DNA from: an uncultured Flavobacteriaceae bacterium
GTDB lineage: Bacteria; Bacteroidota; Bacteroidia; Flavobacteriales; Flavobacteriaceae
Assembly: GCA_937923515.1 (NCBI GenBank)
Contig: CALDUF010000002.1
Span: forward strand, 1 to 47,918
Direction: 5' to 3'
Length of the DNA stretch: 47,918 nucleotides
The position numbers and the translations under genes were made by a program. The notes beneath the pieces were generated by a model. It was not told the origin of the DNA, made no database searches, and saw only the letters and a list, made by a program, of their open reading frames with translations. Positions 1-47,918 of this stretch are shown here, piece by piece (within the stretch, counting starts at the first letter, position 1; every line of letters begins with the position of its first letter).

Positions 1-198
1 CAAGATGAAGATGCTTTTAAAAACCTTTCGGAAGACACCGATTTTGTAAAGGATTTAAAAATAAATTCTGCAAACTTGGTAGATATTATTCTTGATATTG
101 AAGATGAATTTGATATTCGTTTAGAAAACGAGGATATGGAAAAAATGCTAGATGTAAAATCTGCAATGGCAATAGTAAATACCAAGTTAAACGCCTAA
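1..198 (+). CDS. acyl carrier protein, 5'-truncated by window edge
   Basis: The first 198 bases are open in frame 1 and encode the last 65 residues of an acyl carrier protein. The segment has the ACP helix II pattern: the phosphopantetheine-accepting serine lies in LKINSANLVDIIL, where N-S-A-N replaces the more usual D-S-L. An acidic stretch (LDIEDEFDI) follows, then a C-terminal helix (VKSAMAIV). The stop codon shares one base with the next gene, a phosphopantetheinyl transferase, so the carrier and the enzyme that activates it appear to be translationally coupled. The atypical attachment motif suggests a dedicated secondary-metabolism or lipid ACP and not the housekeeping AcpP; this is inference. 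The start and promoter are outside the window. Confidence 0.85.
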   Translation, partial: QDEDAFKNLSEDTDFVKDLKINSANLVDIILDIEDEFDIRLENEDMEKMLDVKSAMAIVNTKLNA

Positions 199-761
199 TG
201 GTTGGTAACGACATTGTTGATATAAACGAAGCGAAACACGCATCTAATTGGCAACGTCCTCGATTTTTAGAAAAACTATTTACTAACGAAGAACAAATAC
301 GCATCCAAAATGCTTCAAATCCGTTTCTAACAGTTTGGCACTTATGGAGTATGAAAGAGGCTGCCTATAAATTATACACACAGTTGTATCCTAGTAAATT
401 TTACAATCCAAAGGGGTTTGCGTGTTCTACGACAAAAGACTTTGGTATCGTAAAGTTTAAAACCTTTACATGTTATGTTACTACACAAATAACGTCTGAA
501 TATATCATTTCTGAAGCACGACTAAATGTTGAAAGTATAACTTCAAAAGTTATCAAATTTGAACACAAAAGTCCGCAGAAACAAAGTAAAACCATTAGAA
601 AAGCCTTGATTGAAGCAGGTACTGATAGGTTTAATATTTCAACAGAAAACATGAAAATTTTAAGCTCAAAACATGGTGTACCTAGTTTACAATTACCATC
701 TAAAACAGTGCCTTTAAGTATAACACACCATGGGTATTATGGTGCCTTTGCTATCTCCTAA
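198..761 (+). CDS. 4'-phosphopantetheinyl transferase superfamily protein
   Basis: 187 aa. It transfers 4'-phosphopantetheine from CoA to the serine of a carrier protein. Both family signatures are visible: the N-terminal magnesium-binding pattern GNDIVDI (residues 3-9) and the WSMKEAAYK block (residues 50-58), whose lysine and glutamate belong to the catalytic site. The length fits a single-domain or compact form between AcpS (about 120 aa) and Sfp (about 220 aa). The ATG overlaps the stop of the upstream ACP by one base, and only 2 bases separate its stop from the next gene, so the three genes form a tight operon. It probably serves the neighbouring ACP. Whether a separate housekeeping AcpS exists cannot be seen here. 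Confidence 0.88.
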   Translation: MVGNDIVDINEAKHASNWQRPRFLEKLFTNEEQIRIQNASNPFLTVWHLWSMKEAAYKLYTQLYPSKFYNPKGFACSTTKDFGIVKFKTFTCYVTTQITSEYIISEARLNVESITSKVIKFEHKSPQKQSKTIRKALIEAGTDRFNISTENMKILSSKHGVPSLQLPSKTVPLSITHHGYYGAFAIS

Positions 762-763
762 CT

Positions 764-3016
764 ATGAAAAATCTTGAACGCATTGTACAGTTTATTATAA
801 AATTTAGAATTGCAATTATCGTAGTATTTGCAATTTTAATGGCATTGGCTGGCCATCAAACCCTTAATAAACTTAGTGTAGACAATTCACTAGGCATTTG
901 GTTTTTAGAAGACGATCCAAGCTATAAAGCCTATATTGATTTTCAAGAAAATTTTGGATCAGATGAGATTTTTATCGCCATGCTTCCTGTAGATAATGCT
1001 ATTAGTGAACCAGATGTTAAGGCGTTAAAACAATTACACAAGAATATAGAAGCCTTGCCTTATGTAAAAACCACATTTAGTTTAGCAAAAGCCAAATACC
1101 CTATTTACGCCAACGAAACGATAAATTTTGACGATTTATACAATCCAAAACGTAGCGAAAAAGGCTTAAAAAGTCTGTTTTCAAAATTACCAAACATTAC
1201 CTCTCAATTAGTCACAAAAGATTATAAGCATCAGTTTTTCTACATACAAATGAAACCTACGCCAACCATTGAGGAAAAGCGACAAGATATTGCTGTAGAG
1301 ATTAGGAGTATTATAGATAAATCTTACTCAAATTACTACCTCACAGGCCCACCAGTACTAAATGAAGCGTATAGCAAGGGTATTTATAAGGAGAGTTTAA
1401 CTTTTGGAATATTAACCGTTTTGGTTATCACAATTTTATTGTTGTTTCTACTTCCAAGCAAACGCTATTTAATAATCGCGTTACTATCAGTTGCTATTCC
1501 TGTTAGTTTGCTATTTGGTTTAATTACATCCTTAGGCTTTGCCTTAAATATGATTTCTATGCTTATACCAACCATTCTTATGGTGTATAGTGTGAGTGAC
1601 GCGGTACATATCATCAATATTTATCATAAAGAAGGTTTAATAAACGCATCCATTTCAAAAGTTGACTTAATCACAGTTGCCATACACAGAAGTTTAACAC
1701 CTTGTTTTTACACCACGCTTACTACATTTGTTGGTTATTTTGCACTTTACATATCACCACTTCCGGCCTTCAAAAATATGGGTGTTTTTACCTGCATCGG
1801 TTTGGTTTTAAGTTTTATTCTAGTCTACGTTATTACCATTATTGGTTTTAGTTTTATGAGTTTAAATTTTGAAAAAGCAACTCCTATATTAAAGTTTAAA
1901 TTTATATCGCAAACCCAATTTATAACGTGGCTAAATGGGTTTACATCTGCTTATAAAACCTCTATTATTACCGTTTTTACATTAGTTTTAATGTTTGGAT
2001 TATATTCTATTTTTCAAGTAGATATTGATACCAATTCACGAGATTTATTAGCTGAAGGAAAAGCCAAAAATGATTTAAGAACAGTAGAAGTTGAATTAGG
2101 AGGTAGCAATAGGCTACAACTAAATATTTCAACCAATACTGGCACTAGTATTTTGAATAAAGAAGCCTTAAAAAAACTAGAAATTTTTCATGAAAAATTA
2201 GAAAATAATCCGCTGATTTCTTCACCTGTTTCTGTAGTCACTATAAAATCGTTTTTAGAAAAACGGACTCCTGTTTTGTTTCAATCTTCTATTTCTGAAG
2301 ACAAACTAAAAAATACGTTAGCTAATGTTGACGCTGCTGAAAATAGTTTTTTTAAATTATTTTCTGAAGATTTATCTAGCGCCGGATTTACATTAACGTT
2401 AATGGAAATGCGAACCTCTGAGCTTGAGCAAGTGCTAAATGATATAAAAATAGCGTTTGAAGATACTTTTGATACAGCCGATTTTAATTTGAAAATAAAC
2501 GGTTTTGCAGTAGTGTTTTCGCAACTCAATACCTTTATTTTAGAAACGCAATTTAAGTCCTTTTTCGCTGCTTTTTTTGTGGCCTTTTTATGCTTATGGA
2601 TTTTTATAAAAAGCTTACGAACTACAATTTTGGTGTTAATACCAAATATATTACCGCTTGCCATTTTAGCTATTTTTATGAGTGTATTAGATATTCCGCT
2701 AGATGTTTCAACCGCTATGATTACGCCCATAATGTTAGGAATAGCCATGGACGATACCATTCACCTGGTGCATAAATACCGAAAAAGTAAACGCGTACAA
2801 GGCACACCAGAAGAACGAATGAACAACGCCATGCACTACACAGGCGGTGCATTACTATCTACCACTATTGCTTTAGTGGGTGGTTTTTTAATTATAGCTT
2901 CTAGTGCAACACCTTCGGTAGGAGATTTTGGCGCGTTGTGTGCCGTAACCGTTGCTATTGCTTTAATTACCGATATTTTTTATTTGCCAGCATTATTAAA
3001 GCAATTTGACACCTAA
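764..3016 (+). CDS. RND superfamily (MMPL-type) exporter
   Basis: 750 aa inner-membrane transporter. The architecture is that of a duplicated MMPL/RND protein: TM1 at about residues 12-32, a periplasmic domain, then a sterol-sensing-like bundle of five or six helices (about 210-370). The second half repeats this, with TM7 near 390, a periplasmic domain and a final bundle from about 610 to the end. Proton-relay motifs sit in equivalent helices: SVSDAVHIINIYH near 275-290 and GIAMDDTIHLVHKYR near 660-673. The first half has a single aspartate where the second has DD. Its place directly after ACP and PPTase genes suggests it exports or flips the lipid or polyene made by that pathway, as MMPL proteins do in aryl-polyene clusters; that link is inference. 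It ends one base before the convergent ABC gene. Confidence 0.85.
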   Translation: MKNLERIVQFIIKFRIAIIVVFAILMALAGHQTLNKLSVDNSLGIWFLEDDPSYKAYIDFQENFGSDEIFIAMLPVDNAISEPDVKALKQLHKNIEALPYVKTTFSLAKAKYPIYANETINFDDLYNPKRSEKGLKSLFSKLPNITSQLVTKDYKHQFFYIQMKPTPTIEEKRQDIAVEIRSIIDKSYSNYYLTGPPVLNEAYSKGIYKESLTFGILTVLVITILLLFLLPSKRYLIIALLSVAIPVSLLFGLITSLGFALNMISMLIPTILMVYSVSDAVHIINIYHKEGLINASISKVDLITVAIHRSLTPCFYTTLTTFVGYFALYISPLPAFKNMGVFTCIGLVLSFILVYVITIIGFSFMSLNFEKATPILKFKFISQTQFITWLNGFTSAYKTSIITVFTLVLMFGLYSIFQVDIDTNSRDLLAEGKAKNDLRTVEVELGGSNRLQLNISTNTGTSILNKEALKKLEIFHEKLENNPLISSPVSVVTIKSFLEKRTPVLFQSSISEDKLKNTLANVDAAENSFFKLFSEDLSSAGFTLTLMEMRTSELEQVLNDIKIAFEDTFDTADFNLKINGFAVVFSQLNTFILETQFKSFFAAFFVAFLCLWIFIKSLRTTILVLIPNILPLAILAIFMSVLDIPLDVSTAMITPIMLGIAMDDTIHLVHKYRKSKRVQGTPEERMNNAMHYTGGALLSTTIALVGGFLIIASSATPSVGDFGALCAVTVAIALITDIFYLPALLKQFDT

Positions 3017-3928
3017 TTAGGTCTCAATTTTTAAATACACAACGGTTTCTTTTTTAAGCGAGGTGTTATGCTCAAAGAAAATAGTATCACCATTCAACTC
3101 TGCAGCAATTAAATAAAAATAACCTCTAAAATAAGAATGTTTTACGGTAACTTTTAGTTGAGATGTATCTGTTAATTTTAGCTGATGCGCATAAATAATC
3201 TCACCATTAATCTCATTAAATTCTCCAAAAAACGCAGCAATTAAGGGTGATTCTGGGTTTTTAAAAAGTTGCTTTGGTTGTGCATTTGCAACAATAGTAT
3301 TATCATGTAAAACAATCATACGATCGGCAAACCCAAGCACATCTTCTTTATCGTGAGTAGCTACAATACAGGTAATGTTTTTATCTTTTAGATATTTGAA
3401 AACGCTACGCCTTAAACTTTGTTTTTTAAAATTATCAATATGGCTAAAGGGTTCGTCCAACAATAAAATTTCTGGGGCTTTTGCTAAGGCTCTTGCCAAT
3501 GCAACACGTTGTTTTTGTCCGCCACTTAAGGTTTTTACTTTTCGTTTCGCAAAGGCTTCAAGCTGCACTACTTTAATTAATTCATTTACGCGTTGTTGTG
3601 CTTCCTCTGGAAAAAAGCGAGATAGGTGTTTTGCTATATTTTCTTCAACAGTAATAAAAGGCATCAAATCAAATTCTTGAGAAACGTATTTCATGAATTC
3701 GTACCCAATTACAAGATTGTATTTGGGGCCTAATATTTGGGTGTCTTTCCAAAACATTTGTCCGCCATTCAAATCAAATTCACCATATAATAATTTGAGT
3801 AACGTGCTTTTTCCAGAGCCGCTTTCTCCAATTATGGCAACGTTTTCACCTTGCTCCGCTTTAAAAGAAATATCTTTTAAAATAGGCGTTTTGCCGTAGG
3901 AAAAATTTAGGTGTTTTACATTAAGCAT
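3017..3928 (-). CDS. ABC transporter ATP-binding protein with C-terminal regulatory (TOBE-like) region
   Basis: 303 aa. Complete ATPase domain: Walker A GESGSGKST (34-42), Q-loop glutamine near 84, signature LSGGQ (134-138), Walker B ILLLDEP (154-160) and switch histidine in VATHDKED (about 192). About 90 residues follow the ATPase core. They resemble the beta-rich TOBE extension of the PotA/FbpC/ModC importer group, so an importer-type ATPase is the best guess. No permease or binding protein is adjacent, so the substrate is unknown and partners must be encoded elsewhere. The stop codon abuts the stop of the RND gene with no spacing. The start ATG lies just downstream of an A/T-rich stretch. 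Confidence 0.85.
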   Translation of the reverse strand: MLNVKHLNFSYGKTPILKDISFKAEQGENVAIIGESGSGKSTLLKLLYGEFDLNGGQMFWKDTQILGPKYNLVIGYEFMKYVSQEFDLMPFITVEENIAKHLSRFFPEEAQQRVNELIKVVQLEAFAKRKVKTLSGGQKQRVALARALAKAPEILLLDEPFSHIDNFKKQSLRRSVFKYLKDKNITCIVATHDKEDVLGFADRMIVLHDNTIVANAQPKQLFKNPESPLIAAFFGEFNEINGEIIYAHQLKLTDTSQLKVTVKHSYFRGYFYLIAAELNGDTIFFEHNTSLKKETVVYLKIET

Positions 3929-4043
3929 ATTGCAAATATAAGCGTTTGATTACGAATTTTTTGTCGGGTTTTTAAGTGTGTGAAGGCGCATGTTATCCAA
4001 AAAAAGCATTGGCCAATTGGGCGTACTATTGCTTTTGCAAACA

Positions 4044-4210
4044 GGCCCGCGTTAGGGATTGCAGCGGCATCCTTTTTGCGATTTTTTATAGGCCAGTGTA
4101 ACCTTTAAAAGGATTTATAGGTGTTGGTTTAAAACCTGAAACGCATTGCATATGCCTCGCAAAAAGATATAGCGGAAAGCCCGACCGTAGCCAAAGCGGA
4201 GGTAACGCCC
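4044..4210 (-). repeat. structured intergenic repeat, copy A
   Basis: Read on the minus strand this 167-bp element starts GGGCGTTACC, carries the conserved junction GTCGGGCTTTCCGCTATATC, then a long loop closed by TTTTTGCGA/TCGCAAAAA, and ends GGATGCCGCTGCAATCCC-TAACGCGGG. It lies 9 bases past the stop of the prolyl oligopeptidase gene and fills most of the 290-base gap to the ABC gene. Related copies are at 6455, 31273, 38634 and 40320. Confidence 0.8.
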
Positions 4211-4218
4211 AAAATAAA

Positions 4219-6381
4219 TTATCCCTTTAATTGTTCATTCGCTTTACTTGGTAAGGTTTTAAAACCCATATTGTAAAGGGTAAACCCAAAAATATCTGCG
4301 TATTGTTCAATGGTTTTACTTACAGGTGTTCCTGCGCCGTGGCCAGCATCGGTTTCAATGCGTATTAACGTAGGGTTGTTACCTGTTTGTTTGCTTTGTA
4401 ATTGGGCGGCAAACTTAAAACTGTGGGCAGGCACAACGCGGTCGTCATGATCGCCAGTGGTTACCAAAGTTGCAGGATATGCAACACCATCTTTAACATT
4501 ATGCACAGGCGAATAGCCTTTTAAATATTCAAACATTTCTTTGTTGTCTTCTGCAGTACCATAATCGTAAGCCCAACCTGCACCAGCAGTAAATGTGTGG
4601 TATCGCAACATATCTAAAACACCAACGGCAGGCAATGCTACTTTAGCCAAATCTGGACGTTGCGTCATCACCGCACCAACTAACAAACCGCCATTAGAGC
4701 CACCTCTAAGTGCTAAATAATTTGAAGATGTGTAGTTGTTATCAATTAAATAGTCTCCAGCAGCAATAAAATCGTCAAACACATTTTGCTTTTGCAATTT
4801 AGTACCAGCAACATGCCATTTTTTACCGTATTCTCCACCACCGCGAAGGTTAGGTACAGCCAAAATACCACCTTGTTCCATCCAAACTGCATTTGTAATG
4901 CTAAACGACGGATTTAAACTCACATTAAAACCGCCATACCCATAGAGTATTGTTGGGTTTTTACCGTTTAACTCAAGGCCCTTTTTGTGCGTAATTATCA
5001 TGGGCACTTTAGTACCATCTTTTGATGTGTAAAACACTTGGTTGCTTACATAATCCTCGCTATTAAAAGCAATAGAAGGTTTCCAATACAGCTTAGAGTT
5101 GCCCGTTTCTAAATTAAGTTTATAAATGCTACTAGGTGTATTATAATTTGTAAACGTATAATAATCGGTTTGCTCCTCTTTTTTAGCGCCAAAACCATTT
5201 GCATTTCCAACACCAGGGAGTTTAATTTCTCTAATTAATGTACCGTTATAATCGTATTGTAACACTTTAGAAATCGCATCAACCAGATATTCCACTATAA
5301 AATACTTACCACTGGTTGATGGTGATAATACGTACTCTGTTTCTGGAATAACATCTACCCAATTATCAGGCGTTGGGTTTGCAGCGTCAACAGATACAAT
5401 CTTCTTGTTTGGTGCATTTAAATTAGTAACCAAAAATAGTTTACTACCCACATTATCAATAACATAAGTATCACTATCGGTATGGTTTAAAACGTTAATT
5501 AATTTGCTGTTGGGTTGCGTTAAATCTTTAATATAAAGTTTATTACCAGAGGTAGAAATTCTTGGTGAAATCACCAAATACCTATTATCTTCGGTAACCG
5601 TTCCATAAATATAACGGTGTTTTTCCTCTGGTGTACCACCAAAAATCAATTGGTCATTTTTTTGCGGCGTACCCAACTTATGGTAGTACACTTTATGCTG
5701 ATCTGTTTTAGCAGATAACGCGCTACCCTTTGGCTTATCGTAACTAGAATAGTAAAACCCTTCATTTTTGTACCAAGAAATACCACTAAATTTTATGTCT
5801 ACCAAAGTATCCTCAACAATGGTTTTACTTTCGGTATCCATAATTAAAATTTTACGCCAATCGCTACCACCTTCAGAAATAGAATAGGCTAAAATTTTAC
5901 CGTTTTTAGAAAAACTAACATTACCTAAAGACACTGTACCGTCTTCCGAAAACGTATTAGGGTCTAAAAACACAGTTGCCGTATCAGGACTTTCGTTTGT
6001 TTTATGACGATACATTACGTACTGATTTTGCAACCCATCATTCTTATTAAAATACGTATAGTCGCCCTCCACAAATGGCGAACCCACCTTTTCGTAGTTC
6101 CACAATTTAGATAAACGCTCCTTTAAATCATTTCTAAAAGGGATGTTGTCTAAGTAATCAAACGTTGTTTTATTTTGTGTTTTTACCCAAGCCTCAGTAG
6201 CTTCACTTCTATCATCCTCCAGCCATCGGTAAGGGTCTTTCACTTCAACTCCAAAATAGGTGTTTACAGTATCAACAGTTTTTGTTTTTGGATAGTTCAC
6301 TACAATATTATTTTTTTCTTGATTGTTTTTACAACCCATTACCACAGTAAAAGTGAGTGCAGTTAGTAGTACTTTATTCAT
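4219..6381 (-). CDS. prolyl oligopeptidase family lipoprotein (S9A)
   Basis: 720 aa serine peptidase that cleaves after proline in short peptides. The N-terminus is a lipoprotein signal peptide ending in VVMGC (Cys 17), so the mature enzyme is anchored in the periplasm or outer membrane. Residues about 30-440 form the S9 beta-propeller, opening with the family sequence DPYRWLED. The alpha/beta-hydrolase domain follows, with the nucleophile in GGSNGG (Ser near 560), the aspartate in DHDDRVVP (near 647) and the histidine in DAGHGAG (near 679). All three triad residues are present and the length is normal for prolyl endopeptidase. It stands alone, with repeat elements on both sides. A peptide-scavenging role fits a proteolytic marine flavobacterium. 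Confidence 0.93.
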   Translation of the reverse strand: MNKVLLTALTFTVVMGCKNNQEKNNIVVNYPKTKTVDTVNTYFGVEVKDPYRWLEDDRSEATEAWVKTQNKTTFDYLDNIPFRNDLKERLSKLWNYEKVGSPFVEGDYTYFNKNDGLQNQYVMYRHKTNESPDTATVFLDPNTFSEDGTVSLGNVSFSKNGKILAYSISEGGSDWRKILIMDTESKTIVEDTLVDIKFSGISWYKNEGFYYSSYDKPKGSALSAKTDQHKVYYHKLGTPQKNDQLIFGGTPEEKHRYIYGTVTEDNRYLVISPRISTSGNKLYIKDLTQPNSKLINVLNHTDSDTYVIDNVGSKLFLVTNLNAPNKKIVSVDAANPTPDNWVDVIPETEYVLSPSTSGKYFIVEYLVDAISKVLQYDYNGTLIREIKLPGVGNANGFGAKKEEQTDYYTFTNYNTPSSIYKLNLETGNSKLYWKPSIAFNSEDYVSNQVFYTSKDGTKVPMIITHKKGLELNGKNPTILYGYGGFNVSLNPSFSITNAVWMEQGGILAVPNLRGGGEYGKKWHVAGTKLQKQNVFDDFIAAGDYLIDNNYTSSNYLALRGGSNGGLLVGAVMTQRPDLAKVALPAVGVLDMLRYHTFTAGAGWAYDYGTAEDNKEMFEYLKGYSPVHNVKDGVAYPATLVTTGDHDDRVVPAHSFKFAAQLQSKQTGNNPTLIRIETDAGHGAGTPVSKTIEQYADIFGFTLYNMGFKTLPSKANEQLKG

Positions 6382-6454
6382 AGTGCCGCTTAAATTTTAT
6401 CAAAAATAGGGCATTTGTAAAGCTTAAACTGTTTAGGTAGTGTTAATATTTTTT

Positions 6455-6547
6455 GGGCGTTCCCCCGAAAAGGGGTCAGGCTTTCCGTTAAAAGTTTTGC
6501 CTCGATGCACGCCTCGGCAAAAGCTACCACTACAATCCTTAACGCGG
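6455..6547 (+). repeat. structured intergenic repeat, copy B (short, diverged)
   Basis: 93 bp. It begins GGGCGTTCC, then forms a small hairpin (CCCC-GAAA-AGGGG), the junction GTCAGGCTTTCCG, a second hairpin (TTTTGCC ... GGCAAAA) and the tail CTACAATCC-TTAACGCGG. Stem sequences differ from the other copies but pair internally. It sits between the divergent upstream region of the peptidase gene and the asd terminator. Confidence 0.72.
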
Positions 6548-6621
6548 TTTTACCAGCCAAAACAGTGGCTTGCCTAATAGTATCAACAGCTTTATTATGG
6601 CCTGTTTAAACCATAAAAACA

Positions 6622-6650
6622 AAAGGCTTCTAAAATGATTAGAAGCCTTT
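6622..6650 (-). terminator. intrinsic terminator downstream of asd
   Basis: Perfect 12-bp inverted repeat (AAAGGCTTCTAA / TTAGAAGCCTTT) with a 5-base loop. On the minus strand a T-rich tract follows. It lies 20 bases past the asd stop. Confidence 0.85.
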
Positions 6651-6669
6651 AAAACCAAACAGGTATTAT

Positions 6670-7659
6670 TTATACTAATTTATTTTCAATTAAATATTCG
6701 GCAATTTGTACCGTATTTGTGGCAGCACCTTTACGTAAGTTATCAGCAACAATCCACATGTTTAGTGTATTGGGTTGTGTTTCGTCACGACGAATACGGC
6801 CTACAAATACCTCATCTTTATCATGAGCAAAAATTGGCATTGGGTAACTATTATTAGCAGTATCATCTTGCACAACAACACCAGGTGTTGCACTTAAAAG
6901 TGCACGAACCTCGGCCAAATCAAAGTCATTTTCAAACTCTACGTTTACAGATTCAGAATGCCCACCAGCCGTTGGAATTCTAACAGCCGTAGCCGAAACA
7001 GAAAACGTTCTATCATCAAGAATTTTTTGTGGCTCTCTAGCTAATTTCATTTCTTCTTTGGTATAGCCATTACCCTCAAACACATCACAATGCGGCAATG
7101 CATTCCTCCCAATAGGATAAGGATACGCCATTTCGCCATCAATACCAGCAATTTCATTTTCTAATTGGCGTACTGCCTTAACACCAGTACCAGAAACCGA
7201 TTGGTAAGTAGATACTACCACACGTTTCATTTTATATTTTTTATGTAACGGATTTAATGCCATTACTAACTGAATTGTAGAACAATTAGGGTTTGCAATA
7301 ATTTTATCCGCTTTAGTTAATGCATTTGCATTAATTTCAGGCACTACCAATTTTTTGGTTGGATCCATTCTCCAAGCCGAAGAGTTATCAACCACAGTAG
7401 TACCAGCTTCAGCAAATTTAGGTGCCCATTCTAACGACGTTCCACCACCTGCAGAAAATAAAGCAATATCTGGTTTCATAGAAACGGCGGTTTCTAAACT
7501 TACAACCGTATAGTCATTTCCTTTATAAGAGATTGATTTACCTACGGAGCGTTCAGACGCTACAGGAATTAAATCCGTTACAGGAAAATTACGTTCTGCA
7601 AGAACTTTTAACATCACTTCGCCTACCATACCAGTGGCACCAACTACAGCTACTTTCAT
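6670..7659 (-). CDS. asd: aspartate-semialdehyde dehydrogenase
   Basis: 329 aa. It reduces aspartyl phosphate to aspartate semialdehyde with NADPH, the branch point to lysine/diaminopimelate, threonine and methionine. The N-terminal Rossmann motif is GATGMVG (7-13). The catalytic cysteine is in NPNCSTIQ (Cys 126), and substrate-binding Arg and His lie in VRIPTAGGHSE (Arg 227, His 234). Length is normal. It appears monocistronic, with its own promoter at 7686-7714 and a strong terminator at 6622-6650. Confidence 0.96.
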   Translation of the reverse strand: MKVAVVGATGMVGEVMLKVLAERNFPVTDLIPVASERSVGKSISYKGNDYTVVSLETAVSMKPDIALFSAGGGTSLEWAPKFAEAGTTVVDNSSAWRMDPTKKLVVPEINANALTKADKIIANPNCSTIQLVMALNPLHKKYKMKRVVVSTYQSVSGTGVKAVRQLENEIAGIDGEMAYPYPIGRNALPHCDVFEGNGYTKEEMKLAREPQKILDDRTFSVSATAVRIPTAGGHSESVNVEFENDFDLAEVRALLSATPGVVVQDDTANNSYPMPIFAHDKDEVFVGRIRRDETQPNTLNMWIVADNLRKGAATNTVQIAEYLIENKLV

Positions 7660-7685
7660 TTTTTTTATTTTAATAAATGCGTCCG

Positions 7686-7714
7686 CAAAACTAAGTATTA
7701 ATTACAATTTCAAA
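7686..7714 (-). promoter_or_regulatory. Bacteroidota-type promoter of asd
   Basis: On the minus strand, TTTG (7714-7711) and TAGTTTTG (7693-7686) match the -33 TTG and -7 TAnnTTTG elements with a 17-base spacer. The -7 element ends 26 bases before the asd ATG. Confidence 0.65.
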
Positions 7715-7719
7715 CATAA

Positions 7720-7754
7720 AAAAAGCCCTCATTTTAAGAAAACAAGGGCTTTTT
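7720..7754 (-). terminator. intrinsic terminator downstream of mscL
   Basis: 10-bp perfect inverted repeat AAAAAGCCCT / AGGGCTTTTT with a 15-base loop. On the minus strand it ends in a run of Ts. It lies about 40 bases past the mscL stop and just upstream of the asd promoter. Confidence 0.82.
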
Positions 7755-7792
7755 AACAACAAATAACAGGTTGTTATATATTTAACATGTTG

Positions 7793-8194
7793 TTACTTTT
7801 TAAGTGCATCTCTAATTTCCATTAGTAATTCCTCTTGAGTTGGTCCAGCTGGAGCCTCTTCTACAGGTTTTTTAGTTTTGTTATAAGCCTTAACAATTAA
7901 GAACATAACAAGACCAACTACTAATAAGCTTATAATTGTATCTATCCAAGCACCATATTCTACAGCTGCAACACCTGCTTCTTTAGCTTCTTCTACAGTT
8001 TTAAATACTTGATCTCCTGGAGTCCAAAATTTATCTGAAAAACTTACGCCCCCAGTAACTAGTCCAATTAGTGGCATAGCAATTTTAGATACGAAACCGT
8101 TAATAACGGCACCGATAGCGCCAGCCATAATAACAGCAACTGCAAACTCAATGACATTTCCTGTCATTATAAACTCTTTAAATTCTTTTAACAT
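7793..8194 (-). CDS. mscL: large-conductance mechanosensitive channel MscL
   Basis: 133 aa inner-membrane channel that opens under membrane tension to release solutes during osmotic downshock. The N-terminal amphipathic segment (FKEFIMTGNV) leads into TM1, rich in small residues (IMAGAIGAVINGFV), as in the family pore helix. A periplasmic loop follows, then TM2 (about 85-104), and a charged C-terminal helix (QEELLMEIRDALKK) that forms the cytoplasmic bundle. The length matches the family. The periplasmic loop carries a short insert (FKTVEEAKEAG). It is followed by its own terminator. Confidence 0.96.
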   Translation of the reverse strand: MLKEFKEFIMTGNVIEFAVAVIMAGAIGAVINGFVSKIAMPLIGLVTGGVSFSDKFWTPGDQVFKTVEEAKEAGVAAVEYGAWIDTIISLLVVGLVMFLIVKAYNKTKKPVEEAPAGPTQEELLMEIRDALKK

Positions 8195-8314
8195 AATTTC
8201 AAAATTATTAGTTAGTGAAATGCTAATTTAAATAAAAAATTAGAAACTTTAACATTTGTTAAGTTAGTTAATTGTGTTTTTTGTTTGAAATTTTATAACA
8301 CCCTGTGTGTTAAT

Positions 8315-9427
8315 TTATTTTATAATTGCCCGTTTTACACGTTGCGAAATGCTAGTAATTAATTCATAAGAAATAGTGCCAGCATGTTCTGCCAAAGTTT
8401 CGGCTGATGTAGTTTTATCATCAAAAATTACAACTTCATCACCTTCTTTACAGTCAATATTAGTAATGTTTACCATAATCATATCCATGCACACATTACC
8501 AATTATGGGTGCTTTTTTACCATTAACAGTTACAAAACCTTTACCATTACCATAAATTCTGCCTATACCATCGGCGTGTCCTAAAGGTAATGTTGCTGTT
8601 TTGGTAACAGCACCTTCACTTTTAAAAGCACGATTATAACCTACCGATTCGCCCTTTTCAATATGGTGAATTTGCGAAATCACCGTTTTTAAACGCGCTA
8701 TAGGTTTTAGGTTTGCGCTTTCTTTTTTAGAGTTTCCAAAGCCATACAAGCCAACACCACAGCGCACCATATTAAAATGTGCTTCAGGATAGTTTAAAAC
8801 ACCCGAGGTATTACACATATGGAGCATGGGTTTGTATCCTATGGCTTTCGAGAAATTGTTGGCTAATGTATTAAATGTATGTATTTGCTCTAGTGTAAAA
8901 TCGCGCTCGTTTAAATCTTCACTAGCTGCCAAATGCGAGAATAAGGATTTTGCTTTTATGGCATTTGTATTATTGAGCATAGCAACTAAACCATCTACAT
9001 CATCTTTTAAAAATCCTAACCGATTTAAACCTGTATTAAACTTTAAGTGAATAGGGTAATGTTTTTGGTTTTTACCTTCAGCAAAAGCAATAAACTCTTT
9101 TAAAATTTTGGCATTATAAAGGTTAGGTTCTAAACAATGCTCTAGTATAATATCAAAATTTACAGCCAATGTGTGTAGTACCAAAATAGGTTTGGTAACG
9201 CCCACATTGCGAAGTGCAACACCTTCATTTGCATAAGCTACAGCAAAATAATCAATATTTAAATCTTGTAAATATTTAGCAATTTCATCAGCATCATTAC
9301 CATAAGCAAATGCTTTTACTACTGCCAAAAAATTGGTGTTGGGTTCTAACTTCGATTTTAAATACTCAAAATTATGTTTAAGTGCTTTTAAATCTATTTC
9401 AAGAATAGTTTCTTGTACTTTAGGCAT
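8315..9427 (-). CDS. alr: alanine racemase
   Basis: 370 aa PLP enzyme that interconverts L- and D-alanine for peptidoglycan. The PLP lysine is in VVKAFAYG (Lys 38) at the end of the first strand of the TIM barrel. The second catalytic base is Tyr 264 in SVGYNRAF, in the C-terminal beta domain. The usual VVKANAYG sequence reads VVKAFAYG here, an Asn-to-Phe change next to the active site. The ATG overlaps the tdk stop by one base, so the two genes are co-transcribed. The gap to mscL (about 120 bases) is A/T-rich with no obvious hairpin. Confidence 0.95.
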   Translation of the reverse strand: MPKVQETILEIDLKALKHNFEYLKSKLEPNTNFLAVVKAFAYGNDADEIAKYLQDLNIDYFAVAYANEGVALRNVGVTKPILVLHTLAVNFDIILEHCLEPNLYNAKILKEFIAFAEGKNQKHYPIHLKFNTGLNRLGFLKDDVDGLVAMLNNTNAIKAKSLFSHLAASEDLNERDFTLEQIHTFNTLANNFSKAIGYKPMLHMCNTSGVLNYPEAHFNMVRCGVGLYGFGNSKKESANLKPIARLKTVISQIHHIEKGESVGYNRAFKSEGAVTKTATLPLGHADGIGRIYGNGKGFVTVNGKKAPIIGNVCMDMIMVNITNIDCKEGDEVVIFDDKTTSAETLAEHAGTISYELITSISQRVKRAIIK

Positions 9428-10068
9428 TAGGATTTCTTTTGTTTAGAAGTCACATCTTCAGCATCTTTCACCTGCATTGTTTTAATTTTTTCTCTCATGG
9501 TAGCTTTGTAATACGCTGCTCTACTTAAAGGTTCGTATTCGTCAACTTCTCCCAACATTACAATGGCATCGTTTTTAGATTTACGGTAACTGTATTGTGC
9601 TAGGTTGCCTGTTTTGGTACAAACGGCATGTACTTTAGTAACATATTCTGCAGTAGCCATTAAGTTTGGCATTGGGCCAAAGGGATTGCCTTTAAAATCC
9701 ATATCTAAACCCGCTACAATAACTCGAATACCTTTGTTTGCCAAATCGTTACAAACCCGTACTATTTCATCATCAAAAAATTGAGCTTCGTCTATACCAA
9801 CCACATCGCAACCATCTGCCAAAATAGGAATATTTGCAGCTGCAGGCACAGGTGTAGAACGTATTTGGTTTTCATCATGGCTTACTACCATATCCTCATC
9901 ATATCGCACATCTACAGTAGGTTTAAAAATCTCAACCTTTTGTCTTGCAAATTGTGCGCGCTTAAGGCGGCGTATAAGCTCTTCGGTTTTTCCTGAAAAC
10001 ATAGAGCCACAGATAACCTCAATCCACCCAAATTGTTCTTTATGATTTACGGTATTTTCGAGAAACAT
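9427..10068 (-). CDS. tdk: thymidine kinase (type II, TK1-like)
   Basis: 213 aa; phosphorylates thymidine with ATP in the salvage pathway. The P-loop is GSMFSGKT (21-28). The DEAQFF block (93-98) supplies the catalytic glutamate (Glu 94). The lasso segment ends in AQYSYRKS, which matches the family thymidine-binding loop. Only one cysteine is left in the segment where E. coli-type enzymes have a C-x2-C zinc knuckle, and the C-terminal tail has no C-x2-C pair, so structural zinc is probably missing. It leads a two-gene operon with alr. Confidence 0.95.
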
Positions 10069-10182
10069 TTTGTAATTTTAACACTGGTACTAAATCAAGC
10101 TACTGCTCGTTTACTATAAAGGTGGCGTAAATTTATTAAAATCAAAAGTGTAAAGCATTAATTTTTTAAAATTGTTTTAATT

Positions 10183-10932
10183 ATGAAGAAGAAGCTAGAA
10201 TCTGAGTTGGTAAGTATAGCCCACAGAATTCTTAAATTAAAAGGGAAAGAAGATGTTTTAAAAATGCATGAAGAAGCACGTGCGCTTTACGAAACACTCT
10301 CTGTTTTAAAATTTGCTCATGAAAATTTTGAAGACGATATACCAACCATAGGTAACAACTCTTCATTTTTTGATATGTTAGATACTACTTTTAATAATAA
10401 AGTAAGCGATACTATAGAGGTTGAAGATAAAATTTACATCAATTTAGATGACGCTGAAGGCGATGAGATTTCTGAACCAGTTATGAATAAAATCAAAGAT
10501 ATGGTAGCATTTATGCCCGAACAAACCGAGCAGGAAAGGGTAGATGACATCATAGAATCTATAGTACCAAAAGAACAACACTTTAAAGGAGAACTGGAAG
10601 ATTTAACAGCAGACTTTAGAGAAATGCCTGTTTTTGAACCTGTTACTAAAGTAAATACACAAAACGGACAAGAGAAAAAGTCCTTAAACGAGCGCATAAA
10701 ACGAGGTGGCTTAAGCATAGGTTTAAACGATAAAATAGCCTTTATAAAACACTTGTTTGATGGTAGTACTGCAGATTATGATCGGGTTATTTCTCAACTT
10801 AACACCATCCAATCTTTAGAAAATGCCAACCAATTTATAGAAACCATCGTTAAACCAGATTATAATAATTGGGAAGATAAAGACGAGTTTTCGCAACGTT
10901 TTATGGAAATTATTGAAGCTAAGTTTAGTTAA
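10183..10932 (+). CDS. conserved hypothetical protein next to tdk
   Basis: 249 aa, cytoplasmic, no signal peptide or membrane segment. I do not recognise a named domain. The N-terminal 45 residues are helical and charged (KKKLESELVSIAHRILKLKG). The middle is acidic and probably disordered. The C-terminal 75 residues (starting RGGLSIGLNDKIAFIKHLF and ending in a WEDKDEFSQRFMEIIEAKF helix) look like a compact helical domain. I recall similar proteins beside tdk or rsmI in other Flavobacteriaceae, but cannot check that here. It is transcribed divergently from tdk across a 114-base gap. Function unknown. Confidence 0.7.
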   Translation: MKKKLESELVSIAHRILKLKGKEDVLKMHEEARALYETLSVLKFAHENFEDDIPTIGNNSSFFDMLDTTFNNKVSDTIEVEDKIYINLDDAEGDEISEPVMNKIKDMVAFMPEQTEQERVDDIIESIVPKEQHFKGELEDLTADFREMPVFEPVTKVNTQNGQEKKSLNERIKRGGLSIGLNDKIAFIKHLFDGSTADYDRVISQLNTIQSLENANQFIETIVKPDYNNWEDKDEFSQRFMEIIEAKFS

Positions 10933-11014
10933 TGCTTCAAAAGATACCAAAGGCGCGTATGTAGTGTTATAAATTATGTTAGCTTTAATGCTGAAAATAA
11001 ATAAACTCAAAATC

Positions 11015-12472
11015 ATGAAAAAAACTTTAATTACATTTCTAACCATACCTTTTATCAGTTTCTCACAAATACAAATAGGTCAGGATATTGACGGCGAAAA
11101 TATAGACGATAGATTTGGTTCATCAGTTGCTTTATCGGAAGATGGAAATATTTTAGCTGTTTCGGCTCAGTTATATGATGGGAATGGTGATAATTTAGGA
11201 TATGTTAAAATATATGAAAATATTGGAGGTACTTGGACACAAATAGGTCAAGATATTGAAGGAGAAGCAGATGGTGATTCTTCAGGTACATCAATTGCAT
11301 TATCGGAAGATGGAAATATAGTTGCTATAGGCGCACATAATAATGATGCCAATGGCGCTGCTTCTGGGCATGTTAGGGTTTATGAAAATATTGGAGGTAC
11401 ATGGACACAAATAGGTCAAGACATTGATGGTGACGAACAATATAATGGGGCTGGATGGTCTGTTTCTTTATCCGCTAATGGTAGTATTCTTGCAATTGGA
11501 GCACCATGGAGTGCATTCAGCTTTATTTACCCCGGTAATGTAAAAGTTTATGAAAACATTGCTGGTAATTGGACTCAAATAGGTCAAACTTTAGAGGGCG
11601 ATAATAATGGTGATCGTTTTGGCGAGTCAGTAGTATTGTCTGATAATGGAGATGTTTTTGCAACCTATATAAGTAATGGTATTGGTAGTCCACTTAACCG
11701 CTTCGTAAGAATATTTGAAAATATAAATGGTACATGGACTCAAATAGGTCAAGATATAAGTGTAGAAGATGGTAATAGTTCTAATAACTGTCTTGCTCTT
11801 TCAGGTAATGGCAATATATTCGCAATAGGTCAACCTTGGGCTAATAGTGCAACAGGTCATGTTACAGCTTATGAGAATATAAGTGGTACATGGACTCAAA
11901 TAGGTCAACAAATAATAGGCGAAACGTCAGATGATTTTTCTGGTAATGTTATTACAATATCAGATGATGGAGGCATAATTGTAATAAGTTCAACTAATAA
12001 TGATGGAAATGGGGTTGATTCAGGAAGTGTTAGAGTCTTCATAAATGATAATGGAATCTGGAATCAATTGGGTCAAGATATTGATGGTGAAAGTACAAAT
12101 GACCGATTTGGACAATCAGTCGCTATTTCAGATAACGGGACAAAAGTTGCTATTGGTACTGGTTTTAATGATGGGAACGGAATGGATTCAGGTCATGTAA
12201 GAGTTTATGATATGTCAGCATTGTTGTCAACTGAAGAAAATAAATTCCTTGATTTGAAAATCTATCCAAATCCGGCAAAGACTTTTGTTAATGTGGATTT
12301 GGTTAATATGGAACTATTAAAAAATATTAATGTCTATAACTCAATTGGTCAACTTATATTATCTACAAAAAAATCTAATGTAAATATTTCTGAATTAGAT
12401 TCAGGCATTTACTATATTGAAATCATTGACAAGAATAATAACAGGGTAAATTCAAAATTAATTATTGAATAA
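11015..12472 (+). CDS. secreted seven-repeat (propeller-like) protein with T9SS type A sorting domain
   Basis: 485 aa from the ATG that begins MKKTLITFLTIPFISFSQ, a clear Sec signal peptide; an upstream in-frame ATG at 10976 would add 13 residues ahead of the signal and is less likely. The body holds seven repeats of about 55 residues, each with a core like W-T-Q-I-G-Q-D-I-D-G-E, then an S-V-A-L-S-x-D-G-N strand and a G-H-V-R-V-Y-E-N-I strand. Seven units of this type suggest a seven-bladed beta-propeller. The last 75 residues (IYPNPAKTFVNVD ... SGIYYIEI) are a type IX secretion C-terminal domain, so the protein is exported across the outer membrane and probably anchored to the cell surface. 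Ligand unknown. It is followed within 31 bases by the first of two 128-bp repeats. Confidence 0.85.
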   Translation: MKKTLITFLTIPFISFSQIQIGQDIDGENIDDRFGSSVALSEDGNILAVSAQLYDGNGDNLGYVKIYENIGGTWTQIGQDIEGEADGDSSGTSIALSEDGNIVAIGAHNNDANGAASGHVRVYENIGGTWTQIGQDIDGDEQYNGAGWSVSLSANGSILAIGAPWSAFSFIYPGNVKVYENIAGNWTQIGQTLEGDNNGDRFGESVVLSDNGDVFATYISNGIGSPLNRFVRIFENINGTWTQIGQDISVEDGNSSNNCLALSGNGNIFAIGQPWANSATGHVTAYENISGTWTQIGQQIIGETSDDFSGNVITISDDGGIIVISSTNNDGNGVDSGSVRVFINDNGIWNQLGQDIDGESTNDRFGQSVAISDNGTKVAIGTGFNDGNGMDSGHVRVYDMSALLSTEENKFLDLKIYPNPAKTFVNVDLVNMELLKNINVYNSIGQLILSTKKSNVNISELDSGIYYIEIIDKNNNRVNSKLIIE

Positions 12473-12502
12473 TATTTTGCCACAAACTTAAAAGCACTAA
12501 AA

Positions 12503-12630
12503 GCTAACAATGGCTATAAACAATTGCTATTACAGGCTTATCCTAGAAATTCCTGCGAAATTTTCAACTTGTCGTGTACTTGCAAAAGTTCGTTCTAACC
12601 CACGCAACTGTTCATAGCCTAACCGTTAAC
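12503..12630 (+). repeat. 128-bp imperfect-palindrome repeat, copy 1
   Basis: The ends are imperfect inverted repeats (12503-12527 against 12604-12630, core GGCTAT-AACA-TTG). A small inner hairpin centres on GCGA near 12554-12558. It aligns end to end with the element at 13272-13399: both start GCTAA, reach ATTGCTA at the same relative place, share the inner GCGA and end AACCGTTA, and both are 128 bp. Confidence 0.65.
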
Positions 12631-12667
12631 AACAGGCAAAAACCCGGACGGAATCTCAAGCTTAAAA

Positions 12668-12699
12668 TTTTGAATTGATACCAAGAGTTGGTATATTTG
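12668..12699 (+). promoter_or_regulatory. parDE promoter with embedded operator palindrome
   Basis: -33 TTTTG (12668-12672) and -7 TATATTTG (12692-12699) are 19 bases apart. A perfect inverted repeat ATACCAA-gag-TTGGTAT (12678-12694) lies between them and runs into the -7 element. This is the position expected for an operator bound by the ribbon-helix-helix antitoxin. The ATG of parD follows 12 bases later. Confidence 0.7.
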
Positions 12700-12711
12700 A
12701 AAAAAGTAGTT

Positions 12712-12960
12712 ATGGCTAAAAACACATCTATATTGTTAGGCGACTATTTCGACAGCTTCATAAGACGTCAAATAAAAACTGGAAAGTACGCTTCAGCAAG
12801 TGAAGTTGTTAGAGCAGCATTGAGAATGTTTGAACACGAGGAATCCAAAAAAGTGAAACTCATTAAGGAACTTAAAAAAGGAGAGAAATCGGGATTTGTC
12901 GAAAATTTTGACCGAAATAAGCTTTTAAAACAATTACATCAAAAGCATCTGACTGAATAA
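12712..12960 (+). CDS. parD: ParD-like type II antitoxin (ribbon-helix-helix)
   Basis: 82 aa. It neutralises the ParE-type toxin and represses the operon. The N-terminal half has the ribbon-helix-helix pattern of the ParD/CopG group: strand NTSILLGDYFDSFI, then helix KYASASEVVRAALRMFEHEE, typical of ParD. The C-terminal half is charged and would wrap the toxin. I start at MAKNTS. The in-frame ATG 24 bases upstream lies inside the operator and -7 element, so it is probably not used. The last A of its stop is the first A of the parE start, giving translational coupling. Confidence 0.88.
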   Translation: MAKNTSILLGDYFDSFIRRQIKTGKYASASEVVRAALRMFEHEESKKVKLIKELKKGEKSGFVENFDRNKLLKQLHQKHLTE

Positions 12961-13259
12961 TGAACTATATAATCAGTGAAGAAGCCAATAGAGATATTGA
13001 AAATATATGGCTTTATACATTCGAGAATTGGTCCGTTGAACAAGCTGACAGATATTTGAATTTGATAATTGATGAAATTGAATATTTAACTAAAAATCCT
13101 AAATCTGGAGAGGATTATAATCAAATAAGAAAAGGGTATTTTCGGGCTCGAATAAAATCACACTTTATTTTCTACAACATTAATCTTAAGAAAGAACAAA
13201 TTGAGATAATAAGAGTACTACACCAACGTATGAATTTAGAATCTCGACTAAATGAATGA
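12960..13259 (+). CDS. parE: ParE/RelE-family toxin
   Basis: 99 aa. It has the ParE fold signature: an N-terminal MNYIISEEANRDIENIW strand and helix, a middle helix pair (ADRYLNLIIDEIEYLTKNP), and the C-terminal strands GYFRARIKSHFIFYNI and IEIIRVLHQRMNLESRL. The last is the usual ParE ending. ParE toxins inhibit DNA gyrase; RelE homologues cleave mRNA. Residues typical of RelE catalysis are not obvious, so a ParE-type action is more likely. It overlaps parD by one base. The pair is bounded by two copies of a 128-bp repeat, a cassette-like arrangement. Confidence 0.9.
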   Translation: MNYIISEEANRDIENIWLYTFENWSVEQADRYLNLIIDEIEYLTKNPKSGEDYNQIRKGYFRARIKSHFIFYNINLKKEQIEIIRVLHQRMNLESRLNE

Positions 13260-13271
13260 AAAATGCCAGTT

Positions 13272-13399
13272 GCTAAAACCGTATAAAATTCATTGCTAAT
13301 TAGAGCCTACTTACAAAAGTCCGCGAGGACTTTCTATCTGTGATTTATTTGCTAAATTAGTTGCTTAAACAGCGCAATAAATCTTATAAAAAACCGTTA
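13272..13399 (+). repeat. 128-bp imperfect-palindrome repeat, copy 2
   Basis: Same orientation and length as the copy at 12503-12630. The inner hairpin is a perfect 7-bp stem, AAAGTCC (13316-13322) / GGACTTT (13327-13333), with a GCGA tetraloop. The stem sequence differs from copy 1 while the GCGA is kept. The outer ends pair imperfectly (GTATAAAATTCATTGC against TTATAAGATTTATTGC on the other strand). Confidence 0.65.
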
Positions 13400-13424
13400 T
13401 TTTGAATTAATTCGTAAACACAAA

Positions 13425-13482
13425 AAGTTTCTTTAAATCTCTTTCTTGTGCCTCAAAAAAAGATGCCATTTCAATCATGTTA
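13425..13482 (+). repeat. relic of the structured intergenic repeat (copy F)
   Basis: The stretch containing TTGTGCCTCAAAAAAAGATG and ending ATTTCAATC matches the inner loop and 3' arm of the copy at 31273-31365 (TCGTGCCTCAAAAAAGGATG, then CTACAATC). The 5' arm is badly eroded. It ends a few bases before the rsmI start. Confidence 0.5.
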
Positions 13483-13486
13483 ACCT

Positions 13487-14161
13487 ATGAGTAAACTATA
13501 CCTTGTTCCTACACCAATAGGAAATTTAAAAGACATCACCTTTAGAGCTATAGAGGTGTTGAAAGAAGTAGATGTAATACTCGCCGAAGATACCAGAACT
13601 TCTGGAAAATTACTCAAGCATTTTGAAATTACCACGCACATGCAATCGCACCACATGCATAACGAGCATAAAACGGTAAAAGGTATTATACAAAAATTAA
13701 AAAGCGGCACTGTGGTAGCATTAATAAGTGATGCTGGCACACCTGCCATTTCCGATCCTGGATTTTTATTATCTAGAGCGTGTATTGAAAACAATATAGA
13801 AATTGAATGTTTACCAGGAGCAACGGCTTTTGTACCTGCTTTAGTAAATTCTGGATTACCAAATGATAAATTTATATTTGAAGGGTTTTTGCCAGTAAAA
13901 AAAGGCAGGCAAACACGATTACTATTACTAGCTGAAGAAACTAGAACCATAATTTTTTACGAAAGCCCGCATAAATTAGTTAAAACCCTAGGGCATTTTT
14001 GTGAGTATTTTGGAGAAGAACGTCCAGTTTCGGTATCTAGAGAACTCACTAAATTATACGAAGAAACTGTTCGTGGCACTGCAAAAGAAGTTTTGGCGCA
14101 TTATACCAACAAGCCTCCAAAAGGTGAAATTGTTATAGTAGTTGGAGGAAAAGGAAAATAA
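13487..14161 (+). CDS. rsmI: 16S rRNA (cytidine(1402)-2'-O)-methyltransferase
   Basis: 224 aa. SAM-dependent enzyme of the tetrapyrrole-methylase fold that 2'-O-methylates C1402 of 16S rRNA, tuning the decoding centre. It opens with LYLVPTPIGNLKDITFRA, the family signature, and continues with AEDTRTSGKLL and the SAM-site loop ISDAGTPAISDPG (about 80-93). PGATAFVPALVNSGLP and FYESPHKLVKTL are also family blocks. It is shorter than the roughly 285-aa E. coli enzyme because the C-terminal extension is absent; to my knowledge this is common in Bacteroidota. A HopJ-family gene starts 10 bases downstream. Confidence 0.95.
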   Translation: MSKLYLVPTPIGNLKDITFRAIEVLKEVDVILAEDTRTSGKLLKHFEITTHMQSHHMHNEHKTVKGIIQKLKSGTVVALISDAGTPAISDPGFLLSRACIENNIEIECLPGATAFVPALVNSGLPNDKFIFEGFLPVKKGRQTRLLLLAEETRTIIFYESPHKLVKTLGHFCEYFGEERPVSVSRELTKLYEETVRGTAKEVLAHYTNKPPKGEIVIVVGGKGK

Positions 14162-14171
14162 AATATTAAAA

Positions 14172-14516
14172 ATGACTATAGAATTATTTAAAACAAAATT
14201 AAAGGAGGCACCAAAAACCATTGAGTTTTCTGAAACTATGAGCGTAATTGAGGCAAATTACGATTTTACACCAACGGCATTTAAAAACGGAACTTTAGAA
14301 AATGTTGAAGGACAAAACTCAGGCTCTTGCAAACTATTTGCTTTTGCAAAAGCGCAAGGACTATCTAAAACTGAAACTTTAGCTTGCTTTGGTAAATTTT
14401 ACTTTGAAGATGTTTTGGAAGACCCAAAGGGCGACGGACATCAAAACATAAGAAACTTTATGAAAACTGGTTTTGAAGGCTTATATTTTGAGAGCAATGC
14501 ACTTACAAAAAAATAA
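14172..14516 (+). CDS. HopJ type III effector family protein
   Basis: 114 aa, cytoplasmic by sequence. It matches the HopJ family (Pfam HopJ) in conserved blocks: VIEANYDFTPTAFKNG, GQNSGSCKLFAFAKAQGL, CFGKFYFEDVLEDP and HQNIRNFMKTGFEGL. The family name comes from a Pseudomonas effector, but most members are ordinary cytoplasmic proteins of unknown function in bacteria without type III secretion, and nothing here suggests secretion. I start at MTIELFKTKL; the earlier in-frame ATG at 14142 lies inside rsmI. It is probably co-transcribed with rsmI. Confidence 0.85.
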   Translation: MTIELFKTKLKEAPKTIEFSETMSVIEANYDFTPTAFKNGTLENVEGQNSGSCKLFAFAKAQGLSKTETLACFGKFYFEDVLEDPKGDGHQNIRNFMKTGFEGLYFESNALTKK

Positions 14517-14585
14517 AGTGGTGCCTTTTTCTTAATTTATTTCAAAATCTAGTAAAAATATAACACGTTTAGAATTTAAGAACAT

Positions 14586-15155
14586 ATGGAAGCCTTATTG
14601 AACGATATATCGCAATGTACCATTTGTAAAGAACATTTGGCTTTAGGCCCAAGGCCTGTAGTTTCTGCGCATCCAAAATCTAAAATTGTTATTATTGGTC
14701 AAGCACCAGGAACAAAAGTACATGCTTCAGGAATTCCTTGGGATGATGCCAGTGGTAGGCAATTGCGTAAATGGTTAAATGTAACTGATGAAGACTTTTA
14801 TGATGAAAAAAAGTTTGCGATAATCCCCATGGGGTTTTGCTATCCGGGAAAAGGAAAAACAGGCGATTTACCACCCAGACCAGAATGCGCACCACAATGG
14901 CACAAACCATTGTTTGATGAACTAAAACATGTAGATTTAGTTATTTTAATAGGCATGTATGCCCAAAAGTATTACTTAGGAAAGGGCGCAAAAAAAACCT
15001 TAACGGAAACGGTTGATAATTTTCAAGACTATTTACCAAAATATTTGCCATTACCACATCCATCGCCAAGAAATAGATTTTGGTTAACTAAAAACCCTTG
15101 GTTTGATAAGGAGGTATTACCTGTATTGAGAAATAGAATTAAAAATCTTATTTAA
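14586..15155 (+). CDS. uracil-DNA glycosylase family protein
   Basis: 189 aa. It has the two active-site blocks of the uracil-DNA glycosylase superfamily: motif A in IGQAPGTKVHASGIPWDDASG (around residues 38-58) and a C-terminal PLPHPSPRNRFW block (about 158-169) with the histidine. An N-terminal C-x2-C (CTIC, near 11-14) is present, but I do not see the full four-cysteine set of iron-sulfur family 4 or 5 enzymes. The likely role is removal of deaminated bases from DNA, though substrate range is not certain. It has its own 69-base A/T-rich leader. Confidence 0.85.
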   Translation: MEALLNDISQCTICKEHLALGPRPVVSAHPKSKIVIIGQAPGTKVHASGIPWDDASGRQLRKWLNVTDEDFYDEKKFAIIPMGFCYPGKGKTGDLPPRPECAPQWHKPLFDELKHVDLVILIGMYAQKYYLGKGAKKTLTETVDNFQDYLPKYLPLPHPSPRNRFWLTKNPWFDKEVLPVLRNRIKNLI

Positions 15156-15211
15156 GAGATAACCCTTAGGTTTCTATCAAGAATTCAATGTGTTATATTG
15201 AAAATAAATTA

Positions 15212-15721
15212 TTATTTTTCTAAAAATTTATGTTCTTTTTTTAGTTTTTGAGCTTCCATTGAATTCCAAATGCCATAAACTAAAAACGCTATTATAACAA
15301 TTTTCCATAAAATTCCTCTAAATATAAATTCAGGATCAATTATGTATAAAAACCCATAATAACTTAAAATAAGTATTAAAGCTAAAGACAAAAACAGTAT
15401 CGGTTTTTTTGAAGAAAAATATCCAAATACTCCTAAAAGCAGACCAAGAATAATATAGAATACAACATCAGTAATATTCCTAGTATTTAGGTATACCAAA
15501 ACACCATTAATAATTTGAAAGCCACCTATAATGTACAAAATACGCTGTGCTTTTACTTGAGATTCTTTGGCGTCTCCAATTTTAGACTTATTAGAAATTT
15601 GCTTTCCAATAAAAATTGATTTTTCTTTATCTGTATCCGATAACGGAAACCCACAATGTTCACAGTCTATTTCAACTTGTGAGATATCTTCTTTACAATT
15701 TGGGCATTTTAAATCATTCAT
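15212..15721 (-). CDS. zinc-ribbon membrane protein of unknown function
   Basis: 169 aa. The N-terminus is a zinc ribbon with C-x2-C at 6-9 (CPNC) and C-x2-C at 20-23 (CEHC). A polar linker follows, then about four hydrophobic helices (roughly 62-78, 84-100, 106-128, 138-153), so the ribbon would face the cytoplasm. I cannot assign a named family beyond zinc-ribbon domain-containing membrane protein. It is convergent with the glycosylase gene and about 60 bases downstream of the AhpD-like gene on the same strand, possibly in one transcript. Confidence 0.7.
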   Translation of the reverse strand: MNDLKCPNCKEDISQVEIDCEHCGFPLSDTDKEKSIFIGKQISNKSKIGDAKESQVKAQRILYIIGGFQIINGVLVYLNTRNITDVVFYIILGLLLGVFGYFSSKKPILFLSLALILILSYYGFLYIIDPEFIFRGILWKIVIIAFLVYGIWNSMEAQKLKKEHKFLEK

Positions 15722-15782
15722 AATTTAAGAGGCGTATTTTATAGTAATCGTAAATCTAAAATTATTATTAACCAATCCAAAA

Positions 15783-16373
15783 TCATGAATGTTTCCCTTT
15801 CTCCCAACCATGTTTTCCTAAATACTGTTCACCGCTTTCAACAGCACCATCTTCAATAGAAGTTCCCATAGAATCATTCCATCTGTTTAAATAACCAAAG
15901 AGTGAAATCACCCCAAGCATTTCAACAATTTCTCCCTCGTTCCAGTATTGGTATAAACGTTCTTTAATGGCTTCATCAACTGCATTTGGTACTCTAGATG
16001 CTTGCAAAGAAAAATCTAAAGCAGCACGCTCTGCTTCGCTAAAAGCAGGATGTGTTCTGTATTCCCAAATATTATCTAATTGCTCCTGCTCTGCACCGTA
16101 ACGTTCTGCAGCGCGAATAGCATGTGCTTGACAATAACGGCAACCCGTAGCATTGCTAGACACCCAGGCAATCATACGTTTTAAAGCTGAAGTTACCCTA
16201 CCTTCATTCGCCATAACCGCTTTATTTAAATTAATAAATGCCTTACTTATAGCAGGACGATGTTGCATGGTTAATATAGAGTTTGGACAAAACCCTAAGG
16301 TTTCATTAAAAAATTCAGCAAGGGCTTTCGTTTCTAAATCGTGGTCTGGAGATAATGGTGTAACTAAAGGCAT
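15783..16373 (-). CDS. carboxymuconolactone decarboxylase / AhpD-like peroxidase-related protein
   Basis: 196 aa. All-helical AhpD-like fold with the redox motif C-x2-C-x2-H in ATGCRYCQAHAIRAAERYG (Cys 78, Cys 81, His 84). Long members of this type are usually called uncharacterised peroxidase-related enzymes, and a thiol-dependent peroxide-reducing role is inferred. A second family-like segment lies at about 120-170 (ALDFSLQASRVPNAVDEAIKERL). It diverges from an OsmC-family peroxidase gene across 55 bases, which supports a joint role in oxidant defence. Confidence 0.85.
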   Translation of the reverse strand: MPLVTPLSPDHDLETKALAEFFNETLGFCPNSILTMQHRPAISKAFINLNKAVMANEGRVTSALKRMIAWVSSNATGCRYCQAHAIRAAERYGAEQEQLDNIWEYRTHPAFSEAERAALDFSLQASRVPNAVDEAIKERLYQYWNEGEIVEMLGVISLFGYLNRWNDSMGTSIEDGAVESGEQYLGKHGWEKGKHS

Positions 16374-16391
16374 ATTTTGTTTTTTTAATAG

Positions 16392-16421
16392 TATTTTTGA
16401 GAACTACAAGTAACAAAATTA
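16392..16421. promoter_or_regulatory. divergent promoter region, AhpD-like / OsmC genes
   Basis: Both strands carry a -7-like TAnnTTTG element: TATTTTTG on the plus strand (16392-16399) and TAATTTTG on the minus strand (16421-16414). No convincing -33 TTG at the right spacing was found for either. Confidence 0.35.
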
Positions 16422-16428
16422 TTTAAAG

Positions 16429-16857
16429 ATGGCAGTAAAAGTTTCTACAAAATGGTTGGGTAATATGCGATTTGAAAGCACTAACCCTTCAGGACACAAT
16501 CTATTTATTGATGCAGGCGAAGAAAACGGAGGTAAAAGTGAAGGGTATCGCCCAAAAGCATTAATGCTATCAGGTTTAGCAGGCTGTTCTGGACTAGATG
16601 TAGCATCATTAATAAAAAAAATGAAATTAGATGTAGACGATTTTAATATTGAAGTTGAAGCTAATTTAACAGACGAGCATCCTAAAATTTACGATAAGGT
16701 AACCATGCATTTTCATTTTTATGGCGAAAACTTAAATGATAAGAAACTACAAAAGGCGGTAGATTTATCAATTGAAAAATACTGCGGCGTTATGGAAATG
16801 TTTCGTAAATTTTCAGATTTAAGTATTGAAACATTTTTTCACTCCAAAAGTGCCTAA
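16429..16857 (+). CDS. OsmC family peroxiredoxin-like protein
   Basis: 142 aa. OsmC/Ohr-fold thiol peroxidase candidate acting on organic or inorganic hydroperoxides. The two active-site cysteines are present: Cys 53 in LAGCSGLDVASLIKKM and Cys 119 in KYCGVMEMFRK, spaced as in the family. It belongs to the YhfA/OsmC-like group and not Ohr, by its short N-terminus and the Y-C-G-V-M block. Divergent partner: the AhpD-like gene. Downstream, recJ begins after 63 bases. Confidence 0.92.
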   Translation: MAVKVSTKWLGNMRFESTNPSGHNLFIDAGEENGGKSEGYRPKALMLSGLAGCSGLDVASLIKKMKLDVDDFNIEVEANLTDEHPKIYDKVTMHFHFYGENLNDKKLQKAVDLSIEKYCGVMEMFRKFSDLSIETFFHSKSA

Positions 16858-16920
16858 AGCTATAAAAGCCTAAGTATTTAGAGTTTCTAGTTCATATACT
16901 TTTAAATTAAACCTTTATAA

Positions 16921-18609
16921 ATGCGTTGGACGCTTAAACCAAAACCAGATTTAGAAAAAGTAAAACATTTACAGGAAAACCTCCAAGTAGATGAATTTAC
17001 CGCTACACTTTTGGTACAGCGTGGTATTGAAACGTACGATGAAGCTAAAGCATTTTTTCGCCCCAGTTTAAAGCATTTGCATGATCCGTATGCTATGAAA
17101 GATATGGATAAGGCTGTAGCCAGAATAGAACAGGCCTTTGCCAACAAAGAAAATATTTTGGTATATGGTGATTATGATGTTGATGGCACTACAGCTGTAG
17201 CGTTAATGTCTACCTATTTAAAAACTAAACACGGTTTAGTATACACGTATATTCCTAACCGATACGACGAGGGTTATGGTGTCTCCTATAAAGGCATTAA
17301 CTTTGCTTTAGAAAACGATTTTTCTTTAATAATAGCTTTAGATTGTGGCATTAAAGCTATAGAAAAAGTAGACTATGCCAAATCCTTAGGCATCGATTTT
17401 ATTATCTGTGATCATCACAGACCAGGAAAAGAAATTCCTAATGCTGTTGCGGTTTTAGATCCTAAACGAAGCGATTGTAATTACCCTTTTAAAGAGTTAT
17501 GTGGTTGTGGTGTTGGATTTAAATTAATTCAAGCGTTAGCACAAAAAGATGGTGAAACACCCGAAGATTTATTACCGTATTTAGATCTAGTTGCCACTGC
17601 AATTGGGGCAGATATTGTGCCTATTATCGGTGAAAATAGAGTGCTCGCTTATTTTGGATTGCATGTTATCAATACCAAACCAAGACCTGGAATTAAAGCC
17701 ATTTTAGACCAGATTGAAAAAACCGAACTCACTATTACCGATGTGGTTTTTATAATAGCACCAAGAATTAATGCAGCAGGACGAATGGAGCATGGTAATT
17801 TTGCAGTCGCGCTTCTAGCAGAAGAGGATTATGAGTTAGCCAAAACACACGCTGCAAATATTGATAACTATAATTTAGAAAGACGCGCCACCGATAAAGA
17901 AATAACCGTAGCTGCACTAGAACAAATAAAAACACTAAAAGAACAAAAACGCCTTACCACAGTAGTTTATGATGAAAACTGGCATAAAGGTGTTATTGGT
18001 ATCGTAGCATCTAGACTTACTGAGACCTATTATCGTCCTACATTGGTGTTTACTAAAAGTGGTGAAATGTTGGCGGCATCTGCACGCTCTGTAAAAGGGT
18101 TTGATGTATATAATGCTTTAGAGGCATGTAAAGAACATATTGAGCAATTTGGTGGCCATAAATATGCAGCTGGCTTAACCTTAAAGGCAGAAAATTATGA
18201 GGCTTTTAAACAAGCTTTTGAAGATGAAGTATCTAAAACAATTGATAGAAATTTATTAATTCCTGAAGTTAAGATTGATACCCAAATAGACTTAAAAGAT
18301 ATTACTCCAAAATTCTATCGGATTTTAAGTCAGTTTGCGCCCTTTGGTCCAAGTAATATGACACCTGTATTTATGACTGAAAACTTAAAAGATACAGGCT
18401 ATGGAAAATGTGTAGGCGAAGACAAAACACATTTAAGATTAACTGTAAAACAAGAAGGCGCTCAAAATATAGTTTGTATTGGCTTTGGTATGGGAGATAA
18501 ACACCATTTAATTTCTGATGGAAAACCTTTTAATGCCGTATATTCTATTGATGAAAACGAATGGCAAGGTAAGGTATCTTTACAATTAAAATTACGAGAT
18601 ATTAAATAA
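16921..18609 (+). CDS. recJ: single-stranded-DNA-specific exonuclease RecJ
   Basis: 562 aa. 5'-3' single-strand DNA exonuclease of recombination and mismatch repair. DHH-family metal motifs are intact: DYDVDGTT (Asp 84, 86, 88), ALDCGIKA (Asp 141) and CDHHRPG (Asp 164-His 165-His 166). The IAPRINAAGRM block and the DHHA1 motif FGGHKYAAGL follow, then a C-terminal OB-like domain. The length matches the family. It is probably followed in the same transcript by the MFS gene 36 bases on. Confidence 0.96.
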   Translation: MRWTLKPKPDLEKVKHLQENLQVDEFTATLLVQRGIETYDEAKAFFRPSLKHLHDPYAMKDMDKAVARIEQAFANKENILVYGDYDVDGTTAVALMSTYLKTKHGLVYTYIPNRYDEGYGVSYKGINFALENDFSLIIALDCGIKAIEKVDYAKSLGIDFIICDHHRPGKEIPNAVAVLDPKRSDCNYPFKELCGCGVGFKLIQALAQKDGETPEDLLPYLDLVATAIGADIVPIIGENRVLAYFGLHVINTKPRPGIKAILDQIEKTELTITDVVFIIAPRINAAGRMEHGNFAVALLAEEDYELAKTHAANIDNYNLERRATDKEITVAALEQIKTLKEQKRLTTVVYDENWHKGVIGIVASRLTETYYRPTLVFTKSGEMLAASARSVKGFDVYNALEACKEHIEQFGGHKYAAGLTLKAENYEAFKQAFEDEVSKTIDRNLLIPEVKIDTQIDLKDITPKFYRILSQFAPFGPSNMTPVFMTENLKDTGYGKCVGEDKTHLRLTVKQEGAQNIVCIGFGMGDKHHLISDGKPFNAVYSIDENEWQGKVSLQLKLRDIK

Positions 18610-18645
18610 CGTAACACATAGCAAATAATAACCTCAAAAATAAAA

Positions 18646-19911
18646 ATGCATAAAAACGACCCATACGCAGCATTACGCATTAAAGAATTCAATATATTTT
18701 TATTATTGAGATTTGCTTTAGTTTTTGGGTGGTCTATGCAATTTATAGTTATTGAGTGGCAAGTATATGCGCTAACAAATGACGAATTGAGCTTAGGAAT
18801 TATTGGCGCTTGCGAATTTATACCTGCATTTTTTATGGCGCCTTTTGCAGGCCATATTGTAGATAGAAAAGAAAAGCGCAACCTATTTGCATGTATTATT
18901 GCTTTATTCTCTTTAATTAGTTTTGGGTTGTTTTGGCTAACCTCACAAACTATTGAAACCACGTGGCATACCACTAGTATTCTAATAGGTATTTACAGCC
19001 TTGTTTTTTTTGGTGGTATTTTAAGAGCATTTTTTGGGCCAACTATATTTTCATTAATTGCTTTATTGGTTCCAAAACACGTTTATCCAAATGCCGCAAC
19101 ATGGAGCAGTAGTACCTGGAAAGGAGCCTCTGTTACGGGAGCATTGGTTGGCGGGTTTTTAGTAGCATGGATTGGTGTACACCACACATTAGGTATTATA
19201 TTTTCTTTAGTAATTGTGGCTTTTATTCTAGTGTTTTTTATTAAAAAGAAGCCTGTATTAAACAAAAAAATAAACGAGTCTATAAAAGAAAGTTTAAAGG
19301 TTGGTTTACGATTTGTTTTTAGTGATAAAGTAGTTTTAGGCGCTTTAACTTTAGATATGATTGCTGTACTATTTGGCGGTGCAGTTGCCATATTTGCGGT
19401 ATTTGCTAAAGATGTTTTAGATGCGGGACCAACGGGGTTTGGTATATTAAATGCAGCACTTTCTTTAGGTAGCATTTTAACCATGCTAGCAACAACATAT
19501 TTGCCAATAACTAAAAACACAGGCAAAAAACTACTTATCGCTGTTTTTGGATTTGGTGTAGCAATGATTGTTTTTGGAGCTTCAAAACTATTTTGGCTTA
19601 GTGTTATTGCTTTATTTGTTGCTGGAATTTTTGATGGGGTGTCTATGGTAATACGCCAAACGATTCTTCAACTTAAAACGCCAGACGACATGCGCGGTAG
19701 AGTTGGCGCAGTAAATTCTATGTTTGTAGGATCATCTAATGAATTAGGTGCTTTAGAAAGTGGTATCGCATCAAAACTATTTGGTGCACCATTAGCTGTT
19801 GTGCTAGGTGGGTGCGCTACACTAATTACTGTAGTTGCTATGGGCTTAAAAAATACTGATTTAAGAGATTTAGATTTAACAGAAGATATTGAAGCCAGTA
19901 AAAGCGAATGA
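18646..19911 (+). CDS. MFS transporter (EntS-like MFS_3 group)
   Basis: 421 aa with about 12 membrane helices. The A-loop between TM2 and TM3 reads FAGHIVDRKEKRN, the classic MFS G-x3-D-R-x-x-R pattern. MRGRVGAVNSMFVGSSNELGALESG near the end is typical of the MFS_3 (enterobactin-exporter-like) group. Substrate unknown; an efflux role for a small molecule is the default expectation. Its stop is 2 bases from the stop of the convergent hydrolase gene. Confidence 0.88.
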   Translation: MHKNDPYAALRIKEFNIFLLLRFALVFGWSMQFIVIEWQVYALTNDELSLGIIGACEFIPAFFMAPFAGHIVDRKEKRNLFACIIALFSLISFGLFWLTSQTIETTWHTTSILIGIYSLVFFGGILRAFFGPTIFSLIALLVPKHVYPNAATWSSSTWKGASVTGALVGGFLVAWIGVHHTLGIIFSLVIVAFILVFFIKKKPVLNKKINESIKESLKVGLRFVFSDKVVLGALTLDMIAVLFGGAVAIFAVFAKDVLDAGPTGFGILNAALSLGSILTMLATTYLPITKNTGKKLLIAVFGFGVAMIVFGASKLFWLSVIALFVAGIFDGVSMVIRQTILQLKTPDDMRGRVGAVNSMFVGSSNELGALESGIASKLFGAPLAVVLGGCATLITVVAMGLKNTDLRDLDLTEDIEASKSE

Positions 19912-19913
19912 CT

Positions 19914-20846
19914 TTAAGGTGTAATAAAGTTTAAAATTGTTTCGCTAATTACTTGCGGTTGTTCTTCTTGAATAAAGTGTTTTGCATCTAAAAGCGTAAT
20001 GTTATTTTCATTGATATTTAAATCTTGCACTACACGATCTTTTTGTGGGTTCCATTTTAAAAAATCATCGTTTCTACCCCAAATAACAGCCACAGGAATG
20101 TTAAGCTTACTAATCATGGGTTGGTAGTTCTTTAAAGCATTACAGGTTTGTGTAAAAAAGTAATACATGGCTTTAGTTTTGCCTTCTCTTAATGGGGTTT
20201 TATAACCTTCAACATCAACTTTAGTTAACCTATTTTCTGTTAATCCGGTTTTAAATAAACCTTTTAACATCATATTTGTTGTAATGCCACTTCTATAACT
20301 CCACATAGCGGTTTTAGCAAAAAATCCTTTTTTAAAACGAATAGGAGGATCAAACCCTTCTTCGTAAATAATAGTATTTAGCATTACCATATTTTTAATA
20401 CGGTTTGGTGCTAATTCTATAAGTTCCCAAGTCCACAAACCACCAGCATCATGCATAACATGCGACCATTGTTCTATTTTCAAAAAATCCATCAAGGCTA
20501 ATAAGCGTTTTGCGTGATTTTTTTCAGAATATATATCGTAACCATCTGGTGAATCGCTAGAGCCAAACCCTAACATATCTGGTACAATAACGCGGTTTGT
20601 TTTAGCTAAGTCATCAATTATATTTCTATACAACCAACCAGAAGTAGGCACGCCATGCAGTAAAACAATAACAGGCCCTTTCCCTTTATCAATGTAGCTT
20701 ATTTTTCCGTCTTGCGAGTTGAAACTTTGTTGTGTTGCTCTAAATGTTGCGTATGTCATTTGTGATGAATTGACGTCTTTAGACTTGTATGCTTTACAAG
20801 ATGAAAGACTTATGATTACAAACAGAAAGATACAGATATTTTTCAT
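19914..20846 (-). CDS. alpha/beta hydrolase lipoprotein, epoxide hydrolase / haloalkane dehalogenase-like
   Basis: 310 aa. Lipoprotein signal ending LSSC (Cys 17), so the enzyme is in the periplasm or on the outer membrane. Oxyanion-hole HGVPTSG at 64-70. The nucleophile elbow is MHDAGG with aspartate 133 as nucleophile, as in haloalkane dehalogenases and epoxide hydrolases and unlike the serine of esterases. The C-terminal catalytic histidine is in DAKHFIQEEQP, which closely matches the H-F-L-Q-E-D-x-P of haloalkane dehalogenases. The tryptophan after the nucleophile (QDWGG/HDWGG), which binds halide in dehalogenases, is alanine here, so dehalogenation is doubtful. It may be co-transcribed with upstream lpxH (10-base gap). 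Confidence 0.82.
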   Translation of the reverse strand: MKNICIFLFVIISLSSCKAYKSKDVNSSQMTYATFRATQQSFNSQDGKISYIDKGKGPVIVLLHGVPTSGWLYRNIIDDLAKTNRVIVPDMLGFGSSDSPDGYDIYSEKNHAKRLLALMDFLKIEQWSHVMHDAGGLWTWELIELAPNRIKNMVMLNTIIYEEGFDPPIRFKKGFFAKTAMWSYRSGITTNMMLKGLFKTGLTENRLTKVDVEGYKTPLREGKTKAMYYFFTQTCNALKNYQPMISKLNIPVAVIWGRNDDFLKWNPQKDRVVQDLNINENNITLLDAKHFIQEEQPQVISETILNFITP

Positions 20847-20856
20847 TTTAAAAGAT

Positions 20857-21618
20857 TTAAGACGGTTGAAACGTTTTTAAAGACAATGAATTTCCATCAA
20901 AAACACCATAGGTATAATATTGGATCCAATCGCCAAGGTTGATGTATTTTGAATTTTCATTTAAATTAATATCTAACGGCAAATGCCTATGACCAAACAC
21001 AAAAAAATCGCGGTGTTTATCTTCTAGTTTTCGTTTACAATACTGCACAAGCCATTCGTTATCTTCGCCCAAAAAAGTAGCGTCGTCATCACCAGAAATC
21101 AATTTATTTTTAACTGAAAAATATTGTGCTATTCGCATACCAATATCAGGATGTCCCCACTGGAATACCCATTTAAAAAACGGATTTGTAAATACTTTTT
21201 TTAAGCGCTTGTAGCCCTTATCTCCAGGTCCTAATCCATCGCCATGACCTATAAAAAAAGTGTTATCGTTAAACGTAAATTCTTTGGGTTTATGGTATAC
21301 TGGAATACCTAATTCTTCCTCAAAATAGCCATTCATCCATAAATCGTGATTCCCAACAAAATAGTGAATTGGGATACCCGAATCTGCAATTTCGGCAAGC
21401 TTGCCTAAAGTTCTGGTAAACCCTCTTGGAACTACGGTTTTATATTCAAACCAAAAGTCGAATAAATCTCCTAAAAGAAATATAGCTGCCGCATCTTCTT
21501 TTATGTCGTCTAACCATGCTACAAATTTTTTTTCACGAGGAAAAGAGGCTGCTTTAGTGGGAGCTCCCAAATGGTTATCGGAAGCAAAATAAATTTTTTT
21601 ACCTTCAGGTATTTGCAT
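20857..21618 (-). CDS. lpxH: UDP-2,3-diacylglucosamine diphosphatase (LpxH-like)
   Basis: 253 aa from the ATG giving MQIPEGKKIYFASDNHLG; an in-frame ATG 18 bases upstream would add a poor N-terminus. Calcineurin-like phosphoesterase with the full metal set: D-x-H in SDNHLG (14-16), GD in LLGDLFDFW (50-51), GNHD (89-92), GHGDG (near 127) and GHRH (near 218). The FDFWFEY and VGNHDLWM segments are typical of LpxH, which hydrolyses UDP-diacylglucosamine to lipid X in lipid A synthesis at the inner membrane. Flavobacterial LpxH proteins of this length are usual. Confidence 0.85.
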   Translation of the reverse strand: MQIPEGKKIYFASDNHLGAPTKAASFPREKKFVAWLDDIKEDAAAIFLLGDLFDFWFEYKTVVPRGFTRTLGKLAEIADSGIPIHYFVGNHDLWMNGYFEEELGIPVYHKPKEFTFNDNTFFIGHGDGLGPGDKGYKRLKKVFTNPFFKWVFQWGHPDIGMRIAQYFSVKNKLISGDDDATFLGEDNEWLVQYCKRKLEDKHRDFFVFGHRHLPLDINLNENSKYINLGDWIQYYTYGVFDGNSLSLKTFQPS

Positions 21619-21826
21619 GGTGTAAATATAGTACATTCCTACGAAGAGAGGAATTTCAATTTTCTTAATTATACATGCTGAAGGTACTAAAGCTTCTGCT
21701 TTTAATTACAGATACTTAATTTTTATTAATTGAGATTTAAAAAACTGGAGCATATTTATCAAGTAGTTAAGAAACGTAACTAACCCTGTTTAGTTTGGTA
21801 ATATTATTGAAATATTTAATAAAAAA

Positions 21827-22123
21827 TTAAATATATTTTTGAATTATATCGATAAGTGCATTTGCTTGCTGCTCGCCACTTTGGCGCCATTTCATTTCAC
21901 CGTCTTTATAAATAATTAAAGTTGGTAAATCTTTTACGCGGAGTGCATCGGCTAGTTCTAGATTTTTTTCAACATCAATTTTTATAACTTTAGCCTTATC
22001 ACCAAGTGCAGCAGCTACATCACGAAGAATAGGATGCATAGCGGTAGATTGTTCGTTCCATTCTGCATAAAAATCAAACAGAACTGGAATTTCAACATCG
22101 ATGAGTTCTCCAAATTTTGACAT
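21827..22123 (-). CDS. thioredoxin-fold protein lacking both active-site cysteines
   Basis: 98 aa; the fold is clearly thioredoxin (VLFDFYAEW, VIKIDVEKN, a cis-proline loop DLPTLIIYKDGE with Pro 67). Where thioredoxin has WCGPC the sequence reads W-N-E-Q-S (22-26), so both catalytic cysteines are replaced, by Asn 23 and Ser 26. There is no other cysteine in the protein. It cannot do thiol-disulfide exchange; a binding, chaperone or regulatory role is possible but unproven. No signal peptide. It stands alone between two phosphoesterase genes, with about 200 bases of A/T-rich sequence downstream in which I see no feature. Confidence 0.88.
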   Translation of the reverse strand: MSKFGELIDVEIPVLFDFYAEWNEQSTAMHPILRDVAAALGDKAKVIKIDVEKNLELADALRVKDLPTLIIYKDGEMKWRQSGEQQANALIDIIQKYI

Positions 22124-22140
22124 GTGCTAATCTATTATTT

Positions 22141-22169
22141 TAAAGTGTTGGTTGGTTGCAAACACTTTA
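22141..22169 (-). terminator. hairpin downstream of the membrane phosphoesterase gene
   Basis: 9-bp perfect inverted repeat TAAAGTGTT / AACACTTTA with an 11-base loop, 51 bases past the phosphoesterase stop. No strong T-run follows on the minus strand, so termination is tentative. Confidence 0.4.
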
Positions 22170-22220
22170 GCTAATTATAAAAATAAGTAATTTACTTTTA
22201 AATATAACATTTCCACACAA

Positions 22221-23453
22221 TTAAACCGTTTTTACACCTTTTTTAAGTTCTATAACGGTTATTTCTGGCCAAATCCCTACGCGTCCTGGAAATCCTAAAT
22301 AGCCAAAACCTCTGTTTACATTTATAAACTGACCGAGTTCTTCATAAATACCAGCCCAATATTTGTAGCGCCATTTTACGGGACTCCATTTAAACCAACC
22401 AGGTATTTCTATACCAAATTGCATCCCGTGTGTGTGCCCACTTAATGTTAAATGGTAATGATAATCATCATGTATTACTTGTTTTTCCCAATGCGAAGGA
22501 TCATGACTCATCAATATCTTAAAATCGTTTTTAGCAACGTTGGCCACAGCCTTCTTTAAATCTCCTGCTTTTTTAAATCCGCCTGCGCCCCAGTTTTCAA
22601 CCCCTACTAGCGCTATTTTTTGCCCATTACGTTCTATAAACCTGCTTTCATTCAACAATAAATCGAAACCTATTTGTTTTTGAATGATTTTTAAATCTTC
22701 TAAGTTTTGTGCTTTTGCTGCCTTTGATGGCCATCTTAAATAATCACCATAATCATGATTTCCCAATACTGAAAATAGCCCGTCCTTAGCTTTAAGTTTA
22801 CTAAAAATATCAACGTAAGGCAGCATCTCTTTCGATTCGTTATTTACCATATCACCAGTAAACAAAATCACGTCACTTTCTTGCGCGTTAATCAAATCGA
22901 TAGCATAGGCAACTTTATCCTTATTATCAAAACTTCCAGAATGTACATCGCTTATTTGGGTAAGTTTATAGCCATCAAAAGCTTCTGGTAAATCTTCAAA
23001 AGTTAAAGTGTATTTTAAAACTTTAAAATTGTATTTCCCCTTATAAAGTCCGTAAAGTATAGCACCAAAAGGTATGGATGCAATGCCTAAAGCTATTTTA
23101 GAAATAAATGCTCTACGAGAAGGCAAGTAATTTACACCCGAATTGGCCCCTTCAGTAAAGTATCTAAAAATAGCTTGCAGTACTCTAAAAACATCTTCGG
23201 CAAACATTAGGGCAATAATTATCATTTTAGGCACCAAAAGCGCTATTAAAAAGCCAAATGCAAAGGCTTGCGGCGTACCGTAATCTGATCTTGATGCTAG
23301 ACCATACAATCGATAAAAGCAATTACCAACAACTAAAAATGTAACACTCCAGTAAAATATACTCAACCATATGTTTTTAGATATGGCCCTAAATGCTTGA
23401 AATGCATAAACTTCAATAACAACAAAAATGAGTAGTAAAATTAACCAGCGCAC
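22221..23453 (-). CDS. membrane-anchored metallophosphoesterase (YkuE-like)
   Basis: 410 aa. The first roughly 145 residues carry about four membrane helices (MRWLILLLIFVVIEVYAF at the start; the last near 115-135). The calcineurin-like domain follows, with ISDVHSGS, LFTGDMVNN, VLGNHDYGDY, LMSHDP and LSGHTHGMQFG, so all metal ligands are present. This is the layout of YkuE/YaeI-type phosphoesterases, whose members act on phospholipids or other membrane-proximal phosphoesters; the substrate here is unknown. A 166-base gap separates it from the divergent sugar transporter. Confidence 0.87.
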   Translation of the reverse strand: MRWLILLLIFVVIEVYAFQAFRAISKNIWLSIFYWSVTFLVVGNCFYRLYGLASRSDYGTPQAFAFGFLIALLVPKMIIIALMFAEDVFRVLQAIFRYFTEGANSGVNYLPSRRAFISKIALGIASIPFGAILYGLYKGKYNFKVLKYTLTFEDLPEAFDGYKLTQISDVHSGSFDNKDKVAYAIDLINAQESDVILFTGDMVNNESKEMLPYVDIFSKLKAKDGLFSVLGNHDYGDYLRWPSKAAKAQNLEDLKIIQKQIGFDLLLNESRFIERNGQKIALVGVENWGAGGFKKAGDLKKAVANVAKNDFKILMSHDPSHWEKQVIHDDYHYHLTLSGHTHGMQFGIEIPGWFKWSPVKWRYKYWAGIYEELGQFINVNRGFGYLGFPGRVGIWPEITVIELKKGVKTV

Positions 23454-23619
23454 TATTTTCTTTTTTTGGTAAAGATACGCATATACGCCTCCTTAAAATC
23501 TTATAATAGTGTTAATGGTTTTCTAAAAAAAAGAGATATATAAGTTTATTTCAATCTATTATCATTTGCTGTTCATTTTAGTATCTTAGGTGCGTGTAAT
23601 TAGATATAACCTTCGCTTT

Positions 23620-25290
23620 ATGAACCATCAAAACAATAAATCTGCCTTAGCCACTCTAGTAACCGTATTTTTCTTTTGGGGCTTTATAGCTGCATCAAAC
23701 GGTGTGTTTATTCCGTTTTGTAAAACCTATTTTAACATTGATCAATTTCAATCACAATTAGTAGATTTTGCATTTTATGGTGCTTACTATATTGGCGCAT
23801 TATTGTTGTTTATTTTATCTAGCGCAGTAAAACGCGATATTTTAAATAATTGGGGCTATAAAAATGGTATTGTATATGGTTTATTGTTATCAGCAATAGG
23901 CGCATTTATTATGTTTCCTGCCACAGCTGGCGCAGAACAAGGGCAAACTGCAGTATTTTATTTTGTGCTTGTGGTATTATTTATTGTTGGTTTGGGCTTT
24001 TCTTTACAACAAACCGCTGCAAATCCGTTTGCAATTGCATTGGGCGATCCAAAAACAGGCTCTCATCGTTTAAATTTAGCAGGAGGTATTAACTCTTTCG
24101 GAACCACCATTGGACCCGTTGTAGTTAGCCTTATTATATTTGGTTCAGCATCGTGGTCTACTAGTGAGTTGGCTAAAATGATTAACAATAACGAGATTAC
24201 GCTTATTACAGTACAGTGGTTATATGTAGGTGTTGGGGTACTATTTTTGCTTGCTGCTGCGCTATTTTATTTTTCAAAAAAATTACCTGATCTTAAATCT
24301 GATACCGCTTTTGAGTCTGCCAATAAAGCTAAAAACTTACTTATTGTTTTAACGCTCATTATTGTTGGGTGTTTTGGTTATATTTTTAGTACATATTCTG
24401 GTAATGCTGTTGCCTCTGAAGATTTAGAGCAACAACGTTTAATCGTACTTTTCGTAGCGTTATTTGCTGTAATAGCGTCTATTTTTATTGCAAACTCTAG
24501 TGCTTCAAAAAAACCTGAAGGTTGGGGCGCAATGAAATATCCACAATTGGTTTTGGGGATGTTAGCCATTTTTACTTATGTTGGTGTAGAAGTAACTATT
24601 GGCAGTAATTTGGGAGAATTACTTAAAAAAGGTGTAGGCGATTCTGGATTAAACGGCCTAGGTTTACCCGTTTTAAACGATTCTGAATTGGGCAAATACA
24701 TCTCATTATATTGGGGCGGATTAATGATTGGGCGTTGGGTGGGCGCTATTACTGTTTTTAACCCAAGTAAAGGTTTAAAAAAAGCACTTCAAATTATAGT
24801 GCCATATATTGCGCTTGGGGTAATCGTTCTGGTAAATTCTATCAAATACACGTTTTCTACAAACGAAATTTTATTTTTCTCAGTGTGTATCGCTGTTCAA
24901 ATTTTAGGGTTCTTCTATGCTAAAGATAATCCTGTAAACACATTAAAAACCTTTAGTTTATTAGGTGTTATAGCCATGTTAATTGGGTTGTTTTCTTCAG
25001 GAAACATGGCATTGTTTGCCTTTTTATCTGGTGGATTATTTTGCTCTATTATGTGGCCATGTATTTTCACGTTAAGTATTGCTGGTTTAGGCAAGTATAC
25101 CTCACAAGGTTCTGCGTTTTTAGTGATGATGATTCTTGGTGGTGCCATTATTCCTCCAGTACAAGGAAAACTTGCCGATGTTTTCAATATTCAATCCTCT
25201 TACTGGATCGCAGTAGCTTGTTTTGCGTATTTGGTATTTTATGCCTTTAGAACCAAAACGGTTTTAGACAAACAAAATGTAACGTATTAA
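23620..25290 (+). CDS. sugar MFS transporter (FucP / glucose-galactose type)
   Basis: 556 aa from [13 protein letters not shown]; an earlier in-frame ATG at 23590 would add ten residues. Sugar:proton symporter of the FHS family: [20 protein letters not shown] in TM1 and [21 protein letters not shown] in the TM4 loop match FucP-type proteins, as do [14 protein letters not shown] and [32 protein letters not shown] late in the protein. It has about 14 hydrophobic segments and is longer than the roughly 430-aa E. coli FucP because of an extra pair of helices and a loop in the middle (about 235-320). Sugar specificity cannot be read from sequence. Confidence 0.92.
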
Positions 25291-25326
25291 CTAATTTACC
25301 ATAACACAATTAAGCCTAACTTTTTG

Positions 25327-25334
25327 TAGCTTTG
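25327..25334 (+). promoter_or_regulatory. -7 element upstream of polA
   Basis: TAGCTTTG fits TAnnTTTG, 22 bases before the polA ATG. No TTG was found at the proper -33 spacing. Confidence 0.4.
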
Positions 25335-25356
25335 ATGTTCTATCAAAACATACAAA

Positions 25357-28209
25357 ATGTCAGACCAAAAACGCCTTTTTTTAGTAGATGCTTACGCTTT
25401 AATTTTTAGAGGGTATTATGCGTTTATAAAGAATCCACGAATTAATTCCAAAGGAGAAGACACCTCGGCTATTATGGGGTTTATGAATTCGCTTTTAGAC
25501 GTAATTAAACGCGAACGACCAGACCATTTAGCAGTGTGTTTTGATAAAGGCGGAAGTGCCGACCGTGTAGAAATGTATGAAGAATACAAAGCCAATAGAG
25601 ACGAAACGCCCGAAGGTATTCGTACCGCAATTCCACATATTTGTAACATCTTAAAGGCCATGCATATTCCTATTATGGTGAAGGAAGGTTATGAGGCCGA
25701 TGATGTGATTGGAACCTTATCGCGACAAGCAGAAAAAGAAGGCTTTAAAACCTTTATGGTGACACCAGATAAAGATTTTGCGCAACTAGTCACCGAAAAC
25801 ATTTTTATGTATCGCCCCGTGTTTGGTGGTGGTTATGAAACTTGGGGCATTCCTGAAGTTCAGAAAAAATTTGAAGTAACCGACCCCATGCAAGTGATTG
25901 ACTTTTTGGGTATGATGGGCGACTCAAGTGATAACATTCCAGGATTACCGGGCGTAGGTGAAAAAACTGCTAAAAAGTTTTTAGCGCAGTTTGGGAGTAT
26001 GGAAGGCCTTTTGGCAAATACCGATCAGCTAAAAGGAAAAATGAAAGAGAAGGTTGAAGCAAATGGCGAATTAGGTTTACTTTCCAAAAAACTAGCAACT
26101 ATTATGCTAGATGTTCCGGTTGAATTTAATGCGAAAGATTTTGAGTTGGACCATCCAGATGTAGAAAAAGTAAAAACCATTTTCCAAGAATTAGAATTTA
26201 GACGATTAACTGATAATTTTGTAAAAACGTTTGCAACCGAAACACCAACAACAAACCAAACCACTGCAACTTCGGCAACAGCCGAAACAAAAGCAACACC
26301 AAAGGAAGTCACAGCTGCTGGTGCAGGACAATTTTCGTTATTTGGAGCAGACCCTTCAAAAGAAACAGATACTGAAACAAGTGCTGCATCTTCAAGAAAA
26401 ACGGCTGAAACCGCATCGCATTTTTACCAAAGTGTAGCTTCTGGTATGGCAACTAAGCTATTTATTAAAAACCTAATGAATCAAACCTCAGTCTGTTTTG
26501 ATACTGAGACTACAGGATTAAATCCGCTTACTGCAGAATTGGTTGGTATAGCTTTCTCTTGGGAAGTTGGCAAAGGGTTTTATCTGCCGTTTCCCGAAGA
26601 TAAAGCAGAAGCGCAAGAGTTGATAGAGCAGCTACGTCCGTTTTTCGAAAGTGAAACTATTGAAAAAGTTGGTCAGAATTTAAAATACGATATCAAAGTT
26701 TTAGCCAAGTATAATGTTGAGGTAAAAGGCAAATTGTTTGATACCATGTTGGCACATTATCTTATCAATCCAGATATGCGCCACAATATGGATGTATTGG
26801 CAGAAACCTACTTAAATTACACCCCTATTTCTATTGAAACTTTAATTGGTAAAAAAGGAAAAAACCAATTATCAATGCGCGATGTACCTTTAGAAAAACA
26901 AACCGAATATGCGGTTGAAGATGCTGATATTACGTTGCAGTTAAAAGAACATTTTCAAAATGAATTAGGAGAAACTAATACACAAAAGCTGTTTAATGAT
27001 ATTGAAATTCCGTTGCTTAGAGTTTTGGCGGCTATGGAATTAGAAGGTATTAATCTTGATGAAAAATTTCTGAATTCATTATCTGATGCGCTAAATAAAG
27101 ATATTGCAACTCTAGAAAAAAATATTTACGATGCTGCAGGAGAAACATTTAATATTGGCTCACCAAAGCAGTTAGGCATTGTTTTATTCGAAAAATTAAA
27201 ACTTGTAGACAAGCCTAAAAAAACCAAAACAGGACAATACGCTACTGGTGAGGAAATTTTAAGTTATTTGGCTAAAGATCATGAGATCATTAAAAACATA
27301 TTAGAATACAGAGGGCTTTCTAAATTAAAAAGTACTTATGTAGACGCGCTTCCTAATCAAGTTGAAGACGCTACAGGTCGTGTGCATACCGATTATATGC
27401 AAACTGTTGCCGCTACAGGACGATTAAGTAGCAATAACCCTAACCTTCAAAATATTCCTATTAGAACAGAACGAGGTCGTGAAGTTCGAAAGGCATTTAT
27501 TCCGCGAAGCGAAGATTACATATTATTAGCAGCAGATTATTCGCAAATAGAGCTTCGCATTATCGCCGCATTAAGTAAAGAAGAAACCATGATTGAAGCC
27601 TTTAAAAACGGGGAAGATATTCACGCCTCTACCGCTTCAAAAGTATTTAATGTAGGTATAGATGAGGTAACACGTGAGCAACGTAGCAATGCTAAAACGG
27701 TAAATTTTGGTATTATTTATGGTGTTTCTGCGTTTGGATTGAGCAACCAAACCGATTTATCAAGAAGCGAAGCTAAAGAACTCATTGATACGTATTATGC
27801 AACCTACCCAAAGTTACGTGCCTACATGAGCGAGCAAGTTGATTTTGCCCGCGATAATGGCTATGTGCAAACCATTTTAGGGCGTCGTCGTTATTTAAAA
27901 GACATAAATTCTAGAAATGCTGTGGTTCGTGGTGCAGCAGAGCGTAATGCTGTAAACGCCCCAATACAAGGTAGTGCAGCAGATATTATTAAAATTGCCA
28001 TGATTAATATTTATAACAAATTACAAGAAGGCAATTATAAAACCAAAATGCTACTACAAGTGCATGATGAATTAGTATTTGATGTATATAAACCAGAATT
28101 GGAAACTATAAAAACCTTAGTAAAAACTGAGATGGAAGGTGCTTTTAAAATGGATGTGCCTTTGGATGTTGAAGTGGATACTGGTTTGAATTGGCTGGAA
28201 GCGCATTAA
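25357..28209 (+). CDS. polA: DNA polymerase I
   Basis: 950 aa, three domains. The 5'-3' nuclease (about 1-290) includes GYEADDVIGTL, TPDKDFAQLV and DSSDNIPGLPGVGEKTA. A Thr/Ala/Glu-rich linker (about 295-350) follows. The 3'-5' proofreading domain starts with CFDTETTGL (near 380) and keeps its acidic residues, including VEDADITLQL. The polymerase has motif A DYSQIELRI (near 727), motif B KTVNFGIIYG and motif C QVHDELVF (near 901). All catalytic acids are present, so all three activities are expected. A strong hairpin terminator lies downstream. Confidence 0.97.
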   Translation: MSDQKRLFLVDAYALIFRGYYAFIKNPRINSKGEDTSAIMGFMNSLLDVIKRERPDHLAVCFDKGGSADRVEMYEEYKANRDETPEGIRTAIPHICNILKAMHIPIMVKEGYEADDVIGTLSRQAEKEGFKTFMVTPDKDFAQLVTENIFMYRPVFGGGYETWGIPEVQKKFEVTDPMQVIDFLGMMGDSSDNIPGLPGVGEKTAKKFLAQFGSMEGLLANTDQLKGKMKEKVEANGELGLLSKKLATIMLDVPVEFNAKDFELDHPDVEKVKTIFQELEFRRLTDNFVKTFATETPTTNQTTATSATAETKATPKEVTAAGAGQFSLFGADPSKETDTETSAASSRKTAETASHFYQSVASGMATKLFIKNLMNQTSVCFDTETTGLNPLTAELVGIAFSWEVGKGFYLPFPEDKAEAQELIEQLRPFFESETIEKVGQNLKYDIKVLAKYNVEVKGKLFDTMLAHYLINPDMRHNMDVLAETYLNYTPISIETLIGKKGKNQLSMRDVPLEKQTEYAVEDADITLQLKEHFQNELGETNTQKLFNDIEIPLLRVLAAMELEGINLDEKFLNSLSDALNKDIATLEKNIYDAAGETFNIGSPKQLGIVLFEKLKLVDKPKKTKTGQYATGEEILSYLAKDHEIIKNILEYRGLSKLKSTYVDALPNQVEDATGRVHTDYMQTVAATGRLSSNNPNLQNIPIRTERGREVRKAFIPRSEDYILLAADYSQIELRIIAALSKEETMIEAFKNGEDIHASTASKVFNVGIDEVTREQRSNAKTVNFGIIYGVSAFGLSNQTDLSRSEAKELIDTYYATYPKLRAYMSEQVDFARDNGYVQTILGRRRYLKDINSRNAVVRGAAERNAVNAPIQGSAADIIKIAMINIYNKLQEGNYKTKMLLQVHDELVFDVYKPELETIKTLVKTEMEGAFKMDVPLDVEVDTGLNWLEAH

Positions 28210-28226
28210 ATTAAAACATCCCTAAA

Positions 28227-28350
28227 GTCCCCTTAAGGGGACAAAACTCAAACTTTTAAGCACACCTCCTCCTTTTTAGGAAACATCAAAACTACAACAT
28301 ACATCATCAAGCCCAAATAGTTAATAGAAAGATTGTCCCCTAAAAGGGAC
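28227..28350. repeat. intergenic repeat bounded by GTCCC palindromes
   Basis: A perfect 16-bp palindrome GTCCCCTTAAGGGGAC (28227-28242) and a second inverted repeat GTCCC-CTAAAA-GGGAC (28335-28350) bracket about 90 bases of non-coding A/T-rich sequence. The gap between polA and the PfpI gene holds this and the terminator, with no gene. Confidence 0.55.
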
Positions 28351-28408
28351 GCCACTAATAACTCTTGATAATGCAGTTTCATAGCCTAAGCAAGTGCTGT
28401 AAAAACAA

Positions 28409-28443
28409 AAAAATCCTGAAGGCTTTTTACCTTCAGGATTTTT
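28409..28443. terminator. bidirectional terminator between polA and the PfpI-family gene
   Basis: 14-bp perfect inverted repeat AAAAATCCTGAAGG / CCTTCAGGATTTTT with a 7-base loop, flanked by A and T runs. It serves both convergent genes. Confidence 0.85.
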
Positions 28444-28493
28444 ATTATAAATTAAATAATTGTAATTGCTATTTACAAGCTATTTAGGATATT

Positions 28494-29057
28494 TTAGGCA
28501 GTTTGCATTTCATGCTTGCCCTCATACACTTCCTCTACCATTTTGGCGTTAAACGCTGGTAAATCTTTCGGATTTCTACTGGTTACCAAGCCTTCGTCTA
28601 CTACTACCTCTTGGTCTACCCAATTTGCGCCTGCATTTACAATATCGGTTTTTATAGAATTGTATGAAGTTACTTTGCGCCCCTGTAAAACATCGGCTTC
28701 TGCCAGTAACCATGGTGCGTGACAAATTGCGCCTACGGGTTTGTGATGTTCAAAAAATGATTTTACAAAACTTACAGCTTTATCATTTTTACGCAGTGTG
28801 TCTGGGTTTATCACGCCACCTGGTAGTACAAGCGCGTTATAATCGCTTTGGCTAACTTCATCTAGCGTTTTGTCTACCTTATAGGTGTTACTGCTCCAAT
28901 TGCCATCTGCCCAACCTTTAATTTCACCAGACTCTAATGATACAATATGTACATCAGCTCCTGCTGCTTCTAGCGCGTTTTTTGGTGATTTTAATTCACT
29001 TTCTTCAAATCCATTAGTTGCTAAAATCGCAACGGTCTTTCTTTTTAAATTTTCCAT
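28494..29057 (-). CDS. PfpI/DJ-1 family protein (type 1 glutamine amidotransferase-like)
   Basis: 187 aa. Nucleophile elbow AICHAPWLL with Cys 112 and His 113, and the conserved Glu 18 in NGFEESEL; this is the PfpI (YhbO-like) arrangement. The GLVTSRNPKDLPAF block at the C-terminus is also typical. Members have been described as protease, chaperone or glyoxalase/deglycase enzymes in stress response; which applies here is not clear. No signal peptide. The roughly 210-base gap to the upstream YgiQ gene has no visible feature. Confidence 0.9.
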   Translation of the reverse strand: MENLKRKTVAILATNGFEESELKSPKNALEAAGADVHIVSLESGEIKGWADGNWSSNTYKVDKTLDEVSQSDYNALVLPGGVINPDTLRKNDKAVSFVKSFFEHHKPVGAICHAPWLLAEADVLQGRKVTSYNSIKTDIVNAGANWVDQEVVVDEGLVTSRNPKDLPAFNAKMVEEVYEGKHEMQTA

Positions 29058-29267
29058 TTGTGATTATTTTATTTGTTATTAAATTCTCCATTCAATATAC
29101 ACTGCAAACACGGTGCATCCAAATAAAACAAAGGGTTTAACCCTAACTTAACAGGTTTTGTTAACAAATCTTAAAGCGTGTAAATAATAGATAAATATAA
29201 AGTGAACTGCGTTTTTAAAGTTATAAAGCGCTACAAATTAGTTTTGGCAAATGGTTAAAAATTACAC

Positions 29268-31217
29268 TTACCTACGCTTCTTCTTGCTCTTAAACTTAGC
29301 CTTATTTTTTCGTTGATTAAAAGGCACCGCATCGTCAAACGTATGCTTTGGTTTACCGGGTTTGTTTTTACGCCATTTTTCGGTTTTGGCAGGAAGTAGT
29401 ACATCCAATAAATCTTGACGCCCCAGTTTATTCAACGTGTTTTTAATCCACGCTTTATTTTCATCTTTATACCAAAAGAAAAAACGATGTTGCTCGTCTT
29501 TTTCTTTTCTAGTTTTAGGCGTTTTTACCTTTTTTAACGTGTAAGGATGGTATCCACTATAGTAAATTACCGTGGCCACCGTCATAGGTGTAGGCGTAAA
29601 ACCTTGCACTTGCTCTAACTGAAAGCCCATATCTTTAGTTTCCGCAGCAAGATTAGCCATATCTTCGGCCTCACAAGCAGGGTGATTTGATATAAAGTAA
29701 GGTATCAACTGTAGCTTTAAGCCTTTCTTAATATTAATTTTATCAAAACGCTCTTTAAACTTATGAAAATACGTAAACGATGGTTTTCGCATCAGTTTAA
29801 GTACAGGGTCGCTAGTATGCTCTGGCGCTACTTTTAAGCGTCCAGAAACGTGTTTTGTCATCACCTCTTCAGTATAATCGTCTAGCTCTTTAGCATCTGC
29901 ATTTTTATTAAACTCAGGCACCAACATATCATGGCGAATACCAGAACCAATAAACGATTTTTTTACTTTTGGATGACTATCAACCGCTTGGTACAACTCC
30001 GTTAACGGTTTATGCGAAGTATCTAAATTACTACATATTACAGGCGAAATACAAGACGGCGCCACACACTTATCGCAAATTTCTTGCACCTTCCCTTTCA
30101 TTTGATACATATTTGCCGATGGGCCGCCAATATCACTTAAGTAGCCTTTAAAATCGGGCATATTTGCAACAATATCTACTTCTCTTAAAATAGACGCCTT
30201 ACTTCGCGAAGCAATAAATTTTCCTTGATGGGCAGAAATAGTACAAAAACTACAACCACCAAAACAACCTCTATGAATATTTATAGACGTTTTAATCATT
30301 TCAAACGCTGGTATAGCACCACGTTTGTTATATTTTGGGTGTGGTAAGCGCGTATACGGCAAATCAAAAGACGCATCAATCTCTTGCTCTGTCATGGTTG
30401 GATACGGCGGGTTTATCATCAATACCTTCTCATCTACCTTTTGAAAAATACGTCGCGCCGCCAATTTATTAGATTCCTGCTCTATAATTTTAAAGTTAGA
30501 AGCATACTGCTTTTTATCCTTTAAACACAACTCGTGCGAAGCAATCTCAACATCTTCCCAATTACTATTTTTTGGTATTTTGTGGTCCTTTTGCAAAAGT
30601 ACAGCCGTTTGTTTTACGGTAGTTATACTACTAAATGGCACGCCCTTTTCAAGCAGTCGTACAATTTCACGAAGTGGTTGCTCGCCCATACCATACACCA
30701 ACATATCTGCTTTAGAGGTTTCTAAAATGGTAGGCATTAACGTATCACTCCAATAATCGTAGTGGGTTACACGCCTTAAAGATCCTTCAATACCACCAAT
30801 TAGCACAGGCGTATCAGGCCATTTTTCTTTTAAAATTTTACTGTAAACGGTAGAGGCATAATCGGGTCTAAAACCAATATCGCCATTGGGTGTGTATGCA
30901 TCCTTATCGCGTCGTTTTTTATTGGCGTTATAGTTGCTCACCATGGGATCCATACAACCACCAGTAACGCCAAAAAACAAGCGCGGTTTCCCCAACTTCA
31001 CAAAATCCTGTAAATTATCGTTCACGTTAGGTTGCGGTACAATAGCCACACGCAGTCCAAAACTCTCTAACAATCGCCCAATAACCGCAGGCCCAAACGT
31101 TGGGTGGTCCACATAGGCATCACCGCTAAATAGTATAACATCTAGCGCTTCCCATCCGCGAATTTTCACCTCTTTATTTGTGGTAGGCAACCAATCTGAA
31201 AGTTTTAACTCCTGCAT
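29268..31217 (-). CDS. YgiQ family radical SAM protein
   Basis: 649 aa. Radical SAM iron-sulfur motif C-x3-C-x2-C in RGCFGGCSFCTIS (Cys 318, 322, 325). The N-terminal region (ILFSGDAYVDHPTFGPAVIGRLLE, VGGIEGSLRR-type) and the C-terminal DUF3362-like part (GYHPYTLKKVKTP) are those of YgiQ. An extra cysteine pair (KCVAPSCISPVICSNLD) follows the SAM domain. The basic, lysine-rich tail suggests nucleic-acid or ribosome contact, but that is speculation. The substrate of YgiQ proteins is unknown. Confidence 0.92.
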   Translation of the reverse strand: MQELKLSDWLPTTNKEVKIRGWEALDVILFSGDAYVDHPTFGPAVIGRLLESFGLRVAIVPQPNVNDNLQDFVKLGKPRLFFGVTGGCMDPMVSNYNANKKRRDKDAYTPNGDIGFRPDYASTVYSKILKEKWPDTPVLIGGIEGSLRRVTHYDYWSDTLMPTILETSKADMLVYGMGEQPLREIVRLLEKGVPFSSITTVKQTAVLLQKDHKIPKNSNWEDVEIASHELCLKDKKQYASNFKIIEQESNKLAARRIFQKVDEKVLMINPPYPTMTEQEIDASFDLPYTRLPHPKYNKRGAIPAFEMIKTSINIHRGCFGGCSFCTISAHQGKFIASRSKASILREVDIVANMPDFKGYLSDIGGPSANMYQMKGKVQEICDKCVAPSCISPVICSNLDTSHKPLTELYQAVDSHPKVKKSFIGSGIRHDMLVPEFNKNADAKELDDYTEEVMTKHVSGRLKVAPEHTSDPVLKLMRKPSFTYFHKFKERFDKINIKKGLKLQLIPYFISNHPACEAEDMANLAAETKDMGFQLEQVQGFTPTPMTVATVIYYSGYHPYTLKKVKTPKTRKEKDEQHRFFFWYKDENKAWIKNTLNKLGRQDLLDVLLPAKTEKWRKNKPGKPKHTFDDAVPFNQRKNKAKFKSKKKRR

Positions 31218-31272
31218 AGCATTGCAAAAATAGGCAAAAATCGCGGCTTCCTAAGTATATACAAACTATTTA

Positions 31273-31365
31273 GGGCGTTACCCCGCAAAAAGGCGGGGTC
31301 GCGCTTTCCGCTATATCTTTTTTTCGTGCCTCAAAAAAGGATGCCGCTACAATCGCTAACGCGGG
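31273..31365 (+). repeat. structured intergenic repeat, copy C (short loop)
   Basis: 93 bp. GGGCGTTA, a hairpin CCCCGC-aaaaag-GCGGGG, junction GTCGCGCTTTCCGCTATATC, a short hairpin closed by TTTTTT/AAAAAA with the loop CGTGCCTC, then GGATGCCGCTACAATC and GCTAACGCGGG. It gives the most compact form of the family. It lies between the divergent YgiQ and Sua5-type genes. Confidence 0.8.
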
Positions 31366-31416
31366 CGTACTTGCCAGCATAAATCCTTTAAACTTAAATC
31401 ACATCATATTTTTAAG

Positions 31417-31424
31417 TAATTTTG
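31417..31424 (+). promoter_or_regulatory. -7 element upstream of the Sua5-type gene
   Basis: TAATTTTG fits TAnnTTTG, 16 bases before the ATG. The -33 element is not clear. Confidence 0.4.
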
Positions 31425-31440
31425 TGCGCAATTAACGCGC

Positions 31441-32403
31441 ATGAGTATTATTTCAAAAGACATATCAAAAGCCGTTGCTTTATTAAATAATGAGGAACTA
31501 GTGGCAATTCCAACAGAAACCGTGTATGGTTTAGCTGGTAATATTTATAGTAAAACGGCTATAACATCAATTTTTACAACCAAGCAACGCCCACTATTCA
31601 ACCCGTTAATAGTACATATTCCGTCAATTCATCATCTTGATACTATTGTAAGTGCCATACCAGAAAAAGCAACACAATTAGCTCGTGCATTTTGGCCAGG
31701 GTCGCTAACCTTGGTGCTTCCTAAAAAAGATACCATTCCAGACATTATTACAGCGGGTAAAACTACCGTGGCGGTTCGCGTACCAAATCACCCCTTAACT
31801 TTAGAGCTTTTAAAACAGCTCGAATTTCCTTTGGCAGCACCTAGCGCAAACCCATTTAATAGAATTAGCCCCACAACAGCACAACATGTAGATGCCTATT
31901 TTAAAGATGCTATACAAATGGTTTTAGATGGTGGCGCGTGCAAAAATGGTATAGAATCTACCATTGTAGGTTTTGAAAATAACGAACCCGTTATTTACCG
32001 TTTAGGGTCCATTTCTGTAGAAGATATTGAAGCTATAGTTGGCCCAATTACCATTAAAAATAAAAAAGAAAACAATCCTGAAGCACCGGGCATGCTAGAT
32101 AAACATTATGCGCCTACAACACCAACCGTTTTATCGCACGATATTTTGGAGACGCTAACAAAATACCCTAACAAACGTGTGGGTATCTTAGCATTTAAAG
32201 AGCAATTAAAAAATGATAAGGTAACACACCAAATTACAGTATCTAAAATAGGAGATTTGGTAGAAGCGACTTCTAAATTATATGAAGCCTTGCACCAACT
32301 AGATCATCTAAATCTAGATGTAATTATCGCAGAAATTTTCCCAGACTACGGTTTAGGTAAATCTATAAACGATAGGTTGCAACGGGCAGCTCATGCTTCT
32401 TAG
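31441..32403 (+). CDS. L-threonylcarbamoyladenylate synthase (Sua5 type)
   Basis: 320 aa. It makes threonylcarbamoyl-AMP from threonine, bicarbonate and ATP, the first step of tRNA t6A37 modification. The YrdC domain (1-200) shows VAIPTETVYGLAGN, KQRPLFNPLIVHI, FWPGSLTLVLPK, VAVRVPNHP and APSANPFNRISPTTAQHV. It ends with APGMLDKHYAPTTP and a Sua5 C-terminal domain (about 210-320), so this is the two-domain Sua5 form and not the short TsaC. Length is normal for Sua5. Confidence 0.94.
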   Translation: MSIISKDISKAVALLNNEELVAIPTETVYGLAGNIYSKTAITSIFTTKQRPLFNPLIVHIPSIHHLDTIVSAIPEKATQLARAFWPGSLTLVLPKKDTIPDIITAGKTTVAVRVPNHPLTLELLKQLEFPLAAPSANPFNRISPTTAQHVDAYFKDAIQMVLDGGACKNGIESTIVGFENNEPVIYRLGSISVEDIEAIVGPITIKNKKENNPEAPGMLDKHYAPTTPTVLSHDILETLTKYPNKRVGILAFKEQLKNDKVTHQITVSKIGDLVEATSKLYEALHQLDHLNLDVIIAEIFPDYGLGKSINDRLQRAAHAS

Positions 32404-32479
32404 ATAAAAATTACTTGTCAATTCTTCCCTTTTTTTACTAAAACTCAATAATAACAGTAAGAAATTCATACCCTCAACG

Positions 32480-32495
32480 ACGATACTAGTATCGT
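32480..32495. promoter_or_regulatory. perfect 16-bp palindrome upstream of the beta-barrel/DUF3179 operon
   Basis: ACGATACTAGTATCGT reads the same on both strands and ends 12 bases before the ATG of the barrel gene. It has no T-run and is too short for an efficient terminator, so it looks like an operator for a dimeric repressor. No regulator gene is adjacent. Confidence 0.5.
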
Positions 32496-32507
32496 TTCTT
32501 AAAATTT

Positions 32508-33476
32508 ATGATTTTACAAAGTTTATCTTTAGTAATTATGCTTGCTTGTGCATTTCAATTACGCGCACAAACGTGTTGTTCAGGAGGTATTCCACTTTCT
32601 AACAACGTTGGTATGTCGATTGAAGAAAAAGGCACACTTCAATTTAGTCTTAATTACGACTACAATAATCTAAATACACTTAACAACGGTACAGAACGTT
32701 TAAATGATAATTCTAGACTAAGAATTACACATTCTATTCTGTTTAACGCAAGTTATGCTATAACCAATAGGTTAGCTGTTGAAGGTTTATTTACTTGGGT
32801 AAACCAACGTAGAAACATCTCGCAATTCGGAAACGAAAACTTGGATGTAACTTCTGGTGTTGGCGACGGTTTAGTGTTAGTCAAGTATAATTTTGATAAG
32901 GTTTTAGGTAATAATAGTAATTTAGAACTAGGCTTGGGAGCTAAAATTCCTTTTGGATCCTCAACCGAAACAACCAACCAAGGCATCACTTTAAATGCAG
33001 ATTTACAACCTGGTAGCAACGCTTGGGATATTATATATTTTATTTCGGCTTTAAAACAACCAAAGTTTAGACCTTCTATGTCTATTTCAAGCAGGATAAT
33101 CTACAGAAATACAGGAACAAATACTACCTATCTTAATAATTCCAGCTATGAATTTGGAAATGAAATTCAAGCTTTTTTAGGAGTTTCCGATCAGTTTTTA
33201 GTATTTAAAACCTTAGCAACCCCTAGCCTTTCATTAAAATATCGTGATGCCGATTTAGACCAAATTGACGGTTTTGACTTAGATAATACCGGAGGAAATT
33301 GGGTGTTTATAATTCCAGATTTTTCTATAAACCTAAGTCCTAAACTTACCGTTTCAACACGAGCAGAATTACCGTTATATAGTAATGTAGATGGAACTCA
33401 ACTTACACCAACTTATAGAATTACTACTGGTATTTTACTAAAATTACAACCTACACAAAATATATTTTTAAAATAA
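32508..33476 (+). CDS. outer-membrane beta-barrel protein, partner of a DUF3179 lipoprotein
   Basis: 322 aa. A Sec signal peptide ends LRA-QT. The mature N-terminus starts with a double cysteine in TCCSGGIPLSNN. The rest is a series of amphipathic strands rich in aromatic and polar residues (LQFSLNYDYNNL, SILFNASYAITNRLAVEGLFTWV, GDGLVLVKYNFD, LELGLGAKIPFGS), as expected for a 12- to 14-stranded barrel similar to transporter-type or phenol-degradation (MetA) barrels. The C-terminus (ILLKLQPTQNIFLK) lacks the usual aromatic final residue. It is 7 bases upstream of the DUF3179 gene, so they form an operon. Substrate unknown. Confidence 0.72.
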   Translation: MILQSLSLVIMLACAFQLRAQTCCSGGIPLSNNVGMSIEEKGTLQFSLNYDYNNLNTLNNGTERLNDNSRLRITHSILFNASYAITNRLAVEGLFTWVNQRRNISQFGNENLDVTSGVGDGLVLVKYNFDKVLGNNSNLELGLGAKIPFGSSTETTNQGITLNADLQPGSNAWDIIYFISALKQPKFRPSMSISSRIIYRNTGTNTTYLNNSSYEFGNEIQAFLGVSDQFLVFKTLATPSLSLKYRDADLDQIDGFDLDNTGGNWVFIIPDFSINLSPKLTVSTRAELPLYSNVDGTQLTPTYRITTGILLKLQPTQNIFLK

Positions 33477-33483
33477 TGTAACT

Positions 33484-34542
33484 ATGAAAAAAAGTGCTTC
33501 AGTAATCGTATTTTTTATTTTATTACTATCATGTAGTAGCTCAAATAACACCATACAAGATGAAACTATTGAAAACCAATTTACAGAATGGCTTATTCCC
33601 ATAAACGAAATACGAGATGGTGGTCCGGGAAAAGATGGCATACCTTCAATAGATAATCCAAAATTTGTTGATGCTAGTTCCGCAACTTTTTTAGACCCTA
33701 ACGATTTAGTGGTTGGTATTTTTAGAGATGGTGTTGCAAGAGCATATCCACATATTGTTTTAGATTGGCATGAAGTAGTAAATGATGAGTTAAATGGTTC
33801 GTTTTTCACGTTAAATTATTGTCCCTTAACAGGAACAGCTTTTGCTTGGGAAAGTGAATCAAATAACCAAAGAAGCACTTTTGGTGTTTCAGGATTACTT
33901 TACAATGCAAATCTTATCATGTATGATAGAAATACAGATAGTAATTGGTCTCAATTAGGATTGGAGTGTGTTAATGGTGAGTTAATTAGAGACACACCAA
34001 AATTATATGGTGTTGTAGAAACAGATTGGAACACATGGAGAACCCTTTATCCCAATACCCAAGTTTTAAGTACTGATACAGGGTTTTCAAGAAATTACGG
34101 CGTTTCACCATATGGAGATTATGCAACAAACAATGATAGATTTATTTTTAGGCCAGAAATAATTAATACAGCATTGCCTAACAAACAACGTATTTATGCT
34201 ATTATTGATGATGATAAATCTAAAGTATACCAGTTTTTAGATTTTGAAAATGGAAATGTTATAAAAGATCGTTTCAATGAAAAAAACTATCTTATCGTTG
34301 GTAATGGCAGTTTAATTACGGGGTTTGAACTAAAAGCATCTCAATCTAATCTAGATTTTGAATTCGAACGTAATATAACAACAGCAACATTATTTAAAGA
34401 TAACGAAGGTAACACTTGGTCTGTTTTTGGAGAAGCATTAAGTGGCCCAAGAATAGGGGAAACTTTAACGCCTGTAACATCTGTAATTAGCTATTGGTTT
34501 GCCATTGCTGCATTTTATCCAAACCCTGAGATTTATAATTAG
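33484..34542 (+). CDS. DUF3179 domain-containing lipoprotein
   Basis: 352 aa. Lipoprotein signal with Cys 17 in LLLSCSSS. Recognisable DUF3179 blocks: DPNDLVVGIFRDGVARAYPHIVLDWHEVVND, TLNYCPLTGTAFAWE (Cys 113), FGVSGLLYNANLIMYDRNTDSNWSQL, and WRTLYPNTQVLS. Many DUF3179 proteins have a C-P-L-C-G motif; here the second cysteine is Thr, so a paired-cysteine role is not available. The family has no established function to my knowledge. It is exported, and its tight link to a barrel gene suggests a surface or periplasmic partner for that barrel. Confidence 0.85.
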   Translation: MKKSASVIVFFILLLSCSSSNNTIQDETIENQFTEWLIPINEIRDGGPGKDGIPSIDNPKFVDASSATFLDPNDLVVGIFRDGVARAYPHIVLDWHEVVNDELNGSFFTLNYCPLTGTAFAWESESNNQRSTFGVSGLLYNANLIMYDRNTDSNWSQLGLECVNGELIRDTPKLYGVVETDWNTWRTLYPNTQVLSTDTGFSRNYGVSPYGDYATNNDRFIFRPEIINTALPNKQRIYAIIDDDKSKVYQFLDFENGNVIKDRFNEKNYLIVGNGSLITGFELKASQSNLDFEFERNITTATLFKDNEGNTWSVFGEALSGPRIGETLTPVTSVISYWFAIAAFYPNPEIYN

Positions 34543-34564
34543 TAATTATAATGGAAATTTGTTT

Positions 34565-35626
34565 TTAATTTAAAGTAGTATCCACTGCCTTTATCACATA
34601 CATATACACAGGAAAATGGTCGCTATAGCCATTTGTAAATCCTGAAGAATTCCAGCTTCTAAACGGATACCCTTTATATTTTCCATTAGATGTAATTAAG
34701 TAGTTTTTATTATAAATACCAGCTTTATAATACCTGTAAGACGAGTAATCCTTTTCGAGCAAGGGTTTTGATATGATAATTTGATCAAACAAACTCCAAT
34801 TGTCACGATATGCTGTTGTACCTAAACCTTTGCGGTACAATGTTTCAAAAGGATTGTACAAACCTTTAAAACTAACTTTTTTACGTTTCCTTTCGGTTTT
34901 TAAAGTCTTCTTTAAGCTTAAATTATTAGGGTTATCATTAAAATCGCCCATGATACATATTTTCGCATAAGGATCAGCACTTTGTAAAGAATCTACAATA
35001 CGCTTATTTAATTTAGCGGCAGCAATACGTTTGGGGCTACTTCTTACTTCTCCACCTCGTCTTGATGGCCAATGGTTTACAATAAAATGCATCCGGCTGC
35101 CATCTAACATGCCACTCACCACTAATTGATCTCTGGTGGTAATGCGTTCTCCACTTTGGTCATCGTAAATCTTCAACTCGTAAGTACTCGTATTGGTTGG
35201 AATAAATACATCTTTACGATAAAGCAACCCTACATCTATACCACGAGCATCAGGCGAATCGTAATGCACAATACCATAATCTTTACCAACCATAAGCGGA
35301 TGATTAATGACATCTTCTAAAACCGTTTTATTTTCAACTTCGCAAACGCCAAGTATCGCTGGCGCTTGTTTTGTAACGTCTTTGCCAATTTCAGAAATTA
35401 CACGGGCTATATTACTAACTTTACTTTTATATGCCAACGCTCTCCCCTTTTTCAACTCCATTATTGGGCTGTATTCGTCAAATTTTAGCGGATCGTTTAT
35501 GGTATCAAATACATTTTCTAAATTGTAAAAGGCAATAGTGTGTATTTTAAATTTTTTGTCTTGAGCATTAAACATTATTGTAAAGCTCAAAAAAACTACC
35601 GATAAAATACGCTTTAAAAAATTCAT
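34565..35626 (-). CDS. secreted endonuclease/exonuclease/phosphatase family protein
   Basis: 353 aa. A signal peptide ends FNA-QD, so it is exported. The EEP catalytic set is complete: FYNLENVFD near the start, CEVENK, NHWPSRRGG (His), GDFNDNPNN (Asp and Asn) and YSDHFPVY at the end (Asp-His). This fold cleaves phosphodiester or phosphomonoester bonds in DNA, RNA or lipids. It is divergent from the TonB receptor gene across 130 bases and resembles the cytoplasmic paralogue at 44050-45018. I infer an extracellular or periplasmic nuclease or phosphatase that supplies the receptor. Confidence 0.88.
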   Translation of the reverse strand: MNFLKRILSVVFLSFTIMFNAQDKKFKIHTIAFYNLENVFDTINDPLKFDEYSPIMELKKGRALAYKSKVSNIARVISEIGKDVTKQAPAILGVCEVENKTVLEDVINHPLMVGKDYGIVHYDSPDARGIDVGLLYRKDVFIPTNTSTYELKIYDDQSGERITTRDQLVVSGMLDGSRMHFIVNHWPSRRGGEVRSSPKRIAAAKLNKRIVDSLQSADPYAKICIMGDFNDNPNNLSLKKTLKTERKRKKVSFKGLYNPFETLYRKGLGTTAYRDNWSLFDQIIISKPLLEKDYSSYRYYKAGIYNKNYLITSNGKYKGYPFRSWNSSGFTNGYSDHFPVYMYVIKAVDTTLN

Positions 35627-35670
35627 GAGTTTATTAAAAGTTGCTATTTATTGTAAACAAAACCTAAGCC

Positions 35671-35756
35671 AAAGTTACATGTTTACACTAAAAGTTGTTG
35701 ATTAGTAGTTATTTAAAAAGTAACTTTTAAAAAAATACGTGTCTTAAAAGGTAACT
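35671..35756. promoter_or_regulatory. shared upstream region of nuclease and TonB receptor with repeated GTAACTTT motif
   Basis: AAAGTTAC (35671-35678) is the inverse of GTAACTTT (35720-35727). The latter sits in an inverted repeat AAAAGT-a-ACTTTT (35716-35728). A related AAAAGGTAACT (35746-35756) lies 31 bases, about three helical turns, from AAAAAGTAACT (35715-35725). These could be sites for one regulator of both genes. Confidence 0.35.
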
Positions 35757-38558
35757 ATGAATAAAATAACCCTCATTTTTTTATTCGGACTTTTCTCTAT
35801 GTTTAGCTTTTCCCAAAAGACTGTACTTAAAGGAAGTGTTAAAGATGCAGTATCGTTTCAGCCTATATTAAACGTTACTATCACCTTAGAAAATACGGAA
35901 CTTACAATGTTGTCTGATGTTCAAGGTGAATTTGTATTTAGTGCCAATGTGCCTTTTGGAGAACACGTACTCAAAATTTCTAAAATAGGATATATTACAA
36001 AACGATTCCCAATTATTGTAAACCATGGGCAAACCGTTGATATTAGTGATATGACTTTAGAGCGGGACGTATCGCAAAGTCAAGACTTATTTACCATAAC
36101 ATTATCTGATGATGAATTAGATAACGATGCGGTTGGAGCAGATAATATTACAGGGTTGTTAGCATCATCGTTAGATGTATTTCAAAGAACTGCAGCTTTT
36201 GAGTTTAGCCAGTCGTTTTTTAGATTAAGAGGCTTAGATTCTGAAAATGGCAGCGTACTTATTAATGGCATTCCTATGAATAAATTATTTAATGGTAGGC
36301 CACAATGGAGCAATTGGGGCGGTTTAAATGATGTGATGCGAAACCAGGAATTAGCAACGGGTTTAGCACCTTCTGATTATAATTTTGGAGGTATTTTAGG
36401 CACAACAAATATTAATGTTAGAGCATCTCAAGCAAGACGCGGTGGGCGATTAACATATTCGTCTTCAAATAGAAGTTATACCAATAGGTTAATGGCTACG
36501 TACGCCTCAGGTTTACAAAAAAATAATTGGGCTTATACAATTTCATTAGGGCGACGCTGGGGAAATGAAGGCTACCAAAACGCCACACTCTACGATGCAA
36601 ATTCTATTTTTATAGCGGTTGAAAAAAAATTGAATAATGCGCATAGTTTAAACTTTACAGGCATTTATGCACCAAATCGCAGAGGCAAATCGTCGCCTAA
36701 TACGCAAGAGGTTTTCGATTTAAAAGGTATTAGGTATAACGAATATTGGGGATATCAAAATGGAACACAACGCAACTCCAGAATTAAAACTGTTGAAGAA
36801 CCTATTTTTATGCTAAACCATTATTGGACTATCGCTGCAAACACAACATTAAACACGAACGTAGCCTATCAATTTGGAAAATTAGGTAATAGTAGATTAG
36901 ATAATAACGGCACTGATTTGGTAAACGGCGTGCCAGAAGGCGGCGGTGCAAACCCAAGTGCAGCTTACTACCAAAATCTACCCAGTTATTTTGAGCGTAA
37001 TTTTCCCAACGATTTACAATTTGCGTTTATAGCATTGCAAGATTTTCAAAATAATGGTCAGGTAAATTGGAATCTTTTTTACGAGGCAAATACGGCCAAT
37101 GCCCAAAATGGCGGAAATGCAAGATACGCTTTGTATGAAGACCGTGTGGATGACACCCAATTTACATTCAATTCTATTTTAAGTACAGCATTAAATGACA
37201 ATGGTATTTTAAATGCTGGTTTGAATGTACAAAACTTGAAATCTAAAAATTTTGCTGAAGTTTTAGATTTGTTTGGCGCTTCTACCTATCTAGATATCGA
37301 TCAATTTGCAGAGGATATTAATGAAGCGCAAAACGATTTACAGCGTCCAAATCGTTTAGTAAATGTAGGCGATACGTTTAAGTATAATTTTAACCTGTTT
37401 GCAAACGTAATAAGTGGCTTTGCACAAGCCCAATTTACGTATAACAAACTAGATTTTTTCTTATCTGGAAGCCTTACAAACACAAAATATCAACGTGAAG
37501 GATTGTTTCAAAACGGGGCATTTCCAGATAATTCTTTGGGGAAAGGCGAAACTTTAAATTTTACAGGTTTTGGAGCAAAAGGTGGTGTAACGTATAAAAT
37601 TTCGGGTAAGCATTTATTAAACTTAAATGCAGGTTATATTACAAGAGCGCCATCGCTTAGAAATACGTTTTCTAACTCTAGAGAAAACCACAACGTAGTG
37701 CCAAATATTACAGAAGAAAAATTATTAACTACAGATGTGAGCTATGTATTTAGGTCGCCTATAATTAAGGCAAAACTTACAGCGTATTATACAAAAATAG
37801 AAGATGCTAACGAAATTTCGTTCTTTTTTGCAGATGGTATTGGGGGCGATAATGTGGCATTTGTTCAAGAGATTTTACAAGGTATTAACAAGCAACATAT
37901 TGGAACAGAATTAGGTGTTGAAGCCCAAGTAACACCAACCATAAAATTAAAAGCAGTGGCGTCTGTAGGGCAATTTACCTATGCCAATAATCCTAATTTA
38001 TTTTTAACTACAGAGGCAGATGATGCCTCTATTACTGCGGGATTTGTTGACGGGTTTAAGGATTTTGGAACATCGAATTTAAAAAATTATAAAATTGCAG
38101 CAGGACCGCATAGGGCGTATGCTGTGGGTTTTGAATACCGCGACCCCGATTTTTGGTGGTTTGGCGCAACTACAAATTTTTTTACAAATACATATATTGA
38201 TGTGAGCCCCTTAACACGCTCCTCTAATTTTACGACAGATTTTGATGGTAATGTGTTTAATGATTATGACGAAGATTTAGCCAGAAAACTACTTAAGCAG
38301 GAACGTTTTGACGATTATATGGTGGTGAATTTAATAGGTGGAAAATCATGGAAAATAGGGCGCAAATACATTAGTGTTTTTGCTAGTATTAATAATGTGT
38401 TGAACGCTGTATTTAGAACAGGCGGATTTGAACAAGGTAGAAACGCAAATTTTAGACAGTTGCGCGACGACCAAGCTTTGAATACGCCCGTTTTTGGATC
38501 GAAATACTGGTACGGGCGCGGTGCTACGTATTTTTTAAATGTGAATTATAGGTTTTAA
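35757..38558 (+). CDS. TonB-dependent outer-membrane receptor
   Basis: 933 aa. Signal peptide ends SFS-QK. Residues about 22-105 form a carboxypeptidase-regulatory-like beta-sandwich (GSVKDAVSFQPILNVTITLEN, GEFVFSANVPFGEHVLKISKIGY), common in Bacteroidota receptors. The plug follows (RLRGLDSENGSVLINGIPMN, FGGILGTTNINVRA, about 165-235), then a long barrel to the terminal NVNYRF, whose last phenylalanine fits the BAM signal. The domain layout is SusC-like but no SusD gene is next to it; a DUF5689 lipoprotein takes that place downstream. With the divergent secreted nuclease this suggests import of a nuclease or phosphatase product. Substrate not proven. Confidence 0.93.
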   Translation: MNKITLIFLFGLFSMFSFSQKTVLKGSVKDAVSFQPILNVTITLENTELTMLSDVQGEFVFSANVPFGEHVLKISKIGYITKRFPIIVNHGQTVDISDMTLERDVSQSQDLFTITLSDDELDNDAVGADNITGLLASSLDVFQRTAAFEFSQSFFRLRGLDSENGSVLINGIPMNKLFNGRPQWSNWGGLNDVMRNQELATGLAPSDYNFGGILGTTNINVRASQARRGGRLTYSSSNRSYTNRLMATYASGLQKNNWAYTISLGRRWGNEGYQNATLYDANSIFIAVEKKLNNAHSLNFTGIYAPNRRGKSSPNTQEVFDLKGIRYNEYWGYQNGTQRNSRIKTVEEPIFMLNHYWTIAANTTLNTNVAYQFGKLGNSRLDNNGTDLVNGVPEGGGANPSAAYYQNLPSYFERNFPNDLQFAFIALQDFQNNGQVNWNLFYEANTANAQNGGNARYALYEDRVDDTQFTFNSILSTALNDNGILNAGLNVQNLKSKNFAEVLDLFGASTYLDIDQFAEDINEAQNDLQRPNRLVNVGDTFKYNFNLFANVISGFAQAQFTYNKLDFFLSGSLTNTKYQREGLFQNGAFPDNSLGKGETLNFTGFGAKGGVTYKISGKHLLNLNAGYITRAPSLRNTFSNSRENHNVVPNITEEKLLTTDVSYVFRSPIIKAKLTAYYTKIEDANEISFFFADGIGGDNVAFVQEILQGINKQHIGTELGVEAQVTPTIKLKAVASVGQFTYANNPNLFLTTEADDASITAGFVDGFKDFGTSNLKNYKIAAGPHRAYAVGFEYRDPDFWWFGATTNFFTNTYIDVSPLTRSSNFTTDFDGNVFNDYDEDLARKLLKQERFDDYMVVNLIGGKSWKIGRKYISVFASINNVLNAVFRTGGFEQGRNANFRQLRDDQALNTPVFGSKYWYGRGATYFLNVNYRF

Positions 38559-38633
38559 AAACAAGCCTTATAATTTACCCAAAGGAGAATGTATGAAGCT
38601 GATAAAAAAGGTATAATGTAGAAGATTGATTTT

Positions 38634-38838
38634 GGCAGATGAGACCCGCGTTAGGGATTGCAGCGGCATCCTTTTGTTTTTTTATGAAGCATGCCTAAGG
38701 TGTAATGAAAGCTGTTGCTAGGCTTGTGGATGCCTGCTTTTGCAGGAATGTAAGAAACAAAAGATATAGCGGAAAGCCCGACCGAAGCGATCCTGCAAGG
38801 TTTTTTTAACCTTGTAGGTATGAGCGCAGGGAACGCCC
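38634..38838 (-). repeat. structured intergenic repeat, copy D (left of DUF5689 gene)
   Basis: On the minus strand: GGGCGTTCCCTGCGCTC, a hairpin CCTACAAGG ... CCTTGCAGG, junction GTCGGGCTTTCCGCTATATC, a loop of about 86 bases, AAAACAAAAGGATGCCGCTG and CAATCCCTAACGCGGG, then GTCTCATCTGCC. The loop carries a second small hairpin CCTGC-tttt-GCAGG (38733-38746). Ends are nearly identical to those of copy E in reverse orientation; loops are unrelated. It fills most of the 310-base gap after the receptor gene. Confidence 0.85.
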
Positions 38839-38868
38839 AAAACATAAAATTTATAGAGTATATTAAAA

Positions 38869-40305
38869 ATGCGTGTTATGAGAACAGTGAGAAATATTTG
38901 TATTGGCATGTTAGGTTTATTTATAGCGTCTTGCATAAACGACGACGATTTTGGGGTACCAAATATTACGATTGAAGACCCTACAATTCCAACAGAAAAA
39001 CTAACGACGTTTAAGGCCATAGCATCGCTTTATGAACAAGCTGTAAACGGCGGTAATGCCATTGCGGTGATTGCGGATGATATTTATATTGAAGGTTATG
39101 TGGTATCGACAGACAAAGGCGGTAATTTTTTTGAGGAACTTATTATTCAAAACAAAATAGACGATAGCAACCCAGATAACGACCCCAGATTGGGCTTTAC
39201 GTTGCGTATTAACGTAGCGAGCTTGTCTGACACGTATCAATTTGGTCAAAAAGTTGTAGTTAAACTACAAGGGCTTGCCGTTGGCGAGCGCAGTGGTGTA
39301 CTTACTATTGGTAATGCTGGAGGTGCTGCTGTAAACCAAATTCAAGCTGCGGAATATCGTGCTATTGTGCTGCGTACTAACGACATTGCAGATATACAAC
39401 CTAAAATTATTGGCTTACAAGAGTTGACTGATGCAGATGAAAATACACTAATACAACTCAATAATATGCAGCTTAACCGGTTTGAGTTAGGTGCCACATT
39501 TGCTAGCGAATCGTTTGATGAGTTTGATGGCTTACGGCTTATGGAAAGCTGCGATTCTGGCATTCAAATTATTATGCAAACCAGTACGTTTTCAGATTTT
39601 AAAACCTCACTAGTGCCACAAGGCAAGGGTACAATTACAGGAATTTACAGTAGAGATTTTAGAGATAACTTTAATGTTGTGTTACCTAATAGCGCTTCAG
39701 ATATTGTTTTTGAAAGCGAAAACCGTTGCGACCCTTTAGAGCTCTCCTGCGGTTTAGCCACAACCATTGGCACAACAAATGTGTTGTTTGAAGATTTTGA
39801 ATCGCAAAGAAATAACAGACCTATAGAAATTGAGGGTTGGACCAATTACAGTGAAACGGGCACCCAAGCTTGGGAAGGTTTTTCCTCAACATCCTCAAAC
39901 GCCTCATTAGGGCGGTCTTGTAGGTTTCAATCGGCCAGCTCTGGCGATGAGAGTAACATTGGTTGGTTAATTACACCAGCACTAAATTTAGATGCACAAA
40001 ATGGAGCATCATTACGTTTTAAAACATCAAATAGTTTGGCAGACAGTAGCTATATGGAAGTGTTTTTTGCTAGCGATTGGGATGGTACCCAAGCTGGCGT
40101 TACAAGCGCCACTTGGCAAATTTTAAGCGATGCTTATGTTGTAAAAGACTCTGATGCGTTTTCGGAATGGTTTAGCTCTGGAAATGTAGATTTGTCCTGT
40201 ATTTCAGGAACCATTCATATTGCATTTAAATACACAGGAAGCGGGCAATCCAGCTTTGATGGCGTGTACGAGTTAGATGAAATTAGTGTAGATTACCTGC
40301 CGTAA
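38869..40305 (+). CDS. DUF5689 (OB-like) lipoprotein with C-terminal jelly-roll domain
   Basis: 478 aa. Lipoprotein signal ending FIASC (Cys 22), then an acidic NDDD export-type tail suited to surface lipoproteins. Residues about 45-155 (IEGYVVSTDKGGNFFEELIIQN, LRINVASLSDTYQFGQKVVVKLQGL) match DUF5689, whose strand pattern looks like an OB fold. Residues about 305-478 (LFEDFESQRNNRPIEIEGWTNY ... SSFDGVYELDEISVDYLP) are a choice-of-anchor-J/cleaved-adhesin-like jelly roll. The start could also be the ATG 9 bases later. It lies after the TonB receptor and between two inverted repeat copies. I infer a surface substrate-binding partner of the receptor. Confidence 0.85.
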   Translation: MRVMRTVRNICIGMLGLFIASCINDDDFGVPNITIEDPTIPTEKLTTFKAIASLYEQAVNGGNAIAVIADDIYIEGYVVSTDKGGNFFEELIIQNKIDDSNPDNDPRLGFTLRINVASLSDTYQFGQKVVVKLQGLAVGERSGVLTIGNAGGAAVNQIQAAEYRAIVLRTNDIADIQPKIIGLQELTDADENTLIQLNNMQLNRFELGATFASESFDEFDGLRLMESCDSGIQIIMQTSTFSDFKTSLVPQGKGTITGIYSRDFRDNFNVVLPNSASDIVFESENRCDPLELSCGLATTIGTTNVLFEDFESQRNNRPIEIEGWTNYSETGTQAWEGFSSTSSNASLGRSCRFQSASSGDESNIGWLITPALNLDAQNGASLRFKTSNSLADSSYMEVFFASDWDGTQAGVTSATWQILSDAYVVKDSDAFSEWFSSGNVDLSCISGTIHIAFKYTGSGQSSFDGVYELDEISVDYLP

Positions 40306-40319
40306 CATACTTAAAATTT

Positions 40320-40527
40320 GGGCGTTCCCTGCGCTCATACCTACAAGGTTAAAAAAAACCTTGCAGGATCGCTTCGGTCGGGCTTTTCGCTATATCTTTT
40401 GTTTTTATTTTTTCTACCAATGCAAAATCCGTAACACTAATTTATAGCTTTCAATAATTGTTAGTCTGTTTTCATTTAAAAAAACAAAAGGATGCCGCTG
40501 CAATCCCTAACGCTGGTCTCATCTGCC
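40320..40527 (+). repeat. structured intergenic repeat, copy E (right of DUF5689 gene)
   Basis: Same ends as copy D but in inverted orientation, beginning 14 bases past the DUF5689 stop. GGGCGTTCCCTGCGCTC, hairpin CCTACAAGG ... CCTTGCAGG, junction GTCGGGCTTTTCGCTATATC, a loop of about 98 bases closed by CTTTTGTTTTT / AAAAACAAAAG, then GGATGCCGCTGCAATCCC-TAACGC and GGTCTCATCTGCC. Confidence 0.85.
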
Positions 40528-40552
40528 TAAGTAGTGTGTAAACCAAACGTAT

Positions 40553-40795
40553 TTATTTATTTGATAAGTTTAAGTAATTAGAAGATAAATATAAGGCAGT
40601 GAAAAATAAGGCTAAACTTATAACCCAAACTATGGTGTATATTAACACTCTGTTTTTTAAATGATTTATGTCGTCTTTATACTTTAAGTCTGCATTTAAT
40701 ATGTTATTTAAATCATTTTCTATTAATACATCTTTATATCTTGTTTTAACATTACAATAGCGTTTGTCTAATCGTTTCTTGTCTAAAAAAAAGTA
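40553..40795 (-). pseudogene. possible remnant of a small membrane-protein gene (no start codon)
   Basis: An 80-codon open frame on the minus strand ends in TAA at 40553 but has no ATG, GTG or TTG. It reads as a charged, coiled segment (KDVLIENDLNNILNADLKYK) followed by one good membrane helix (LIYTIVWVISLALFFTALYL). The composition looks protein-like, so it may be the 3' end of a decayed gene next to repeat copy E. It could also be chance. The 522-base gap after the DUF5689 gene holds only this and the repeat. Confidence 0.3.
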
Positions 40796-40827
40796 TTATA
40801 AATGTCTTATCTTAACAAGAAAATTGT

Positions 40828-42639
40828 ATGAAGCAAATATTTTTTTTATGTATAATTCTAGGGTGTATATGTCAATATTCTCAAGCCCAAACCACCATTC
40901 AAAAAAAAGGCAACACCTGGCAACTTTTAGTTGACGGGAAACCATTTAATATTAAAGGCGTAACATTCGGCTACGATAAAGATATTGCAAACTACGATAG
41001 CTATTTTAAAGACTTAAATTTTCTTGGTGTTAACACTATTAGAACGTGGGCAACAGGAGATAATATGCCACAACTTTTAGAAGCAGCACAAAAGCATAAT
41101 ATAAAAGTAATGGTTGGCATATGGATGCGCCACGGCCGCCCAGGAATGGAAGATGATGATAGTTTTAATTATTTAAAAGACACAAAGGGAATGGAAGCTA
41201 TGTACAATAACGCTATACGTGTTGTGGAACGCTACAAAAACCATCCTGCTGTTTTAACTTGGGGAATTGCCAACGAAGTGTACTTAAATATGGAAACCGA
41301 TGCAGAAAAAGAGGCCTACTCTAAACTTTTAGAACGTATTTGTAGTTACATTAAAAAAATAGATTCTAATCACCCAATTACCTCTGTAGAGGCATGGACT
41401 TTCGGACTGGATTGGTGGCAAAAATACGTGCCTTCTATTGATATTTATGGCTTAAATTGTTACGGTGCTGGTGCAAATAGTTTAGCCTCAGAATTAGAAA
41501 AAAGAGGTATTGATAAACCCTATATTATCACAGAATTTGGAGTTACTGGCGCCTGGGATATTACAGCTGAAACCTACGGTGTAAAACACGAGCCTACAGA
41601 CCAACAAAAGTATGATGCAATTGCCCAAGGGTATCCAAATTGGATAGCCAACAAACCAGCAAATTTAGGGGTGTTTGTATTTCATTATAGCGATGGCAAC
41701 CATTTTGGGTCGCCTTGGTTACATACGCATCATACAGGTGCTTATAGGCCGCAGTATTGGGCAATTAGAGAGGCTTATACAGGTAAAACTCCCATAAATC
41801 ATGTTCCAATTATTGAAACGCTTACGCTGCCAGAAGGCGAATTTAAGAGTGGCACATGGCTACCTGTAACTTTAAATACAACTGATGTAGAGTACGACAC
41901 ATTACAGGTGAGTTTTCATTACAACCATAGAAAAGGCAGTAGAATTCGTCGTAATCAAATTATACCTTTAGCACAAAGAGGAAGTCTAGCCAATGGTTTT
42001 GAAATACAACTTCCTAAAGTGCATGGTGCTATAAAAGTGTATGTAAATGTAAAGGACAGTTATAACAATGTTGGTATTGCTTCAACAGCAATTAAAGTAA
42101 CAGACGCTGCTGCTAAAAATATAAAATATCTTGTGCCAAAGGTAAAACTACCCTTTTATGTGTATAAAGACGGTGAAGATATGCCTTATGCACCTTCAGC
42201 CTACATGGGTAATTATGAAAAGATGTTGGTAGATACTAAAAATACAGACGATGTGCATTCTGGTACTGCATCTTTAAAAATAAGCTACAATTATCATTAC
42301 AATTGGTACGGATTAGGTATGGTAAATCCTGCTAACGATTGGGGTGATATTCTTGGAGGTTACGATATTTCGGAAGCTACAACATTTAGTTTTTGGGCAA
42401 AAGCAAGTAAAAAAGCTGTAACTGCCAAAATAGGTTTTGGCTTAATAGGAAAAGACAAGCCTTATCCTGATACTGCAAAGAAATCTATTGAAATAAAACT
42501 AAGAACAAAGTGGAAAAAACATACCATTAAACTTAAAAAACTAGACTTAAGTTGTATTCGCTCTGGGTTTATACTATTTTCACAAAGTTATGGAACACCT
42601 CAAGATATTTATATAGATGAGGTTGTATTCTCAAAGTAA
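40828..42639 (+). CDS. secreted glycoside hydrolase (GH-A clan TIM barrel) with C-terminal binding-type domain
   Basis: 603 aa. A signal peptide ends SQA-QT. The TIM barrel (about 25-325) looks like the glycoside hydrolase family 2 catalytic barrel. The acid/base glutamate is in TWGIANEVY and the nucleophile glutamate in YIITEFGV; FNIKGVTFGYD opens the barrel. After a beta-sandwich linker (about 330-425), the last 170 residues (VHSGTASLKISYNYHYNWYG ... QDIYIDEVVF) resemble a galactose-binding/CBM11-like jelly roll. The probable role is cleavage of a beta-linked glycan outside the cell; specificity unknown. An 8-bp inverted repeat TTTCTTGT (40775-40782) / ACAAGAAA (40815-40822) lies just upstream of the start. 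Confidence 0.85.
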   Translation: MKQIFFLCIILGCICQYSQAQTTIQKKGNTWQLLVDGKPFNIKGVTFGYDKDIANYDSYFKDLNFLGVNTIRTWATGDNMPQLLEAAQKHNIKVMVGIWMRHGRPGMEDDDSFNYLKDTKGMEAMYNNAIRVVERYKNHPAVLTWGIANEVYLNMETDAEKEAYSKLLERICSYIKKIDSNHPITSVEAWTFGLDWWQKYVPSIDIYGLNCYGAGANSLASELEKRGIDKPYIITEFGVTGAWDITAETYGVKHEPTDQQKYDAIAQGYPNWIANKPANLGVFVFHYSDGNHFGSPWLHTHHTGAYRPQYWAIREAYTGKTPINHVPIIETLTLPEGEFKSGTWLPVTLNTTDVEYDTLQVSFHYNHRKGSRIRRNQIIPLAQRGSLANGFEIQLPKVHGAIKVYVNVKDSYNNVGIASTAIKVTDAAAKNIKYLVPKVKLPFYVYKDGEDMPYAPSAYMGNYEKMLVDTKNTDDVHSGTASLKISYNYHYNWYGLGMVNPANDWGDILGGYDISEATTFSFWAKASKKAVTAKIGFGLIGKDKPYPDTAKKSIEIKLRTKWKKHTIKLKKLDLSCIRSGFILFSQSYGTPQDIYIDEVVFSK

Positions 42640-42677
42640 TCCTACTACCATTATGTTTTTGTAATAATTTCAACAAT

Positions 42678-43055
42678 ATGTCTCTATTCGATACCTTTTT
42701 CTTCAATGTATTTCAACATTATAAAAAGAAAAAAAGTAAAAGTGCAATTACAATTGCTACCTATTATGTATCCGTATTGCAATGCAGTTTATTGTTGCTT
42801 TTAGGTGTGTTTTTTGCTGGATTTTTTAGGCAAATGCATGTAGATAGAATGTCTGCATCAAAAGCTTGGACTTTATTCGCTCTAGTTACAATAGCCGTCT
42901 GTTTTAAAAACTGGTTACAATACAGTGGTAAAAAACGCAATTTACTTAGTGCAAAACGGTCGCAACAAAAAAAGCAAACGTATAGTATTTGGATGCTTAT
43001 GGCATTGCCTTTTATTATTCTAACGTTAGCTTATATTCTTTACCACGCCATATAA
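42678..43055 (+). CDS. small membrane protein of unknown function
   Basis: 125 aa with three predicted membrane helices (about 30-50, 63-80 and 105-123). The N-terminus is basic (HYKKKKSKSAITI), and a basic loop (SGKKRNLLSAKRSQQKKQ) lies between helices 2 and 3, so both would be cytoplasmic. No known domain recognised. It starts 38 bases after the glycoside hydrolase on the same strand and may share its transcript. Confidence 0.65.
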   Translation: MSLFDTFFFNVFQHYKKKKSKSAITIATYYVSVLQCSLLLLLGVFFAGFFRQMHVDRMSASKAWTLFALVTIAVCFKNWLQYSGKKRNLLSAKRSQQKKQTYSIWMLMALPFIILTLAYILYHAI

Positions 43056-43079
43056 TAGTTTGTGTTTTAAAGCGTCGTT

Positions 43080-44036
43080 TTAAGAACGCCTCCAATTGTG
43101 TTGTTGTGCTTTATCTAAAAACGTCCATGCTACAATACGACTTGTTTTTTGGCCTTGGTGCATCTCTAGTGTTTTAACCTCAGCAGCTTGTACTTTTTTT
43201 AAAGTGCGATACACACCTTTAAGGTTGGATGCTTTAGATACTAATGTAGTAAACCAAAGGCATTGCGTTTTAAATCTTCGGCTTTCAAATATCATATCTT
43301 TTATAAAGGTTGCTTCGCCACCTTTACACCAAAGCTCGTTATGCGTGCCTCCAAAATTTAATACGGGTGTTGTAGCACTCTTTTTGGTTAAGTTTTTTAT
43401 TTTTCTAACAGAACCGGCTTGCGCCTCTTCAGCAGAGGTGTGAAATGGCGGATTACAAAGTGTAACATCAAACAATTCATCAGTGGCTATAACACCTTCA
43501 AAAATATGTTTAGGCGTTGGCTGTAATCGTAATGTTACATGGTGTTTTAACGTCGCATTGTTTTCTACTATTTTGGTTGCTGATGCTATGGCAGTAGCAT
43601 CAATATCGCATCCTACAAAATACCAACCATAGGTACTAACGCCAATAATAGGATACACGCAATTTGCACCAACACCAACATCTAAACACTTTATTTGCTT
43701 ACCGCGTGGCGTTGTAGAAGTGTTTCTCAACGCTAATAAATCTGCAATATTATGAATGTAATCTGCTCTTCCAGGAATGGGAGGACACAGGTAGTCTTTT
43801 GGAATATCCCAAAAATCGATATTGTAGTGGTGTTTTAATAACGCCGCATTTAATAGTTTAACCGCCTGAGGATCGAAAAAATTAACAGACTTATTGCCGT
43901 ATTTATTAAGCTTAACAAAAGCTGCCAACTCAGGAGATGATTGTATTAACGCATCAAAATCATAACGCCCACGATGTTTATTTCGTGGATGCAATCCTGT
44001 TTTTTCCTGAGGTTGTTTTTTGGAGTGCAATGGCAT
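43080..44036 (-). CDS. rlmF: 23S rRNA (adenine(1618)-N(6))-methyltransferase
   Basis: 318 aa. SAM-dependent enzyme that makes m6A1618 in 23S rRNA. It opens with LHPRNKHRGRYDFDAL, a strong RlmF signature, has the SAM motif LDVGVGANCVYPI (118-130) and the catalytic NPPFHTSAEEA (195-205). Length is typical. The EEP-family gene is upstream on the same strand with a 13-base gap, so they are likely one transcript. Confidence 0.95.
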   Translation of the reverse strand: MPLHSKKQPQEKTGLHPRNKHRGRYDFDALIQSSPELAAFVKLNKYGNKSVNFFDPQAVKLLNAALLKHHYNIDFWDIPKDYLCPPIPGRADYIHNIADLLALRNTSTTPRGKQIKCLDVGVGANCVYPIIGVSTYGWYFVGCDIDATAIASATKIVENNATLKHHVTLRLQPTPKHIFEGVIATDELFDVTLCNPPFHTSAEEAQAGSVRKIKNLTKKSATTPVLNFGGTHNELWCKGGEATFIKDMIFESRRFKTQCLWFTTLVSKASNLKGVYRTLKKVQAAEVKTLEMHQGQKTSRIVAWTFLDKAQQHNWRRS

Positions 44037-44049
44037 TTTTAAGGAATTC

Positions 44050-45018
44050 TTATTTCTTTAAAATGGTATATACAGGAAAATGGTCGCTATAACCACCTTT
44101 GTATTTTTTACCTGCATATGTTCTAAAAGGCGCACCTTTATAAGGACCGTTAAACTGTTTTAGAAAGTCTTCATCAAAAATATCAGCTTTAAAAAACTCA
44201 AAATTTTCTTTAGAGCTTTCAAAAAAGTTGGTTGAAATTAAAATTTGATCAAAAACATACCATTGGCGTCTGTGTTTTACTGTACCTCTAGTATAAGAAC
44301 GCAGTGTTTCAAAAGGGTTAAATAAACTATGATCGTTTACCAAACGTTTTAAACTTTCGTTTTGTGGTGTATCATTAAAATCACCTAAAACCATAATTTT
44401 AGCGTGCGCGTCTTTTTGGTGTAACGTGGCTATAATTTCACTTATCTTTTCAGAAGCGGCCAAACGTTTAAATTCTGTTTCTTTTTGGCCTTCGCGTCTA
44501 GAAGACCAATGATTTACAATAAAGTGTACATGTTCACCATCTAAAATACCACCAACAAGTAAAATGTCGCGGGTATAATCAGGAGTGCCATCCTCATCTG
44601 TTAAACGTATAGAAAATGTTTCGGTGTGTAGCGGTTTAAAAACAGTGGAGTCGTACAACATGGCGACGTCTATACCACGCTCATCTAAAGAATCAAAATG
44701 TACATAATCGTAATGTAAATCCTTTAGATGTTTAGATGCAAGTAAATCTTTCAAAACTCTAGCATTTTCAACCTCTGCTAAACCAATAATAGCAGGATGT
44801 TTTCCTGTATCTTGTTTACCAATACTAGAAATAGCCAGCCCCAATTTACGTAGTTTATTATTGTAGCGTTTGGGCGTCCAGCGTTTTATAGCATGTGGTA
44901 AAAAATCACCATCGTGCGTAAATTTACTATCTCTTACATCAAATAAATTTTCAATATTATAAAATGCCACAGTCTGCATATCGTGGCGCACAGGAATATC
45001 TTCTAAGTCGTCCATCAT
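44050..45018 (-). CDS. cytoplasmic endonuclease/exonuclease/phosphatase family protein
   Basis: 322 aa without a signal peptide. EEP motifs: VAFYNIENLFDVRD, LAEVENARV, NHWSSRREG, GDFNDTPQNE and GYSDHFPVY. It is clearly paralogous to the secreted protein at 34565-35626, sharing motif wording and spacing, but is cytoplasmic by sequence. A start at the second Met, or at Met 14 just before the fold begins, is also possible. Co-transcription with rlmF is likely. Substrate unknown; nuclease or phosphatase. Confidence 0.86.
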   Translation of the reverse strand: MMDDLEDIPVRHDMQTVAFYNIENLFDVRDSKFTHDGDFLPHAIKRWTPKRYNNKLRKLGLAISSIGKQDTGKHPAIIGLAEVENARVLKDLLASKHLKDLHYDYVHFDSLDERGIDVAMLYDSTVFKPLHTETFSIRLTDEDGTPDYTRDILLVGGILDGEHVHFIVNHWSSRREGQKETEFKRLAASEKISEIIATLHQKDAHAKIMVLGDFNDTPQNESLKRLVNDHSLFNPFETLRSYTRGTVKHRRQWYVFDQILISTNFFESSKENFEFFKADIFDEDFLKQFNGPYKGAPFRTYAGKKYKGGYSDHFPVYTILKK

Positions 45019-45191
45019 GGCTCAAAAGTACATGAATTTTTTTATTTGTAAATTAAAGAAAACCAAATGAAAAAATTAAATGAACTAGCGAAGCGTTTCC
45101 TGAAGTGAAACCTAATGTTGTCCTTTTTATTTAAGACGAAATTTAGTTTTTACAGAAGAAAAATATAAAAATTAAAATGACTTCAATTACG

Positions 45192-45199
45192 TAACTTTG
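45192..45199 (+). promoter_or_regulatory. -7 element immediately upstream of hflX
   Basis: TAACTTTG fits TAnnTTTG and ends 4 bases before the hflX ATG, so transcription would begin at or near the start codon (a leaderless message). No clear -33 TTG. Confidence 0.4.
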
Positions 45200-45203
45200 T
45201 ATT

Positions 45204-46421
45204 ATGATTGAAAAGAAAGAGATAGGTTTAGAAAAGACCGTATTACTTGGTATTATTACTAAAGATCAAGATGAAGATAAGTTAAAAGAATATCTAGACG
45301 AGCTGGAATTTTTAACTTACACTGCAGGCGGAAACGCGGTGGCAAGATTTACCCAAAAAATGGATAAACCAGACCCTAGAACATTTTTGGGTTCTGGAAA
45401 AATGGAACAGGTAAAAGATTATGTAGACGCACACCATATTAGTACTGCCATTTTTGATGACGAACTTTCGGCTACCCAAGAGCGTAATATTAGTAAAATA
45501 TTGGGTTGTAAAGTTTTAGATCGTACCAATTTAATTTTAGACATTTTTGCGCAACGTGCCCAAACCAGTTATGCGAGAACTCAAGTAGAATTGGCCCAAT
45601 ACGAGTATTTGTTACCACGATTAAGAGGTATGTGGACGCACTTAGAACGCCAACGTGGTGGTATAGGTATGCGCGGTCCTGGTGAAACTGAAATTGAAAC
45701 AGATAGACGTATTGTGCGTGATAAAATTTCGCAATTAAAAGACCGTATAAAAACCATAGACAAGCAAATGGCGGTGCAACGCGGTAATCGCGGAAAAATG
45801 GTACGCGTAGCACTTGTAGGTTACACCAATGTTGGGAAATCTACCTTAATGAATGTGATTAGTAAAAGTGAGGTTTTTGCCGAAAATAAACTATTTGCCA
45901 CCTTGGATACTACAGTTAGAAAAGTGGTGATTCAAAATTTACCTTTTTTATTGAGTGATACCGTAGGGTTTATTAGAAAGCTGCCAACACAGCTTGTAGA
46001 TAGTTTTAAAAGTACGCTAGATGAAGTTAGGGAAGCTGATTTATTGTTGCATGTTGTAGATATTTCTCATCCTAATTTTGAAGAGCATATTGCATCTGTA
46101 AACAAAACTTTAGGAGAAATAAAGAGTAGCGATAAACCAACGATAATGGTATTTAATAAAATTGATGCCTACCAACCCGAGCCTATTAGCGAGGATGAAC
46201 CTGGTGTAGAAAAAACGAAAAAACATTACTCGCTTGAGGAATGGAAAAGCACTTGGATGAATAAAATAGGTAATAACGCCCTGTTTATTTCTGCCATAAA
46301 TAAAAGTAATCTAGAAGATTTTAAGAAACGTGTTTACGATGAAGTTAGAGACATCCACATCACACGTTTTCCGTACAACCATTTTTTATATCCAGACTAT
46401 AATTACGAGGATATGAAATAA
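45204..46421 (+). CDS. hflX: GTPase HflX
   Basis: 405 aa. Ribosome-binding GTPase that splits stalled ribosomes under stress. The N-terminal HflX domain contains DPRTFLGSGKMEQV and RTNLILDIFAQRAQTSYARTQVELAQ, then the linker RQRGGIGMRGPGETEIETDRR. G motifs: GYTNVGKST (about 205-213), DTVGFIRKLP, NKID. Length is normal for the family without a long C-terminal extension. Its 185-base upstream gap holds no other gene. Confidence 0.96.
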   Translation: MIEKKEIGLEKTVLLGIITKDQDEDKLKEYLDELEFLTYTAGGNAVARFTQKMDKPDPRTFLGSGKMEQVKDYVDAHHISTAIFDDELSATQERNISKILGCKVLDRTNLILDIFAQRAQTSYARTQVELAQYEYLLPRLRGMWTHLERQRGGIGMRGPGETEIETDRRIVRDKISQLKDRIKTIDKQMAVQRGNRGKMVRVALVGYTNVGKSTLMNVISKSEVFAENKLFATLDTTVRKVVIQNLPFLLSDTVGFIRKLPTQLVDSFKSTLDEVREADLLLHVVDISHPNFEEHIASVNKTLGEIKSSDKPTIMVFNKIDAYQPEPISEDEPGVEKTKKHYSLEEWKSTWMNKIGNNALFISAINKSNLEDFKKRVYDEVRDIHITRFPYNHFLYPDYNYEDMK

Positions 46422-46466
46422 AATAATTTAGGTATTACTCAAGATGTAACTACATGAGAATTAAAA

Positions 46467-46501
46467 AAATTACAGCCTTACTTAAATCAGGATTGTAATT
46501 T
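46467..46501. terminator. hairpin between convergent hflX and dus
   Basis: AAATTACA (46467-46474) pairs with TGTAATTT (46494-46501), with partial pairing inside (CC/GG). It lies between two convergent stop codons. Confidence 0.5.
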
Positions 46502-46515
46502 GCTTAAATAAAAAA

Positions 46516-47508
46516 CTAGGTAAACTGGTAGCCTGCAAACTTATCTAACACCTCATCAAAAACTGCAAACACATCTTTAGAGTGGTCTGAAGTAACCATT
46601 TTCATGCGGTATTCTTTAAAGTGCGGAATACCTTTAAAATAGTTTGTATAATGACGACGGGTTTCAAAAACACCTAACACCTCACCTTTCCAGTCGATAG
46701 ACATTTGCAAGTGGCGACGCGCTGCTTCTACACGGGCTTCTAAAGAAATTGGGGCTAAATGTTCGCCTGTTTTAAAATAGTGTTTTACCTGTTTAAAAAA
46801 CCAAGGATTTCCAATACTAGCACGACCAATCATAGCGCCATCTAATCCAAATTCATCGCGCATTAGAGCTGCTTTTTCAGGCGTATCTACATCGCCATTT
46901 CCAAATACAGGAATGTGCATACGCGGATTGTTTTTTACGGCAGCAATGGGTTTCCAATCGGCACTACCTTTATACATTTGCGCACGCGTACGCCCATGAA
47001 TTGCAATAGATTTTATGCCTACATCTTGTAATCGCTCTGCAACCTCAACAATTTTTATAGAATCGTGGTCCCACCCTAAACGTGTTTTTACCGTTACTGG
47101 TATATTGGTACGCTTTACCATTTCAGCAGTGAGTTTTTCCATAAGGCAAACGTCTTTTAAAATACCTGCGCCTGCACCTTTACTCACTACTTTTTTTACG
47201 GGGCACCCAAAATTAATGTCGATAATGTCGGGTTTAGAACGCTCCACAATATCTATGGTTTGTAGCATACTATCTAAATTTGCTCCAAATATTTGTATGC
47301 CTACTGGTCGTTCTTTTTCATAAATATCCAACTTCATAACGCTTTTGGCGGCGTTACGAATTAAGCCTTCGCTAGATACAAACTCGGTATACACAACATC
47401 GGCGCCTTGCTCTTTGCATAAGGCTCTAAACGGCGGATCGCTAACATCTTCCATCGGTGCTAAAAGCAACGGAAATTCACCAAGTTCTATAGTGTCTATT
47501 TTTACCAA
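46516..47508 (-). CDS. dusB: tRNA-dihydrouridine synthase (DusB-like)
   Basis: 330 aa FMN enzyme that reduces uridine to dihydrouridine in tRNA. The N-terminal APMEDVSDPPFRALCKEQGAD and IDINFGCPVKKVVSKGAGAG (catalytic Cys 102) match the family, as do VKTRLGWD, IAIHGRTRAQMYKG and the FMN-binding GNGDV and GAMIGRASIGNPW. Length is typical. DusB versus another Dus subgroup cannot be settled without comparison. Confidence 0.93.
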   Translation of the reverse strand: MVKIDTIELGEFPLLLAPMEDVSDPPFRALCKEQGADVVYTEFVSSEGLIRNAAKSVMKLDIYEKERPVGIQIFGANLDSMLQTIDIVERSKPDIIDINFGCPVKKVVSKGAGAGILKDVCLMEKLTAEMVKRTNIPVTVKTRLGWDHDSIKIVEVAERLQDVGIKSIAIHGRTRAQMYKGSADWKPIAAVKNNPRMHIPVFGNGDVDTPEKAALMRDEFGLDGAMIGRASIGNPWFFKQVKHYFKTGEHLAPISLEARVEAARRHLQMSIDWKGEVLGVFETRRHYTNYFKGIPHFKEYRMKMVTSDHSKDVFAVFDEVLDKFAGYQFT

Positions 47509-47550
47509 GCTAGATTAATTTTTGAACAAAATTAAGTTTTTTTAGTTAAA

Positions 47551-47583
47551 AGACCTGTCAGGTTTTAAAAACCTGATAGGTCT
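47551..47583. terminator. hairpin upstream of dus, downstream of the DUF4345 gene
   Basis: AGACCTGTCAGG (47551-47562) pairs with CCTGATAGGTCT (47572-47583) with one G-T pair, and A/T pairs extend it inward. On the minus strand it follows the DUF4345 gene by about 120 bases and a T-rich tract lies beyond, so it may end that transcript. The 120 bases between hold no visible feature. Confidence 0.55.
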
Positions 47584-47704
47584 GAGTAAAATTCATTTAT
47601 ATTTATGAAAAAATGAACTATTTATTTAGCATCTACACTAAAATAGCAGTTATTAGTTATTACGGTGGTTTAGCTTAACTGTCAACCTAGGTATTTGTGG
47701 TGGG

Positions 47705-47918
47705 CTAATAGCGAGTTTTTAATACCCAAGCGCCATAAAACCCTAAAACTAATTCTCCAAAAGTTCCAAAAATAAAAGCAAATGTTGGCGTGCCATCTAT
47801 TGCTAAACTCAACAATCTTCCAAAACCTAATCCGAGCATAAAAATCATGTTGCTTACTAGGGCCAGATTTAAAAATTTTGTTTTAAAAATTCCTAAAATC
47901 CAAAGTATTGAAAAGCCC
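47705..47918 (-). CDS. DUF4345 family membrane protein, 5'-truncated by window edge
   Basis: The last 70 codons of a minus-strand gene that enters from beyond the window; the stop is at 47705-47707. Three hydrophobic helices are visible. The sequence MLGLGFGRLLSLAIDGTPT followed by FAFIFGTFGELVLGFYGAW matches the DUF4345 family of small four-helix membrane proteins of unknown function. No ATG-start can be judged here. Confidence 0.78.
   Translation of the reverse strand, partial: GFSILWILGIFKTKFLNLALVSNMIFMLGLGFGRLLSLAIDGTPTFAFIFGTFGELVLGFYGAWVLKTRY

Follow-up and report, generated by a model that had tools for sequence, protein, structure and literature searches.

The five copies of a structured intergenic repeat found in the window (here, the whole 47,918-nucleotide stretch of DNA analyzed from an uncultured Flavobacteriaceae bacterium) belong to the Flavo-1 family, and comparisons between close species show hairpin modules of this family being replaced in place, a behavior that is new and was unforeseen by the earlier sequence-only reading of the same DNA. 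We lean toward interpreting the copies as members of a family of structured chromosomal DNA repeats that are non-autonomous and exchange hairpin modules. Among the papers listed in searches of the open literature, none describes Flavo-1 exchanging modules; similarly, the sequence motifs of Flavo-1 itself were absent from the literature among the matches listed, where only a 10-base term matched. The copies, the parts of copy 3, and a relic are as follows:

4044–4210 (−): copy 1, with type 1 ends; stem II TTTTTGCGA/TCGCAAAAA; RF01705 match of 48.8 bits on the + strand at 4040–4190
6455–6547 (+): copy 2, with a diverged inner module of the AAAAG/AGCTACC class; stem I CCCC/GGGG, stem II TTTTGCC/GGCAAAA; RF01705 match of 36.9 bits at 6470–6553
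13425–13482 (+): relic, comprising stem II and the right arm of an element
31273–31365 (+): copy 3, with the shortest loop; RF01705 match of 51.5 bits on the − strand at 31293–31371
31275–31280 (+): copy 3, left strand of P1 (GCGTTA), assigned on the basis of P1 covariation
31281–31298 (+): copy 3, stem I (CCCCGC..GCGGGG)
31298–31317 (+): copy 3, left arm GTCGCGCTTTCCGCTATATC
31318–31338 (+): copy 3, stem II and loop
31339–31362 (+): copy 3, right arm, the end of which (TAACGC, 31357–31362) is the right strand of P1
38634–38838 (−): copy 4; RF01705 match of 49.9 bits on the + strand
40320–40527 (+): copy 5; RF01705 match of 51.5 bits on the − strand

All five copies are real, as is the relic, and they lie at the positions and on the strands first proposed from the sequence alone, as judged by Rfam matches, motif counts, and a shuffle test. 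The comparison with Flavo-1 that had been suggested at that time recovers the same family: every copy matches RF01705, on the strand opposite to that of the earlier reader, and four of the five (48.8–51.5 bits) pass the gathering score of 42, with copy 2 falling below it (E 2.4e-4). Within the window, the 20-base middle motif has four matches against 0.01 expected, and the 24-base end motif has four matches with at most three mismatches against 0.00 expected. The statement that all copies share these motifs holds for most of them exactly or nearly, but not throughout; the middle motif is exact in only two of five (4044 and 38634), one base off in two, with the 6455 copy diverged (GTCAGGCTTTCCGTTAAAAG), and the end motif is exact in three, two bases off in the 31273 copy, and again diverged in the 6455 copy. 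The three forms listed for stem I likewise leave out the 4044 copy, whose stem I matches none of them. Copies 4 and 5, which have stem I and arms in common and differ in the long loop, form an inverted pair enclosing an open frame (38869–40305), and copy 3 is flanked by two divergent open frames. The relic is absent from the Rfam matches to the window at E ≤ 1; when the window was scanned in steps of 20, no other stretch outside the copies scored better, and the relic is identical to copy 3 at 35 of 43 aligned bases, a score reached by none of 2000 two-base-block shuffles.

In the full element, an outer helix, P1 (GCGTT/AACGC or variants), closes a junction that bears a long imperfect arm and, optionally, stem I; along this arm, P2 is followed by an internal loop, two pairs, a second internal loop, a short helix, and stem II. 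End types differ between copies. The Flavo-1 element extends beyond Rfam's model, which spans 76 positions, leaves P1 unpaired, and places stem I outside.

Covariation carries the case for this structure. P1, P2, the arm pairs, and stem II all covary; each of the five pairs of P1 is Watson–Crick in 63–65 of 66 elements, and four of these pairs show covarying types. At one orthologous site represented by 14 elements, 40 of 42 tested cells pair, compared with a permuted-partner mean of 22.0 (0 of 20,000 permutations as good). Among 69 elements of named genomes selected by left arm (83 left arms minus 14 duplicates), 202 of 207 cells pair, compared with 116.3 when permuted (0 of 10,000). Neither test applied a pairing filter, core letters being required in both, and the 14-element test omits four damaged elements. 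A structure-based model supplied most of the elements collected, and the larger set of 209 was filtered on pairing; candidates with a pairing score below 8 of 10 were dropped, so that counts for the arm pairs are biased toward pairing while stem II beyond its fourth pair is unbiased. Inner left and right module types agree in all but five of these 209 elements. The earlier reading took different sequences that still pair as a sign of selection on structure or of spread as a single-strand hairpin, and regarded covariation no higher than background as evidence against it. Observed covariation is far above the permutation controls, and the first part of that proposal survives in a broader form, as selection on, or mechanical maintenance of, structure. 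Minimum free energy is weak as evidence of structure: relative to dinucleotide shuffles, z scores for the five copies span +0.5 to −1.7 under RNA parameters and +0.1 to −3.3 under DNA parameters.

Several observations bear on which strand folds. Mismatches in stem II, counted on the earlier reader's strand, comprise 17 A.C, 3 G.T, and 18 others in the first set, a count that includes related copies (14 of 159 from one orthologous site), and 5 A.C, 1 G.T, and 5 others in the 69-element set; nearly half are neither A.C nor G.T. Because A.C on that strand is G.U on the Flavo-1 strand, G.U is tolerated on the latter. The Flavo-1 strand also folds more stably than the opposite one in 158 of 209 elements with RNA parameters and in 182 of 209 with DNA parameters, though for window copy 31273 the earlier reader's strand folds more stably. 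The single-stranded form of the Flavo-1 strand thus seems to matter.

The strong covariation and the tolerance of G.U would equally be expected of a small structured RNA made from the Flavo-1 strand, present as many paralogues in each genome and with stems varying as usual. Rfam accordingly types Flavo-1 as an sRNA gene, and Weinberg et al., 2010 (PMC2864571), describe it as a probable RNA that is not cis-regulatory. However, orientation relative to genes is weak: among 129 classified elements, 57 lie in tandem with their neighbors and 34 against them (p 0.02), with 20 convergent and 18 divergent, after exclusion of same-site orthologous repeats and of elements lacking two open frames within 600 bases. 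Nor does a 2021 transcriptome study (PMC9723704) indicate a consistent strand or consistent transcription; in that study, Flavo-1 matches are indistinctly sense or antisense of transcribed regions, with many outside them, and are given no function. Copies that are present or absent, and modules that are swapped, between close species also argue against an RNA gene, an account we consider unlikely; the present evidence instead favors a module-swapping DNA repeat. In one genome (G048), six of seven copies come after an intrinsic terminator, judged by eye. As a general rule, terminator targeting was rejected, since a strict hairpin rule identifies 4 of 146 copies as compared with 53 of 2413 control places. 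A small protein encoded through the G048 copies was also rejected, the frame not being kept from copy to copy (by eye).

Direct comparison of genomes provides the evidence for exchange. In a pair of species approximately 96% identical (G083 and G456), 16 orthologous copy pairs match on both sides, a count that excludes L286/L289, where the match is mainly one-sided; the stem-loop has been replaced in 5 of these 16 pairs and is the same in 11. The replaced unit is the hairpin, sometimes together with the inner arm, and the new module differs yet still pairs. In all five replacements the site and outer flanks stay put, with flanks 87%–100% identical. In L280/L277 both arms are identical and the tip alone differs, and in L305/L322 there is one base difference per arm alongside a different tip. 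At the HMG-CoA reductase gap, the best 30 of 199 genomes were read individually, and the 14 elements with an intact core among them (counted by pattern) bear 13 different stem-loops. As for the origin of the modules, four of the eight queried (L271, L280, L282, and L284) have copies 90%–94% alike elsewhere in both genomes. Weighing against exchange, the modules of L320 and L329 are without close relatives other than themselves, and only one replaced module, common to L273 and L277, recurs exactly at another place in its genome.

These differences could also arise with no in-place exchange, if intergenic hot spots were repeatedly emptied and refilled by independent insertions of hairpin repeats. 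By reading, the remaining 16 of the 30 HMG-CoA reductase gaps hold an unrelated AAATTCCAA/TTGGAATTT repeat in 12 species and damaged elements in four (L244, L249, L252, and L254); other repeats likewise occupy the counterpart of the window's 38558–38869 gap in several relatives. At the L281 and L326 sites, where Flavo-1 stands in one species, the other species has a palindrome unrelated to it, a difference not explicable by copying from another Flavo-1 copy. Against refilling, a change confined to the tip, as in L280/L277 and L305/L322, is not what a new insertion would produce, and the site and outer flanks are constant across the five replacements; we judge this explanation unlikely, and continue to favor exchange of modules within resident elements.

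The family is abundant and apparently chromosomal. At least 60 Flavo-1 matches occur in the window's own genome, a count based on 150 of 576 candidates scored and missing the window copy at 40320. Matches were found in 37 of 60 genomes and, across the phylum, in 57 of 395, the own genome being included in both; per-genome counts in a further survey cover the first 150 candidates each and are lower bounds. Close species retain copies at orthologous sites, although the presence or absence of some differs. Plasmid records (two queries) and phage records (one query) yielded no Flavo-1 match, and IMG/VR returned one contig for one exact pattern and none for another.

The search for a mobilizing agent was largely negative. 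Comparison of nine sites between genomes revealed neither a clean empty site nor a target duplication, with four of the nine alignments (L287, L315, L323, and L296) uninformative, the other side being unmatched or holding other sequence. At the L293 site, the gap in G083 is a deletion at a 4-base repeat, indicating loss rather than gain. These results, and the failure to find an enzyme, do not bear out the other half of the earlier proposal, spread as a single-strand hairpin. An insertion-sequence origin of the copies, which the same reading named as an outcome that would count against it, finds no support in a check for gene-bearing forms: of 84 left arms, 83 are accompanied by a right arm no more than 320 bases away and the remaining one is truncated by a contig edge, so that none of the 84 belongs to such a form. 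Though short inverted ends and high copy number would suit a MITE (miniature inverted-repeat element) of some ordinary DD(E/D)-type insertion sequence, that origin is very improbable given the missing long form, the lack of a target duplication at the nine sites (none of them cleanly empty), and ends that vary with compensation (P1 and end types) around a constant interior, the reverse of a MITE.

A further candidate is mobilization by a Y1 (REP-associated tyrosine) transposase, with Flavo-1 as a REP/REPIN-type palindrome. Like REP/REPIN sequences with their RAYT (TnpA-REP), Flavo-1 is extragenic, palindromic, multicopy, and non-autonomous, with no gene of its own and with one strand's fold mattering, and Y1 proteins of approximately 185 aa are common in these genomes. 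However, six genomes with 9–23 Flavo-1 matches each (G003, G011, G014, G016, G028, and G037) contain no PF01797 match at E ≤ 0.001, a threshold below which more diverged Y1 proteins could fall. None of 20 Y1 loci has an element nearby (approximately 1.7–2.5 kb on each side, by sequence pattern), and the 185-aa genes are flanked by different palindromes of their own (flanks of 14 loci, by reading). Base frequencies at 57 right and 54 left ends in the own genome reveal no GTAG/CGTC tag beyond the element's own ends. With the family searches, the Y1 loci, and the genes' own palindromes all against it, RAYT/Y1 mobilization was rejected and is, in our estimation, distinctly unlikely; the comparison with REP/RAYT palindromes raised by the sequence-only reading produced no link to local REP transposases. 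Some Y1 unit ends start with a CCCGCT-like sequence, as Flavo-1 type 2 does, an observation made by eye only and dropped.

Flavo-1 also differs in form from the known systems it resembles. It is larger than REP/REPIN sequences and has a junction and an internal-loop core, with no recognized tag tetranucleotide or association with Y1 genes. The BOX elements of Streptococcus pneumoniae are intergenic stem-loop repeats of modular build whose middle varies, but there it is the number of middle modules that changes, whereas the middle hairpin of Flavo-1 is replaced. The integron attC site, a recombination site of folded single-stranded DNA, combines an imperfect stem that stays constant with a tip that varies; its likeness to Flavo-1 is an analogy only, and the terminal GTT/AAC order is inverted in Flavo-1. 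CGTC-tagged REPs are reported from Bacteroidetes among other phyla, without a dedicated transposase and as single hairpins with 8–9 bp stems and 4–5 base loops (PMC3733652). Flavo-1, unlike these, is a multi-stem element.

Exchange might begin once the Flavo-1 strand becomes single-stranded DNA, in a lagging-strand gap or during repair. A nascent or broken strand could then copy the apex from another copy with the same flanking arm, which would make the replacement symmetrical about the hairpin tip and keep its pairing. More speculatively, a factor recognizing the folded strand could keep the core constant and may also have spread the copies. We advance tentatively the possibility that Flavo-1 is the substrate of an undescribed single-strand hairpin recombination in Bacteroidota, acting at fixed sites, symmetrical about the tip, and preserving pairing, drawing on other copies, and at times on unrelated palindromes, as donors and recognizing the constant internal-loop core. 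If Flavo-1 is a DNA repeat with in-place hairpin swaps, covariation is no proof of RNA; orthologous copies in close species would then be natural experiments on hairpin replacement in bacterial chromosomes, and a responsible factor or repair route should exist that could be sought in ordinary laboratory Flavobacterium strains.

The five copies and one relic of an intergenic repeat that a sequence-only reading had placed in the window are all present, with the following coordinates and strands:

4044-4210, reverse strand, copy 1
6455-6547, forward strand, copy 2
13425-13482, relic
31273-31365, forward strand, copy 3
38634-38838, reverse strand, copy 4
40320-40527, forward strand, copy 5
38869-40305, single open reading frame between copies 4 and 5

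The repeats belong to the Flavo-1 family: as that reading had suggested, a comparison with Rfam was informative, and RF01705 (Flavo-1) matches all five window copies, in each case opposite the strand first read (the reader's strand; its complement is here the Flavo-1 strand). The gathering score is exceeded by four of the five, all but the one at 6455. Aligned to the 31273 copy, the relic is identical at 35 of 43 bases; none of 2000 shuffles scores as high. Motifs described as common to all copies are exact in some window copies and inexact in the rest. Copies 4 and 5 have stem I and arms in common and differ in their long loops. They form an inverted pair, 38634-38838 and 40320-40527, enclosing the open frame; because this frame is conserved in place, beside the same neighbor in 11/11 genus relatives, it does not appear to be a mobile gene.

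On the reader's strand, type 1 elements run from a T-rich end through GGGCGTTA, an optional stem I, GTCGGGCTTTCCGCTATATC, stem II, and GGATGCCGCTGCAATCCC to TAACGC; their parts are an outer helix (P1), stem I, and an imperfect arm ending in stem II. By reading, a second type of end, AGGAGCTATTCCCGC...CGGGGCTA, encloses the interior seen in type 1 and is the one usually found in two genomes (G040, G048) and in the large genus g46. The RF01705 model leaves P1 unpaired and lacks stem I. Among 66 type 1 elements, which were required to match at nine start-motif positions with pairing no criterion, the five P1 pairs are Watson-Crick in 63-65, taking forms such as GCGTT/AACGC, GCATT/AATGC, GCGTG/CACGC, GCGCA/TGCGC, GTGTT/AACAC, and GTATT/AATAC; a sixth position is paired in just 41. 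On the Flavo-1 strand, the arm carries a 3x3 internal loop GNA/GNA (195/209 elements), and CAATC-class elements carry a second (66/68), both counts being partly forced by the search pattern. The Flavo-1 family itself is already known; P1 with stem I appears to be new, as far as our literature search reaches.

Flavo-1 elements are structured. Structure had been proposed from stems that differ but still pair, and this is borne out by two sets not selected on pairing. The first, reached via flanking genes, is the gap between HMG-CoA reductase and GHMP kinase (names by reading of protein sequences) in 30 species, from which 14 elements with a core intact by pattern were taken and damaged ones (L244, L249, L252, L254) left out. 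Across three arm pairs, 40/42 cells are Watson-Crick, as compared with a mean of 22.0 under permutations that ignore relatedness (0/20,000 as high), and on the Flavo-1 strand the two remaining cells are both G·U. In the second set, 69 distinct elements from named genomes chosen by left arm alone, 202/207 cells pair against a mean of 116.3 under permutations of the same kind (0/10,000 as high). Stem II is highly variable, with 60 of these 69 stem-loops distinct, and inner left and right module types disagree in just 5 of the 209 elements compared. Folding energy alone is unconvincing for the window copies.

One strand is preferred. Isolated stem II mismatches on the reader's strand comprise 17 A·C, 3 G·T, and 18 others, with 5, 1, and 5 in a second set; A·C here corresponds to G·U on the Flavo-1 strand. 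Two-sided sign tests of A·C against G·T give 0.0026 (17 vs. 3) and 0.0005 (22 vs. 4), on counts that include related copies sharing changes (14/159 elements come from one orthologous site). Among 209 elements filtered on pairing, the Flavo-1 strand has the more stable fold of the two strands in 158 (RNA parameters) or 182 (DNA parameters); among the window copies, that at 31273 shows the reverse. Together, mismatch bias and fold stability suggest that the single-stranded form of the Flavo-1 strand matters, which fits RNA and single-stranded DNA alike. The available text of Weinberg et al. (2010; PMC2864571) lists Flavo-1 as a probable RNA and not cis-regulatory; that of a Flavobacterium psychrophilum transcriptome study (PMC9723704) describes matches indistinctly sense or antisense to transcribed regions, many outside them, and assigns no function. 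Gene orientation is weakly biased (tandem gaps 57 vs. 34, p 0.02; convergent 20, divergent 18; 129 classified).

Elements persist at sites, and their modules are replaced in place. The close species pair G083 and G456 is 96% identical across 4.4 kb around one locus; 17 of 25 G083 matches lie in a locus corresponding to a G456 element locus, with both sides matching in 16. The stem-loop is unchanged but for few changes in 11/16 orthologous pairs, with paired changes including L288/L311 (G-C to A-T) and L298/L313 (ATC/GGAT to ATT/AGAT); at L316, a small deletion removed the left P1 strand. In 5/16 pairs (L280/L277, L282/L273, L284/L320, L305/L322, L271/L329) the stem-loop is different yet still pairs. 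Their 100-base flanks are 87%-100% identical at aligned positions, with right-side indels in several, and replacement is centered on the hairpin tip at variable depth: it is confined to the tip in L280 and L305, extends into the inner arm in L282 and L271, and takes in almost the entire element in L284. Four of eight modules queried have copies 90%-94% alike elsewhere in both genomes; the L320 and L329 modules have no close relative beyond themselves, and for one module only, among copies compared, does an identical copy occur at another place in its genome. As a longer-scale equivalent, the HMG-CoA reductase/GHMP kinase gap holds 13 different stem-loops in 14 elements, including stems GTGGCG/CGCCAC, GTGCCG/CGGCAC, GTCTCG/CGAGAC, and CTTTTT/AAAAAG. 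No account of Flavo-1 module exchange emerged from the literature searched, and in-place exchange appears new within the reach of that search.

By reading, an unrelated hairpin repeat, AAATTCCAA...TTGGAATTT, occupies the HMG-CoA reductase/GHMP kinase gap in 12/30 species (L243, L245, L248, L251, L255, L257, L258, L260-L262, L264, L266). A small palindrome, CCCGA...TCGGG, recurs by eye in hairpin tips and arms (L247, L249, L265, L305, L323, L345), as though this tip could move independently.

The genes flanking window gap 38558-38869, which contains copy 4, are adjacent in 11/11 genus relatives; reading of the sequences finds the element missing there, and several relatives have other palindromic repeats. 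In the next window gap, a decayed-looking element is retained in both relatives readable across it (G003, G007). Nine sites were compared for gain or loss between G083 and G456: four alignments were uninformative, L293 shows a deletion at a 4-base repeat, L281 and L326 have an unrelated palindrome at the site in the other species, and L325 and L291 are altered copies. Since these nine sites include neither a clean empty site nor a target duplication, it is from the scattered copies that we infer spread by insertion.

In a left-arm-only scan able to reveal a long gene-bearing version, none was found among 84 left arms; the right arm lies 7-82 bases away in 83, and the remaining one runs off its contig. 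REP-associated tyrosine (Y1) transposases (PF01797, E ≤ 0.001) were absent from six element-rich relatives. Y1 proteins of 185 aa resemble TnpA-REP subclass 2.6, as judged from a YIHNNP motif; this Bacteroidetes subclass is flanked by atypical structures in the available text of PMC6006769. No Flavo-1 element occurs beside the 185-aa Y1 genes in the flanking stretches examined, and by reading these genes have palindromes of their own (e.g., GCTAGCGCTCGTTTGTAACGAGTGCCGT, L073-L090 flanks), with a 28-base inverted repeat surrounding the gene at L081. CGTC REPs without a transposase are reported in the available text of a 2013 survey (PMC3733652).

Separately, a 493-aa open frame (L060 1482-2961, G000:C24) fuses a Y1-transposase-like domain with a part whose sequence resembles a HemF-type coproporphyrinogen oxidase; G002, G009, and G010 have open frames of 517-530 aa that give the same Y1 match. 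By eye, six of seven similar copies in G048 (L153-L159) directly follow an intrinsic terminator, and much of the ~100-base right flank is conserved in most; terminator-adjacent placement is no general rule.

The window's own genome (2.71 Mb, 87.6% complete) holds at least 60 Flavo-1 matches at E ≤ 0.001, at least 32 above the cut-off, as lower bounds from 150 of 576 candidates scored (window copy 40320 is absent from the list). Among relatives, 37/60 genomes, own included, have matches, with highest counts of 38 (own) and 37 (G005); phylum-wide, under stricter filters and 11 candidates scored per genome, 57/395 do, own included. Among matches listed in the left-arm-only scan (80/118 stretches examined), named copies come from Flavobacterium, Chryseobacterium, Kaistella, Epilithonimonas, Sphingobacterium, Parapedobacter, Aquimarina, Winogradskyella, Mariniflexile, Lacinutrix, Tenacibaculum, Aureivirga, and others; one metagenome contig (L433) has at least three left arms inside 3.9 kb among matches listed. 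Plasmid (two queries) and phage (one query) collections returned zero matches, and in IMG/VR one exact pattern matched a single contig while another matched none.

On balance, we lean slightly toward Flavo-1 as a structured, non-autonomous DNA repeat in which modules would be exchanged via single-stranded intermediates, with other copies sharing its arms as donors. The strongest result against such exchange is replacement by unrelated palindromes, which requires independent insertion or a looser process. One g46 genome, G391, has a single match, and every other g46 genome listed (those without a match not all being listed) has 11/11 scored candidates. G391 might serve as a natural control in tracing the missing factor.
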